Source: Nereocystis luetkeana
Lineage: Eukaryota; Sar; Phaeophyceae; Laminariales; Laminariaceae
DNA: 64,000 nucleotides
Direction of reading: 5' to 3'
Assembly: GCA_031213475.1 (NCBI GenBank)
Contig: JARUPZ010000024.1
Location: 5,674,038-5,738,037, forward strand
This document shows, piece by piece, positions 1 to 64,000 of the stretch. The translations under genes were made by a program, and so were the position numbers. Under the pieces are notes generated by a model, which was given only the letters and a program-made list of their open reading frames with translations, made no database searches and was not told the origin of the DNA. Each line of letters begins with the position of its first letter. Within the stretch, counting starts at the first letter, position 1.

Positions 1-1130
1 CCTTCTTGCTGCTGCCTGTGGCCGCGAGGCTCAGGCGGCAGTAGAGTTGGGTCGTACGTGGTGCGTCAGGCACGGAGACCTACGATTCGCGCGTCTTTTT
101 AGGCAGCTGCGGCAGAGCAGCAATGCTCAATCGGGGTGTCCATGCGCGGAGGCAGGCGCCACCACAGGCCACACTACGGCACAGTCTATTGCGCCGGTAG
201 GAGGCTGGATTCGACGACGAGGGAGGAGGGAGACTGAGCGTCGACGTGCGGAGAAGAGACGGATTGACCTCCCCCTGCGCGAGAATTTTTATTTCCCAGA
301 TCAGAACCGCAAGTGCGAGGAGCATTTTGTTTTTCAGGATGACGGAGAAAGGGAAACGACTGGAAGGGAATGGCAACGAGTGCACGCGCAAAGGAGCGGG
401 TGGATTGGGCCAAGGCGATGATGCGGCCATGAAGAGCGGCAGGAAGACGGTGCATGGAGACCCATGATTTGCGCGCACACTATCATCACGAGAGAAGCAG
501 TCATAGTTTGTTTTTTCCCTGGTATTGTTTTTCACGAGGCAGAATAGTATCTACCGGTACTCGTCACTGGTCTTAGTAGTTTAACGAGTTGTATACCCTT
601 CATGGGGAATAACCTACGCAATTATCAGGGACGTGGTATCAAAACTGTGCTGCACCTTTTTGTGTCAGACAGTCCAGGAAGAGATGGCGATCGTTGATAT
701 TCGTGTGGTAGTAAGGTTCGATTGCTCCTTTTTTCACTGCATATCCGCGAGTCTTCACTCTGACAGCACTCCAGATAGCAGGCAGGAGGTGTGTTCCTCT
801 TTCGTTTTCACGACTACCGTGCGTTTCGTACGGTGCAGGCAGCACTTCAGACAGCATCCGCTGTAGTCAGCAGCCACGAGTTGGTTAGTGGTGGGAACGG
901 GGGTACTCTTCTATATTATAGTTGAGAGGATATACCCGCGGCCATGTTAGTTCAGTTTTGCACATTGGTTTTATCTTGTGTGCGCTTTTTCCGTCTCGTG
1001 TATTTTGAGGCAGCCGAATTTTCGAAAATTTTTTTGTTTTTCGGATCTTCCTAGGGCTCCAGCACCTTTGTGTGACCACGGACTCCTTCGTCAGAGAGTT
1101 AATGTGAGAACAACAACAACAACAACAACT
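1..1130. repeat. Left copy of 1.1-kb direct repeat (candidate solo LTR, cut by window edge)
   Basis: This stretch is nearly identical to 35708-36833, with scattered substitutions and small indels only. Similarity ends in a CAACAACAAC run at both copies. The start lies at or before the window edge. No integrase or other element coding flanks this copy inside the window, so it is either a solo LTR or the inner end of an element lying to the left. The small open frames inside it do not resemble known proteins. Confidence 0.75.
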
Positions 1131-1302
1131 AGATACGACAGGCACGACATACGCAATCTATGAAATAGTGAAACGAAAAGAAACAATCAAAGAGAAAACA
1201 AAAACAAGGTAGACAAGAGTAGGGAATTCGGAAGCGATACGTAATACTCGTACTCGCATTCGTACACGCGGCAGTAAAGAGTACTACAAGTACGATCATA
1301 CC

Positions 1303-1475
1303 CGTATTTTTTATTTATTTATTTTGCTCATCCCATTCATTTTCTTCGCACATCTTCTTCTCTCTCTCCTTCCCACCCGTAACTCAGATCCGGGGTCACA
1401 TAGCAGGCTCTTCTCCCCCCTTCCCGCTACGGTACGTGCCTTCATTTTTATCGCGAGAAGATTTCAGCCTTTTTG
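1303..1475 (-). mobile_element. SINE fragment lacking the tRNA-like head
   Basis: It contains the 3' body of the SINE (CTCAGATCCGGGGTCACAT on the plus strand) and the T/A-rich tail. It is 5'-truncated, a typical LINE-mobilised outcome. Confidence 0.7.
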
Positions 1476-2037
1476 ATGCGCACTATTTCCCCGAGTAAGA
1501 CATCCATCATCGACGCAATCATTCCCGTTTCTTAGTTCCTGCACTGCTGTGCCTCAGGCAAGGCGAAACCATGCAAAACTACGGCAGTACGTTGTCGGTA
1601 CCGGTCATATGCTCCACCCGACCCCCACTGCCCTGGCGTAGTTATCGCACTTGCGGGTATTGTGGCGGATCCTAGGTTGCGGGTTGCCACGATGACATCT
1701 CGCCATTACCGCAGACCACTCTGTCCCATAATATAATGAACCGTTTGAACACATACCAATATACAAATGTTCCTTACATTTCGGGACTGGATATATATAC
1801 CTGGTACCCGACACAAGCAGCACCGTCGCGGTTACCTATAGCTACATGTTCAATATTTCGGCAGGCAGTCTGTTGGCGGGGGACAGGGAGGCTGAATGTC
1901 TGGGTCTTATTTTCTGAGTGCCACTTGCTGCGTAATCTTGCTATGCGCACCCCGTTACCTGTTCATGCAGAGTAGGAGCCCGTCCAAACGGAGAGTTTCG
2001 AAGCTAAAAAAGTAAAGCGAAGATGAGATACATAGAA

Positions 2038-2140
2038 CCACTCACTTAGATCTCACTCCCTGAGCGTGCTCGGTTGGTACATGCCTGGCCTCTCAGAGTT
2101 CCCACTTGGGAATCGCCTCCTTTCATTACTTGCCGGACAT
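2038..2140. repeat. Dispersed repeat L, copy 1
   Basis: GAGCGTGCTCGGTTGGTACA and CGCCTCCTTTCATTACTTGC recur at 21940-22042. Confidence 0.6.
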
Positions 2141-3399
2141 TTCTTCGTTATACGTAGGAAGATACACTCCCGCTGATTGGTGAACCAGAAAAAAGAGGCC
2201 CAGGAGACCGGCATGGGCTATTTTTGCTTTTCGCTTTTCGTTCAATCGATAATCGACTAAACGAAACCTAGAGGCGAAAAGCGAAAAACAAACAGACCAG
2301 TCCGAGAAGCGAGACCATGGCGACAACCGCAGCCACAAACGTCCCGTAGACTGGACAGCCGTAAGACAGAGAGCAGACAACACGCGAACAACTTGCCGCT
2401 AGTGTCAAGTCAATCAAGCGTTCATCGCCGCAGCCAAAACCGCGACCCATGGGGAACGTCGTAACCCTGTATTAGCCCTAAGGTGTTCACGACTCGACCC
2501 AGCCTCGACAAAATTGTCGGTATTGTGATAGGGCCAGAGGGTTTTATCGCAGAGCCCTCCCCGTACCTCGCTCACGACGTTAGACGGTTGAACACCTCGA
2601 ACAGATGATCGACCCCTATCGATTCCTATACTGTGCTTCAGGGCGGATAGATAGATCATGTGTTCCTGATCTGTAGCAGATGCCGACTATAGCAATAGCT
2701 CGTGTTGCCTGGTGGGAACCGCCTACTACGTAATCTGCGTGATGTGCTGTAGTGCATGTTTCGTAGGTTTGATCTGTACCGTACAGATCATACACTCGTA
2801 CTCAGCAACTCGTAACGGCAGGTCAGGATCTAGATGATATATCTGTGGATGATCTATCTGATCTGTAGATGGTATGTTCGAGGTGTGGGCTGTTGGCATC
2901 CACTCCGGCCTGATGTACGAACGACAGCGGCGTCGCTAGGTAGGTGATACGCGGATAGCCTGACATCTACGGGAGGGCCTTATTCTTCCTGTGCAGTCTG
3001 CTACAATGATGTCGGATTACGGCCACAGAGTTGGTCGTGCTTTCGCGTGTTCCGCCAAAAAGCAAGGAGAGGGTTGCTTACGGGTAGTTACGGAAAAAAC
3101 AGGGGACGTCTAAAAGGGGTATCATCACCGTCCAGCTTTGTGCCAATGGACAATGGAGATGGTGTCGTTGACCGACCGGATGCAGACCACACAGATGAGC
3201 CTCGGCTGTGTTCGCGTAGATCTGCCATGGCTGGCAAAAGTTCCTGAGATGTGCCCAAACAGTACGTAGAGCTTTCCAAGCACGACGACCAGGTGGCACA
3301 CCAAACGAGCAGGCCTCTGGTTAGGGATTGTTTGAAATCCGGGTCGGGATGGTGGCCGCCGTGAGACTCTCCTAACCCTAACCCGAACTTTTTTTTAAT

Positions 3400-3530
3400 T
3401 TATTTTATTTTAACCCTCCAGCGGATCGGTAAAAATAAAGCTCAAGCTCACCACACTTCCACGTTCCAGTCTCGTGCCGTGTGTCAACTTAACCTATAGC
3501 TCCCGTTACAACGTCAGCACAGGCTGCTGT
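3400..3530. repeat. Repeat K, intact copy
   Basis: GCGGATCGGTAAAAATAAAG followed by CTCACCACACTTCCACGTTC and TCGTGCCGTGTGTCAACTTA. The copy at 9425-9640 is the same but split by family B. Confidence 0.6.
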
Positions 3531-3761
3531 TGCTACTGGCGCTTAGGCACGTTGACCCGACCCGACCCCCGAGAGGGGCAGGTGCGGTGGAGATAGCCAC
3601 CCGGGAGAGTCATCTTTCCCGGGTAGTGTGGGACTTGCGCGAGCTCCTATAACCGTTTTCATCCTGTCCTTTCCTCCTTACCGGGTCAGGAAAGCTGGAG
3701 AGTCCCACCGCTGCTTGTTTGACACCGTGGTTGAAACACACCGGCTGTGTACGAGACAAGA

Positions 3762-3842
3762 TAACTCACGCTAAACCAATGGCTGATCGTGTCTGATTGC
3801 CTTAAGGGACAGCGTTAGGGTGAGTTATTTTTCGTCACGATG
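3762..3842. mobile_element. Short family G-like element
   Basis: GAGACAAGATAACTCACGCT pairs with TAGGGTGAGTTATTTTTCGT, giving an 80-bp hairpin. Confidence 0.4.
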
Positions 3843-4159
3843 CCCCTCAGCAGTTTTTCTCGAATTTTTGTGGTAAGGCTCCCCCTCCCTGCGGTCGCTC
3901 TTTGTTTTGGCCTTCCGAGTCTGCCACGACGAGACGCTGTCTTTTATTTTAGTAGTATCGCCTCCTAAAAAATATACCTCTGTGGGCGTAATTACAAGGA
4001 ACTTTTGTGCATGAATATGAATACCAATGGTTTCTTATATTTCCGGCCAGAGTAGTACACAGCAGCGCATTTTTCGTAAAAACGCGCAAGATATAACCCC
4101 CCCCCCCCCCCCCCCCCCGATAATGAGTACACCCCCCCGCCCCCCCGCCGCCGCCTTTC

Positions 4160-4362
4160 AGTAGGATGGCTTTCCGAGCCGATTTTCCCCCAAGAACAAG
4201 GTGGGAATATATAGACACAACGAAAATGGAGGCCTTGGACATATCCCGACGAGGGGTTTCCATTGACGCATCTCTCGGCGTTTTTTCACTTCTCCCGTTG
4301 TCGATAAGTCAGCTAGAAATTCGTCCAAGGAGGTGTGTTAACTTACCACCCGTGTGATACAA
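4160..4362. mobile_element. Family G element, left end lost to a C-tract
   Basis: The right repeat GTCCAAGGAGGTGTGTTAAC and middle CATATCCCGACGAGG match 13321-13540. On the left it runs into the poly-C/poly-CG tract at 4098-4153. Confidence 0.5.
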
Positions 4363-4577
4363 AATTCGGTGATTATGTTATTCGCCAGTGCTATTTCTTA
4401 CACTGTTACATGCCTTTTCTTGTGTACTTGTATGTGTTTTTTATCCGCCCCCCGTTTGCCTCGGTGATTTCCTCTTCCGGTGTGGAAACTCTCATCGCGG
4501 CCGCTCTCGGCGTCTTTCTCTTCTTCTTTTGGTACTCGACGGGTTTCCACAGCGGGGGCGGGGAGAGGGGGGGGTTG

Positions 4578-4673
4578 ATGAAGCCCCTTGCGGCCGTTGC
4601 GACAAGCTTCTTCGCGACGAAGCTCCTCTTTTCCTCCAGGCGGAAGAGCAAGAGCAACCACAGTCAGGTGGAG
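4578..4673 (+). CDS. EF-hand gene, candidate exon 1 (start codon)
   Basis: ATG at 4578 opens 32 codons (MKPLAAVATSFF...) ending in GAG before the strong donor GTAAGCC. The phase is 0, which matches exon 2. The frame stays open further upstream and would add a hydrophobic stretch (LIAAALGVFLFFFWY) that could be a membrane anchor. Alternatively, the pyrimidine-rich tract ending in TTTCCACAG at about 4552 could be an acceptor, making the DNA just upstream of the ATG a 5'-UTR exon. Matching phase and a good donor support this exon; no homology does. Confidence 0.4.
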
Positions 4674-7600
4674 GTAAGCCGGTTCCGTTCGGGTGGCCGT
4701 GTGAATTAATGAGTGCTGCGGTTAATTGGGTGTAGCGGTTTCCCGGATGACGCGGTTCTCCGGCTCGTATGTGTGTTTTTATCGGGTGGTGTGGTTTTCC
4801 GCATGGTTTGGTTTTCTGGGTGGTGTGGTTTCCTGGGTGATTTGGTTTCATGGGTGGTGTGGTTTTGTAGGTGGTATAATTTCCCGGGTGGTGGTTGTAT
4901 GGGTGATGTGGTTCTCAGGACGATGTTATTTCTTCGGCCATGTGGTTCTCCGGGTGCTTTGGTTTTCTGGGTCATGTGGTTTTCCGGGTGGTGTGGTTTT
5001 CCGGATGGTGTGGTGTTCGGAGACATGTGGTGTTCTGGGGCGGTGTTTTTTTGGGAGGTGTGGTTTCCTTGGTGATGTTGTTCTCCTGGGTGGCGTGCTT
5101 TTTTTGGATGCTATGGTTTTTTTGGGTGCTGTGGCTTTTTGGGTGTTGTGGTTTTCCGGGTGGTTCGGTTTTTGTGTGCGTGTTGTGGTATTCTGGGCCG
5201 TGCGATTTTGTGGGGCGGTGTGATTTCCCGGGTGGTGCGGCGTGGTTTTCTGGGTGGCGTGTGAGTTTCCTCAGCGTCTCGTTCGGGTAACTCGATTTTC
5301 GTTTCGTGTCGGTTCTAGTTCGCTGTTGGAAATCGTTCCGAAAGGATACTGCAGTATTAGTACCAGGTACGTATTCAATACTATTGTTGATGGTACGGTG
5401 TGACGGGCAAGATAACGCACCTCCTAGGAAAATCTTGGGGAGCCGATTTTTTTCCGACTGTAGGGGCGGGGGGGGCATAACATATCGTATGTCATGCGTA
5501 TACAACGAAAACGATGGCTTTGGGAGATACCTCATCGACATGTTGCCGTACGACGCATCGCTCGCCGTTTGCTAGTGCTGGTGTATTTATTAACCTGGCC
5601 TCTTTTTTTTTTCTTCTTCTTTCTTTGTCATGCTCCGCCGCCGAAAGTGTGCCATTACGCGCGAGTTAGTGTCAGAATTCCGATGCAATGCGATGAGCGG
5701 TGGGAAACACTTAATTAACCCTCTGCATGCATTACACGTATGATATATATACCAGCTGTATATATTTTTCCATGAAGAATAAAAACAGACACATGAGCTA
5801 TGAGATCGAGAATTAACACATGAGCTATTAGATCGAAAAAGTTCAGTGAATTCCGTCTGTGGGTATGATACCTCGATTTGCGCGAACTATATGTAGATAC
5901 GACTCGCCCTATGTGCTGGACGGGTCGGCACAAAGCTTTGTGCAGGGTGCGGGTCTTATTGGTCGAGGCTAGCCTTGCGGCCGCCCGAATGTTTTTTGGA
6001 AAAACGCCTCCAAAACACGCGGCTGACCGCCCCTGCCGACCTCGAGCCCCCCAAGGGTTAGGATTGGGTTAGGATTAGGCTTGGGGTCGGGGTCGGGGTC
6101 GGATTGGTATGGGCCGACGTGGAAGGTTGAAGTTGACGACACACGTCCTGCACAAAGGTTTCTGTGCCGACCCGTCTTGCACATAGCGGAAGCATATACA
6201 TACGGGTTTTATAGCACCTCGTGAAGGATAACATCGTACCCGGGGGGGTGTACTCGATAGGAGAGATGTACTCGATCTCATCATGCATGGCGGTAGTCGT
6301 ATGACCATAGGGGGGTTGAGAGAAGGGACACGGTATTTTTGCTCAGAATGCCGCTGAGAGTAAAACCTCCCACTACAGCCAATGGTTGAACTAAAGGGAT
6401 TATTGCGGATAGTAGGACCCCTTCCCCGAACTAGTACCCCCTCATTGTATACACACGAGCTCACGGCCACCCCCCGAGGTCTTGTCATTCCGTTCCGTGT
6501 GGACCCCGAGGTGCAGACCAAACTCGGTGGGCACTCCACACCTCAGGACCACGCAACAGAGAGCCCGATTGGGGCGTCTGCCCCACATCATTATTGTGTT
6601 TTCAAGGATATTGCATGGTACTATTACTGCCGGTGTAGTATACCCTGGGGTTAAAAATGTGGTTTTGTATGGGCAGTATAGTACAGGTGGTACGGGGGAC
6701 CATAGTAAATAGGACCTACGGTACACACAAAAACCTACATACATACCCTTTTTTTACGACCAGTATTTGGTCCTATTTACTATGGCCCCCGGTAATAGTA
6801 AGTGCTGGAGATATGTACGCACGTATTATACCGTGAGTAGATACTGGCCGAGTATGTACCGAGCCCTCGTGCACACAGCATGGGTGTGTGCAGCAGCACA
6901 AAAAACTACCACGGTATATATTTACCCATTTTCACCACCAATATTTGGTCCTACTTACTATGGTCCCCCGTGATATTACGTGCTGGAGATGTGTACGTGC
7001 CGGAAGGTATTATTATACCGTGAGTAGATACTGGCCGAGTATGTGCCGAGGCCTCGTACACACAGCATGGGTGTGCGCAGCAGTAGTGTGTATCGCGTGT
7101 GTCGTTGCGTTCTGATAAGAAACGATAAAACCTTCAAGGGGTGCCAAAGGGGAGAAGTGGACGAGAGCCTCAACGATGATGATAGCATCGACCGCATACG
7201 TGTACATATATACCACGCGCTGGACGGGAATATAGGGAACGCTTGGTATGTGTATTCATATGTGAACGGTCCTTGCATTTCCGTCCAGAGTTGCAGCGAC
7301 CGGGCGCTTCTGGGGTTCAAGTAGGGGATAAAACGTTGAATATCATCGAGCTGATCGCAACCCTCTACTTGTGGATCACTCACTCGATACTGTGACCAGA
7401 TCACGATTTCCTGCTGTAGACCATCTACATGTAATTTAGAACCTGCGCTTGCCGTTATCTTGTTCTGGGCAAGAGTCATATCATACAGATCCCTCAAATC
7501 TTACAAAAATCCGAGAGCGGCGCACTTGTGTCCAAAAGCCGTTTCATACACAGATCCAGATTTCCACTTGGAAAACGTGATCTACAGTAGATATTGCAGG

Positions 7601-10600
7601 TCTTACAAATCAGGGATCTATCTTTCCCCAAAGATATAGATCACTCATTGCGGGTCTCATATGTCCGATCTGTGACTGCAGATGCAAATATCTATAGGTA
7701 GGGATCTTATCTGCCGGATCTGTGAATGCGAAAGCTAAGATGTAGATCTTTAAATGGGGATCTCATCCGTCCGATCTGTGAATGGAGATCTGATACGTCC
7801 TATGTGTGAACTGGGATCTGATCTGTGTCTGATCTGTGAATGGGGATCTGATCTGTCTCTGATCTGTGAATGGGGATCTGATATGTTTGACATGTGATTG
7901 AGGATCTGATCTGTCTTATCTGTGAGGGGAAATCTGGTCTGTCTGATATTTTGAATGTGCACCTGATCTGTACGATCTGTAAAGATTCGAAAACCGGAAC
8001 GGAATTAATTCCACTGGAAGGGGTTCACCCCGGACAGATTCGAAATATATTTCCACCAGATGATCTACTGCAGATCTTTCATGGCAGATAGATAGATAGA
8101 TAGATAGATAGACCTATGCTCTGTATGATCTGTATGTATGATCTGTATGATCTACATGATATGCATGATCTACAGTAGGTCATGTGGCCATGTGGGAGCC
8201 GTATATTCCGCACGGTCTACAGTAGTATCAGCACATGTTTCGTGGACTGGATCTATCTGTACTACTGGTACGCAGATCCTGCGCAACTCCTCACAACAAA
8301 CGGCAGGCGAGGAACCAGATCCATCTACAGATATATATCGTGATCAGCTCGATGTGTGCACTACGTGTGAGGCACGTTCGGGGAATGCCACCTCGTACCG
8401 TGTAACGTACATCTGGCAAGCTATACTGGTATAGCGTTTAACACACCTACTAGTTGGTATATTCTGTAGGGACTTTTTTTTTCTTGCGTTAAAAAATGAT
8501 TAGCGGACAGCGCAAGAACGCGAGTGGTCAATAGCAACATTCGATCATGAATCGAGGAGCAGCTGGAATGCTAAACCCTATGCGTGATTTATAAATGAAG
8601 GCACCCACTGGGGGGAGGAGAAGGGACGACTACCTGTGACCACGGCTTGAAGCTGGAAAGTAAAAAGTGATGATAATTTTAAGAAAAACACGCATACACG
8701 TACACGCACATATCGGACGAATTTCTCAAAGCTTGTTTCTCGACAGCAACGAATGAGTACGCTCCCCCTGTGTTGGGGGGAAATTGGCTCGAAAATTCAC
8801 CCCAACGCCTCGGACAGATCAGATAGATATAAGAGGATCTAGATGATCTACAAAGGTTGCTCGCCTGCCGTTGTGAGAGGTCGTGCAGGATCTGCCTTAC
8901 AGGGCAGATCAAGCCCAAGAAGCACGGGGTACTGTGGATCATGCGGAATATACGGGGGGGGAGTCCACCCGGCAGAATGAGCTATTTACGGGGGGCCATA
9001 GTATATAGGAGCAAATATTGTAGGTAAAAAATAGCAAAATATCTAAGTTTTTGTATGGACCGTAGGTTCTATTTAATGTGGTCCCCCGTAATATATTTGT
9101 AGTACGGGGGACCATATTAATGAACCCTTTTAGTGCTGCAGTCCTGTTTCCGGGACTAACCACTCTAATTCCGAGTGTTTGGTTTCCTAAACGGGACTGC
9201 GACCCTAAAAGGGTTAACAGTTAGTGATCAGGACCCATCATTAAGTCAAAAACCTATGTATTCCAGTATTTTTACTATGAGCATATTTGGTGCTGAATAC
9301 TATCGCGGGGGACGATAGTAAGTAGGACCAAATATTGCTAGTAATAATAGGGAAATATATATGTTTTTGTACATATCGTAGGTCCTATTTACTATACCCC
9401 CCCCGTAATATTACCAATACCATCTTGTTTTATTTTATTTTTTCCTCCGGCGGATCGGTAAAATTAAAGCTTCACCCCTTTAGAACCGCAGTCCCGTTTT
9501 GGGGACAAACTACTTGAAATTTGGGTGGTTTGTCCCCACATATGGGACTGCGGTTCTAAAAGGGTTGAGCTCACCACACCTCGACGTTCAAAGCTCGTGT
9601 CGTGTGTCATCAATTTAACCCATAGGTCCCGTATACCACTATTAATACGTTCGCCCCTACTAGCCAACTACCTACTAGTGCGGGGGACCATACAAAGTAG
9701 GACCAAATATTGTTCGTAAAAATTGGGAAAATTATAGGTTTTTGTGTATACCATTGGTCCTATTAACTATGGTCCCCCGTAATAGTGCGGGGGGGCAGAG
9801 TAAGTAGGACCAAATAATGTTAGTAAAAATTGGGAGTGTATAGGTTTTTGTGTGTACCCTAGGTCCTACCAGGTACTTAATATGGTCCCCCGTAATAATA
9901 CGGGGTACCGTAGTAATCAGGACCCATCATGTACGCAACAAACCGTATATTCCAGTATGGCACATTTTGGTCCCGATTTCTCTGTTCCCCCGAAATAGGT
10001 GACGGGGAATAGATCTTCCCTGGATGATCTACGGTAGATGGTGAAGTAAGAACGATCTGTGGATGATCTGGCCGAGACCGAGGTTTTCACCATTGTTTTG
10101 GTACCAGCCTGTGCAGAGATGGCGACCAAAACAATGGTTGAAACTTTTGGCGTCGTCTCAACCGTCGCACGACCAGCGCGAGAGAGCGACCAGCAGGATT
10201 TTTGGCATCATTTCCCCCCCCTCTGAAGTTGGTAGAGGGTTAGTAACCCTTTAGTACCGCAGTCCCGAGTTGGGGACAAACAGGTCTAATTCCAAGTGAT
10301 TTGTCCCCAACAACGGGACTGGGGTTCTAAAAGTTTTAGAACCGCAGTCCCGTTTTGGGGACAAACCAGTCAAACTTCAAGTAGTTTGTCCCCAAAATGG
10401 GGCTGCGGTTCTAGAGGGGTTAAATGGGGCTACCTACTACTACAACTGTAGTTGTACACTACATACAGTACTGTAGTCCGGGTACCTGCTGTAGACTTCA
10501 ATATAGTAGTTCGGCTACCTACTACTGTACACTACTGTATACTACGTGCTCGTACAGTGCGTTGGTCCGGCTATCTACTAAATACTGTAGACTACAGTAC

Positions 10601-13600
10601 AGTAGTCCGGCTACCTACTGTACACTACATACAGTGTAGTAGTCCGGCTGCCTACCGTACGATACCGTGCAGTAGTTCGGTAACCTACTGTACACTGCAG
10701 TACAGTAGTCCGGCTACCTACTGTAGACTACCAGGTACCCGGTACAGTAGTCCGGCTACCTACTGTGCGCTAAAGTTGTAAATCCGGCTACCTGCTGTAC
10801 ACTACAGTACAGTAATCCGGTCACCTCCAGTACCCTACAGTAGAATATTCCGGCCACCTCCTGCACTCTACTCGTACAGCAGCAGTCTTGTAACGGCGAC
10901 ACTTTTCAGTTTTTCCGATGCGGAAGACGAAGTAAATACCTCTCCTTAAAAAACTATTCATACTGCTGGATCTGGATTTTTTTTTTCGTGTACGGTACAT
11001 ATCCGCGTGCCGTGCATGAGGTCCTCGTTAGTTTTTTCGCTTGCTTGTGTTCTGATTGTCCCTCCGCGCCGTTCATTCCCCGGACAATATTTATCGTTGT
11101 GGAAACATCTGTTTTTTTTTTGTTTTTGTTAGTTGATTTTTGTTTCGTTTTGTTTGTTTTGTTTTGGTCTTTTTTGCACGATTGCGATTGGGTTCCGAAT
11201 AGTTTTTTACAAGCAGTCGTAGTACTTGTTTTTTGCACGCAAACTGTTTATTTACCTGCTTTTGAAGTGGGCACAAAGTGAAAATGCTGGCGTGTGTGTA
11301 CCTGGTACTATTAATAGGTACCTGGTATGTACCAATATTTTCTGCGAGCACATACCTGGTACGATTTTCTGGTGTGCATAGGCCAAAACCAGGTGCGTCG
11401 ACGGGTCTTTGACCCGACCCGCGGGTCGGATCAGGAGGTCTTCTCACGGGTCGGGTCGGGTCGGGAGGTCTTTAAAATCTCACTGGGTCAGGTCGGCGGG
11501 TCGAGTTGGATAGCCCGATCCGACCGGACCCGATCCGACCCGCGAGTTTTGACCCGGCCCGCGAACAGGTCAAGACAAGGGACCCCTTTCGAGATGGCTG
11601 AAATAACCGACCCACCCACCAACGCTTACAAGAAGTTGACGACATGTTACAACTATCCTGCTGCGCGAGTTCCGAGCGACAGCCATATGGCTGCGCCGCC
11701 TTTCACATGGTTTTTGCTGGGGCCTCTGGAGACAGTCTGTCCGGGCGGGTACCATACTGGCTGTAGCTCTGCCGTGCTCAAGAGCACGCGCAAGGCGTGG
11801 AGATATGAGTCCCACCATAAACTTTTGGCGCAGATTGTTGATTGGTATTCATGTCGACCGCAAGCTTTTGAACAGGTGTAAGTAACACACAGACAAAGAC
11901 AGACACAACTAGACGCGAGCGGACGAGGGCAGAAGTTTCCGAACCCTTTTCTCTCGCGGGAAGATAGCAAGGCACGTGCCGTGGTGGGGAGTGGGGAAGA
12001 GAGCCTACCGTCTGACCCCGGATCTGAGTTTCGAGTATCACGGGGAACCATAGTTAACAGGATCTACGGTACACACAAAAAACTACACATTCCGCTATCT
12101 TTGCTAACAATATTTGGTCCTGTTTACTATGCCCCCCCCGTAATAATAGGAAGGAGGGAGAGAGAACACAGGGGCGAAGATAGTGAATGGGATGGGAAAA
12201 CAGACACACGCACGCACGCACGCACGCGCGTCGGTGGTCAACATGTAATCTGGGTTTCGATAGTAATTTTCCCGTTCTTCGGCGTTGATCTCTCGGCGGG
12301 CTAAGCCCTCGATTTTGCTCATCTCCTTGTTTTTTTTTTTGTTGTTGTTTTTGTTGTTGTTGGTGTTGGTGTTGGTGTTGGTGTTGGTGTTGGTGTTGAT
12401 GTTGGTGTTGGGGTTGTTGTTGTGCCGCACCACGCCGCGCCGTATGGTGCTGCTACCATCAGGGGAGCATAGTAATCAGAACCCCCAATGGGCCCCCCAC
12501 TCGATGTATCCCCGTATGTTTACACACAGCAGTGTTTGGTTCTGATTACTCTGTTTTTGTTGTTGCTGTTGCTATTGTCTTCAAGCCGTTATTTTCCTAC
12601 CTAAGGCCATTATATATATATACGTAATATACCCCAAAGGGGTCCGTCGTGATTCTTCATCCTGGAGAAATCAGATGCCCCCCCCCCCTCCCGTAAACGT
12701 TGCCCCGATGCTGCCCCCCGTAAATGATGTCCCGGCTCTACGCAGTCTCGTCGTTTTTGTCTGGTCTCAAATCTCATCTCATATCATCTCCCATCTCATC
12801 CTGTCTTGTCTTGTGCTTTCCTCTTTTGCCGGTGGGTGGCCGCGTTTTCGATTCGCTTTCGCACTCGCGACGTGTTCGCTGCCCTATCATACCCCCGCGT
12901 GCTCCCGTTGGGTGTGACGTCAGGTCAAGAAGTGGGAGTTGATGAAAAGGGAAGACCTCGCGCAGATCAACCAGCAGTTCAACGAGATGGAGGCGGTGAG
13001 TGGAGGAGGGGATGGGGGGTTCGTGGGGGCCCAGAGTTTTCGTACCATGGTACACAATAGTGCTTGCTGATTATGGTATTTTACCGGGTACCAGGTATGT
13101 GTACACCATTGCCTATTACCTGGCACTGGTACACGATTACCGGAGACCATATTAAATACCTGGTACCTGGTAGGACCTATGGTATACACAAAAACCTACG
13201 TATTTCGCTGTTTTTACTGACAATATTTGGTTCTATTAACTATGGCCCCCCGTAAAAGCAATCCCATACAGCAGTAGGTTTGCCTCTTTTCAGGGATCTT
13301 AGAACGGTGGAAGAGAGTACCGTATCACACTGGGTGATAAAACAACACACCCCCTGGGACGATTTTCAGAGCCGAGGGGCGCACAAAACGAAAATGGTGG
13401 CTCTGGAAATGTCTCGTCGAGAAGGTTGCATAGACGCATGCATCGCTCGTCGTATTCAGTACGCCCTCCCCGTGGTCCAGAAACCCAGCTTTGAAAAACG
13501 TCCAAGGGGGTGTGTTATCTTATCACGCTGGTGTGATATTACGGGGGGCCATAGTTAATAGGACCTATGGTATACGCAAAAGAACTATGTACGAGTATTT

Positions 13601-16600
13601 ACCTATTTTTACTCACAATGTTTGGTCCTCTTTACTATGGCCCCCCGTAATAGTGTTGCACGGTAATCAGAACCTTATACGCTTGGTAAAAATACCGGAA
13701 TGGAAAGATTTTTGTGTGTACGATGGGTCCTGATTGTCATGCCCCCCCCCCCCCCCGGAATATGGTGCGTTGAGATTGGAGGCCCCTTAAATAGATACCA
13801 ACACCCCTTTTCGAAGTTGGTAACCGCCCCTTGTAGATAATGGTGAGCAAAAACGATGCTCAGGAGCTTTGAGGTCCCTCGTATTTCCTTTTGAAGGGGC
13901 TGGGTGCTGTGTGAGCGTACCACTGCTGTGGAGGGGGATATAGGGACCGTTTAGGCACTACGATGGACATCGAAACGATCCTTACATTTACGTCCAGAAG
14001 GGTAGCTGATGAAATGAATACGACTGCTGTAGTTGAAGATGTCAGGAGACAGCATTTTCACCCCTTTGACAGACGGAAAAATTGCCTTGACACGCCTTGA
14101 CTCTTGACTGACACCAAACTACGAGGTTAGTGTGGAACACTCGGCCCTACACCCTTGACAGCGCACGTCTTGCCTTCCTTGACATGTCTCCTGACATGTT
14201 CGGCTGTAGTAACGTGTGTGACCTCATATCTACAGGACGGGCGAAAATGGCTCGAAACTACGTGTAAGAAATGCCGAGGGGTGGCTCACAGAACAGCACC
14301 TGGATGTCTATACATTTTGGTACATGCATTTACATTTAACTTGAATATATAAATATTCGTTGGTATTTCCTACTGGTATATACGTACATACGGGTAATGA
14401 ATTGTGCACCACCCCCATGGCATGAACGAAATATGGAACAGACGTATTACGCAGCTTGAAAAGTTGAGTGTCAACTACCCAATTTGTCGAACTCACAGCT
14501 GAGGTATATAATAATTTGATAAACTACATGTAATGCTGCTGGTATCTGCCCTCTGGTACGTACCTGATGAGTGTTTCCGATGAACAAGAATATGTATTGT
14601 AAACGCCTGGTTCAAAACTGCGTGATTTTGTGCTCGATTTACCACGAGTAACCATCCTCCGTAGGTAATATCTTGGCATATACAAACAGCAGTGGCGCCT
14701 GAGAAGTGCCGGCTGCCCGCTACATGTATGATACACCCATTCCTTGAACTCTGCAGCGTTAGACTTTTGTCTTCCTCGTATTCGGACTGTATACCCTGAA
14801 TGAGGCCCTATAAGAACCCGTAGTGCGCACGATCGAGGTATCACGCACAGCTTGCGCATATGAGTCTCGACGAAATCCTCGATTTCGCTGAGGTCGTTTT
14901 TTTTAAAATTTTCATGAATAGACAACGGTGCCTGTGAAATCGCTTGGCACTAATGACTGTTACGGGGGGCCATAGTTAATAGGACCTATGGTATACATAA
15001 AAACCTATATATTTAACCATTTTTACTAGCAATAGTTGGTCCTATTAACTTTGGTCCCTCGTAATACCAGGTAGTGGGACTAGCCAGTGTGCCTAGTAGT
15101 TACCTGGTACAGCAGTAGTGCCGGTTGCCGCTACAAAATGCCGCGGTATTTGTTGGCCGGCGCAATTTTTACCGGCACCATATATATTATACCTGGTATA
15201 CATGCAGCGACCACTACCGCCTGTACCGGCATTGTGGAGGATGGTGGCCGATCTTGTCAACCCCATGAAGGTTAGACATGCCACTGCTGTGTGCGTGAAA
15301 TAGGAGGACCGCTTGGTTTTCCTGTGAATGTATAGACGGTCCTTATATTGTCAATCAACCTCATGAAGTTTAGACATGCCACTGCTATGCGCGTGAAATA
15401 GGAGGACCGCTCGGTCTTCATGTGAATGTATAAACGGTCCTTATGTTGATATACACCCAGAGTGGTCGTCCGCATCAACCATGGACTATTACGAAAATGT
15501 GCACCTGGTACCAGGCATATACCATACATGGTTGACGCTCTCTGAGTGCTCGGTACATGTATATCATGCCTGGTGTACACGCACCGAATGTAGTGGATCA
15601 CCTTGGAGTAGTGGCCGGGGGGGGGTGTACTCGATCGATATCGTGCATGGCCGTGGTCGTATTACCATAGAGACCCTCGCATCCCTTCAATGCCGGGACG
15701 GAGCACGTCGGGAGGGGGGGGGGGGGGGGGGGGGGGGTTACTCATTTGTTGCTCGCCTTGGCCATTCGACCGTTCACCACGCATGCCTTTCGCGACGAAG
15801 CACAAGCGGAGGCGGGGTCTTTCTCGTTACTTTTTGTAGGTGGGAGGAGGGAGGGGGGGGGGTCGGCTTTCTTCTTTCGGTGAAAGACATTTCTCGGGTA
15901 CCATTCTGTCTGTCTTGCATTGAAGCATTAAGACCCTTTGTATATTAATATTCGATACAAACGTTCACTACAGTATATATGTTTCGGAACATATTGGTGT
16001 TTTTTTGCTCTCCTGGCCCCTCGCCGCTCCTTTTTATTTCCACTCCCCTCCAACACCCCCCGCAGTGTTTGCCCGTTACCTTGGGACCCAGGACATTTTT
16101 ATCCCCCGGGCCTTGTATTTTCCCACGAGTGACGATGGTTGAGAGACCATCTCCATCGAAAACGAAGTAGGTCCTCCTCGTTTTTTTGCTGGCCCGCCGT
16201 GTAAAAAAAAAAAGTCACGGCGGCGGCGAGGAAGGTGCGCGGTGTCTTACAGGCCCGTTTTTTTTTCCGTTATCCGGCTTTTAGCTTTTACAAGTTTCTA
16301 CAAGTCCTTATCGTCCATTTCGTTTCTTATTTTGTTTTTTTGTTTCGTTTGTGCAGCTCCAACCACCAGCAGCAGCAGCAGCGTCTTTGTCCAAAACCAA
16401 AGCTCCTCCTCATTTTTGCCTTCGTTTTTTGCTGCTGCATTAACAGGAGCAGCAGCAACAGCAGCAGCAGCAGCAGCAGCAGCATACATTCTGATTCGTA
16501 CCTGGTACGAAATTTCCCACCGGAAAAAAAACAATGAATAGAAACTCCGAGATATATACGTTGCCGAAACTCGGACGCACGTTGTCGCCCCTCTCGCTCT

Positions 16601-19183
16601 CGGCAAGCGAGAGGGCACTGAACGGCGCCAACACGGAACGCGGAAACCCTTGCCCACCCACCCACCCCCAGCCACTATTACGGGGGATCATAGTAATTGG
16701 GACCAAATATTGTTATAAAAAATAGGTAAATATGTAGGTGTTTGTGTTTACCGTAGGTCCTATTTACGATGGCCCCCCGTAATAGTGTCTGGCTAGTCCC
16801 ACTACCTGTTATTACGAGGGACCATAGTTAATAGGATCAACTATTGTTATAAAAAAAAGGTACGTAAATATGTAGGTTTTTTGTGTTTACCGTAAGTCCT
16901 ATTTACTATGGTCCCCCGGAGTAGTGCGAGCCGGGCGTCTACTCGTACGTCTTGAAGTTTTTAACTCTTGCGCGAGTAGGGGTTGCAATACCGTTCTGGG
17001 GGCAAGCCACTTAGATTCTGAGTACCTCGTTCCCCAAACGGAACCGCGATCCTGAAAGGGTTCTAACCTTTCGCAGCTCTGGCAGATATAGATCATGATC
17101 TACTGCTTACATACAAGTGGATCACCTACAGCAGTACAGTATTAATAGTTCCTTCATCACCTGCTTTTTTATTGAGATACTTTGCAATATCTGGGTAGGT
17201 ATTAATAGAAAGTACTACTACTGTACAGACCCAAACCAGGGGAAACATTTGCTACGTACGTACGTAAATCGTGCAGATTTTGTGTACGGGGGTCCCACCC
17301 TGGCAACGCGAGCTACTATTACGGGGGACCATAGTGAATAGGACCTACGGTACGTACAAGAACCTTTATATTTCGCTATTTTTATTAACAATATTTGGTC
17401 CTATTTACTATGGCCCCCCGTAATAGGTCATGCAGATCATACACGAGAGGGAATATATTTGCCCTGTCGGGTCTGCAGTAGATTCCTATTATTACGAGGG
17501 ACCATATTAAATAGAACCTACGGTACACACAAAAACCTATATTTTTTGCTAGTTTTACTAGCAATATTTGGTCCTATTTATTATGGTCCCCCGTAAAAAT
17601 AGTATTTAATACTGTTAACTGTAGATCATAGACGACCGGCAATAGATTTGCCCTCGAAGGTCTGTTGCTAAATGATTCGAGTGCGGAATCGACAATCTGT
17701 TCCAGGCGTGGATTCACCCTTGTCGTCAACATGTTGTCTCTTTTTTTTTTTTGACTCACTTGCCACCCCCCGCGCTCCCCGCCCCCCCCACCCCCCCCAC
17801 ACAAGCACCATAAACTAATTCAATACGTTGACGCTGTCATCCGTTTGCATAAATATCCGCCTCAAAATCGGTTCTTGTTTAATAGCAGGATGCAGCTCAT
17901 CTTCATGCGACTCGCCCAACACCCCACGGCGCTTCGCGCTTGTTGCGAGTAATGACGTGCTCTGTCCCGGCGTTGTAGGGATGCGACGGTCTATGGTCCT
18001 ACGACTACGGCTATTCAAAATCTGAGTACCCCCCCCCCCCCGCGCGCCACTCGAACTTTACTTTTTTGTGTGCTTGTTGTTGTCCGTGGGTCAGACTTTG
18101 GCGGCGAGCCTGAACGAGAAGCTGATCCAGTCGAAGGAGCTGGAGCAGTACTTGTACTCCCTCCCGGACATGAACCACGATGGTCTCATCACGCGCTTCG
18201 AGGTGACTTAAGTACCCAAACACACACAGCGCTCTGGCTGCGTGGGTGATAAGCTTTTTTGCCTCCTTGCTAGCTCGTCGGTACGATTCTGGCAGGAATT
18301 GTGAAACATGGATACCAAGCGGTTCTTGTATTTACGTCCAGGGGGTATATGTTGTTGTTGAAGGTGTTGGCTGTTGTTTCTTCGGCGTTGGTCGTTGTTG
18401 ATGTCGTTGATGGTGTCGGCTGTTGTTTCTTCGGCGTTGGTCGTTGTTGATGTCGGTTGTTGTTTCTTCGGCGTTTGGTCGTTGCTTCTTCGTCGTGGTC
18501 GTTGTCGTTGCTGTTTGATGTTGGTCGTTATTCCCGTGTTGTCATGGTTGGTTGCTTTTGTGTGTTTCAAGTGTTGTGGGTTGTCTCTTTGTTTTGTTGG
18601 TGTTGATGTTGCCGTTGGCCGTTCGTTTTTCGTTAGTCGTTGGTTCTTTCCCCTCTGTTTAGCTTCTGCTGTGTTTTTTATTTATTTATTGGTGTGGTAT
18701 GCTGTTCGAGGTACTTGAGTATATACGTAAGAGTACTGCGTTCTTAGAGTACAGCTGTTTTCTGTTTTCGTTACGTATGGAAAAGATCGTCAGGGATCGG
18801 GCACCGACATGATAATAATCTGCACAATGTTGTTGTCGTAGAGAGTAATCCGGCGTTATGGTTCGCATTCTCTTGAGACTGAGCACGTATCAATAGTACG
18901 CACGAAGCTCACTTTTGACAGCGGCAGCTGGCATTGTTTGGTTGGTCGCGCTCCATTACGGGGGGCCAGAGTTAATAGGACCAAATATTGTGAGTAAAAA
19001 CAGGTAAATATACAGGTTTTTGTGTGCACCATAGGTCCTATTGACTATGGTCCCCCGTAACAATAGTTTGTTTGTTTTTTCGCTGTTGGTTCTGTTCTTC
19101 TCTTTTTGTCAATTTGGTAATTTTGTTGTTTTGCTTTTTTGTTTCTTCACTTCCCCGGTTCTCCGTATGAATAGGAACGCTAC

Positions 19184-19219
<36 letters not shown>

Positions 19220-22200
19220 CGTTTTTTCTGCTACAAAGTTCCTTTGTTTCTTCGTACCAGGTACCTGGTACTGTAGGCAGTACCATATGCTATCTTGCCG
19301 CTGCTGCTGTCAGTTGTTGTCAGCGCTGTTTTTGATGCTTATTTTTATTATTATTATTATAGGTCCATTCAGTTGCCTTTTTTTCGCTGTTGGGTTTATT
19401 TTCTACGGCAGCGGTTCTGTTGTTTGCAGGGGGAGCGACGCGTTCATTTTGACTCAGGGCGCGTATTTTATGTGTGGAAGTGTGGCGTAGGTTTTTGCAT
19501 GCCAATCCGCCGGAGAATTATCAATAGAAGAAGCAAAAACCGACCTATCATGATACCTACCAGGTATCATATGATACAATGATGCAAATCATATGATTGA
19601 TCATGATACATATCATGTTATACATTTTAAGTATCATATGATACCTATCATCTGATCGATCATGATAGACATGACCTGGTTGATCATGATACAGATCATA
19701 TGATACTATTAATATGATACGTATCGTATAAATAATAAATACCAGGTACCTGGTACGTATTTTCATCATTTTTTTATTTTATTTTTTCTCATCCCATTCA
19801 TTATCTTCGCACATCTTCTTCTCTCTCTCCTTCCAACTCGTAACTCAGATCCGGGGTCACATAGCAGGCTCTTCTCCCCCCTTCCCGCTACGGTACGTGC
19901 CTTCATTTTTTATCGCGAGAAGATTTCAGCCTTTTCTTCCCTCGTCGACTCGCATCGAATTGTGCCTACCCACGCTGCAAGGCGCTCTCAACAATTGAAT
20001 CCCTTTTTTTATTTTTGCAAATAAAGTCAAAGTCCGACCCTCCTGGGGCTCGAACCCAGGACTCAAACAAGTAGAATTCGAGGTTAACCACTTGAACCAC
20101 CGGGGCGACCGGCATCATATGATACCGTTGTCTGACCTCGTCGATGTGTCTGCGCTTTCCCGAAACCCTGTGATCCCCCCCTCGACAGTTTGATAAGTAC
20201 ATGAACGAGTACAAGATCTCACACCCCGGGCTTACCGACCGCGACCTCCCGCGCTTCGAAGACATGGACCACAACAACAACGGCCACATCAACTTCCACG
20301 AGGTGTGTAACTCATACGATGGGGCCTGGACATACTATCGAAAGTTTCGATAAATCCTACTATTAATATCGCACTTTCGACCTAAAAAAAAAAAAGTAAA
20401 AATGATGGTGAGAAATGAACTAGAAAACCTGTTGCGTACTACTTTGGCGAAATTAATTGATTACACCCCCCGCGCCCCCCCCCCCCTCCCCCCGCCTTTT
20501 ATTTTCATAGTCTATGCTAAACATATTATTTTAATAGCCAACACCTTTAGAACCGCAGTCCCATTTGGGGGACAAACCACTCAAATTCTAAGTAATTTGT
20601 CCCCAAAACGGGACTGCGGTCCTAAAAGGGTTAGATGTTGTGTCACAGTTTGACTCTGATGGTGGTACTCGTAGGCGAGGATTGATGTACAGCAAAGCCA
20701 GTGCAGTGGTACCCAACGGTGCGTAACTTCAACAACACGCTAAGAGATGATGAAAAAAAGAGCTGGCCTAGTCAGGCGCGCGAAAAAAAAAAGAAGAGAC
20801 GACAAGGACCCACGCTCGGCACGATGTCGGAATTGAAGACAAAAATACAGCAATACGTAGCGGGTTGATATTGTCATCAGAAATTAAATGAAACACGTTT
20901 TTTTTTTTTTTTTAGTTTTGTTTCCCTTGGTTTTAGTATCCCCCCCCCCCCTCCTGTCTCGAACTCGAAAAAAAAAGTGAGTTGTCGAAAAAAAAGTTTC
21001 GCGTACCCTTGGCCCAGCTGCGATAAAACAGTTGACATCCCGCGCCGTCACGGTGGGGGGGGAGGGGTGTACTCGGTATCATGCATGGCCGTAGTCGTAT
21101 GACCATAGACCCTCGCATCCCTACAATGACGGCACGGAGCGCGTCGGGTTTTCACCGACCAGGCTGTCATTGCTTGCACCAAGCGCGAAGTGCCGTGAGG
21201 TGTTGGGCGAGAGACGCAAGAAGGGTGAGCTGCATCCTACTGACAACCGCTTTTGAGGCGGATTTTCATGCGTATGGATGGAAGGGGGGGGGGCGTAGTA
21301 TTCAAAACCTCGAGCAGGTGGTCAATTCCCACTTGATGATCTAGATCCTTCCAAGTCAGATAGATATATTCCCGATCCTGTATGTTCTACAGCAGCTCTT
21401 GTATGATCTAGCTCTTCGTGTAATCTAGCTCACGTTGCAGGGTGGAACACGTTCGACATGCACCATTCGAGGTGTCTGTCAATACAAGGAACGCTTGGTC
21501 TTCATGTTGATGTCTGAACGGGGTTTATATTACCGTCCAGAGTCGTACGATGTACAGGACTTGTTTCGTGGGTTGGATCTGTACTATATATGCAGACCCT
21601 GTACCACCTCTCACAGCGGCAGCTGAGGAGCTAGATCATCTACAGTAGATATATCAGATATATAGATATATAGATCATGATCTGTATGATTTTTCTGAGG
21701 TGTGTAGTATTCAGAACCCACCATGGGCCCGAAAACCAGGTGTACAAACAGTACAGTAATATTAATGACCTGTGTTACGAGTACAATAGAGGTATCATAC
21801 CGGGTATAAATATCACTTTTTTGGCGAAAAACCGTTTCTGGCTGACGGCGCGGCGCTCCTTATTGACCCAGACGTACCCAAAATCGTTCGAATGTCGGTC
21901 ATGATTTACACTGGTCGTTGTCGTCATCGTTATAGAACTACATACTTAAATCACAATCCCTGAGCGTGTTCGGTTGGTACATCCCTGGCCTCTCAGAGCT
22001 CCCACTTCCAAACCGCCTCCTTTCATTACTTGCCGGACCTTTCCAGCAGTTCTTTGTTTTCTCGGTCCTTTCTCCTTTTTTTCTTCTTTCGTTCCGTGTG
22101 CGTGCGTGTACTCCGAGTACGGCACCGCGGGAAAGCCCGGCATCGTCGCGGGTGTCAGTGGGTGCTGGCGGGTAGAAGGGGGGTTGCAAGGAGCGCGGTC

Positions 22201-23826
22201 GCCGCTTTCGTGCCTAGGCGTCGCGTGTGCCTCGAGACACGAGGGATGCATGAACGGGCTTTGTCTGGCTTCCATTTATGATTTTTGATAGAGTATGTAG
22301 GTACGAGTTATAAAGGTCGTTCGGAATGGCAAGATAATGTTCAAGCGGTGCTTATTTTTGCGACCACGCTGAAGTTGAAAGAGGGAGGTGTGCAGTTTGA
22401 ACACCAACGTTATCGAGCTGGCGAACGGCGGCCACGGTGAGCACCGGACTTCACGCGAGGCGGGCGACGGGGCTGATTGTGGCAGAGAGTGATAAAAGCT
22501 TTACCCGGACCGAATCGGTGGCGAGGTGGTCGCGAGAGGGGCGGGCGGCGTACGAGGCTGAGAGAGAAGCTCTTCTGTGCGATTTTTTTCTTTTCTTATT
22601 TTGGACCGGGTGTAAGGTGTTCCAATCAGGCAAAACATTATTGCACGAGAGGGGATGGGATTTTTATGTTCTTTCTGAGTTTTCTGTTTCATTTCCATTG
22701 TTTTTGCTGCTGTGCCGTGCTGTGCTTTCGCTTTCTTCGTACATGCGAGTACAAACATAGAGCATATCAAAATAAGAAAATAAGTACAGCAGTAGTACCC
22801 TACCTGGGGTATGTACGTACGTACGACATCCGCGACGCGAAGCGTATTCTGTGGCGTCCAAGCTGACGTCGGAGCTGTTTTTTCCTAAAGCATGGCGGCG
22901 GGTCTCTTGGCATTATCAAGTCGCCGGTTTGCAATTACGATCCTTAAAAAAACTAAATTCAATCGTGGACCTCTGTTCGCTTCGCATAATTTGATGTCTT
23001 TTTTTCCTTCCTGAGCGAGCGTAGCGGGCGGCGTAGGCCGCCCGCGGAGCGAAGCGCCTTGTATATATACCTGGTATATATTATATAAGTGCCTGCAGAG
23101 CCCTGGGGTTGTTCCCGCTTTGGTTTGTTTCTTCTGTCGGCCTGGGTGGGGATGGAGAAAGTTTTCGAGGGAGTGATGAGCCTCTGGAAGAGTAGGAGCT
23201 ACCCCTCTACCTCCGTGCCACGCGTGAGGCAATACCGGGTATCTGCCTTCGAAGGCAAGCGGATGAAGGTGCTTATACTACCCTGCCTTCGAAGGCAAGC
23301 GGATGAAGGTGCTTATACTACCCCTACAGTGGCACGGGTCATTTGTGTTTCGGGACAAGAGTGGTACATAAATGGGTTTCCCCCCCCCTATAGTGCCGGT
23401 ACAGATAGATGCGCCAATCAACAACACCGGCACTATACGTAGCGGCAACCAACCGGCACTAATTACTCCGCACACCGCCACAATGGTTAATAATCCCACC
23501 TGCGCCAAGCGATTTATTTCACAGGCACTATGTATATACTATCATGTAGCGGGCAGTCGGCAATACTCAACCGGCGCTAACTCAGCCGGCGCTACACAGG
23601 GGACCACTACTGTACTGTTGTGTATTGTTCCTCTCGTGTTTACACACCGTATTTTGTTCTGAATACTATTTATTCCACCGCAATGCTACTGCTGTATCGG
23701 GTATCCATTTTTTACCGACCCAACCTACGCCCCTGCTGCTTTTTTGTTGTTGTTGTGCGTTGCGTGTCTGCGTACTTGTCGCAGTGGGAGGAGTACCAGG
23801 TGATGGCGATGAATGCAATGGCATGA
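4578..23826 (+). CDS. EF-hand calcium-binding protein, five-exon gene (about 143 aa)
   Basis: The exons are 4578-4673, 12924-12995, 18095-18202, 20189-20302 and 23785-23826. Every junction is GT-AG and phase 0, and the joined frame is open for 143 residues before TGA. Two canonical 12-residue EF-hand loops are visible: DMNHDGLITRFE (about residues 81-92) and DHNNNGHINFHE (about 119-130). Each has Asp at position 1, Gly at 6, Ile at 8 and Glu at 12. The protein is therefore expected to bind calcium and act as a sensor or buffer. It is calmodulin-sized, but only two loops are recognisable. The middle part (KKWELMKRED..., exons 2-3) is charged and probably helical. Residues 1-32 are hydrophobic then basic, which could be an organelle-targeting peptide, but that is inferred. 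The introns (8.3, 5.1, 2.0 and 3.5 kb) are full of small transposons. Exons 2-5 are secure; exon 1 is tentative. I cannot assign a specific family. Confidence 0.75.
4735..5275. repeat. T/G-rich minisatellite
   Basis: About 25-30 diverged units of about 18-21 bases of the type GGTGTGGTTTTCCGGGTGAT. All three plus frames stay open for long stretches, which explains long but meaningless ORFs here. Confidence 0.85.
5394..5575. mobile_element. Family G element
   Basis: Left repeat GTGTGACGGGCAAGATAACG and CACCTCCTAGGAAAATC; middle ACAACGAAAACGATGGCTTT; it ends at GACGCATCGCTCGCCGTTTG as in 13430-13455. Confidence 0.5.
6241..6310 (+). mobile_element. Family I fragment
   Basis: CGGGGGGGTGTACTCGATAG, CTCGATCTCATCATGCATGG and TCGTATGACCATAG only. 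Confidence 0.5.
6690..6796 (+). mobile_element. Family A MITE
   Basis: The ends TACGGGGGACCATAGTAAAT and its near reverse complement flank an AT-rich core with ACACACAAAAACCTA. It is the first member of a local duplication (see 6735-7085). Confidence 0.75.
6735..7085. repeat. Tandem duplication of about 175 bp
   Basis: 6735-6905 and 6906-7085 share the family A right half, then TGCTGGAGAT, TATACCGTGAGTAGATACTG and CACACAGCATGGGTGTG. Confidence 0.75.
6897..6976 (+). mobile_element. Family A MITE, right half only
   Basis: Only the core and right end (TACTATGGTCCCCCGTGATA) are present. The left half is missing because this is the second unit of a tandem duplication. Confidence 0.65.
7213..7297. 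mobile_element. Family F short hairpin element
   Basis: GCTGGACGGGAATATAGGGA pairs with TCCTTGCATTTCCGTCCAGA around a TATTCATATGTGAA core. Related arms (CCTTATATTTCCGTCC and reverse) recur at about 4030, 13930-13985, 18290-18345, 21478-21545, 25600-25670, 42185-42240, 48120-48175, 48890-48960, 50375-50440 and 50530-50565. Confidence 0.5.
7600..7980. repeat. GATCTG-rich tandem repeat
   Basis: Diverged units of about 28-32 bases, e.g. GATCTGTGAATGGGGATCTG, at 7640-7975. Looser GATC-rich DNA extends to about 8340. Confidence 0.75.
8085..8170. repeat. GATA and GTATGATCT microsatellites
   Basis: (GATA)n at about 8088-8111, followed by TGATCTGTATGATCT repeats to about 8160. Confidence 0.8.
8578..8690 (+). 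repeat. SINE-related subfamily fragment
   Basis: It shares GACCACGGCTTG, the downstream AGCTGGAAAGT...AAAAGTGATG and an A-rich end with the reverse complement of 27300-27425. It is similar in layout to the SINE tail (TGAAGGCAC..., G-rich part). Confidence 0.4.
8985..9094 (-). mobile_element. Family A MITE
   Basis: TTACGGGGGGCCATAGTATA...GTGGTCCCCCGTAATA; core in reverse orientation (GTTTTTGTATGGACCGTAGG). Confidence 0.75.
9101..9305. mobile_element. Family A-like (subfamily b) MITE carrying a nested family B element
   Basis: TACGGGGGACCATATTAA is followed at once by family B (9121-9216), then AGTGATCAGGACCCATCATT and a core like that of 9899-9995. The right end (GAATACTATCGCGG) abuts the next family A copy. 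Confidence 0.6.
9121..9216. mobile_element. Family B hairpin MITE (nested)
   Basis: ACCCTTTTAGTGCTGCAGTC pairs with GGGACTGCGACCCTAAAAGG; it ends GTTAA. It lies in a family A-like element. Confidence 0.75.
9304..9414 (-). mobile_element. Family A MITE
   Basis: GCGGGGGACGATAGTAAGTA to ATTTACTATACCCCCCCCGT, reverse-oriented core. It is head-to-tail with the previous copy. Confidence 0.7.
9425..9640. repeat. Repeat K, copy split by family B
   Basis: CGGCGGATCGGTAAAATTAA (left of the insert) and GCTCACCACACCTCGACGTT (right) match 3400-3530. Confidence 0.6.
9471..9568. mobile_element. Family B hairpin MITE inside repeat K
   Basis: The arms are CCCTTTAGAACCGCAGTCCC and its complement. It splits the repeat that is intact at about 3400-3530. 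Confidence 0.78.
9680..9784 (-). mobile_element. Family A MITE
   Basis: GCGGGGGACCATACAAAGTA to CTATGGTCCCCCGTAATA. It is the first of three abutting copies. Confidence 0.75.
9785..9898 (-). mobile_element. Family A MITE with CCAGGTA insertion
   Basis: The right arm reads GGTCCTACCAGGTACTTAAT where other copies have GGTCCTA directly followed by TTTAC or CTTAA. The extra CCAGGTA is at 9869-9875. Confidence 0.75.
9899..9995 (+). mobile_element. Family A-like MITE, subfamily b
   Basis: The ends are ACGGGGTACCGTAGTAATCA and TTTCTCTGTTCCCCCG, with CAGGACCCATCAT in the arm. It shares this variant arm with 9101-9305. Confidence 0.6.
10244..10424. mobile_element. Two family B hairpin MITEs in tandem
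   Basis: The first unit (10244-10334) and the second (about 10330-10424) share a junction AAAAGTTTTAG. Both keep GCAGTCCCG...GGGGACAAA arms, with a few changes. Confidence 0.75.
10435..10880. repeat. Tandem repeat of CCGGCTACCTACTGTA units
   Basis: About 12 units of 30-45 bases, each with GTAGTCCGGCTACCTACTGT followed by ACACTACAGTACA-like sequence. Imperfect inverted symmetry lies within each unit. Confidence 0.85.
11910..12200 (+). mobile_element. Diverged SINE interrupted by a family A element
   Basis: The SINE body runs 11910-12036, stops after GATCTGAGTTTCGAG, and resumes at about 12146 (GGAAGGAGGGAGAGAG). The family A element at 12038-12145 fills the gap exactly. This is the reverse nesting order to 33945-34250. 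Confidence 0.65.
12038..12145 (+). mobile_element. Family A MITE inside a SINE
   Basis: CACGGGGAACCATAGTTAAC to TTTACTATGCCCCCCCCGTA, located between the two halves of the SINE at 11910-12200. Confidence 0.7.
12355..12422. repeat. (TTGGTG)n / TTG microsatellite
   Basis: TTGTTGTTGGTGTTGGTGTT for about 68 bases, just upstream of a family A-like element. Confidence 0.85.
12462..12552 (+). mobile_element. Family A-like MITE, subfamily b
   Basis: GGGGAGCATAGTAATCAGAA to TTGGTTCTGATTACTCTG, with one imperfect G/C end. The core CCCGTATGTTTACACACAGC is less AT-rich than in other copies. Confidence 0.5.
12924..12995 (+). CDS. EF-hand gene, exon 2
   Basis: There are 24 codons (VKKWELMKREDLAQINQQ...) between an acceptor ending GACGTCAG and the donor GTGAGT. 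It is phase 0 at both ends. The residues are charged and likely helical, in contrast to the low-complexity DNA around them. Confidence 0.72.
13137..13257 (+). mobile_element. Family A MITE with a 14-bp CCTGGTA doublet
   Basis: The arm reads TATTAAATA, then CCTGGTACCTGGTA (13159-13172), then GGACC. Other copies read AAATAGGACC. The right end is ACTATGGCCCCCCGTAA. Confidence 0.75.
13321..13540. mobile_element. Family G element with long terminal inverted repeats
   Basis: ATCACACTGGGTGATAAAAC (left) and TGTGTTATCTTATCACGCTG (right) are about 40-bp inverted repeats including CACCCCCTGGGACG/CGTCCAAGGGGGTG. The middle shares AAAATGG...GAAATGTCTCGTCGAG with 4195-4275. Confidence 0.6.
13540..13653 (+). 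mobile_element. Family A MITE
   Basis: ATTACGGGGGGCCATAGTTA to TTTACTATGGCCCCCCGTAA. It directly follows the right terminal repeat of a family G element. Confidence 0.75.
13652..13762 (-). mobile_element. Family A-like MITE, subfamily b, C-run expanded
   Basis: The arm GTAATCAGAACC pairs with GGGTCCTGATTGTC. The right end is expanded to a 17-C run (about 13741-13757). Confidence 0.5.
14039..14197. mobile_element. Family C inverted-repeat element
   Basis: It starts ATGTCAGGAGACAGCATTTT and ends with TGTCTCCTGACAT. The inside is rich in TTGAC/GTCAA and includes CTGACACCAAACTA. A second copy is at 47733-47887. Confidence 0.65.
14524..14925 (-). other. Unassigned 133-codon open frame in an intron
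   Basis: It starts MSIHENFKKNDLSEIEDF and has balanced, non-repetitive composition for its first 70 residues (ALRVLIGPHSGYTVRIRGRQ), unlike most random frames here. The second half overlaps a family E-like repeat (TGTAGCGGGCAGCCGGCA). It is antisense in intron 2 of the EF-hand gene. It may be chance or a captured gene fragment. Confidence 0.2.
14959..15066 (+). mobile_element. Family A MITE
   Basis: GTTACGGGGGGCCATAGTTA to TAACTTTGGTCCCTCGTAAT. It is directly followed by the scar TACCAGGTA. Confidence 0.75.
15250..15445. repeat. Tandem duplication of about 98 bp
   Basis: GTTAGACATGCCACTGCTGT and GGAGGACCGCTTGG at 15270-15318 recur at 15369-15415 with few changes. Each ends with family F-like ACGGTCCTTAT. 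Confidence 0.75.
15613..15740 (+). mobile_element. Family I start joined to family J end
   Basis: GGGGGGGTGTACTCGATCGA, TCGTATTACCATAGAGACCC and GGGACGGAGCACGTCGGGAG run into a G tract (15714-15737) that continues as a family J end. Confidence 0.55.
15735..15815 (-). mobile_element. Family J repeat (C/G-tract ended)
   Basis: From the G tract: TTACTCATTTGTTGCTCGCC, TTGGCCATTCGACCGTTCAC and CATGCCTTTCGCGACGAAGC. Confidence 0.55.
16678..16784 (-). mobile_element. Family A MITE
   Basis: TTACGGGGGATCATAGTAAT to ATTTACGATGGCCCCCCGTA. Confidence 0.75.
16812..16924 (-). mobile_element. Family A MITE
   Basis: TTACGAGGGACCATAGTTAA to TACTATGGTCCCCCGGAGTA. It lies 28 bases after the previous copy, in the same orientation. 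Confidence 0.75.
16960..17066. mobile_element. Degenerate family B MITE
   Basis: ACCGTTCTGGGGGCAAGCCA and CCCCAAACGGAACCGCGATC are diverged arms. It is the oldest-looking copy. Confidence 0.5.
17319..17425 (+). mobile_element. Family A MITE
   Basis: ATTACGGGGGACCATAGTGA to TTTACTATGGCCCCCCGTAA. Confidence 0.78.
17491..17597 (+). mobile_element. Family A MITE
   Basis: ATTACGAGGGACCATATTAA to ATTTATTATGGTCCCCCGTA. It lies 66 bases after the previous copy. Confidence 0.75.
17860..18050 (-). mobile_element. Family I repeat, minus orientation
   Basis: CGCCTCAAAATCGG...CGACGGTCTATGGTCCTACG, then CTGAGTACC with a C run ending at 18041. It lies just upstream of exon 3 of the EF-hand gene. Confidence 0.6.
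18095..18202 (+). CDS. EF-hand gene, exon 3 (first EF loop)
   Basis: There are 36 codons, from an acceptor after a T-rich tract (GTGGGTCAG) to the donor GTGACT. The last 12 codons are exactly the first EF loop, DMNHDGLITRFE, so the intron falls right after the Glu at loop position 12. Phase 0 on both sides. Confidence 0.85.
18350..18500. repeat. 34-bp tandem repeat
   Basis: GGCTGTTGTTTCTTCGGCGT plus TGGTCGTTGTTGATGTC occurs about three times, the last copy diverged. Confidence 0.8.
18955..19061 (-). mobile_element. Family A MITE
   Basis: ATTACGGGGGGCCAGAGTTA to TGACTATGGTCCCCCGTAAC, in the EF-hand gene's third intron. Confidence 0.75.
19188..19222. repeat. (GTT)n microsatellite
   Basis: About 11 GTT units directly after a family A element and T-rich DNA. 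Confidence 0.85.
19545..19740. repeat. Cluster of ATCATATGATAC / TGATCATGATA palindromes
   Basis: About ten short palindromes (TATCATATGATA, ATTGATCATGAT, GATCGATCATGATA) fill nearly 200 bases, ending at TACCAGGTACCTGGTA. Confidence 0.8.
19766..20110 (-). mobile_element. tRNA-derived SINE, full-length copy 1
   Basis: On the minus strand the head carries a pol III A-box-like TGGTTCAAGTGG and a B box GGGTTCGAGCCC about 40 bases apart (20030-20110). A body shared with four other sites follows, then an A-rich tail of AAATAAAA type (about 19766-19790). It lies in intron 3 of the EF-hand gene, 79 bases upstream of exon 4. Confidence 0.8.
20189..20302 (+). CDS. EF-hand gene, exon 4 (second EF loop)
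   Basis: There are 38 codons, from the acceptor CCCCTCGACAG to the donor GTGTGT. It begins with the outgoing helix of EF-hand 1 (FDKYMNEYK) and again ends exactly on loop position 12 of the second EF-hand (DHNNNGHINFHE). Phase 0 on both sides. Confidence 0.87.
20541..20633. mobile_element. Family B hairpin MITE
   Basis: CCTTTAGAACCGCAGTCCCA pairs with GGGACTGCGGTCCTAAAAGG. It lies in the last intron of the EF-hand gene. Confidence 0.75.
21052..21290 (+). mobile_element. Family I repeat (G-run ended), long copy
   Basis: A G-rich start (GGTGGGGGGGGAGGGG) leads into TGTACTCGGTATCATGCATG, then GACCATAGACCCTCGCATCC, TTGCTTGCACCAAGCGCGAA, CCGTGAGGTGTTGGGCGAGA and TTTTGAGGCGGATTTTCATG. Confidence 0.65.
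21940..22042. repeat. Dispersed repeat L, copy 2
   Basis: GAGCGTGTTCGGTTGGTACA and CGCCTCCTTTCATTACTTGC, about 90% like 2038-2140 by eye. Confidence 0.6.
23238..23325. repeat. 42-bp perfect tandem duplication
   Basis: CTGCCTTCGAAGGCAAGCGG plus ATGAAGGTGCTTATACTACC occurs twice head to tail. Each unit has a GCCTTCGAAGGC palindrome. Confidence 0.9.
23385..23606 (-). repeat. Family E element with TATAGTGCCGG ends
   Basis: TATAGTGCCGGTACAGATAG starts it; inside lies GGCAACCAACCGGCACTAAT and TACTCCGCACAC. Copies recur at 38795-38975 and 49900-50310 in the other orientation. Confidence 0.55.
23785..23826 (+). CDS. EF-hand gene, exon 5 (C-terminus)
   Basis: It encodes 13 residues (WEEYQVMAMNAMA) and then TGA, after the acceptor TACTTGTCGCAG. 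The peptide continues the outgoing helix of EF-hand 2, as expected after the loop Glu. The upstream tract (TTTTTTGTTGTTGTTG) serves as a pyrimidine-rich stretch. Confidence 0.8.
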   Translation, partial: WEEYQVMAMNAMA

Positions 23827-24051
23827 GGGGAAACATGCCATCCATCCCCGCTTAAACTCCCGCACCACGGTTCCACTCAGCGAGCGGCCTTCCAGATATG
23901 GAGGGGGTTGAGTTGGGTTGGGTTGAGTTGGGTCGGGTTAGGTTGGGTTTTGGTTGGGGCGGGGGCATGTTTTATTTTGGGGGGGGGGCAGCACGACCTT
24001 CCACCTTTTGCCGCTTAGCGCGATACATGGAAGGATGCCTCTTGTGCGCCC

Positions 24052-24128
24052 CGGGTAGGGGGGGGGGGGGTGTACTCGTCGATAGGAGAGATGTACTCGA
24101 TCTCATGCATGGCTGTAGTCGTATGACG
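24052..24128 (+). mobile_element. Family I fragment
   Basis: A G run, TGTACTCGTCGATAGGAGAG, then ATGCATGGCTGTAGTCGTAT. Confidence 0.5.
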
Positions 24129-24549
24129 GGGGGGTGAATGCTTCCCGTGACCGCTGCTGCTGCTGCAGCTGCACGATCGCTCTTTCTTGCCTCTTTATTT
24201 CCCCCCTACCGTACGAGTCTTTCTGGTCGGTCAGGGGCTACACCTATCACATTTGCTTTTGGTTCTGCCCATTATTGTTTAAAGGAGCCCATTCGTGTTG
24301 CTGCTCGAGCGAACGGGAGGGGCATTGGGGGGGGGGGGGGGGGCAAGAGTAGTTGTCGTGTCTATCCGTCTGAATGTCATCGTCTTCTCGTTTGTTTTTT
24401 TTTCTCGTACGACAGCCCGGCGCATACATACGGCGCGCACACCATCCGTCGACTGCTGTTGTTGCTGTTGGCCGCGAAGCTGCCAGCTTTTATCGACAAA
24501 GCGTTTCCCGCCTCGAAAACATCGCGCAATGCGTTCGCTCCGCCCCCCT

Positions 24550-24660
24550 TTCCCCCCCCCCCCCCCCCCCCACCCCCCCCGCCGCCGCCCTGCGTCTCGA
24601 GAGGAGTGCGTGGTCAATGGTCGAATGACTAAGCCTAGCAACAATGAGTGCGCCCGCCCC
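24550..24660. repeat. Family J-like sequence beside a long C tract
   Basis: A C tract (24550-24585) is followed by CGTCTCGAGAGGAGTGCGTG, GTCAATGGTCGAATGACTAA and AACAATGAGTGCGCC. Confidence 0.5.
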
Positions 24661-25388
24661 ACCCCCGTTCCCCGTTCTTGTGTCCCAATGCGGCTCGCAA
24701 CGTCGCTCGTAGTTCATTTCTGCAGATTATTTTCGGGATGTGCGATCAGCCTATCACTATCGTTTGGTCGCGAAACTATAATATATCGGTTGCCAGACAG
24801 ACAGGCAGACAGACAGACAAACTAGCGTACAGTAGTGTACTGATTCAGTGTTGCCTGCAGTGTTGCCTGTAGTGTTGCAGTTGGCTGGAGGCGGAGGTGG
24901 GGGAGGGGGGGGGGGCTCTTTGTTGAGTACCTGGTACAAGGTGCTATAGTTTTATTTTTCTTGAGATTTTTGGATTTTCTTGCTGGGGGAGGGAGCTATG
25001 AAATATGATGGTGATGATGTTACGCAGCGCATTAGCTGGTATTAGTCTGTGTGGCGGTAGCGGTGGGGGGTGAGAGAGGGGATGGGGTTTTCTTCGCACG
25101 TATAATTGCTGCCCTGGGTGTTGTTTTTTTTTTTGCCGTGCGAGTTATGGTGGGCCGTGCGTATATGAATGGAAAGTCTCCTCGCGCGTGCGGGAGGGGT
25201 GTGCGAAGGGATGTATACGCGCGGGTTCCATCGGAGCTGACCGTGCGGTCGCTGTCCGAATGAAGCACGCGGGCGGCGTATCGTCACGCACGTTTCTAAC
25301 TATGATATCTCCTTGAGTCGTTTTATTGTGGTCGTTGTTTTTGTTTCTGCTGCAATCTGATGATTTACACACCCAACTCTTCAGTCTC

Positions 25389-25485
25389 TTAACTCTTTTA
25401 GAACCGCAATCCCGTTTCGGGGACAAACCAGTCAAATTATAAGTAGGTTGTCCCCAAAACGGGACTGCAGTCCTAAAAGGGTTAA
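25389..25485. mobile_element. Family B hairpin MITE
   Basis: TTAACTCTTTTAGAACCGCA to GCAGTCCTAAAAGGGTTAA; TTAA at both ends. Confidence 0.8.
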
Positions 25486-25697
25486 AACAATTCGGCCGCT
25501 GGCTCGACAACAAAAAAATTGAGTCCGTTCAGTGCCGCCCAATCACACCAAAAATAGACGACAGTCTGTGGCCTCCCGCTCCGTGGGATACGTACGTACC
25601 ATCCTGTCCGAAAATGTAAGGTTTGTATTTGTTTTTCATACACAAACGGTGCTTATATATTTCGGGATGGTGTTGTATGTATGTACCAGGGTACCCC

Positions 25698-25815
25698 GTA
25701 CGCACTGCGGTATAATACGTGTAACATATTGTCCTGGACTGGCGTGCTGCGGTAGAATACGTGTAATACCTTAGTCCAGGACAATATATTACACGTATTA
25801 TACCGCAGTGCGTAC
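25698..25815. repeat. Long hairpin, 43-bp arms
   Basis: GTACGCACTGCGGTATAATA... (25698-25740) pairs with 25773-25815 with one mismatch, across a 32-base loop. A further partial copy of the arm (GCTGCGGTAGAATACGTGTA) lies at the start of the loop. Confidence 0.85.
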
Positions 25816-26212
25816 TGCTGTTGCGTTTGTGTGTTGAATTTTCTTTCGATGTGGCACCCGATGAGAATCGGGCAAATGTGGTAACACCATCCTCATGCAC
25901 TACATAGCATCAGTCATCTCTCCTTCCTGACGATTGATTGATGGTTGATGCTGGCGATGTGGGTCTTCTTCTAGGTATATGGTATATGACCTGCGTTTGT
26001 ATAGGTTTTGCGGCGTTGTTTTATCAATTTGATCGTGGGTAAAGTCGCGTGGGAGCAGGGTGCAGCCATGTGGGATCAGGCCCGGGAGTGTGGGAGCAGG
26101 ATCGGTAACAGCGTCGACCTGTGAAAATTGTTCAACTGGCTCGTGTCTGCCGAGTAGTTCCTCCCTCTCCCTTTTGACGAATCCTTGCGGTCGAAAAACA
26201 AAACTCTCTGTC

Positions 26213-26430
26213 GTGGGGCGCCATAGTTAATACCCGGTACCTGGTAGGACCTATGGTAGACATAAAACCTTTATATTTCACCATTTTTACGGATAATATT
26301 GGGTCCTATTAACCCTTTTAGAACCGCAGTCCCGTTTTGGGGACAAACCAGTCTAATTTCAAGTAGTTTGTCTCCAAAACGGGACTGCGGTTCTAAAGGG
26401 GTTAAGTATGGTCCCCCCCCGTAATAGGAA
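26213..26430 (+). mobile_element. Family A MITE with a nested family B element and a 14-bp scar doublet
   Basis: The left arm contains CCCGGTACCTGGTA (26233-26246) at the same TA site that carries the doublet at 13159. The right arm is split at TTAA by family B (26309-26405), then continues GTATGGTCCCCCCCCGTAAT. Confidence 0.75.
26309..26405. mobile_element. Family B hairpin MITE inside a family A element
   Basis: TTAACCCTTTTAGAACCGCA to GCGGTTCTAAAGGGGTTAA. It was inserted at the arm TTAA of the host family A copy. Confidence 0.8.
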
Positions 26431-26644
26431 TTAATCCAGGAGAAGGTCAACAATAAGAGCGGAAAATATTAGAGACACGTCCCTCTACAGACAGTGCGGT
26501 AATGGCAGAGACGTACTTTCGGGCCCGACAACCTTTTTTTCCTGTCCTATGAAACCACGGGGCTCCTCGGCTGCCCGACACCTGTGGCCGCGGCTACATG
26601 CCGCTATAATAGTCCGGAATGCGCCGAGGGGTCAAAACTCCCAG

Positions 26645-26759
26645 TACGGTGGGCCATATTAAATAGGACCTACGGTACGCACAAAAACCTATATATTTCG
26701 CTGTTTTTACTAACAATATTTGGTCCTATTTACTATTATTATCTGGTCCCCCGTAATAG
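26645..26759 (+). mobile_element. Family A MITE
   Basis: TACGGTGGGCCATATTAAAT to GGTCCCCCGTAAT; the right arm has a small TATTATTATC expansion. Confidence 0.7.
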
Positions 26760-26814
26760 CGGTAAACTGCAGCACCGCCCCTCTTGTTCTCGTGAGAAAA
26801 CTGGAATCAGATGT

Positions 26815-26945
26815 TAGGCTAACATCCTTTTACGTCGGATATTAGGCGGATATCCTCATAATCGGATGTCAGGCTAACATCCTCAAATCGAATGCTCGGC
26901 TGGACATCCTCACAGTCGAATGTTGGGTTAAAATCCTCCTTGTTC
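26815..26945. repeat. Four hairpin-forming tandem units (about 32 bp)
   Basis: Units such as GGATGTCAGGCTAACATCCT are separated by CA-rich spacers. In units 1-3 both arms change together (GATGTTAG/CTAACATC and GATATTAG/CGGATATC). Confidence 0.7.
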
Positions 26946-27299
26946 TGGTGGGAGCGAGAAGGGGAGATATTCATATTTCTTTCGGTTTCCCGTGCTTAGA
27001 CGGCGAACGCCTACTACGTACCATGGTAGGCTGCATTTTTTTTCATTTTGTATTTTTTTTAGGCTAGCTCTGCTTTTTTGTGAGAGGACCGATACTACTG
27101 CTGTGCTACGTATCGGTACCGACTTGGGCTGGTAAGGAAGAGCGATGGTGAAATAATAAAGTACATACCTGGTATTGTTTGCCAAACCTTCAGTTAGTGT
27201 GCAGAATAATCGATCACTCGCAAGAACGCTCTCTGAACGCCGACCGCTTCACAAATTCTGCTTGTTATTGATATATCTAAATATATATATATATGTTTT

Positions 27300-27425
27300 A
27301 AGCATCACTTTCACTTTCCAGCTTAACTCGTAGGAGGTTTTACCCTCAGTGGTCTTCTTCTGGACAAGCCGTGGTCACGGGTGTCGTCCCTTCTCCCCCC
27401 CGGTACGTGCATTCAGTTTTAGTTG
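27300..27425 (-). repeat. SINE-related subfamily fragment
   Basis: This is the reverse-complement partner of 8578-8690. CAAGCCGTGGTCACGGGTG and the C-rich part preceding GGTACGTGCATTCA recall the SINE's CGCTACGGTACGTGCCTTCA. Confidence 0.4.
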
Positions 27426-27577
27426 CGCATAGGGTTCATCATTCCCACTGCACGCCGATTTTCATCGAATGTAGCAGCCAACTCACGATTTCGCGCTTTC
27501 CGCTGACGTGATCATTTTTTTGCAAGAAATAGTCCTTACCTTGCGAGGTACGTATGCATGCGCTCGGTGAGACTTAG

Positions 27578-28016
27578 GGTGTGTCTTAACTCCAACCAAA
27601 GAACATGGGAACGAGCGGAACGGAACGAGGCTCTTCGTGGTCATTCGTTCCGTTCCTACCTAAAAAAACGTGTTTGGATCCATGCAGAATCCTGGGCCTC
27701 GCCAGCCGAATCGGCACGAACGGTATCCTTTGTACATGCCAAAGCAAGTTGGTGTCCGCGTCCATCTTAGGTGGTGTCCATCTACATCAAATAATCTGCT
27801 ATTTGCTCCCGTTCGGTCGGGCCGTTCGGTCCTCCCAAACAAGAAAAAGGGGTGCAACACTTCTTCTTCCTCTTCCTAGATACCAGGTATACTCTTTTTC
27901 TCGGGCTGTACTGAATCTATTCGTTTCCCACAACCAATCGACACCAACTCATGCGGCAAATAATATTCCATTCGGTACGGTCCAATGCTCTCTGGGGGGG
28001 GGTTAAGACACACCCT
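27578..28016. mobile_element. 439-bp element with 14-bp terminal inverted repeats
   Basis: It starts GGGTGTGTCTTAAC and ends GTTAAGACACACCC. The left flank is TTA and the right flank TTG, so a 3-bp TTA duplication with one change is possible, as in PIF/Harbinger elements. The interior has an inverted GGAACGA/TCGTTCC motif. I see no transposase. Confidence 0.55.
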
Positions 28017-28033
28017 TGAACCCGCGAAATTGA

Positions 28034-28127
28034 TCTTACATTTGGAACCGCTGCAGGAGTGCAGTCCCATTTTGGCGACAAAAATACTTGGAATTTGAGG
28101 GATCTGTCTCGTCCTAAGAGGGTTTAT
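28034..28127. mobile_element. Degenerate family B MITE
   Basis: GGAACCGCTGCAGGAGTGCA (with a small internal expansion) and TCGTCCTAAGAGGGTT. Confidence 0.5.
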
Positions 28128-28383
28128 AAGAGACAGCAAGGAGGAAAAAAAATCAGGGAAACCAGGTACCAGGTATAGGGGGGAAGTCTTTTTTTTGTGG
28201 TACCAGCCTATCTACGTACGTATTGTGTGTCCTTCCGTTAACGTCCCTAATCCTTCCGGGTTGACGGCGACCCAACCCCTCCTCCTCCCCCTTCTATGCT
28301 CTCGTGCTCCACAGCCTTCCCTGTAGCAAGCTCGTCTGTTCGTTCCGTACAAGGAAACTGCCTGCCAGGCTGCCTAAAAAAAA

Positions 28384-28460
28384 CTTTTAGGACTGCAATT
28401 CCGTTTCGTGGAATCTGAGCAGTTTGTCCCCAAAGCGGGCTGCGGTCCTAAAAGGGTCAA
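28384..28460. mobile_element. Family B MITE with shortened loop
   Basis: CTTTTAGGACTGCAATTCCG and GCGGGCTGCGGTCCTAAAAG; the loop is about 20 bases shorter than usual. Confidence 0.6.
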
Positions 28461-28499
28461 GACACATCCTACTGTACGATGTGTGTACCCCTTTTTCTC

Positions 28500-28790
28500 T
28501 CTCTCCCCCCCCCCGGTCTATGGGCATACGACTACGGCCATGCATGAGATCGAGCACATCTCTCCGATCGAGTACACCCCCCCCCCCCCCCTGACTAGCA
28601 GGATGCAGATCACCATTCATGCGACTCGCCGGACACCTCACGGCGCTTCGCGCTTAGTGCAAGCAAATGCCTGCCTGGTCGGTGAAAACCCGCCGTGATC
28701 CGTCCCGACGTCGTAGGGCTGCGAGGGTCTATGGTCATACGACTACGACCATGCACGATAATGAGTACACCCCCCCCCCCCCCCCCTGAC
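28500..28790 (-). mobile_element. Two family I copies, minus orientation
   Basis: A short end copy (28515-28591) closes in a C run. A longer copy (28592-28790) closes in GATAATGAGTACA plus C18. Confidence 0.6.
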
Positions 28791-29108
28791 GTGTAATGCG
28801 GAATCCAATGGGGACAAACATATGGATATACGTACAACCTGATGCTTCGTACACGCATCTATCTCGTCGCGTGTACGTACGCATTATGCCTATCAACGTA
28901 CTGCTATAGAGCACAAGTTACGCGCTCGCTCGTCCTTCCTCCAACTGTCGCCTGCCACAGGTAAGGACGTGCCGTGGGGCTCAGTAAGTTTATATATATA
29001 TATATATAAATATATTCGCCCAATGTGACACCTCTTTCTACCGTAGAACGCCGCTCTGATGTATACAGGGATCATGTCGAGCCCGTGCCGGACGGGGCTC
29101 TTAACCTG

Positions 29109-29209
29109 TTAACCCTTCTAGAACCGCAGTCCCGTTTTGGGGACAAAAAAACACTCAAATTTCAACTAGTTTTATCCCCAAAACGGGACTGCGGTTCTGA
29201 AGGGGCTAA
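29109..29209. mobile_element. Family B hairpin MITE
   Basis: TTAACCCTTCTAGAACCGCA to GCGGTTCTGAAGGGGCTAA. Confidence 0.78.
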
Positions 29210-29636
29210 CCCTTTCGCGACTTAGAGAGGGAAAAACTGACGATGAAAAAGTGGCGGTTACATTACAGCAACCATTGTGTGGCCAATCATTGTGGCCATG
29301 GCAGGACTGGGGGATGATAGAATGGTTAGTGTCCGAGCTACAGCAGCAGCAGCAGCAGTAGTGCAAGGAGTCGTAATACGGCACGCGGGTGCAAGACGAT
29401 CCTACCCCCTACCCTTGATGCTGCCGGGCCCGTAGACGGTTCAATAGTTGGCAACACCAACACTTACCAACCATTGTTTTTGGTCGCTATCGAGGGGTCC
29501 CGAAGGTATCAACTCGGACATCAAGTGCTACATCTATATACGACACAGCAGTGGGCGCCCGCAGTCTAGAGAAACTTTATGCATGGTGAAAGAAAAATAG
29601 GCTCTGATCTCGGCACGACCGACTAAGGAAATTGGG

Positions 29637-29731
29637 TTAACCCCTTTAGAGCCGCAGTCCCGTTTTGGACAAGCTACTTGAAATTTGAGTGATTTGTCCC
29701 CTAAGCGAGACTGCGGTTCTAAAAGGGTTAA
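29637..29731. mobile_element. Family B hairpin MITE
   Basis: TTAACCCCTTTAGAGCCGCA to GCGGTTCTAAAAGGGTTAA. Confidence 0.8.
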
Positions 29732-30029
29732 GAGACACAGCTCAACGGTGGGACCAATCCTAAATCCTGGTATACAACAGAGTTAGATCTACATAGTAGT
29801 AGGTCAGGAAAAAATAAGACATCGAGTCTGGACACCAAATTGGGTTTTCTTGACACCAAATTGACCTCTTTTTCCTTGTAAAATAAAAACATGCAAGTAT
29901 ATCATCCCTGAAAGCACGCAGTGATCTTTACTGATACCCACACTTTATATTCGGCGAAATCCCCCCCCAAAGTCCCAAGAGCCTTGAGCATATAACAGTG
30001 TTATAAGGATTACCCTGGGCTGGGTAATC

Positions 30030-30075
30030 GATCGGTCGTTTACCCCTATAGCTCAGTAGGTAACACCTTCACAAC
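30030..30075 (+). other. tRNA-like 5' half (pol III A box)
   Basis: CCCCTATAGCTCAGTAGGTA resembles a tRNA D-arm and A box. No B box or acceptor closure follows, so it is probably a decayed SINE head rather than a gene. Confidence 0.25.
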
Positions 30076-30541
30076 AGGCTATAACATACCAGTACCAGGT
30101 GTACCTGGTTTACATAGGACTTGGTGTGGCGCTCCCGCCGCTGATGAGCACGATTTCATCGATCCGATTTGCTTCCCGCACCCTCCGAAAAAGTGAGAGC
30201 CTTATGTTATGAACTCCTCTACAGGACTGCGCTCCCGTCTTGGGGCACAAATTACTTGAAATTATAGAGTCATAGGAATGTGCCTGATGTGCACTGCGGA
30301 ACGATCGGGTGAAAATGTTTTGGTTTTGTTTGTGTGCCCGCACGTGACTACTTCAAGGCAGTGCGTAGTACATGGTACGCGACATACACACATACATACA
30401 TACATGTGTTTTAAGAATTTGGGAGTGAAGTTTTTTTCAGGCTGAGATTTTGTTTTCACATTCTTTGGGAATTTACCGTTACAGCTCAGCTTTTTATTAT
30501 GAGCGTTTGTTTTCAGCGAGGAAACACCACCACACTCTACA

Positions 30542-30638
30542 TTAACCCCTTTAGAACCGCGGTCCCGTTTGGGGACAAAACTACTTGAAATTTGACTGGT
30601 TTGTCCCCAGAACGGGACTGCGGTTCTAAAAGGGTTGA
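30542..30638. mobile_element. Family B hairpin MITE
   Basis: TTAACCCCTTTAGAACCGCG to GCGGTTCTAAAAGGGTTGA. Confidence 0.8.
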
Positions 30639-30723
30639 TTATAAACCTTTTTTTTAATACTCGATCAACGTCTATCAATGGTATTTATATGTCGCGAGCC
30701 TTCGTAGCCGAAATGGGAGATTG

Positions 30724-30926
30724 TTAAACCCTTTTAACATTGTTAGGACCGCAGTCCCGTTTTGGGGACAAATTACTTAGAATTTGACGGGATTGCCCCC
30801 AAAACGGGACTGCAGCTTGCTCTAAAGGGGTTAAGGCACTGCAGTCCCATTTCGGAGAGAGACTACTCGAATTCTAAGTACAGTCGGCCTCCATAACGGG
30901 ACGGCTGCCGTACTAAAAAAGGGTTT
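30724..30926. mobile_element. Two family B MITEs sharing one TTAA
   Basis: The first (30724-30834) ends AAAGGGGTTAA and the second (30831-30926) starts at that same TTAA. It is more diverged (GGCACTGCAGTCCCATTTCG). Confidence 0.7.
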
Positions 30927-31205
30927 TGCTGTCGCACGCCTACTGTATGTAGCAAGCTCTTTATTTGGCGCTACTACTATTGTAGGCCAAATCAGCTCTC
31001 TCTGTGTACAACAGAGGGTCTTGTTGAATCCATACCGGAGGAGAGCACATGGACGAAGGTAGAGGGGCAAAGTAGTAACGACGAGGAATGTGCGAGGACA
31101 GCAATATGGATCAAAGTAGAACAAAAGGGAAGTAGGTACCGAAAAGGGAGTTAGAGTTCGTGCGTACTCGTGGTACGTGGGGAGTTAAAGAGTTCGTGCA
31201 TACGG

Positions 31206-31517
<312 letters not shown>

Positions 31518-31559
31518 ATGCCCGGTCCTGATATTCGTTACCAGCAGGTGCTATGCCCA

Positions 31560-31712
31560 CTGCTGTCCTTACCGCGTACGTGGCAACATACAGCAGTATC
31601 TCTGTTGCGTAGCTTTGAGACCACAGCACTTGTGTCTCTTCTAGGATTGAAGAATCGGGACGGACACTGGTTTGGTGGATGTCGACGGGTAGAAAGAACA
31701 GTTTGATGTGAA
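31560..31712 (-). repeat. Repeat H copy 1
   Basis: GAAGAATCGGGACGGACACT and GGATGTCGACGGGTAGAAAG are shared, in either orientation, with 32590-32850, 34252-34376 and 49475-49605. Confidence 0.6.
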
Positions 31713-32057
31713 GAACAGACTCACCCACGTCGTACGCTTGTCGGCCATGGGATTGCTCGTCGCAATAGGTGGGGTTAATAACCCCTTCGGCGCGCAGAGC
31801 CTCACAACTAATTCTACGACCGACTGTAGCACACACGCCTCTTCGTTTGCAGATTAATATTCAACCTACTGCTATTTGTTTTTACTGGTATATAATATAC
31901 CGGTTTCATTCTGCAAAATAACCTGTGTGCGATACCAGTATTAATAGTAGTGGTTGACCACAAACCAAGGGATATTCTAACAGGGTGTAAGAATGTTATA
32001 CTTTTTTTTTTTTTGCGCCCCGGAGAACGAGAGGAAACCCCTGTCCACACTTATTTC

Positions 32058-32100
32058 TAAAGTTTTCGTGCACCGGTTCGAACCCGGTTGGTTTCTTCCA
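32058..32100 (-). other. tRNA-like B-box sequence
   Basis: On the minus strand, CCGGGTTCGAACCGGTGC has a B box inside a short stem. The A-box half is not evident. Confidence 0.2.
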
Positions 32101-32217
32101 CCTCCTTAGGGTCATTCTTATGGTCGGGCCTGTCTCTGACCGTCATCAAATGTTATACTACTATTAATAATATACGACTGCTACGAACTGGCTGTAGGTG
32201 ATCAGATAGATATCACA

Positions 32218-32568
32218 CTTTTTTTTTTTTTTTTTTTCGCTCATCCCATTTATTATCTTCGCACATCGTCTTCTCTCTCTCCTTCCAACTCGTAAACTCA
32301 GATCCGGGGTCACATAGCAGGCTCTTCTACCCCCTTCCCGCTACGGTACGTGCCTTCATTTTTATCGCGAGAAGATTTCAGCCTTTTCTTCCCTCGTCGA
32401 CTCGCATCGAATTGTGCCTACCCACGCTGCAAGGCGCTCTCAACAATTGAATCCTTTTGATTGTTATTTTTGCAAATAAAGTCAAATGTCCGACCCACCT
32501 GGGGCTCGAACCCAGGACTCAAACACAAGAAGAATTCGAGGTTAACCACTTGAACCACCGGGGCGACC
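32218..32568 (-). mobile_element. tRNA-derived SINE, full-length copy 2
   Basis: This copy is nearly identical to 19766-20110 over head and body, and shares the TGAACCACCGGGGCGACC head end on the plus strand. The tail ends in a pure T run on the plus strand (32218-32237). The high identity suggests recent activity. Confidence 0.8.
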
Positions 32569-32589
32569 TACACACCAGTATTTAGATAT

Positions 32590-32850
32590 ACAGCAGTGTG
32601 TGTGTTCTTCACATTAACCCCTTTAGAACCGCAGTCCCGGTTTTGGGGACAAACCAGTCAAATTCCAAATACTTTGTCCCCAAAACGGGACTGCGGTCTT
32701 AAAGGGTTAAGTTCTTTCTACAGTATACTATACCCGTCGACATCCAGCACAACCAGTGTCCGTGCCGATTCTTCAATCATAAAATGATATACAAAAGTTC
32801 TGTGGTCACAAAAAGCTACGCCACAGAGATACTACGTGCGGTAGTTCCAC
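32590..32850 (+). repeat. Repeat H copy 2, split by family B
   Basis: GTGTGTTCTTCACA, the family B insert, then GTTCTTTCTACAGTATACTA, CCCGTCGACATCCAGCACAA and GTTCTGTGGTCACAAAAAGC. Confidence 0.6.
32614..32710. mobile_element. Family B hairpin MITE inside repeat H
   Basis: TTAACCCCTTTAGAACCGCA to GCGGTCTTAAAGGGTTAA. The same repeat at about 49486-49500 has a single TTAA and no insert, giving an empty site. Confidence 0.85.
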
Positions 32851-33027
32851 ATAGCAGCAGTATGAATAATCTGTGTTATTATTAACAGCGATGTGTACGG
32901 GTCTGCGGCCGAGATGGGAGATCATTCTTCTATTATTTCGTGTGCCTGAAGACGGAAAATAAATAATTACCTCTATTTCCAGTACGAAATTATTAAATTG
33001 AAACCGAGAGATCAATTTATTTTCTTG

Positions 33028-33136
33028 TATTACGGGGGACCATAGTTAACAGGAACAAATATTGCTAGTAAACATGGTTAAACATAAAGGTTTTTATCTC
33101 TACCATAGGTCCTGTTAACTATGGTCCCCCGTAATA
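33028..33136 (-). mobile_element. Family A MITE
   Basis: ATTACGGGGGACCATAGTTA to AACTATGGTCCCCCGTAATA. Confidence 0.78.
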
Positions 33137-33551
33137 GTGGAATCATGTTATTGTAGAGTGTCGTGCGGGGGAGGGCGCACCCCGGGGTGTTCTGTTTACA
33201 TGATTATTTCACGAACGAATACACAATAATTAATCTATTTCACCGGATTTCGACATGCATGCGCAGGTTATATACCGAGATACAACTAAAAACACTGATA
33301 AGTGTGACACGAGGTAAAAGTTAGTAAAATAGCCCGATCACTCTACATCAGACAAGGAACTTACAGACTCAGGTTTGATCCGCACAGACAGGCCAGACTC
33401 ACGGTATATATATGCCATAATATTCAACACGTACGTCGAACTGAATGATAATCGATTGATTCCCACTTCGACTTTCACGGGCAGATCTGATTCAGTCCTG
33501 GTCTGCATAGTTTTGGCTCATGTTGCGGTGTTGGGGAAGGGGGGCCGTGCT

Positions 33552-33660
33552 ATTTACGGGAGACGATATTAAATAGGACCTACGGTAGAGACAAAAACCT
33601 ATATATTCCTCTAATTTTGACACAATATTTGGTCCTATTTACTATGGTCCCCCGGAATAT
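33552..33660 (+). mobile_element. Family A MITE
   Basis: ATTTACGGGAGACGATATTA to TTACTATGGTCCCCCGGAAT. Confidence 0.72.
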
Positions 33661-33944
33661 CTGTGCTGCAGTGTCTGCCACATCTCGTGAGGGAGGCACG
33701 ACAGATAGATGTTTCTTCTATTTTCTCCTTTTCCTCCTTATCTTCGATTTGTTTCTTTGCTCAGTGCTTTCTGTTTTATCTTAAAATTTTCATTTTGTGA
33801 TCTCTACAACAACAGTAATTGACAGATAATATGTATGTCGTGCCTGTCGTATCCAGTACGAGTCTAATGACATAATAGTGGCATGTCATTGCGTTGTCTC
33901 TGCTTACTGGATAACCATGTATTAATAGTACCCTGGTATTATAT

Positions 33945-34250
33945 TACGGGGGACCATAGTTAATAGGACACACAATTCGATGCGAGTCGACGAGGGAAGA
34001 AAAGGCTGAAATCTTCTCGCGATAAAAATGAAGGCACGTACCGTAGCGGGAAGGGGGGAGAAGAGCCTGCTATGTGACCCCGGATCTGAGTTACGAGTTG
34101 GAAGGAGAGAGAGAAGAAGATGTGCGAAGATAATGAATGGGATGAGAAACAATAAAAATAAAAAATGGTAAACACAAAAACCTATATATTTACCTATTTT
34201 TACCCACAATATTTGGTCCTACCAGGTATTTACTATGGTCCCCCGTAATA
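33945..34250 (+). mobile_element. Family A MITE split by a SINE fragment, with CCAGGTA insertion
   Basis: The left end ATTACGGGGGACCATAGTTA is followed by the SINE at 33971. The core resumes ACACAAAAACCTATATATTT, and the right arm GGTCCTACCAGGTATTTACT carries the extra CCAGGTA at 34222-34228. Confidence 0.75.
33971..34165 (+). mobile_element. SINE fragment nested in a family A element
   Basis: It is a 5'-truncated SINE body (begins CACAATTCGATGCGAG) with tail GAAACAATAAAAATAAAAAA. Both sides are halves of one family A element (33945-33970 and 34166-34250), so the SINE landed in it. Confidence 0.75.
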
Positions 34251-34251
34251 G

Positions 34252-34376
34252 TAGCTTTTTGTGACCACAGAACTTACGACTCTTTACGTAGGATTGAAGA
34301 ATCGGCACGGACTCTGTGGTTGTGCTGGGTGTGAACGAGTAGAAAGAACGGTTTCATGTGAAGAACACACACACAA
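34252..34376 (-). repeat. Repeat H copy 3
   Basis: TTTTTGTGACCACAGAACTT to AGAAAGAACGGTTTCATGTG. It lies directly after a family A element. Confidence 0.6.
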
Positions 34377-34694
34377 ATCCCCTGCTCGGTACCTGATAGA
34401 GGGCACCTACCTGTGGCTACCATCGATATTGTCTAGAGCACGATCTATCGTGTTCGGCGTGCGCAATGTTTCCCATCTTCGTGGCAAAAGGCAGTACAAG
34501 GACAGATACCCCCTTGCTGCAGAGTAGGCAGCACACTTCGGTATCACGACGTGTTTGACACATGACCACTGACACAAAAAACACCCTGCTTCACTCAAAA
34601 TCATAAAATTAGCTTTACACCTGGGATAAAATACAAGATCCAGAAGAAGAAAGCCAAGGGGGAACGACATTTTGGTAGCATTTTGTACAGGCTA

Positions 34695-34791
34695 TTAACC
34701 CCTTTAGAATCGCAGTCCCGTTTTGGGGACAAACCATCCAATTTTCAAGTAGTTTGTCCCCAAAACGGGACTGCGGTTCTAAAGGGGTTAA
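34695..34791. mobile_element. Family B hairpin MITE
   Basis: TTAACCCCTTTAGAATCGCA to GCGGTTCTAAAGGGGTTAA, flanked by GCTA and TAGC. Confidence 0.8.
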
Positions 34792-34889
34792 TAGCTCGTC
34801 GCTCGCTCTCTTCAAGTCGTCAATGGTCTGACCTTGTCCTGAGATACACGCTCGTCTATCCTCTTTCTTCGAATCCTAATGTGCGTGTT

Positions 34890-35098
34890 AATGGTCAATG
34901 GTCAAATGACTAAAGCAAACAACAAAGGAGTACCCCCCCCCCCCCTCCTCCCGCCCCGCGCTTCCTCCCCCTCTCTCCCCTTTATTAGGAGTAGGAAGCT
35001 TGCTTCGTCTCGAAAGGGATGTTTGGTCAATGGTCGAATGACTAAGACAAGCAACAAATGAGAACCCCCCGTCCCCCCCGTCCACCCCCCCCCCCCCC
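34890..35098 (+). mobile_element. Two family J repeats in tandem
   Basis: Each has GGTCAATGGTC(A/G)AATGACTAA, AGCAACAAA and a C-rich tail (34934-34948 and 35066-35099). Between them lies TTATTAGGAGTAGGAAGCTT. Confidence 0.6.
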
Positions 35099-35702
35099 CC
35101 CGACTCCCCGCTCCCCACGACCCGCCCCCACCCCCCCGGGTAACCAGTCCAGGGGCGACCCCGCGGGTGGAGTTAGCAGCTTGACGTCCTCTCTCTGCGC
35201 GAGATGCCATGCGGCCTTGTTGGGCTGTCACCGAGAGTTTTATCTACGACATAGTTAGGTTGGTGTTGTTGTTTTTTTTCCTGCACAGCGAAGAGAAAAG
35301 AGCGAGGCACTGGTATCCCACAATTACCTACCACGTACTGCTTCTTCTACGTTATTGACTACCTTGGCCGGGGAACATATGGTACCAGGTACGGGACACC
35401 GACTAAGAAACAAAAAAAAACTGGTCCAGCCCGGATTTCTTATGTGAGAATCATCTGCACTAACTTCAACATAACGGCTCCCGAATTTCTTATGTTCCGG
35501 TCATTCTCAACCTGTCTTTCTTATTTGCTCGATATATTTTTGGTAATAGGTGCCCTGCGCTCCTTTATCTCAGTACCTGGTATATACTTCCGTTCCCCTC
35601 GCTGCCTCGGCAAGGAATGCTGCGAGGCATGCCCTATCAGGCTAATAGCGAGTGGGGTAGGTCTTTCTGGCGGGTGTAAGGCCGGACTCACCCTCAAGGA
35701 GT

Positions 35703-36833
35703 GATACCTTCTTGCTGCTGCCTGTGGCCGCGAGGCTCAGGCGGCAGTAGAGTTGGGTCGTACTTGGTGCGTCAGGCACGGAGACCTACGATTCGCGCGT
35801 CTTTTTCAGGTAGCTGCGGCAGAGCAGCAATGCTCAATCGGGGTGTCCGTGCGCGGAGGCAGGCGCCACCACAGGCCCCACTACGGCACAGTCTATTGCG
35901 CCGGTAGGAGGCTGGATTCGACGACGAGGGAGGAGGGAAACGGAGCGTCGACGTGCGGGGAAGAGACGGATTGACCTCCCCCTGCGCGAGATTTTTTTTT
36001 CTTCTTTTTAGAACCGCAAGTGCGAGGAGCATTTTGGTTTTCAGGATGACGGAGAAAGGGAATCGACTGGAAGGGAATGGCAACGAGTGCACGCGCAAAG
36101 GAGCGGGTGGATTGGGCCAAGGCGATGAGGCGGCCATGAAGAGCGGCAGGAAGACGGTGCACGGAGACCCATGATCTGCGCGCACACTATCATCACGAGA
36201 GAAGCAGTCATAGTTTGTTTTTTCCTGGTATTGTTTTTCACGAGGCAGAATAGTATCTACCGGTACTTGTTACTAACGTCGTCACTGGCCTTTGTAGTTT
36301 AACGAGTTGTATACCCTTCATGGGGAATAACCTACGCAATTATCAGGGACGTGGTATCATAACTGTGCTGCACCTTTTTGTGTCAGACAGTCCAGGAAGA
36401 GATGGCGATCGTTGATATTCGTGTGGTAGTAAGGTTCGATTGCTCCTTTTTTCACTGCATATCCGCGAGTCTTCACTCTGACAGCACTCCAGATAGCAGG
36501 CAGGTGTGTTCCTCTTTCGTTTTCACGACTACCGTGCGTCTCGTACGGTGCAGGCAGCACTTCAGACAGCATCCGCTGTAGTCAGTAGCCACGAGTTGGT
36601 TAGTGGTGGGAACGGGGGTACTCTATGTTATAGTTGAGAGGATTTACGCGCGGCCATGTTAGTTCAGTTTGCACATTGGTTTTAGCTCGTGTGCGCTTTC
36701 TTCGTTTCGTGTATTTTGAGGCAGCCGAATTTTCGTTTTTTTTTGTTTTTCGGATCTTCCTAGGGCTCCAGCACCTTTGTGTGACCACGGACTCCTTCGT
36801 CAGAGAGTTAATATGAGAACAGCAACAACAACA
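35703..36833. repeat. Right copy of 1.1-kb direct repeat (candidate 3' LTR of a minus-strand gypsy element)
   Basis: It matches positions 1 to about 1130. It can be bounded as TG (TGATACCTTC at 35703) to CA (ACAACAACA at 36833), the usual LTR termini on both strands. Integrase-like sequence on the minus strand begins about 70 bases beyond 36833, the layout expected for a 3' LTR of a minus-strand Ty3/gypsy element. I see no clear polypurine tract at the junction, which weakens the case. Confidence 0.6.
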
Positions 36834-36899
36834 TATAAAGTATTCGTGTTCAATACGGTTTTACATGGGAGAGCACCCACACCACACGTGCTGCTATTA

Positions 36900-37760
36900 C
36901 TTTACTGGATCGTGAGAGGGAGGCGCGGCAGCCGACCCATATGGACTTTGTTGGGAGCCAAACCCGTGGCGGCGCTGACGGAATTGTTGTACGTACGCAA
37001 GTTCGATATGAGGGAGCTGTTCATCCCAGTTGCTTTGGGAGCTCGTTGACGACCATCTGCCAGCATCTGGGCCATCCTGTGGTTTACACGTTCCACCCCA
37101 CCGTTGTCATTTCGGTGGTAGGAGCTGGTGGCACTCTTCCGAACGCCTATTACGGGAGGCCATAGAAAATAGGACAAAATATTGTTAGAAAAAATGGGGA
37201 AATATATACCCCTGGTAGGTTTTTATCTGTACCGTAGGTCCCATTTACTGTAGTCCCCCGTACTAGAGGCTGATAAACGGCATGCGAAAATGTTGAAGTA
37301 GAACTGGAGGCCGTTGCCCCGAGAGGATGCTGCGCGGGCATCCCCAGGGGGGGATATACCGGTTGATGAGAATGTTTAGCCGTGCCCTCAGAGGTGAACT
37401 CAGCCGCTGTGACTGCGAACATGTCGGCTCGGCGGCTGAGACGATCGAGGAGAAGCAAGATGTGGGTATCGCCTCGAGGCTTCACCGGGAGGGGGGCGAA
37501 GCGGTCGATGCTCACGGCGATGCGGGACCCTTCTGGCAAGGGCAACGTGATGGGGGGCCACCGGACCGTCTGCCGCGACGTTTTGCGTGCTTGGCACTTC
37601 AAGCAGTTGCGTAACCACCACCGGGTGCAGCTGCTCATACCGATCCACCAACAGAAGCGTTCGAGCACAAGCAGGATACGCGCGGTTCCCAGGCGGCGGA
37701 AACTGTGCAATGGCAAGCCTGCAGGACCCAGGGGCCCATGAGCAGCGGCACATAAAAAGC
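36900..37760 (-). pseudogene. Decayed Ty3/gypsy-type integrase remnant
   Basis: Read on the minus strand, a zinc-finger-like part (WWLRNCLKCQARK, about 37575-37625) is followed by VSIDRFAPLP (about 37496-37525), the usual context of the first catalytic Asp. LLLDRLS and then GNGLQF (about 37286-37310) follow; here the frame shifts and Gly stands where the second catalytic Asp is expected. After an interrupting family A element (37149-37266) comes GGVERVNHRM with the conserved Glu, then ATGLAPNKVHMGRLPRLPL. Family resemblance is clear, but frameshifts, the lost Asp, the insertion and an early stop show it is dead. The integrase once inserted retrotransposon cDNA into the genome. Confidence 0.75.
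37149..37266 (-). mobile_element. Family A MITE inside the gypsy integrase remnant
   Basis: TTACGGGAGGCCATAGAAAA to ACTGTAGTCCCCCGTACTAG. The AT-rich core has an extra CCCCTGGTA-like insertion at about 37209-37217. Confidence 0.72.
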
Positions 37761-38760
37761 TAATAGGCTCGTGCTTCAATGAACAGGCCGTACGACCCAC
37801 CGGGCGTTGCTTCCCCGGTGCGGGAGGGGGAGACGGCTGTCGGACGAGTAGAGCGATCCCCGCGTCGGTGGTGTGCAATCGGCCTTTCCCAGCTAGCTCC
37901 TGAACCTCCGAAAAGGGAGGGCGCTGGTGGGAAGGGAAACAGGACGAAAAAATCGGCGGGCAAAGCTTCCGGTCGGCCAAGGGCTGTATGTAGCGCATGT
38001 TGACGTTGCACGCGGGCTCAGCATGTTGCTCCGAGCCCAGCCGGCGTGCGAATAGCGCGCTGCGGAGTTACCGAACTGGAATTCGGCAGCTGCGCCGAGG
38101 GCATCCAAATAGGTCGTGGTGACGGGCGGTGTGTCAGTTGGCGGCAGAAGCCCGTAGAAGGAGAGCTCCCACGAGCTCGGCGCGGTCGCGGTCGGACGGG
38201 ATGGGTACCGTCGGGATCGACGAGGCGGCAGGAGCCGGTGCCGTTACGACGGGTGCGGGCGGTCGCGGCCGTAGGGCTCGCGGCCGGGTGATAGCACGCC
38301 GGACGGATGGTCTAGGGGCTCCGCCGGGCCCGAAGCCATAATCATCAGCAGGCGGCGCTCTGCTAGCGGCAGCGGCTGTTCGTCGGCGCGTCCGAGTAGA
38401 GATGCTGCCTGACGGCGGTAAGATGGTCAGAGGCGCCTGGTTGCCAGGCGACGGAGGGACAGACGCGGCAGGATCAGTGATCCCGGCCGAACCTTCCCGC
38501 AGTAAAGTGCCAGTCGGGAGAGGAGCGCGCTGGGCGACAATCGTCGCTGCAGCGGGGGCCTCTGCGGAGCCCAGGTCGCCCCCTGAGGGCACGACAAAAA
38601 CGGACGCAAAAAAAGCGTGGTTGGCGGTGAGGGAAAATCTCCCCAAGCCAGGACGGAATTCGATGGTGGCGACGGAAGCAGATACACCTATCCATTTTTT
38701 TGCGCTTCTTCTTTGTTGGGAGTGATTGGCGGGGGGAGGGGGGGGGGGGGGGGCAACGTG
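37760..38760. other. GC-rich stretch next to the integrase remnant, origin unclear
   Basis: The stretch is GC-rich and has open frames on both strands (minus 38134-38646, Ala/Pro-rich; plus 38402-38725). Its position, upstream of integrase on the minus strand, suggests degenerate gypsy polyprotein DNA. I find no RT or RNase H motif, so the element is internally deleted or scrambled. Confidence 0.35.
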
Positions 38761-38794
38761 CCTATGCCCCCTTGCAGTGGGACATAGCAGGGTC

Positions 38795-38975
38795 CCCTCT
38801 ATAGTGCCGGCTGCCCTCTATACATTGTGCCAGTGAAAGCGCTTGTCACAGATGGAGTTGTTAACCAGTGTGGCAGTGCGCGGAGTAATTAATGCCGGTT
38901 GGTTGTCGCTATAGTGCCAGTATTGATGGCTGGCGCATATTATACAGGCACTATAGAGGGACCGGCACTACTACT
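38795..38975 (+). mobile_element. Family E element
   Basis: CTCTATAGTGCCGGCTGCCC is matched by GGCACTATAGAGGGACCGGC at the other end. The middle has GCGGAGTAATTAATGCCGGT. Confidence 0.55.
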
Positions 38976-39292
38976 GTATTATTTAAGAGTAAAGGCGAAC
39001 ATCAACAAACAATACTGTAGGTGGTATTAAAAGGGGGGGGGGGGGGGGGGTGGAGAGAGTACAACTATACAGAGAGTTGACGGGAAGATGCGGATAGACT
39101 CTCTCGTATTGTGGCCGATATAGCAAGGTAGCATGTAGAGCGGCGACATCACCACCCAGCCTTGTGCGCGTTGAAAAATGTGCTCGCGCCGACAGTTGCA
39201 AGAATCAGCCACATGCATGCTTGTTCTTGGACGCGGCGGGTTTGTGTCGTTCGATGTTTTTTTGAAAGTACATGCTTTCATTAAACCCACAC

Positions 39293-39295
<3 letters not shown>

Positions 39296-39326
<31 letters not shown>
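39296..39326. repeat. (CAG)n microsatellite, non-coding
   Basis: About 10 CAG units downstream of the gypsy remnant, not in a supported reading frame. Confidence 0.85.
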
Positions 39327-39328
<2 letters not shown>

Positions 39329-39509
39329 GCTGCTGGCAGGCGTTGTAGTATCTCTGTCTCGCAGTTTGTTACCATACTGTAGGTCTACAGGCTCTGAGAG
39401 CTTGTGTTTTCCTGGCGCGATAGACGTTGTGGTGCCGTGCGGCTGTTGTTGTGCTGCTGTTGTTGTGTTCGACCCACGACGATATCGCGGGTTGAAATGA
39501 GGGGGCGCG

Positions 39510-39607
39510 TTAACCCTTTTAGAACCGCAATCCCGTTTTGGGGGACAAACCAGTCAAATTCCGAGTAGTTTGTCCCCAAAACGGGACTGCGGTTCTAAAG
39601 GGGTTAA
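39510..39607. mobile_element. Family B hairpin MITE
   Basis: TTAACCCTTTTAGAACCGCA to GCGGTTCTAAAGGGGTTAA; CGCG on the left and GCG on the right border it. Confidence 0.8.
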
Positions 39608-40493
39608 GCGTGCTGCACTACAGCTTAGGCTACAGTGGGGGACTCACGAAAATAAATAATCGCCCGAGAAAACTGCAGTAGACTCGCCTTTTCAGAGACG
39701 CGAAGAAAAATTATTAGATCGAGAAAATGTACACAGCGGCGAGCTCTGTACACTAGAACCCTACCCGGTATATATTGGGTTACAGCTCAAGGTTAAAAGA
39801 GGATGGCTTCGCGATACGATTATGTAAGGCTCGCTCAGGTAGGGTGTCTTCTCGATGGCGCCCGCGGGCCACAATACTGCTCCGTAGAGTTCAGCAGATA
39901 GACAGATATAGGTACCTGGTACTACCCTAATCTTTTCTTGGGACGGAGCAACAGAGGGGCGGGTGGGGAGGCACTGGGTATAAGTTGAATGTGCAAGATG
40001 GATGCCGTTAATGTGCGGAAACAGAGCGGGTTAATAATGATGTGAAGAACTCTCATCATACACCCCCCTAGTATACATACCTGGTATATATTATGTACTC
40101 GTATGGGAGGAGGGGTCGCAGTGTGTTGACTCTTAACACCAGGCACTATTGGAACCCATCATGATGATGTGAGAGGTGGCGGAGCAGAGGGATCCCCACC
40201 CTATATATTATTAGTAGATAGCGACCACCAAAACCGACCAGGGAGTTAGTGGATGCGATCGTGCGATCGTGCAATCCAATCGTCAAGAGTCTATCGATAG
40301 GAAGAACACGCATTATCGGTTGGAGTCTCGTCCGTGTCACATTCATGCCGCATCACGCGCGTCTTAGACAGCCCCATCTCGTATTGATTGCGTTTGGACA
40401 CAACATGCATGCATCTTCTGTACTCGTACCCCATCATCAGGAGCGCGGGGGTCGGTTCTGCTCGTGTGGCCGGGATGCTGCTTACTATTGTAC

Positions 40494-40696
40494 TAATCGG
40501 CATTTCATTCGTGTTGTCCGCATTACTCCACCCCACTAAAGGCTCTAGGGGGGGGGGGGGGGGGGGGGGGGGGGCGTACTCATTTGTTGCTTGCCGTAGT
40601 CAACAAATGAGTACCCCCCCCCCCCCCCCCCCCCCCCCGCCCTAGAGCCTTCAGTGGGGTGGAGCAATGCGGACAACACGAATGAAATGCCGATTA
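40494..40696. repeat. 203-bp palindrome built on a family J end
   Basis: The left arm 40494-40589 (TAATCGGCATTTCATTCGTG...TTTGTTG) is matched by the right arm 40601-40696, with an 11-base loop. Each arm includes a tract of about 24-27 G or C. Confidence 0.85.
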
Positions 40697-40735
40697 GGGG
40701 GGGGGGGGGGGTGATACAGGGAACAAGGAGGGGGG

Positions 40736-40975
40736 GGGGGAGGGGTACTCGATATATCACGTGCATGGCCGTGAGGTCGTGTGACCATAGACCCCTGCAC
40801 ATCTCCCTGCTTCAATGCCGGGACGGAGAACGTCGGCGTTTTCACCGACCAGGCAGCAACCATCATTGCTTGCACCAAGCGCGAAGCACCGCCGTGAGGT
40901 GCTCGGCGAGTCGCATGGAGGGTGAGGTGCATCCCACTAAGAACCCCGCTTGTGAGGCGGACGTGCACATGGATG
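40736..40975 (+). mobile_element. Family I repeat, long copy
   Basis: Same order of motifs as 21052-21290, starting in a G run. GTGAGGCGGACGTGCACATG ends it. Confidence 0.65.
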
Positions 40976-42787
40976 ACAGCTTCAATGAGATAATTTATTT
41001 TCCGTGGCCACTTCCACAGAACGGGGGGGGTGATGAAAAGGGCTATTAATAGTGTACTAGGTAAGCAATTGCTTCACGTTCGGAAGAGTAATCCCTCCTC
41101 TATACGCACGATATATCAGACATCACGTGCTGAAACATGCCCGGTACATTGCCATATTGCCCAACAATAATAGTAGATTGATTGTCAGATGGCAAGCGAA
41201 TATTTATGCTCTCGGGGGAATACGGTTCGTACGACACACACATGCAATACATACAAACATGCGCCACACGATATCCAAACACCACACGCGCACACCGCAC
41301 GACACCACAAAAGAAGCAACCGCAACACACACACCCTTGACTGCCACTGCTTTACTGGATGCACTGCTGCTGTGCTGTTGTGTAGTACCACTCGGTAGAC
41401 TGCTGTGCCGTATGTATGCACGTACCAGAGGTACTACTTACGGGTTGTATGCGTTCCGTACTCTCTGTGTATGGATGTGTGTGATGTGTAGACAATAATG
41501 CCATCAAACCGCCGCATTTCGACACACACAGCAACGGCCCGGCCAGGATGATGATTATCCTTCCACTCTGTGTACTGCTGCTGGTTCTGTAGAATCGAAC
41601 TCTGCACACTGCACACACACACAAAAACGAGCCCAAACAAATCCAGACGTAGCCGGGTAGTGTATACCAGGTACCTGGTATATACGAATACTCGCGCACA
41701 CATCTTTTTTAGCTTGTTGCCTACGACCTGTGGTATACGAGTGGTATACGAGAGAGAGCCCCCCCCCTCCCTCTCTCTCTGTACATCGAAGCGCAGTGCC
41801 ACAGGACCTACGGCGGTGGTACCTGGTATGCTGGTCCCGACTGCTCTACCTGGAATACGGGCGGTTGGATATATTCCGAATTGCAGTCAAATTCTTACTT
41901 TCTACAAGGAGCGACACACATCTACGATATTCTCTCTCAGTGTCGCTGATATGTGTTTTGACCCGGATGAGGGTGGGGCAGGCGAAATAAACAAATAACA
42001 GACAGGTAGATAGATAGATGGGTAGTAGACCTGGGGGGTAGATACGTGTCGGGCTTACTTGGCAGGGGCTTGTTGACGTCTTCCCTCTATAATAGGAACG
42101 CGAAAAGAAGCAGCAGCAGCAACACAGCAGCGCATCCGTTTGATCGTCTCCGTCGCGTACCATCCGTACATACGCTTACAGACGAAAATATAAGGACCCT
42201 TTTGATATTAGTATTAAAATCTACGGCCCTTACATTTTCACCCAAATCGGTAGTCTGGCCATAGAAGGCATCATCATAGCATCATCGATGATGGCAAAAA
42301 AAACGAAAAAGCTACTGGTTGGTATCTACTATCTTGGGCCCTGAAGAAAATTCTTTCTCTTCTTGTGTTTTCAACATGAATTTCGGTTTCAGGATTATTC
42401 TCATCGTTCTTGATGTGTAACCGAAGCTCCAGCCAATCAGAATACGTTACTCCTGACCGAATTACTTGGAAATTGACGGGAAAAATGTTATTCTTTCGAA
42501 ATGTGGTACGATGTAGGAAATATGTCCCCGTGCCGAAAAGCACAAGCAGCAAAAAGAGACACAGCAGTTATTTTTAAAGAGAGTAATTTTCTGAGCAAAC
42601 GAGCACCGAAGCTCGGGCCGGAACGCACACATAAAACTAATGCTGGAACAGCCAACAACAGCACAGCAGCAGCACACAGAGGTCGTACGTTGTTGTACAA
42701 CAGGTGAAACTCGGCAAACAATAAAACAACCCAGCTGGAGCTAACGAAAAAAAGGCGCGACGCCAGGCGGCGCCACCGACAGTGGCC

Positions 42788-42795
42788 TTATATAC
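42788..42795 (+). promoter_or_regulatory. TATA-like element upstream of the exon 1 candidate
   Basis: TTATATAC lies about 190 bases upstream of the ATG at 42986, in otherwise GC-balanced DNA. Distance and sequence are compatible with a core promoter, but TA-rich 8-mers are common in this window. Confidence 0.2.
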
Positions 42796-42985
42796 AAGCG
42801 CACGACAGGCGCTATAGCTATAGCCCCCGTGAGCAGTGCGGGTGAAAGTGAGGGAGAGAGAGGAGCAGGAAGGAGAGGAGCTGGGAGTAAAAGCTAGCGC
42901 CTCGTGGGTTCATGCCAGCACCGACAGGGGTGTTGATCACCTCTTTTTTTCGAAACAGCAACAACAGCAACGACAACAACACATC

Positions 42986-43396
42986 ATGGGCCAGATAAGA
43001 GGTGCTGACAAGCCCGGGCCTAATGTGGTATCGGACTCGCCGCCGTCCCTCCTGTCGTCGTTCGCGGGCCTGCTGGAGGGCGGCGTCCTGAGCGTGTTTG
43101 GCTCCTCCGTCACAGAGAAGAAGTCGACGCAGCAGCAGCAGCAGCAGCGCGTGGGCTCTCTCCAGACGATTCCGCTCAATCATATCGTGGAAACGAGTGC
43201 GGGTGATGGCGTGGCTTCGAAGAAAAAATCGAGCACCACCAGCAGCAGCAATAGCAGACCTGGCTCTGCGTCGGCAAAGCACCTGAGGCTGACGCGCCCG
43301 CCCTCTGAGACGACGTCGGAGAACGACATGCCGGGGCTGGAGAGGCTCGAGCGGTCGACGTGCGCCGCTTCTTCTGAGGACGAAGCTCGCCCAGAG
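42986..43396 (+). CDS. Disordered-protein gene, candidate exon 1 (start)
   Basis: ATG at 42986 (MGQIRGADKPGP...) is the first ATG in a frame that is open from further upstream. The 137 codons end at GAG before the donor GTCAGT, phase 0. The segment SLLSSFAGLLEGGVLSVFGSS is amphipathic or hydrophobic, followed by a six-residue Gln run and Ser-rich sequence. A Gly follows Met, but the MGxxxS/T myristoylation pattern is absent. The composition matches the exons at 52-59 kb. It may be their first exon or a separate gene. Confidence 0.5.
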
Positions 43397-44759
43397 GTCA
43401 GTAGCAGTTCATCATGATGATACGCATGCGTTGTGTTTTTTTTTTTTCGTGTTTCAAAATTCGTCGTCGTGTGTGTTGCGTTTCCCTCGCCACCGATTTA
43501 TGAAATTAACTTGATTTATATATGGGTTGCGTTTATTTTGGTTTTGTGCCCCGTGTACCAGGTATAGTGATTCCTACTCCTCCTGCGTACCGTACAACGT
43601 ATGATACAACTGCGTGCGTATAAATACTGGCGTTATACTATTTCTGGTATATTAACCCCGTTGGTCCTATCTACGAATTGGTGTGCAATTCTGTTTCACG
43701 TACAAAAACTACGTGAATAATAATAAAGACCAGCCGCGAATTATCAACGAACAGGCCAGGTAGTCCTGGGTCGTATACGCACGATACGAGCCACACCCAC
43801 ACAACGAGCCGACCCGAGCCGCACCGCTCATACTCATCCCCCGGCCTTCTCGTCATGACACGCGCAGCAGCGCAGCCGTCATCGGGCGTCGTGGTCAATG
43901 CCGTGGGGCATTCCCGCGCACACGGACGACCGTTGTTCGTTGGGCCAACATCAACCGCTGAGCCGCTGAGCAAGCGCTGGCTGGCCCTTGAAAAAATACG
44001 AAATACAACCCGACCACGAGAGACGTTGTTGTTCGTCGTTATTTTGTTTGTTGTGTCTGTTTCTTTTATGATACATACGTACGTATAAAAAAAAAACGTT
44101 GGTTGTTGTTGGAAATATTTTTTTGGGGCGAGTTTTTTACGTCTACACTCCTCGTTATGGGCGGAAATATAAGGATCGTATAGTCAGTAATATGAAGATG
44201 TTAGCGAACCTTACATTACCGTTCTTGGTGGGGTTGTTGTTCCGCGCTTGGTGTTTTTTTCGTGAGGGCTGGCTCGGCTGGCTCCGCTGGCTCGTAATAT
44301 TTTTTTTTGTGGAGGTTGTTTCATCGTGTATCGAGGTATAACAATACAATAGGCCCGGGCAGCCGCGGCGCGGCGCGAACGCAGCATCAGCGATGCCGGC
44401 TGCGTCGTCATTCGTAGGCCGGCGCGGGGTGCCGCCTTCCCCCTTCGGAAAGAACCGCCTCGCTTTGTTTGCAGCTCGGAGTGCAGTTGATGCTGCTGTC
44501 GGCCCAAAGAACATTCCGATCGACCATGACAACTGTGATGGATGATGATGCTGATGGGTGGTGATCATGCCACAGCACACACACGGCACCATCTTTTTTA
44601 CGGAGCAAGCCTAAAAAATAAATAAGTAAAAACAACACCGTATTTGCAATATTTCGGTTGATCGCCGTCGCCGGCGTCCCCCTGTCTCCTGCGTATGAAT
44701 ACGCGCTGCTGCTACTGCTGCTGCTACTGCTGCTGCCTGCTGCTGCCTGCTTCTGCTGG

Positions 44760-44792
<33 letters not shown>

Positions 44793-46708
44793 TTTCTCAC
44801 ATGAACGAGCACATCGCCGTACTCGAAATAGCGGGTTACATGTGGCAAAGCTCCTTTGTACTCGTTCGTATGGCCTGCAGGTAAAAGCAAAGAAGCAATA
44901 ATAAACGAAGTCGCAGCCAGCAAATAAATAAATGTGCACGCTGCGCATACATATCGTACGCACCATATGTATGGGAGGACAGAGGTTCGTACCTGATACC
45001 GGGTAGTTTTGTACGGCCACTACAATCAAGTCAAGAGCAGTCAGACAGTACCTACGGCATGGAATGGAAGGCAGTAGCGTGCGCGAGCGTTGGCCGGGGG
45101 GGGGGCGGGGGGGGTCTCTCTGCACCGCTCCACCCCTGTAGCGCTCCACCCCCATTAGCAACTTGCGCATGTTGTCTTGGGTGCAGGTACGTATGAGTAG
45201 ACTCCCACATTTTTTTTTTCGCAGACAAGAGAGGACTGAAAAACAATATACCTGGTATACAACTTCGTCGTACACGTACGACCTATATTATCCCCTCTGG
45301 TAGATCCGTATGACACAACACAAGTAAAAAAAAACAGAGTTGAGAAAACTGATGTGGAGGGGGGGTGGGGGGGGGGGGGGGGGGGGCGGGGGGGGGGGGG
45401 GGGGGGGGGCTCCGAGCGGTTGCAGCGCGTTAGTTTTGCTTGATTTCGCTTTGATTTGGTCCAGACTCGTGGTGTGGTGGTGGAGGAGGAGGGCTTCTGT
45501 AGGAGTCGAATGTCCTTTTAGCACCGCACTCGCATATGTGGGGACAAAGCACTTTAATTATAAGTAGTTTGCCCCCAAAACGGGACTGGGGTCCTAAAAG
45601 AAGTCGTTTGGGCTGGTTGGTGTTACTCGCCCGGTTACTTGCCCGGCGGTGGATACATTTTTTTTCTTTGGACGTGCCTACTGGTAGCTTTCGAGAGTTT
45701 TTTTTTTGTCTTGGTTTTCGCCCGGTGGCTGCATACGAGCACGTATCCACCTGGTAGCTGGTACGAGGCACGAACCCCTCCTGTGTTGTCCCTTTTTAGC
45801 TCGCGACATCCCCCGGGATTTCGAGTCAACCAACCACAATCCCGAAAGCGACGACCTTAACGAAACACTCGACTAAATAAAGTCTGAACACCCGGAGACA
45901 AACGTAACACCAAGCAAGCACGCCAGCAGAGCAGCAAACGCCCGAGGTGTCGTTGGGTCTTAGTTTCGCTCATCTGCTGCCATCATTTTTCCCGGGAGCG
46001 TTATTACTACTAATATTAATAGCGCACAGAGTGCAATACGTTCGTACCAGCAGTGCGTTTCCTGGCTCGACCTCTATTAATCAATAGGGTGTTGCTGTAC
46101 GACGGTGCATTCATATGCATGCATACATACATACGAGTCAGACTTGCAGACCCCAACACCCCCTGTGGCACCGCCTCTGACGGCATTAAAAAATGTCACT
46201 CTTGTGTATATGTAGTTTAGTCCGTGTGCAAGTCCGCCTCACAAGCGCTTCTCAGAAATATGCAGCTCACCCTTTATGCAACTCGCCGAACACCTCACGG
46301 CGCTTCGTGCTTGGTGCTAGCAGTGTCTGCCTGGCCGTGAGAACCCGACATGCTCCGTCCCGGCATTGATGCGAGGGTATATGGTCATACGACTACGGCT
46401 ATGCATGATATCGAGCACAACCCCCCCCCCCCCCCCTCCCACCTAGTACGACGAAATAGCACGGTTTGATATCACGCCAGAGCCCACATCATATTTAGCC
46501 CAATCCCCCCCCCCCCCTCTTCCCTCTCCTTGCTTTCGGGATTTCAGACGAGAAAAGAGACCCTCCCCCCTTATAGATGGAAATCACAGTGAGCGCCCAA
46601 ATGTTGAAGGTGCCTGGTGCCTTTATTAGGAGTAGGAACGATGCCCCGTCTCGAAAGAGATGCGCGGTCGATGGTCAAATGGCTAAGGCAAGCAACAAAT
46701 GAGTGCGC

Positions 46709-46740
<32 letters not shown>

Positions 46741-49700
46741 CCATATATCTCCTTTCTTTTGGGAATTGAAAGAGGGGAAAAGACCCCCCCCCGCCCGATG
46801 CTCACGGCGCTTTGCGCTTGGTGCAAGTAATGTCGACCTGGTCGGTGAAGAGGCGACGTGCTCCGTCCCGGCATGGTAGGGATCTATGGTGGCTGATCTA
46901 TGGCCGCACGACTGCGCCGATACATGGCAATGGTTACCCCCCCCCCCCTGCTCCTTCTCGAAAGGCATGCGGGGTCAATGGTCAAATGACGAAGGCAAGC
47001 AACGAAGGAGGGACGCCCCCCCCCCCCCCCCCCCTTTATCCTTCTGCCTTCTTAAGCGACCACAGAGAGGGGGAAAGAGACGAATACATTGGTGGTGGTG
47101 GTGGTGGTGGTGGTATTGGTGGTGGTGATGGTGGTGTTAGTGTTGATGCTGGTGGTGTCGTCGGTGGTGGTGGTGTTGGTTGTTGCTCTCCCTTTGACTC
47201 GTGGCCTTAATCTAGCCCGTGATCCCCTGCACAAGAGAGGCTACAACAACTCTGGTGTGCATTTCGTTACGTCTTTGATGACTGCGGCGCTGGGGCAGGG
47301 CAGGTGGGATGCAGGTTTCGTGGCCCAAGCACCAGAACCCTCGGGGTTTTTCTTTCCACGTCCGACTCCAGAATGAGGGGAGCCTTGTCTCGTCACCGCG
47401 GACTGGATTTACGCTGTTAACCCTTTTAGTGCTGCAGTCCCGTTTTGGGGACAAAGCACTCAGATTTCAAGTAGTTTGTCCCCATAACGGGACTGCGGTT
47501 CTCTTGAAGCTTCAGAGGCGAAAATCGATGATGAAAAAGCGAAGATTATTATTTTGTACAGCGAATGGCCACTGCTGCGTCATTGGGTGTCATGATACAG
47601 AATTGGTATCCGAGTTGCACAGTGCAGGGACTTGCACGGCACAACAGGTGCAGCATGATCCAACCCTCACTCATGGGCTCTCACGCTGCTCATATAGACG
47701 GCTGGCGACACCGAAGGGCGTTGTGTCCAAATATGTCAGGAGACATGTCAAACTCGTAGGAAAATCGTGCGCTGTCAAGGGTTTTAGGGCCGCTTGTTCC
47801 ACACCAAAATAGTTTGGTGTCAGTCAAGGCACGTCAAGGCAGTTTCTGCTGTTTTTGTCAAGGGGTGGAAATGCTGTCTCCTGACATCTTTGGTTATTTC
47901 GTTGTTCTGGTCGGTATCGCTTTTAATAGGTCTCAATGGGTTAAGGAGTGCCGGCTCTCTCATACGTACGAGAAAAGCACCACGAAAAAAATCTTAGCCC
48001 TTGGGTAAATATTTGCCCGGAAATCTCTTCAGAAATTCGGGAACGGTTGTGCTGAGAAGTTAGTATTGGACTCTGAACACACCCTTTTATATACCGCTAT
48101 GGTCGGGAATATCATCACCGTTTGCTTTTATTATCAGAGTCCAAACGTTTATTATATTTCCGTCCAGCGTGGTATCCAGTAAGAAATCTAGCCTGTGGGC
48201 CAATTATCCCGGTTTCTTGTGAGAGGGCCAGTAGTACTGCTGGTACTAGAGTACATACATACCTGGTACGCTTACTTCTGATGCGATCTCTGTGCATATT
48301 TATACTGCTGCTGCTGCTGTTTTTACGTTTTCGCTGGTGTATAATATGGCGATGAGCTAACGTGAGAACAACGCGAACGAGATTGCGAGTATATAGTGGT
48401 GCGGCACCGGCGCAGCATGATATGTACCGACTAACGTATGATATCACTCTTGCTAATACTATGCTACCGCCCGTACCAAATGTATCGTACCAGGGGTATG
48501 TGGTACATGTATACACCTGGTGTACGATAACACGCAAGATGACACACACGCTCGGAGAAATCTCCAAGCTGTATTTATTTATTGGAGAGTGCAGAGCATC
48601 GCCGAGCGAATGATGGTATGCGTCTCGTGTCTCGTGGTTCCTCTACGTATATATGGAACGACCCCGATAAATTTTTTCGCCGTGTGTGGGCGTGCGTGTG
48701 TGCGTGCCCCCCCCCCTGTTCCGGAGATAATCCACTAGGAAAATCACCACGGCGGGGTCTGTTGTCATGCATGTATGTGTTACCTCGTGCGTTTATCCTA
48801 CTGCGATTCGACCTTGTGGTGCGAGCAGACCCATTGCGTCCTGCAACTATGTTAACGATTTTAACAATAAGAATGTTGATATTTCGTTATTCCGTTCCAC
48901 TCTGTCCGTTATTATAAGGAATATTTCTATCTTGATATTCCACACAGACCGTCCTTATGTTAGGGGGCAAGAGGGGTATACCACACGTTCATTTTGGCGT
49001 TTGAGTCGATTCCTCCACAGGGCGGGGTCCCAGAAGGGCTGGTAATATTTACTATGGTTATTTTTTGGTCATCTTTATGGTTGTTATGATCACCTCGGAC
49101 CCTCGGGCGCGCCTATTAAAAATTGCAACTCGCGAACTGCAGCACATGTCATTGCAATACACCCGCCACTATAAGTGTTTCTAGTGTTTACGTGGGGGGG
49201 GCGTTTGTTTTTCGGATCAACCGCAGTAACGACAGCCCACACCTGCGTGTGTTTGGTCCGAGCAGCCACTACACCACACCCTCTCGCTGATCCCACCCGA
49301 ACTAGACGATCCCCGGACCCCGGACCCTCGGGCCTGGAGCCTTGTGTCGTATGTACGTAGCTGTAATAACAACGCTCATTCGTTTTTCACTTGTATCATA
49401 GACTCTCGATCCACGGTAGGCTACGAATTGTACAAAGCACTGCTTGCTGCTGTTGTGTGTACGCCTGTAGCGTGTGTGTTCTTCACGTTAAACCGTTCTT
49501 TCCACCCGTCGACATCCAGCACAACCAGTGTCCGTGCCGATTCTTCAATCCTAGAAGAGATACAAGTTCTGTGGTCACCAAGCTACGCCACAGAGATACT
49601 ACGTTGCCACGCATGCAGCAAGCACAGCAGTGGGCAATGCAATGCCATGTCATCATGCTAGGTACGACAGGCACGACATGCACATTCTATGAAATAGATA

Positions 49701-52323
49701 AACGAGTGTACGAACCAGGAACGAATAATATCTGATTAGCCGGCAACGTTCCAGGTTCATTATCTCCATTATACCCCGCTATAAGTTGTAAGTTGATGTT
49801 GCGGACCCCCCCCCTTTTCCTTCCACAACCTTTCCGACCCCTACGCACATACCAAATCTATCCCGAAATATAAGCATCATTTGGCTTAACAATTAGTTTT
49901 AGACCTGTGCTTGTGTTACGGGACAGATTGGTATGTACGCGTAGCACCTGCCCACCAACCGGCGAATCATGAATGGTTACATCGTTACACTTCGGGCACC
50001 GCGGTATTGCGAGGTATTGCGCGGTGGTGACGCCTGCCGGTGCCGTAAAAACTACGAAGTGAAGGCGGTCTTCCTTCAACTTGACGGTACCGGTATTTAT
50101 TTGTAGACGGGGTATATTGAGGCGCGGACGTTTTATGGGCTTTGCCTGCTTAGTTACGAGGGCCTGTGAGATCGAGATCGCTTGGCACCTGATGGGATTC
50201 ACCAGTGTTGTAGTGTGCGGAGTAATTAGTGCCGGTTGGTTGCCGGTATATATAGGTGTTGCTGGCTGCCGCATACCAGGGCATATACCGGCACTATGCA
50301 GGGACCACTACCCGTGTACTCGTGTACAAAATACCACACATCAGGTAGATTTATTTTGGTATTACTCTGGCCAGGAATATAAGACCCATTCGATATTCAT
50401 GTGAGAACGCTGTTATTAGACGCGGATTATATTCACGGCTAAATTGGTCTGTACTTGACTGCTGTCGAAAGGGTTATGACAACGCACGACTATGTCCGCA
50501 AAGGTAAAGACCTTTTAGGTCGTTATTACAATAACGGAACGGTCCTTACATTTACGGACAGAGTAGGATCATATTCCATTTCATTTCTTTTCTTTTCAAA
50601 ACTCCGTGAGCCGTGAGACAGCAGTGCGCGATCGAGAAATTCCTCGAAACTCTTCTTAATCAGGGCGCTCGGTGTGGCTATTATTTTATATGATACTCGA
50701 ATGTTTTTCGTATGCGTTTTATGTCCACCGGAGACCCAACGCTGCTTGTAATGAATTGCAACAACGGGCCAGCACTGACTGGTCCATGGAATAGTGAACG
50801 CGAGTGAGTGCAACTTTTGAAGGTGGAAGACAAGCAATGAGGCAATGGGGGGGGGTGGCGTAACTCCTATGAAATTGTGGTACGATATAAAGATTCCTAC
50901 CAGTCAGTGTTACATTTTCGTGCCGCACACAGGGGCAGCTTAGGGATAAGACGGCAGAGTGGATGGGTGATAATGCGTGTAGGGGTGTGTTGCACGGTGG
51001 TATTATACCAGTACCTCTTATCTTAGTCTCACCGCCTCGTTGTGCAGTACGTAGCGGCTGGCGCGATGGGTTACTTTCAGTTTGTTTTCGCCACGAGCAG
51101 AAGGAGCACAGGTTGTACGTGGTACGTGATAAGTATACGAGGTACCTGGTATGTTTTATCATAGTATTACGGGGGGGCATAGTTAATAGGACCTACGGTA
51201 TACACAAAAAGTTATATGTTCCCCTATTTTTACCAACAATATTTGGTCCTGTTTACTATGGGCCCCCGTAATAGTGGTTCACTATTAAGAAAACCCTTGC
51301 AGGACCGCAATCCCGTTTTGGGGACCAAGTCGTAGTCAAATTCAAAAGGGTTGAAAGTCCAAATAGCGTACGGCGGCTACGTATGATACCGATATGCACA
51401 TTTGCCCTGTTCGTACTACTGTGTTCCCTGGAATTTTTTGTGATTGGTGTGGTGTGTTTCCAGATCTCACAGCTGATGTTTTATTTATTTTCTAATGTAC
51501 TACCTGGTACAGCAGTACGTACGTACGACTATCGCGGGTGTTCTTCGTTCGAGTGTTTGTGCAAACGAATGTGTGTTACATATGCGTTGGCTTGATAATA
51601 ATCCATCCTCCCGAGGGAGTGGCATGTTTTTCCAGAGATCCCCCACCGATCTCCGCATCTTACTCGCTATATTCCCGTCCCACCATCCTCCTCCTCTTCC
51701 TACACCGCCCCTTACCCCCCCCCCCGCCCCCCGTCTCCTTCTCCTCCTCTTCCTACCCTTGTCCCAAACTCGACTAAGGTCATGCATGATAATGAGTACA
51801 CACCCCCCCCCGCCTCCTCCCGCCTCCTCGCCCCCCCCCGCCGCCTCCCTGCCCCCCCCCCCCCCCCCCGCCTCCTCCACAAATAACAGCATGCGGCGAA
51901 CTACTCGCACCCCGATAACGCCTCTGATCGGGGACCGGGGACGGGGACGGGAAAATGGGCGGAAGCGACCGAAACGGGGGGGGGGGGGGGTGTCAAGCTC
52001 CCCAGTGGTGGTGGTGGCGGTGGGGGCGGGGGTGGGCGAGGAAAGGCAGGTGGGATGTGGGCGGCCAAGCGCAGTACCATATCGATGTCGAGCGCGTCGA
52101 CACTTGTCCCTGGTATGTCGCCGGCGCAGACACCAGCGGAAGTCGATACGGATGTCGGTGGTGGTGGTGGTGGTGGCGATTTCGGCGCCTCGAGGCTGCG
52201 GCGACGGCAGGGGAAGGAGGAGGATGGGGGAGTGGAGGGAAGTGGGGTTCAGTTCGGGGGGGGACACGCGAAGACTCTGGCGGAGCAACGGTCGAGAGGG
52301 AGCAGCAACAGCAGCACCAACAA

Positions 52324-52365
<42 letters not shown>

Positions 52366-55300
52366 CGGTATCAGCCGCAGTAGCAGCAAGTGGGGAGCAG
52401 CAGGGCCGCGCAAGGACGGAGTCATCGTCATTAAAGCGGCCGCCGATGCTGCTGCTGCGGCTGCTGCTGCGGCTGCGGCTGCGGCTGCGGCTTCCCAGCC
52501 GTCATCATCGACCTCTCCTGCTGGTACTACTGCATCCACACCTAACGCCACTGCCGTCTCGTCACCACCAAGCCCGCTGGAGTCCCGGTCTAAGTTCATC
52601 CCGGCGCCACTAGACCTGTCCTCCCTCCCGGGGCCCGCCGCCCCTAGGAGGAAGGGGAGCTCCTCGGCGGCATCGTCAGCGTCCTCCAAGCCCGTGGTGC
52701 TGCGGGGTGCCGCGCTGGAGAGCCTCAACCGTCTCGGCCGGCCGGGGTCGTCGATAAGCGACCACATGCACCGCAGCACCGGCAGCAGCAGCAGCAACAA
52801 CGGCGTCGATATTCATGTTAACCTCGGTGGTGGTAGTGGCGGTGGCGGCGGCGGCAGCTACGGAAGCGGCACCAGAGAGCAGCGCGGGAGTTACGCGGTG
52901 GGGAGGTACAGGAAGGGGTCTTCTTCCGGGGGGGACTCGAGCGTCGGCGGCGCGAGCGACGGGAGGGTGGGGCGGCAGAGCTCGACGGACGAGGTGTCGC
53001 GTCGGCGGAGGAGGGGCTGGAGGAACAACTCGGCGGACTCGAGCTTCCACACCGCAACAGGCTTCGCTACCGTGAAGGAGGAGGAGGGGCGGGGAAGCGA
53101 ACGCCTCTCGGTGGGAGCGCGGGCGGGGTCGGGAGCGGAAGGGGAACGGGGGACGAAGCGGAGCGAGTCCGGCGTGTTTGCGGGCGCGGCAGGTGGAATG
53201 TATGATGTAAGTTTTTGTTCTGCTCGTTTTCTTTTGATGAGCCACCATTTTTGTTTTAATGAATCCATCCCCTTCTCGCCCACCTTCCCGGTTTGTTTCG
53301 TGTCGGTTTTTTTTTGGGGGGGGTAGTGGGAGGAGCAGGGCGTCCGGGGTACTGCTGGGTTGGGCTTCTCGCGATGGTATCGTTAAGACAATAGTTGTTG
53401 GCACTCACAACTTGTTCAGTTGCTCGCGCAGCTTGTCTACCCCCCCACCCCTCGAGAAAAGAACCCTTCACCTAGCACCCATAACAATATCTCTCTTCCT
53501 CTCTCCCTCCCTCCCTCCCTCCCTCCCTCCCCCTCCCCCCCCCCCTCGCCCGACGACATCTCTCGGACGCGCGCTGTACTTCTGCCCTGAACGTAGGACA
53601 AGGAGGGGAGCGACCACGACGGCAGCATTCAGCCGGCCCCGCCCAGCCCAACGCTGACGGAGTTCATGCGCGACCAAAAGAATGCCAACAACTCCACACA
53701 GCAGCTACACCATCAACAGCAGCAGCAGCAGCTGCAGCAGCTGCAACAGCAGCAGAATGGACGCGGGCGCCCCGCCTTCAAAGGACGCGGCCTCCGGCCT
53801 CAAACCTGGACGGAGGACGAAGATGGAGTTGGCAACGGCGGCGGCGGCGGTGGCGGGGAGGATGGGGAGAGGGGTTCACCGCCCCATCGACACCACCAGC
53901 AGCGGCAACACCTGGGAGCAGCCGGCGGCGGCACAGCCACGGGCGAGGCGCCTATGCGTCTCGTGCTTAACCCGAGGGCCACCGCGGGTCCCGGAGGACG
54001 GACTGATCAGGTGTCTCCCGGAGCGCTGTCGATCGTATCCGTCTCGACGGTGAACGGTGGTGGTGGTGGTGGTGGTGGTGGTGGCGGGGGTGGGGGTGGG
54101 GGCAGTGGGGGTGGGGGTCCGAGCGAGGCAAACGATAAACACCTGAACACTCTCGCGCGGGTAGCGGCCGACATCGCGAAGAGGGGCGCCTCCGCCAACG
54201 CCGAGCTGGTGCCCGGGTTGGGGCGCAGCGCGTTCGAGCACATTTCATTCTCCCCGACCATACCGGTCCGAGCGAGTGTGGAGGTCGCCGCGGCCGCAGC
54301 CGCCGCCGCCGGCCGGAGCGATAGCTTCGACCTGAGCAGCAATAGCGGCAAGAATCGTAACGGCAACAGCAGCGGCAATAGCCACGCGAGGTCCTTGTCC
54401 GCGGCGGTGCCGGGAAGGGGGGCTGGTGTCGCCCGACACGCGTCGTTGGACAGAGGGTCCCTCCGGGCGGACCTGGCGACATGGCGACCGTCCTCGATCC
54501 CTGTCAAGCCTGCGCAGCCTGCGAAGCCAACAAACCCAGCGAACCCAGCAAAGTCATCCAAGCCTACCAATCCAACACAGTCAACAAAGGCAGCAAAACC
54601 CGCGAGGGGTCACGTGCTCGGGGGAAAGGCGCGCATGCCGGCGGGCGGTGGCGACAGCAGCAGCGGCGGCGGCAGCGGCAGCGGCAGCGGCAGCGGCAGC
54701 GGCGGCGGAGGCGGCGGCCCCGACGACTCCCAATCCGTCAGCTCGGCCGGCCGTAGTTCCGCGGTCTCTCTGCATGCCCCAAGCCTGACGGTGGCGCACG
54801 CCCCCGGAAAAATCTACCGCCCAGTGGCAACGGCCGCGCACAAGGGGCCCGGGTCGGTGGGCTCCGCGCGTGGGACGCCGGCGGCTACAGGACACAGGCG
54901 CAGCGGTAGCGGCGGTGTCGGCGGGGGGGGCGGGGGGGAGGGGACGCACTCGCCACCATTTCGGCTATCAAGCAGCAATCGCCTGACAAGCTTTGGCAGC
55001 CGGGCGTCCTCCGGTGGGTCCCCGCTGGGCTGGGAAAAGCGGGACAGGAGTCACAAGGCAGCCACGACCCCCACCTTCACGAGCGACGCTGGCGCTAGCG
55101 CTACCTCAACCTCCGGGAACAGGAGCGCGATGAAGGCGAGGACGGCGAGCGGCGGAGGCGTTATGCCTAGGAGGCCGGCGACGATCGACATGCTCAGCAC
55201 GTTCGGCAGCCACGGCAGCCTCTCCAGGGGGGACGAGGCCCTCCTGACGGCGCGGGGGTCCGCTCCGACTAGGATCAACTCGCTCGCGTCCCACCCCGAG

Positions 55301-58300
55301 GGCGAAAGCGCGGCCGACGGCAGCGGCGTTACCCCCCGTGGTGGTAGTCGCAGCAGCAGCCGTGGCAGTAGGCGGAAGGAGGCGGAGGATGAAGACGGGG
55401 CGGGAGGCGGGGGACGGAACCGGCATGTGGAGTACCGTCGAAGAAGCAGCTCAGGTACTAGGCGCAGCAGCAGCCGCGACAGCAGCAGCCGCGGCGGCGA
55501 CGGCGCCGACGGCGCCGACGGCGGTGGTGGGTCCTCGAAAGGAGATCACAGGGGGGACCGTATTTCCCAGCGTCGCTCTCGCAGCAGCGGGAGCAACGGC
55601 GGCGAGACGCGACGGTTTAACTCGAGTAGCGCGGTGGTCGGCATGGGCGGCGATGAGGTGCGCGGCAGCGGTGGTGGTGGCGGTGGTGGTGGCGGTGGTG
55701 GTGGCGGCGGCGGCAGCGGCAGCGGCCGTCACAGCAGGCTGAGGAGTTCCTCGAGGAGTCGGTCGGGGAGCGATGCCCACTCTGCCAAGGTATGTATAGT
55801 CCATGTGTTTGTTTCGTTTGCCTGTATTTTTAGGGGGCAGAGGTCGGGCTTCACCCTGCGGTTGGTGATGGTAGCGTTGGTGGTCGTGGTGGTGTTGGTA
55901 TTGGTCCTGGTGGTGTTGGTGTTTCTGTTCGTATCGTTGTTGGTATGTTTTTATAATGTGGTAGCGTTTGGGTTTGTAGTTTTTGGTGCTAGTCTGTTGA
56001 TCTTCGGCTGGGCCTGTTGGTCCAAGTGATGTCCTGGTCTTGTTTGTGTTGTAGTGGTCACGCGTTTTTCCCTCATAACATCGCCAAGTCTTGCCTCACC
56101 CTCATCCCTCGCCCCTCCACCCGCCCGCCTACCTTGCCGTTGAGCGCTAACACCTTACCTTACCCCCCCCCCCCCCCCCCCGGCCGGCCTCGTCCACCCA
56201 ACGTCGATGCTCTAAATGTTCCCCTTGTTGAATACATCGATACCGGTAAAAATAGCGCGGTGCCTCGAGATGGCCGAACGAAGACAGCGGCAACTCAGAC
56301 GCACTTTGCCAGCAGCAACAGCAGCAGCAGAACCACCGCCACCGCCGGTCTTCGAAGCGCGGCAGCGACGGTGGTAGCGGCAGCGCAAACGCCAGCGTTG
56401 GCACTAGCGGCGGCAGTGGCGGCGATCTCTCCAGCGAACCCGGAAGCAGGAGGAACTCTCGCAGCAAAAGCCCCACGAGGCGCCACCGAAGCGACGGACA
56501 CGGGAAGCACCGGAGGCGTTCGTCAACGGGCGCCCGGATTAGCGCCGAAATCGTCGGTAGCGGTGGAATCGAAAAAACCGGCAGCGGCGGGACCGAAAAA
56601 ATCGCCCGAGGAACCGAAAAAATTGCCGACGGCGCCAAGATTGAAGAAATCGGCGGCGGAACCGACTTCATCGGCGGCGCAACCGAGACAACGGGGGCCA
56701 CCGGGACTGAAGTCGGTGGGCCGAAGGGAAAGGGGCGCCACCGACGAAGTGGAAGCACGCACTCGGTGGACAGCTCCGCGAGCAAGGATGGAAACGCGGG
56801 CTCGGCCCTAACCCTGACACCGAGCGCGACTCCGACCTCGCTCCCCTTGGCCACCGCTGCAGCTACTACCGCTCCGGCTGCGATCGCCGCAGCTGCCACC
56901 GCGACCGTTTCGGCAGGGGTGGGAGATGACAAGCACGGGGGGAAGGAGGAAGAGGGAGGGGAAGGGGAAGGGGTGGGCGGGGGGGTTGAGCTGTTGTTGT
57001 TACCTTCTGCCGACCAACGCGGTCGGTCTACGGCTCGGCAAGGTAGCAGAGACAGCAACGCGGGGAAACCGCGCTCCAAGGAGGACCGCCGTCGCCCGTC
57101 CGGCCTTTTGCCGTCAGCGCTAAGCATGGGTCTGGGGTCGAAGGGCGGGACGAGGGATGGGGGACCGGCATCCCTCGGAGCGCAACGAGACGGGGACCGG
57201 GAGGGAGTAAGGGGGGCGGCACCCGACTCCGCTCCCGCTGCGGGCGGAGGACGATCGGGGTTCGCGAGTTTCGGGCACGTGAGGCGTTGGTCGAAGACGG
57301 AAGCAAAGGCGAGTGGACGACAAATAAATTAAAGACGCTGGAGATCATCCTTTTTTACCCCGTTCTCCCGGGATGCCCTGCTGCTTACCCCTCCCCCTAC
57401 TGCAGGAAACATTCAGCTTTTGTTTTGCAAGTAAACGTTTCGCCAAAACGTGGTTTAGTTATTCACCCCCCCAACAAATGAGTACTCCCTCCCCCCCCCC
57501 ACTTCCACCTTCTCTCCTAAACCTCCCTCCCTCCCCGACGCCCTCGAATCGAATCACAGGCGTCCCTGGCCCCAAGCAGCGTCAGCTCTATCGCCACCCC
57601 CGCGGCCCACAGAACCCCCACGATCAAGAAGAAAGGGAGGGTGCGGAGCTTCCTCAGCTTCTGGCGCGGCCGCAAAAACGACGACGTCAACGCCGATGAC
57701 GGCCACGCCAGCGTCAACGGTGCCACCAGCGATGACGGCAACGGCACTATCAACGGAAACGTTGCCGCGCTCCCGCCCCCGTCGCCCGCCCACGCCCCCA
57801 CCGCCCACGCTACCGCCGCCTCCACGTCGTCTTCCTCCCCCACCTCCTCCTCTGGGCAGGCGGCAGCGGCGGTGGGTATGGTCGGACGTCACGGGCGGCG
57901 GCCAAGCTTTGTTGCGACGCCGCTCCGTGAGAGCAGGGACGGAAGCTTCCGAACCCTTTCGCGGACGGAGCTGCCCAACCTCGGAGCTGCTGCGGCTGCT
58001 GCCAATGGCTCCAAAGGTGCTGCTAAATTTTCCAAACGTTCCAAGTCTCCCAAAGAATCTGGAGTTGCTGCTATTCATGGTGATGGTGGTGGTAGTGGTG
58101 GTGCGGGGGCTGGGGGGGGCAAAGGTCGATCGTCTCATTTTGGAAGCCGATGGTTGGTGAGGATGTTTACGAGGAAAAAGGGGGGTAAGAAAGGTGGGGT
58201 AGGGCAATCCGTGGTGAAGCCGGGCCAAACAACGGCGGCAGCGGCTGCTGGTGGAGGTGGCGGCGGTGATGGTGGTAGTGGTGGTGGCGTTGGTGGTAGC

Positions 58301-59104
58301 GATGGCGGTAGTGGTGGGGGGGGGCGGGGGGGTGGTGACATCGTCGATGACGGTGGTAGTGGTGTGGGTGGTGGCAGTGGTGTTGGTGTAGGTAGTCGTG
58401 GCGGGGGGTTACCGCCAGCACCACCTTCAGCCGCATCAGCAGCAGCAGCGACAGCAGCAAGTACTGGTTCCAGCACTAGCGCTGGCGCAACGGGGTCGAC
58501 TACCGTGGGGGTGAAGGCAATGGAACGAGCGCATTCCTCCCGTCCGGCGCTACCGCGTCTATCCCTTCGCAAGAAACCCTCCTCCTCACCCGCGGACGAC
58601 CGGCAGTGCTACGCTTCCGTCGGGGGTTGTCTGGCCCAGTTCTACGACGAACCCGGTTCCCCCCCGATGGTCGACAACGGCGAGGAGCGGGGGGGAAGCG
58701 GCCGCGTCCTTGGTGGCCGTGGCGGTCTCAACAGCGGCGGCGGAGGGCTTAGCGGCGGCAGCGGCAGCATTAGCAGCGGCGGCGGTGGCGGGAGCTTCGC
58801 GGGGGGGCAGCGGGGGAGGCGGGCTGTCGAAGAGACGCCGGACGGGGGCGCTAGGGTCCAGCAGCTTCTCCGCACCAGCCAGCTGCACCGGACGCTTTCT
58901 CAGAAGTCGGCTGTGGCGGCGGCGCAGCCATCGCTTCCACCGCAGCTTGCGCAACAGCAGCAACAGCAGCAGCAGCAGCCGGCTTCCGGAAAGTCCGGTG
59001 GGATTCGGTCGTCCGCTCCTGCAGGCTCCGTGGCAAGCTCCAAAGGGGGTGCAGTAGCCGTGGCCGTAGCCGCCTTGAATACCTCGAAGAGGGCCAGCCT
59101 CTGA
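42986..59104 (+). CDS. Giant low-complexity, mostly disordered protein gene (about 2,092 aa in five proposed exons)
   Basis: The proposed exons are 42986-43396, 52130-53206, 53597-55789, 56256-57308 and 57560-59104 (137, 359, 731, 351 and 514 codons plus stop). All can be joined in phase 0. The product is dominated by Ser, Gly, Ala, Arg/Lys and Gln, with Asn, Ala, Gly and Gln homopolymers, and I see no enzymatic domain. The few ordered-looking islands are basic-aromatic: RVRSFLSFWRGRKN and RWLVRMFTRKKGGKKGG near the C-terminal third, and KPVVLRGAALESLNRLGRPG in exon 2. Many Ser-Arg and Arg-Ser pairs suggest a phosphoregulated scaffold, RNA-associated or cytoskeletal protein; this is inference only. 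Exons 2-5 are compact and convincing as one gene. Exon 1 lies 8.7 kb upstream and may belong elsewhere. Confidence 0.6.
44699..44795. repeat. CTG and TTG microsatellites
   Basis: CTGCTGCTACTGCTGCTGCC followed by (TTG)n at about 44759-44790, in the first intron of the disordered-protein gene model. Confidence 0.8.
45358..45409. repeat. Long G tract
   Basis: About 52 bases of G with only one T and one C. It is the longest homopurine run seen. Confidence 0.95.
45512..45602. mobile_element. Family B MITE, diverged ends
   Basis: CCTTTTAGCACCGCACTCGC and GGGACTGGGGTCCTAAAAG. It lies in the long first intron of the disordered-protein gene model. Confidence 0.65.
46225..46440 (-). mobile_element. 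Family I repeat, minus orientation
   Basis: GTCCGCCTCACAAGCGCTTC through CATGATATCGAGCACAA, then a C run (46421-46436). Confidence 0.65.
46615..46738 (+). mobile_element. Family J repeat
   Basis: CTTTATTAGGAGTAGGAACG, GGTCGATGGTCAAATGGCTA and AGCAACAAATGAGTGCG, then a C run (46707-46736). Confidence 0.6.
46795..46940 (-). mobile_element. Family I fragment
   Basis: GATGCTCACGGCGCTTTGCG to CCGATACATGGCAATGGTTA, then C9. Confidence 0.5.
46950..47034 (+). mobile_element. Family J repeat
   Basis: TTCTCGAAAGGCATGCGGGG, TCAATGGTCAAATGACGAAG and GGACGC, then a C run. Confidence 0.55.
47088..47185. repeat. TGG-rich microsatellite
   Basis: GGTGGTGGTGGTGGTGGTGG, then diverged GTGGTGTTAGTGTTGATG, directly after a family J end. 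Confidence 0.8.
47417..47503. mobile_element. Family B MITE, right end lost
   Basis: TTAACCCTTTTAGTGCTGCA to GGGACTGCGGTTCT, then unrelated sequence. Confidence 0.7.
47733..47887. mobile_element. Family C inverted-repeat element
   Basis: ATGTCAGGAGACATGTCAA to AATGCTGTCTCCTGACAT, the same ends and inner TAGTTTGGTGTCAG (reverse order) as 14039-14197. It is about 155 bp long. Confidence 0.65.
49475..49605 (+). repeat. Repeat H copy 4 (empty site for family B)
   Basis: TTCTTCACGTTAAACCGTTC shows the uninterrupted TTAA; ATCCAGCACAACCAGTGTCC and CACAGAGATACTACGTTGCC follow. Confidence 0.6.
49900..50310 (+). repeat. Family E-related repeat with long left extension
   Basis: The right part (50160-50310) shares GTGCGGAGTAATTAGTGCCG and ACCGGCACTATGCAGGGACC with 38795-38975. 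The left part (49900-50100) has no other copy here. Confidence 0.45.
51165..51274 (+). mobile_element. Family A MITE
   Basis: TATTACGGGGGGGCATAGTT to TTACTATGGGCCCCCGTAAT. It lies about 1 kb upstream of exon 2 of the disordered-protein gene. Confidence 0.75.
51291..51352. mobile_element. Truncated family B MITE
   Basis: ACCCTTGCAGGACCGCAATC is followed by the loop and AAAAGGGTTGA. The right GGGACTGCGG arm is deleted. Confidence 0.55.
52130..53206 (+). CDS. Disordered-protein gene, exon 2
   Basis: The open frame contains an Asn run (about 52321-52366) and an Ala run (about 52438-52493). It continues to SGVFAGAAGGMYD, followed by the donor GTAAGT at 53207. The 5' boundary is uncertain. The acceptor ...GCCGGCGCAG at 52129 gives phase 0 and joins exon 1, but the frame is open upstream with ATGs at 52055 and 52085 that could start a shorter protein. 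Confidence 0.6.
53597..55789 (+). CDS. Disordered-protein gene, exon 3
   Basis: There are 731 codons, from the acceptor CTGAACGTAG (after a long CT-rich tract, 53483-53560) to the donor GTATGT. It starts DKEGSDHDGSIQPAPPSP. It carries a Gln-rich run (about 53717-53755), several Gly runs (54053-54117, 54660-54720, 55668-55730) and Ser/Arg-rich segments. The reading phase continues exon 2 exactly. Confidence 0.72.
56256..57308 (+). CDS. Disordered-protein gene, exon 4
   Basis: The frame opens directly after an in-frame TAG whose AG can serve as the acceptor. The upstream pyrimidine tract is weak, so a nearby downstream AG is possible. It contains a Gln run, an RS-rich part (RRNSRSKSPTRRHRSD) and short repeats around 56560-56690 of the type GGxEKxxGG. 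It ends ...GHVRRWSKTEAK at 57308, next to AAG/GCGAGT, read here as a GC donor. Without splicing the frame ends seven codons later at TAA (57330-57332). Confidence 0.62.
57309..57559 (+). other. Probable GC-AG intron
   Basis: The upstream exon ends AAG and the intron starts GCGAGT, a donor that fits the consensus except C for T at position 2. It ends in AATCACAG. Both sides are phase 0. It also carries the end of a family J repeat (ACAAATGAGTAC followed by a C-rich tract, about 57473-57500), so a mobile-element end sits inside the intron. Confidence 0.5.
57560..59104 (+). CDS. Disordered-protein gene, exon 5 (C-terminus)
   Basis: There are 514 codons plus TGA (59102-59104), from the acceptor AATCACAG. 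The basic-aromatic motif RVRSFLSFWRGRKN lies near its start and RWLVRMFTRKKGGKKGG about 170 codons later. Between and after these are Gly-, Ala- and Ser-rich runs, then a nine-residue Gln run (about 58951-58978) and the end ...ALNTSKRASL. The segment DRQCYASVGGCLAQFYDEPGSP (about 58600-58665) is the least repetitive part and the best query for homologues. Confidence 0.7.
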   Translation, partial: ASLAPSSVSSIATPAAHRTPTIKKKGRVRSFLSFWRGRKNDDVNADDGHASVNGATSDDGNGTINGNVAALPPPSPAHAPTAHATAASTSSSSPTSSSGQAAAAVGMVGRHGRRPSFVATPLRESRDGSFRTLSRTELPNLGAAAAAANGSKGAAKFSKRSKSPKESGVAAIHGDGGGSGGAGAGGGKGRSSHFGSRWLVRMFTRKKGGKKGGVGQSVVKPGQTTAAAAAGGGGGGDGGSGGGVGGSDGGSGGGGRGGGDIVDDGGSGVGGGSGVGVGSRGGGLPPAPPSAASAAAATAASTGSSTSAGATGSTTVGVKAMERAHSSRPALPRLSLRKKPSSSPADDRQCYASVGGCLAQFYDEPGSPPMVDNGEERGGSGRVLGGRGGLNSGGGGLSGGSGSISSGGGGGSFAGGQRGRRAVEETPDGGARVQQLLRTSQLHRTLSQKSAVAAAQPSLPPQLAQQQQQQQQQPASGKSGGIRSSAPAGSVASSKGGAVAVAVAALNTSKRASL

Positions 59105-62100
59105 AGAGACATGAATCAGCAGATCGGCGAAGGGACAAGGTGGGTGGGTTTTGGGTGTGTCAGTAGGGAGTGGTGGTTGTTCGTGGTGGTGGTGCTCGTG
59201 GTGTTGGTGCTCGTGGTGGTGGTGGTGGTGTTGTGCTGTTGTTGTTTCCCACACCAAACAGTCGACATGATCTATCATGTGTTTACTCCGTGATTGCAAG
59301 ATATTCAGGCTCAAACGTCTAGAAAGGGACAAAGCAAAAGACAAATGGAAAGCGAAATCAACTGAAAAACTAAGCATTGTATAAGGCCACCATATCACCA
59401 CGCGTACTCCACCCCTCCCCTTCCCCCACCCACCACACTCTCCGTCCTCCTGTACTACTTCAGGTGGTCCAAGGTGTCTTTTCTTGGTCAACCTTGAGCG
59501 TTAATCCGGGCGCACTGGGTTTCCACAAGAGCGCCAGGTTGCTCATGTGTGGAAGGGAGTAGGAGGGAGCAGGGGCGAATCGCCGTCAGGTTTTCCTAAA
59601 TATGGCGCTCTTTGCCCCCATAGCTTTGCTGGGCGCCGAGACTTCGCGCTGCCCTCCGACTGTACGGGGGAGTGTTTCCTCCCGTTTTGTTTCGACTGTG
59701 CGGGGGAACTATTCCTCTCGTTTTTTCCAACGTATCGGGGGAATTGATAACCTCGTTTTTTTTGTTCACCACACACTCCGTAAAGAGTTCTTTGAGAACA
59801 CGAGGGATGTCTTAACCTGACATTATACCCTGGTATCCCTTTTTTCGCATTCGGGGAGGGGGAGATCACTTGAAAACAGAGTAGAATATTGTTGCAGCAG
59901 TAAAAAAAACTGCGGTACTATTATAGCAACCAGTAAAGCGTAAGTGGGTGCTTTGTGTGGAAAAAGCGAAAGGGGTGTGGGGCTCTTATGCCCCTGTTTT
60001 TTTGCTCTTTTCCGGTACGTTCTGCTCTTTTTCTTCGTTCTTCGCCTTGCCCTTTCTTCAACTCGTTTTTGCTCTTTGCTCTCCTTTTTTCGTTTGCTCA
60101 TTTCGTTTTTCGGTGGTTCAGCCCCTTCATTTTCTCCAGGCCCGTCCCTCTTTCCTTTTTTCCCCCATTCCTTTTTCTCTGTTTTCCCCTCTGCATTCTT
60201 CTCTTTTATCGCCGTCAATTTGTGTTTTTTATGGTTGGTGGTGGTGTTGATGATAGTGGTGGTGGTGTTGGTGATGGTGGTGCTGGTGGTGTTCCTTGTT
60301 TGCCACGCCGCGGGGTTGACGGTGGGTGCTGTGGGCCTTGTTTCTCACTGTCCTGCTGGATTTGACCGGACGGCTACGGATTTTTCTCCAGCTGCTTCTT
60401 TGTGACTCCGCTCAAGCTTTTGGCTTGGCCTGCCTTGAGCTTGGCTTGTTGGCTTGGCTTGAACTTGAATCGGCTCGGGCAGGCCTTGAGGTTGGCTTGG
60501 GCGTTGCTTGACTTTTGGCTTGGTGTGCTCTTTGTGAGCAATTGCGGTTTTTCCACCTCTCGTTGGATACGAATACCGTGTTACTGCTATTATAGTGTCT
60601 GAGTTAAGTGGGCGGGGTGGAGGGATGTTCAGCGGAGGCCTTTTTCTGACCTTTACAGTATTTAGTGTTTTGTGGTTTGTGTTTTTTATTATTCTTCTTC
60701 TTAAAATCAGTACTAGTAGAAGTATGTAGTAGCACGTTCAGATGTGGACCGTGAAGCCTTGCACGTGAGGCGGGATGGGGCAGGGAGAGTACTTTGATTG
60801 ATATGATATGATGTGATTGATTCATTGATGTGATTGATTCATTGATTGATTGATTGTTCGATTGATTGATTACAACCCTCATATAGTAGTACCGTACCAC
60901 GCAGGAGGAACCCTTCCGTGTTGTTTTTTGTGTGTCTTATATGTACCAGATTCTCGTATGTCCCTGGTTTTATATTGTTCGTGACGCCGTACTATCATAG
61001 TATGTACCAGGTATGTCTCTGGTTTTGTATTTGTTTGTGGCGGCTTTTTCGCCCGGGGGTCTTGGTGTTCCTCTTGGGGCGGGGAGTGGAGGGAAGAAGG
61101 GGTAGGAATAGGTTAAGTAGAGGCGCAAGTACAGGCCCGCACTGCTGTGTACTTCTATATACTTTTTTTCACAACAGCTAAGATAGAAAAACGCTCGACT
61201 CTTCGTACCGGAGGGTGTGTAGCATGCGGAGTTGAGGGCCCTGAGGAATATGATGGAGCGCGGTGAGAATGTTGTTGGGGTTTCAACGTTCTTGTGGTGG
61301 ATTAGTTGGGGGATCGGTGTGCACACAAGCGCACACAAGCGCACACAAGCGAGCAAGCGTACAAGCAAAGGCAGGCCCGCAAGTAAAGCAGGCGAAGCAC
61401 GACGCACGGGCACGGACCGGAACGCTAGTTGATTCATTGACGATTGATGACCGGCGCTGTGCGTGCTTTGCCGTATAAATTAAAAAGCTGCAGCAGTAGC
61501 AAACAAACGAACGAACGCCGTCGGCTAGACTGCATTCAGGAAAAACAAAAAGAAAAGAAGAGAAGAGAAGAGAAAACACGAGAAAACAAATAGGGTGTTC
61601 GCGTGTTAGTGAAGCCTTTTGTTTCGCGCGGTCTTTCTTTTTCTCGATTTTTTTTTTTTTACGATGCCACACCCCTTTTTGAGAGGGGGGTGTGGGTGGG
61701 CACTATTAGCAGCTATCTAGTGGTTTCAGCGGTGAACACTCCCGTGACCTTAAGGGCGCGGGGATTGTTAGTGGTATATTGCCGCGTGGTGTGAGCGGAC
61801 GTATAGTTAGGTCAGTTGTTCTCAAGAGTTTGTTTACCACACGTTGTGCGGTGTTTTTTCCTTCCTTCCTTCTTCCTTCTTGGGATTTTTCTAGTATTTC
61901 TCTCGATTTTTTTCGGCAAGCTGCCTGACAGCCGTAGGAGCGGAGCTAGTATTTTGAGGTGGTGATGCGTTTTGTGTTTGTTTGTTTCGTGCTTATTAAA
62001 TTGATTTTCCGTTGCTTTTTTGGGGGGGGGCACTATTATCGCAAGGGACGAAACACGAGGAAGAAGCAAACGAAGGAGACGAAGCAGGGTGGGGACTTAT

Positions 62101-62142
62101 CAGGGATAAGGTTAGAAGCAGGAGGCCCCTGCAAGGCGTGAT

Positions 62143-62236
62143 GAACCCTTTCAGGATTGCTGTCCCGTTTTGAGGACACGTTACTTAGAATTTGACTGGT
62201 ATGTCCCCGAAGAAAGGGGGTGCAGTCCCAGAAGAG
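62143..62236. mobile_element. Family B MITE, diverged
   Basis: ACCCTTTCAGGATTGCTGTC and GGGTGCAGTCCCAGAAGAGC. It is the only recognisable family B copy right of 51.4 kb. Confidence 0.55.
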
Positions 62237-62384
62237 CCCTGTTTGCTCCCCGTGCATCCAAGCGAACCGCGCCGCTCTATCTGCCCCCCTCTCGCCGGGC
62301 GTGACGTTTCTAGGGCATATCCAGTAAAGTCTACCCTGGTATAGCATAATATCCTACCGCGTATTACATCCGTGCTGGTGTGAT

Positions 62385-62495
62385 CGCTTGGGCGATTGCT
62401 TGATTGATTGGTTGGTTGGTTTGGTTGGTTGTTTGGTTGATTGATTGATTGATTGACCGATCGATTGATTGACCGACTGATTGGTTGATTGATTG
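62385..62495. repeat. (GATT)n / (GGTT)n low-complexity tract
   Basis: TTGATTGATTGGTTGGTTGG and similar for about 110 bases; a related tract is at about 60790-60870. Confidence 0.85.
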
Positions 62496-64000
62496 ATGTG
62501 GGTTGGGGATTGATAGGGCGGATGCTAGAGGTCCAGACAGCCTGACTAGGACGGTGGTGGGGTTGTCGGTTGGGCGAGGGGTGTAGAGGTGGTGGGGTGT
62601 GTCGTGGGAGAGTGATCGGCTCTCATGGGAGGATGTTTCAGCTCAAGGGGGGTAACGGGTTTTATTCCCTTAGGTCGGTAACGGCATGCACCCACGAGGT
62701 ATGGGTGGGGAGATGAGGGGAGGGGGGCGGGGAGGTAGGCGTGGCGTGCAAGAAGAGTGAGTGTGCGTGCATGCACGAACCTGGGGGAGCGGAGTTGCGG
62801 CGGAGGGGCGGGAGGGAGGGACAGGGGGGGTTGGGGGGGGGGGGGGGGGGCAGACTAGGATTGATTTGCATTTTATATTTGTTTTGACACGCTGTCCTTG
62901 TATGTTTTATGTTCGGTCAAGTTAACAAGCGCCGCCGTACGCTGTTGATGGTGGTGGTGTTGCTGTGATTTTGTTGTTGTTGATGTTGTTATTATCGTTG
63001 TTGTTCCTGTGGTGGTTTGAGTCGTAAGTAGGTAGGTATAACTGGTGGTGATGATAACGATGGTGCTGTTGTGGCGTAGCGTGTGCTGTGTCGCCCGAAA
63101 GGGAGAGAGGGAGAGAGAGGGGGGCTAACAGGAAATGGTAGGCGGAAACGCACGCTAGCAGTTTTATTTTTTTATTTTATTCTCCAACTACTAGTAGAAA
63201 GAAAGGAGAACATGTAGGTACTCGTTCCTCTCGAGCTATGTATGGTACACGCAATCGTCTCGCTTGTTGCTGCTGCTGTTGCTGCTGTTGCTTCCAGGTG
63301 GTACCGTAGCGGAACAATCGTACGTAGTAGGGAAGAGGACGAGAGGATAAATTGATGACGTTTGTTTTTTCTGCCTCGGTACTTTCTTCCCTCTCCCTTT
63401 TCGTACAATAGCATATGAGTCTAATGCCTTACCTTTGTTAAATAATGTATTGTCTGTCGTTCTATAATATAATGAAGAGTAATGGTCCAGATGATGATGA
63501 TGATGATTATGTATGTTTTTGAACCCCCTTTGGCTTGGCTAACTTGGATTTTGAAGTATGGCGGCCCAAAAAATGACAACTCCGTTCGGTCTTATCAGCG
63601 TTGTACGTAGTTAGCAGCGCACAGCAGTAGTAGTGCGAGCGAGTATGACCATGTTGCCACTGCGTGCGCGTCGCACATCTCAAATGCATTGCAGTTCGGA
63701 CACATCCCCGAATGCCCCAGCAGCCCCGAGTTGTTGCTTCGTAAACGTACCCGATGCTATTTTACACGTACGTAGGTACGTAGAAACGTCTACTATTTCA
63801 ACATTGCTTTCCCTCTGAAGTCCTCCAAAAAGGGTTGTATACTTGTAGTACCTCCTGGCCGGAAGAATACGAGGCAGACGGGCGAGGTTCACCTCAAAGT
63901 ACCGAGAAGGCTATATATAGCCCGGCTCCTCTTAGCAAGAATGCCACAAGGGCCAGGCTGTATAGAGTGGATACAAACGTACGGTGCCTGCCACACTGAC

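What the first reader, a model, noticed from the sequence alone, without database searches (positions are those of the whole stretch)
1799..61014. TACCWGGTA (TA-CCWGG-TA) is hugely over-represented and arises by precise insertion at TA sites
By eye there are about 39 copies of TACCAGGTA/TACCTGGTA, e.g. near 1799, 5361, 9867, 11300, 13157, 15063, 19255, 23069, 26239, 34220, 41669, 48261, 51144 and 61006. Uniform base use predicts about 0.5 in 64 kb. Family A copies give before/after comparisons: AAATAGGACC becomes AAATA+CCTGGTACCTGGTA+GGACC (13159-13172), a similar 14-mer sits at 26233-26246, and GGTCCTATTTAC becomes GGTCCTA+CCAGGTA+TTTAC (34222-34228; similarly 9869-9875). The inserted unit is 5 bp (CCWGG) plus a duplicated TA, sometimes doubled. 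Tc1/mariner transposons duplicate TA and leave scars made of the element's last few bases; Sleeping Beauty leaves TACWGTA. By analogy CCWGG, with its ambiguous central base, looks like the repaired scar of an unidentified TA-specific transposon with a 5-nt overhang. The doublets would be repeated visits to the same TA. Alternatively it is itself a tiny self-propagating sequence.
Basis: partly seen in the sequence, partly recalled or inferred. Interest (0 to 1): 0.9.

Follow-up and report, generated by a model that had tools for sequence, protein, structure and literature searches.

The report
Mass transposon scars, their maker unseen
This large eukaryotic genome, probably a brown alga's, is peppered with about 182,000 copies of a seven-letter insertion that looks like the repair scar of a jumping gene that cuts in and out at TA, yet no element with the matching ends has been found.

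Summary
The window holds 39 TACCWGGTA in 35 blocks (0.56 expected). The 465-Mb genome holds 182,395 (reversed-pattern control 1,744), with 15,917 doublets and 1,689 triplets. In a palindromic repeat (family A), CCWGGTA units are inserted exactly at one TA that paralogues keep empty, in copies no more alike than scar-free ones, so insertion seems recurrent. The target is RTAY-like. A 6-nt form, CCAGGG but not CCTGGG (13 vs 1), points to a break whose overhang came from an end reading 5'-CCAGGG. Best explanation: footprints of a TA-specific cut-and-paste transposon with a mostly 5-nt stagger. Passages I read give 2-3 nt for Tc1/mariner.

No element with CCWGG ends was found: not in 316 kb, not at 20 of 23 candidate sites, and the pogo-type copies whose ends I resolved read CAGTG. 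The centre base depends on the flank, which a symmetric mismatch model does not predict; 4-nt forms do not follow the target rule. Scars decay as if neutral (about 6.6% per site). The scar reading is favoured; the agent is inferred, not shown.

The parts
1798..1806 (.). TACCTGGTA scar
5361..5369 (.). TACCAGGTA scar
9867..9875 (.). scar in family A repeat at the GGTCCTA hotspot; paralogues empty
   Evidence: (50 of 50 spanning alignments empty)
10729..10744 (.). CCAGG unit followed by a CCCGG unit (7-bp register)
11299..11307 (.). TACCTGGTA scar
11319..11327 (.). TACCTGGTA scar
11353..11361 (.). TACCTGGTA scar
13082..13097 (.). CCGGG unit followed by a CCAGG unit
13157..13172 (.). doublet scar in family A (repeat copy 13145-13243) at the AATAGGACC hotspot
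   Evidence: 50 of 50 empty
15065..15073 (.). TACCAGGTA scar at the edge of a family A copy
   Evidence: one spanning alignment only
15101..15109 (.). TACCTGGTA scar
15190..15198 (.). TACCTGGTA scar
16499..16507 (.). TACCTGGTA scar
19255..19270 (.). doublet scar CCAGG-TA-CCTGG
19558..19566 (.). TACCAGGTA scar
19740..19755 (.). doublet scar CCAGG-TA-CCTGG
23068..23076 (.). TACCTGGTA scar
24928..24936 (.). TACCTGGTA scar
25684..25693 (+). 6-nt variant TACCAGGGTA
26231..26246 (.). CCCGG + CCTGG doublet in family A hotspot
   Evidence: 40 of 40 empty
27166..27174 (.). TACCTGGTA scar
27881..27889 (.). TACCAGGTA scar
28167..28175 (.). TACCAGGTA scar
33929..33938 (-). 6-nt variant TACCAGGGTA (minus strand)
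34220..34228 (.). scar in family A (repeat copy from 34131) at the GGTCCTA hotspot
   Evidence: (52 of 55 empty)
34390..34398 (+). 5-nt variant TACCTGATA
35383..35391 (.). TACCAGGTA scar
35574..35582 (.). TACCTGGTA scar
39913..39921 (.). TACCTGGTA scar
40078..40086 (.). TACCTGGTA scar
41665..41680 (.). doublet scar CCAGG-TA-CCTGG
41820..41828 (.). TACCTGGTA scar
43556..43564 (.). TACCAGGTA scar
44990..44998 (+). 5-nt variant TACCTGATA followed in register by a CCGGG unit
45249..45257 (.). TACCTGGTA scar
48260..48268 (.). TACCTGGTA scar
51143..51151 (.). TACCTGGTA scar
51501..51509 (.). TACCTGGTA scar, last before a 9.5-kb stretch with long open frames and no 5-nt scar
59826..59835 (-). 6-nt variant TACCAGGGTA (minus strand)
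61005..61013 (.). TACCAGGTA scar
62332..62341 (-). 6-nt variant TACCAGGGTA (minus strand)

Best explanation
TACCWGGTA is the repaired footprint of a TA-specific cut-and-paste DNA transposon. Shown: a 5-nt core plus a duplicated TA is inserted precisely at pre-existing TA sites; the same TA of family A is filled in many copies, with CCAGG, CCTGG or CCAGGG, and units stack in 7-bp register; sites prefer R-TA-Y; the 6-nt form reads CCAGGG, not CCTGGG. Inferred: an element whose ends read 5'-CCAGGG inserts at RTAY and duplicates TA. On leaving, its non-transferred strand is cut about 5 nt inside each end, so each flank keeps a CCAGG overhang. The overhangs pair through CC/GG with one central mismatch and are sealed as CCAGG or CCTGG. 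Because scars vastly outnumber any recognisable element in what I could read, the element would have to be low-copy and move without multiplying, or be excised almost without fail, leaving one scar per visit over a long time.
For:: excess in window and genome; empty paralogues; scar-bearing family A arms are not more alike (mean identity 0.68 among 4) than they are to empty ones (0.69); the hotspot word TTGGTCCTACCWGGTA occurs 218 times; of the first 100 listed, 60 CCAGG and 40 CCTGG (hand count; family A context not checked for each); 11 of 20 fetched hotspot candidates are 6-nt CCAGGG scars in family A. (316-kb sample): TACCAGGGTA 13 vs 0.7 expected but TACCTGGGTA 1 vs 0.5; 9 of those 13 have R before and Y after (hand count). 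R-TA-Y contexts are 35% of TAs but 69% of scars; one-mismatch neighbours are in excess (about 6.6% per site), as for neutral relics; unit numbers 182,395, 15,917 and 1,689 fall off almost geometrically, as repeated visits would give. (passages of PMC7827188): Sleeping Beauty leaves 3'-overhangs whose repair gives footprints identical to the overhangs.
Against: No element with CCWGG ends was found in 316 kb by a TIR-pair scan or among repeat boundaries, nor in the 75 bases printed at each of 20 of 23 candidate sites. The pogo-type TA elements whose ends were resolved have other ends. A 5-nt stagger lies outside the 2-3 nt given for Tc1/mariner in the passages read. The centre base depends on the flank: A at -3 is found 59 of 107 times left of CCTGG and 35 of 107 left of CCAGG, p = 0.0015, which random mismatch repair between identical ends does not predict. 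The 4-nt forms TACCAGTA (33 vs 15) and TACCGGTA (28 vs 9 counted on both strands, that is 14 palindromic sites) are in excess but follow the R-Y rule only in 36% and 47% of sites, near the 44% of any TA-N5-TA and not the 70% of scars, so they may not be footprints. Rice Mariner polymorphisms show more insertions than excisions (59:21 and 81:31; passages of PMC4423477), the opposite of what is seen here.
Confidence: 0.57

Rival explanations
1. Orientation-marked scar: the two transposon ends are not identical (one reads CCAGG, the other CCTGG), so the overhangs are fully complementary and W records the orientation of the element that left.
For: W correlates with flank asymmetry (-3 A, 37 vs 13 discordant pairs, p = 0.0009; -1 C, 7 vs 22 of 107). 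6-nt scars are almost only CCAGGG (13 vs 1).
Against: Both W forms occur at the same hotspot word (60:40 in the first 100 of 218), and both 6-nt orientations occur there, so orientation control would be weak.
Confidence: 0.2
2. Direct micro-insertion: an enzyme (for example a domesticated transposase or a templated end-filling activity) writes CCWGGTA at RTAY with no long element involved; each insertion recreates the target, so the sequence spreads by itself.
For: No element found. Doublets are about 12 times the naive expectation from scars per TA.
Against: No enzyme known to me does this (recall). The 6-nt CCAGGG form fits end repair better. Telomerase templating fails: the telomere is TTAGGG, and mixed CCAGG/CCTGG doublets are common (19 of the first 59 listed, hand count). 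Target preference could supply part of the doublet excess.
Confidence: 0.13
3. Near-quantitative (programmed or germ-line) excision of many elements, as for ciliate internal eliminated sequences, so that the assembled genome shows only junctions.
For: Scars without elements; scars in each of the 24 sampled 10-kb stretches.
Against: Scars are decayed to different degrees like inherited relics. They sit in old repeats and in duplicated segments on both copies. I know of no such process in brown algae (recall; no search made for it).
Confidence: 0.04
4. A compositional or selected motif (for example a protein-binding site) rather than an insertion.
For: Palindromic shape.
Against: Exact +7/+14 insertions relative to paralogues; 100-fold excess over the reversed control; neighbours show neutral-looking decay.
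Confidence: 0.02
5. Tandem slippage of a 7-bp unit as the source of copies.
For: Doublets and triplets in register; homogeneous doublets are in the majority (40 of the first 59 listed, hand count).
Against: Single units predominate, unit number falls near-geometrically, and mixed doublets are frequent. Slippage cannot create the first unit at an empty TA.
Confidence: 0.02

Closest known systems
Sleeping Beauty / Tc1-mariner excision footprints (TACWGTA, as named in the finding)
   Same: TA target duplicated; few-nucleotide core from the element's end, palindromic except for an ambiguous centre; repaired break
   Different: 5-nt core here instead of 2-3 nt; scars far above recognised elements in what was read; transposon not identified
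Rice Stowaway/Mariner footprints
   Same: TA sites, relic residues from element ends (passages of PMC3660474)
   Different: rice excisions are heterogeneous with deletions and fillers and are fewer than insertions (passages of PMC4423477); here one core dominates
pogo/Tigger-type DDE_1 elements of this genome and Ectocarpus
   Same: TA-flanked element with 26-bp TIRs in L055 (one end also seen in L053); transposase 88% identical over 87% of the query to an Ectocarpus protein
   Different: ends are CAGTGGGGGG, so the expected scar is TACWGTA; TACWGTA copies do not show the RTAY rule (17% of 138 against 70% of 146)
Interstitial telomeric repeats
   Same: short units in register
   Different: telomere here is TTAGGG; units are mixed in orientation

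Membership tests
Tc1/mariner transposon footprint | insertion at TA with TA duplicated | tested here: met
   empty paralogues
Tc1/mariner transposon footprint | core palindromic except for its centre, centre in two forms | tested here: met
   133 sites with A/T in the centre against 12 with C/G in the 316-kb sample
Tc1/mariner transposon footprint | 2-3 nt stagger | tested here: not met
   the dominant core is 5 nt; 2-3 nt according to passages read
Tc1/mariner transposon footprint | an element whose ends match the scar | tested here: inconclusive
Tc1/mariner transposon footprint | transposase of the superfamily in the genome | tested here: inconclusive
   PF13358 none (the control rang in 3 of 14 genomes); PF03184 28 matches; the two copies with a resolved end have other ends
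pogo/Tigger family of L053/L055 as the maker | TIR begins CCAGG or CCTGG | tested here: not met
   TIR CAGTGGGGGGCCCTATATAGTGCAGG
family A (PIF/Harbinger-like) or family B (TTAA-type) as the maker | end sequence that could leave CCWGG | tested here: not met
   repeat boundaries read TTACGG/CGGGGG and ACCCTT/ACCCCT
Interstitial telomere repeats | unit equals the telomere repeat | tested here: not met
   TTAGGG arrays at both ends of C1 and within the last 1.5 kb of C2, which then ends in a TTTAAC-like repeat; none at the start of C2
Ciliate-type internal eliminated sequences | filled copies in the germ line | not testable with these tools
   no germ-line or strain data

The most novel reading that the evidence does not exclude
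There is no ordinary transposon behind the scars: a TA-directed activity writes CCWGGTA at RTAY sites, or removes inserted elements almost without fail, and each scar is itself a fresh target, so that the smallest self-propagating insertion I know of has reached some 182,000 recognisable copies.
Probability: 0.16. Interest if true: 0.95.

Novelty: new variant of a known kind. Interest (0 to 1): 0.72.

Why it matters
If these are footprints, they are a countable record of cut-and-paste jumps on a scale (one exact scar per 2.5 kb) that element counts would miss. They would show a transposon that jumps often yet hardly multiplies, with an unusually wide stagger. The scars would also date jumps, mark targets and predict the element's end sequence (CCAGGG), so the finding is directly testable. 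If they are not footprints, a new kind of self-spreading micro-insertion is at work.

Tried and rejected
Telomerase templating of CCTGGTA: rejected, the telomere is TTAGGG. Family A, the abundant MITE, as maker: rejected, its boundaries are TTACGG/CGGGGG. Family B (TTAA-type boundary) likewise. Pogo-type element of L053/L055 as maker: ends do not match. A short TACCTGG...TCAGGTA unit in L013/L026: a few related stretches, no symmetric family established, dropped. An apparent 1-kb element with ends starting near TACCAGG in L010: it is a hAT-like element (TIR CAGGGATGCG, 8-bp duplication CCTGGTAC) that landed in a scar. Filled sites at the family A hotspot: 20 of 23 candidates fetched. 11 are 6-nt scars in family A; L039, L042, L044 and L050 look like decayed or altered single scars; L046 and L049 look like altered double units; L034 has family B sequence starting right after CCTGG (not followed); L047 and L051 are not family A; no new element is seen in the 75 bases printed. 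The 3 not fetched all read CCAGGG, whose control count was 3. One copy of a DDE_Tnp_4 (Harbinger-type by eye) family was partly read (L057): no CCWGG end in those 901 bases. An early reading that TA at +/-7 bp is a strong target rule was too strong: 29 and 19 of 107 against about 7% background; TA at -4 is as frequent (32 of 107 left of CCTGG, 16 left of CCAGG). 4-nt forms as further footprints: in excess, but they fail the R-Y rule, so I no longer count them as support. An earlier count said 12 six-nt scars at the hotspot; the right number is 11. Literature: TACCTGGTA and TACCAGGTA gave only listings of unrelated papers; searches listed no report of this; only listings were seen for those, except the passages named in the text.

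Genome-wide counts of TANRTACCTGGTA, TANRTACCAGGTA, TACCAGGGTA and TACCTGGGTA were wanted and never answered.

Full report
WHAT IS THERE. The window holds 39 TACCWGGTA (24 CCTGG, 15 CCAGG) against 0.56 expected from 100 shuffles, maximum 3. They form 35 blocks. The window lies on contig C24 of a 465-Mb eukaryotic genome. That genome has 182,395 exact copies, against 1,744 for the pattern read backwards. Two units in register: 15,917 against 2. Three: 1,689 against 0. In 24 stretches of 10 kb taken at round positions there are 80, at least one in each, so the window (39 in 64 kb) is denser than average but not special. A scan of the viral contigs found the doublet in 9 stretches.

THE GENOME. 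The only named relative of a window frame is an Ectocarpus protein (49% over 21% of the query). A transposase of the genome is 88% identical over 87% of the query to an Ectocarpus protein. TTAGGG arrays stand at both ends of C1 and near one end of C2. A brown alga or near relative is likely; the species was not identified.

IT IS AN INSERTION. For 122 blocks in the 316-kb sample (window plus L001-L028) I joined the flanks at one TA and searched for paralogues. 25 blocks had a non-self paralogue across the site. Of 315 such alignments 294 were empty without net gap; 5 had +7 and 2 had +14, being duplicated segments that share the scar; the other 14 differ in other ways. The clearest host is family A, a palindromic repeat with boundaries TTACGG/CGGGGG. 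Its TA in GGTCCTA/TAGGACC carries the unit at window 9867, 13157, 26231, 34220 and at L027:592. In 59 family A arms matched by a regular expression, four carried a clean scar (three 5-nt, one 6-nt) and a fifth a scar with extra sequence; none of the 13 arms reading TG in place of TA carried one. In a stricter set of 44 arms, 4 had scars. Each was closer to some empty copy (0.80-0.89) than to any other scar-bearing copy (0.64-0.76). As there are 40 empty arms and only 3 other scarred ones, this alone is weak; but mean identity among scarred arms (0.68) is not above that between scarred and empty (0.69) or among empty arms (0.71), so a scarred subfamily is not seen. The 20 stretches had too little flank for that test. 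Genome-wide the word TTGGTCCTACCWGGTA occurs 218 times; the first 100 listed are 60 CCAGG and 40 CCTGG (hand count). With the CCAGGG form at the same TA this makes recurrence the simplest reading.

TARGET. Oriented as CCTGG, 107 unique single scars have R before the first TA in 95 and A after the last TA in about 4%. R-TA-Y contexts are 35% of TAs and 69% of scars. TA seven bases upstream or downstream is enriched (29 and 19 of 107 against about 7%), and so is TA four bases upstream of CCTGG (32 of 107). Doublets are about 12 times what scars per TA would give naively. Target preference explains part of this; whether all, I did not test. Blocks are mildly clustered: of 91 gaps among the first 92 blocks of C1, 11 are under 200 bp against 5.9 expected.

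VARIANTS. Against an order-3 Markov expectation in the 316-kb sample (both strands): TACCAGGGTA 13 vs 0.7, TACCTGGGTA 1 vs 0.5, TACCTGATA 17 vs 2.2. TACCTGATA obeys the R-Y rule in 76% of 17, and 9 of the 13 TACCAGGGTA do (hand count). Shorter forms are less clear: TACCAGTA 33 vs 15, TACCTGTA 10 vs 9.4, TACCGGTA 28 vs 9 (14 palindromic sites), TACCGTA 90 vs 43, TACCATA 52 vs 47. TACCAGTA and TACCGGTA follow the R-Y rule in only 36% and 47% (any TA-N5-TA 44%, scars 70%), so I do not count them as footprints. At the family A hotspot, 14 of the 23 places read CCAGGG (control count 3); of the 20 fetched, 11 are CCAGGG followed by TA inside family A. A break with an end reading CCAGGG gives this. 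This is inference from the counts. Four of the 28 sample loci (L001-L004) had been picked by the doublet search; they are inside the counts and outside those.

AGE. One-mismatch neighbours (8 positions, centre left out) exceed expectation by 0.53 of the intact number, about 6.6% per site. This is what unconstrained relics of mixed age would show.

THE MAKER IS NOT FOUND. A scan for TA-flanked inverted ends (14 bp, up to 2 mismatches, up to 6 kb) gave only scar-to-scar pairs for CCWGG. No repeat boundary reads CCWGG except at scars. The TACCWGG not followed by TA were listed; where continuations are shared, the upstream flank is shared too, apart from the short unit and a 1-kb hAT-like element that sits in a scar. 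PF13358 gives no match in the genome. PF03184 gives 28; four were fetched. In L055 both ends, and in L053 one end, read CAGTGGGGGGCCCTATATAGTGCAGG with TA; in the other two no ends were resolved. PF13359 gives 57, of Harbinger type as judged by eye; 901 bases of one copy were read. A low-copy maker is not excluded: 316 kb is 0.07% of the genome.

HOW IT MOST LIKELY WORKS. Passages of PMC7827188 state that Sleeping Beauty is nicked three nucleotides inside its ends and leaves three-nucleotide 3'-overhangs whose repair gives the footprint; passages of PMC2170065 give two to three nucleotides for Tc1/mariner. With a five-nucleotide stagger and ends CCAGGG the product would be CCAGG or CCTGG between duplicated TAs. 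Difficulty one: W is not independent of the flank (A at -3, 59 vs 35 of 107, p = 0.0015). Unequal ends would explain this, making W a record of orientation. Difficulty two: passages of PMC4423477 report more insertions than excisions for rice Mariner elements and very mixed footprints; here footprints dominate and are uniform. A conservative, highly mobile, low-copy element, or nearly complete excision, is needed.

KNOWN OR NOT. Passages of PMC12477816 list 17 Mariner-Tc1 families in Ectocarpus, and the words footprint and excision do not occur in its main text. Searches for the motif itself and for footprints listed nothing on it in the library used; most subscription journals are not in that library.

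SELECTION. The 9.5 kb between 51501 and 61005, where the long open frames lie, has no 5-nt scar (P = 0.003 for a gap chosen after the fact), as expected if frame-shifting scars are lost from exons. A 6-nt variant lies at 59826-59835.

Noticed in passing
window 9300-9411, 9675-9786, 16675-16786, 17316-17427, 18953-19064, 31205-31316 and others: Family A: about 110-bp palindromic repeat with boundaries TTA/CGGGGGACC, PIF/Harbinger-MITE-like; the host of the scar hotspot.
   Followed up: partly
window 26306-26405, 34692-34791, 39508-39607 and others: Family B: about 100-bp palindromic repeat with a TTAA-CCCTTTTAGAACCGCAGTCCC boundary, piggyBac-MITE-like by its ends.
   Followed up: no
L055:2152-4763 and L053 from about 1168: TA-flanked pogo/Tigger-type element with perfect 26-bp TIR CAGTGGGGGGCCCTATATAGTGCAGG (both ends in L055, one in L053); its transposase is 88% identical over 87% of the query to an Ectocarpus protein.
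   Followed up: partly
L010:5460-6447: hAT-like 1-kb element whose 8-bp duplication CCTGGTAC lies inside a TACCTGGTAC scar.
   Followed up: partly
G000 C1, first 16.7 Mb: None of the listed hotspot scar words (all 23; first 100 of 218) lies before 16.7 Mb of C1, although ordinary scars are common there and two family A-like words occur in L005; C1 may have an unusual repeat history.
   Followed up: no
window 1-909 and 35707-36624: Two segments 94-99% identical, 35.7 kb apart.
   Followed up: no
G000, for example C10:1013897, C12:5719694, C13:273115: A DDE_Tnp_4 family with seven copies of identical score and open frame, so possibly recently active.
   Followed up: partly
316-kb sample: TACGAGTA/TACTCGTA (62 sites), TACWGTA (121 vs 43 expected) and TACCGTA (90 vs 43) are also over-represented; TACWGTA does not follow the RTAY rule.
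   Followed up: no
G000 C2, last 1.5 kb (L032): After a TTAGGG array the contig ends in an irregular TTTAAC-like repeat.
   Followed up: no
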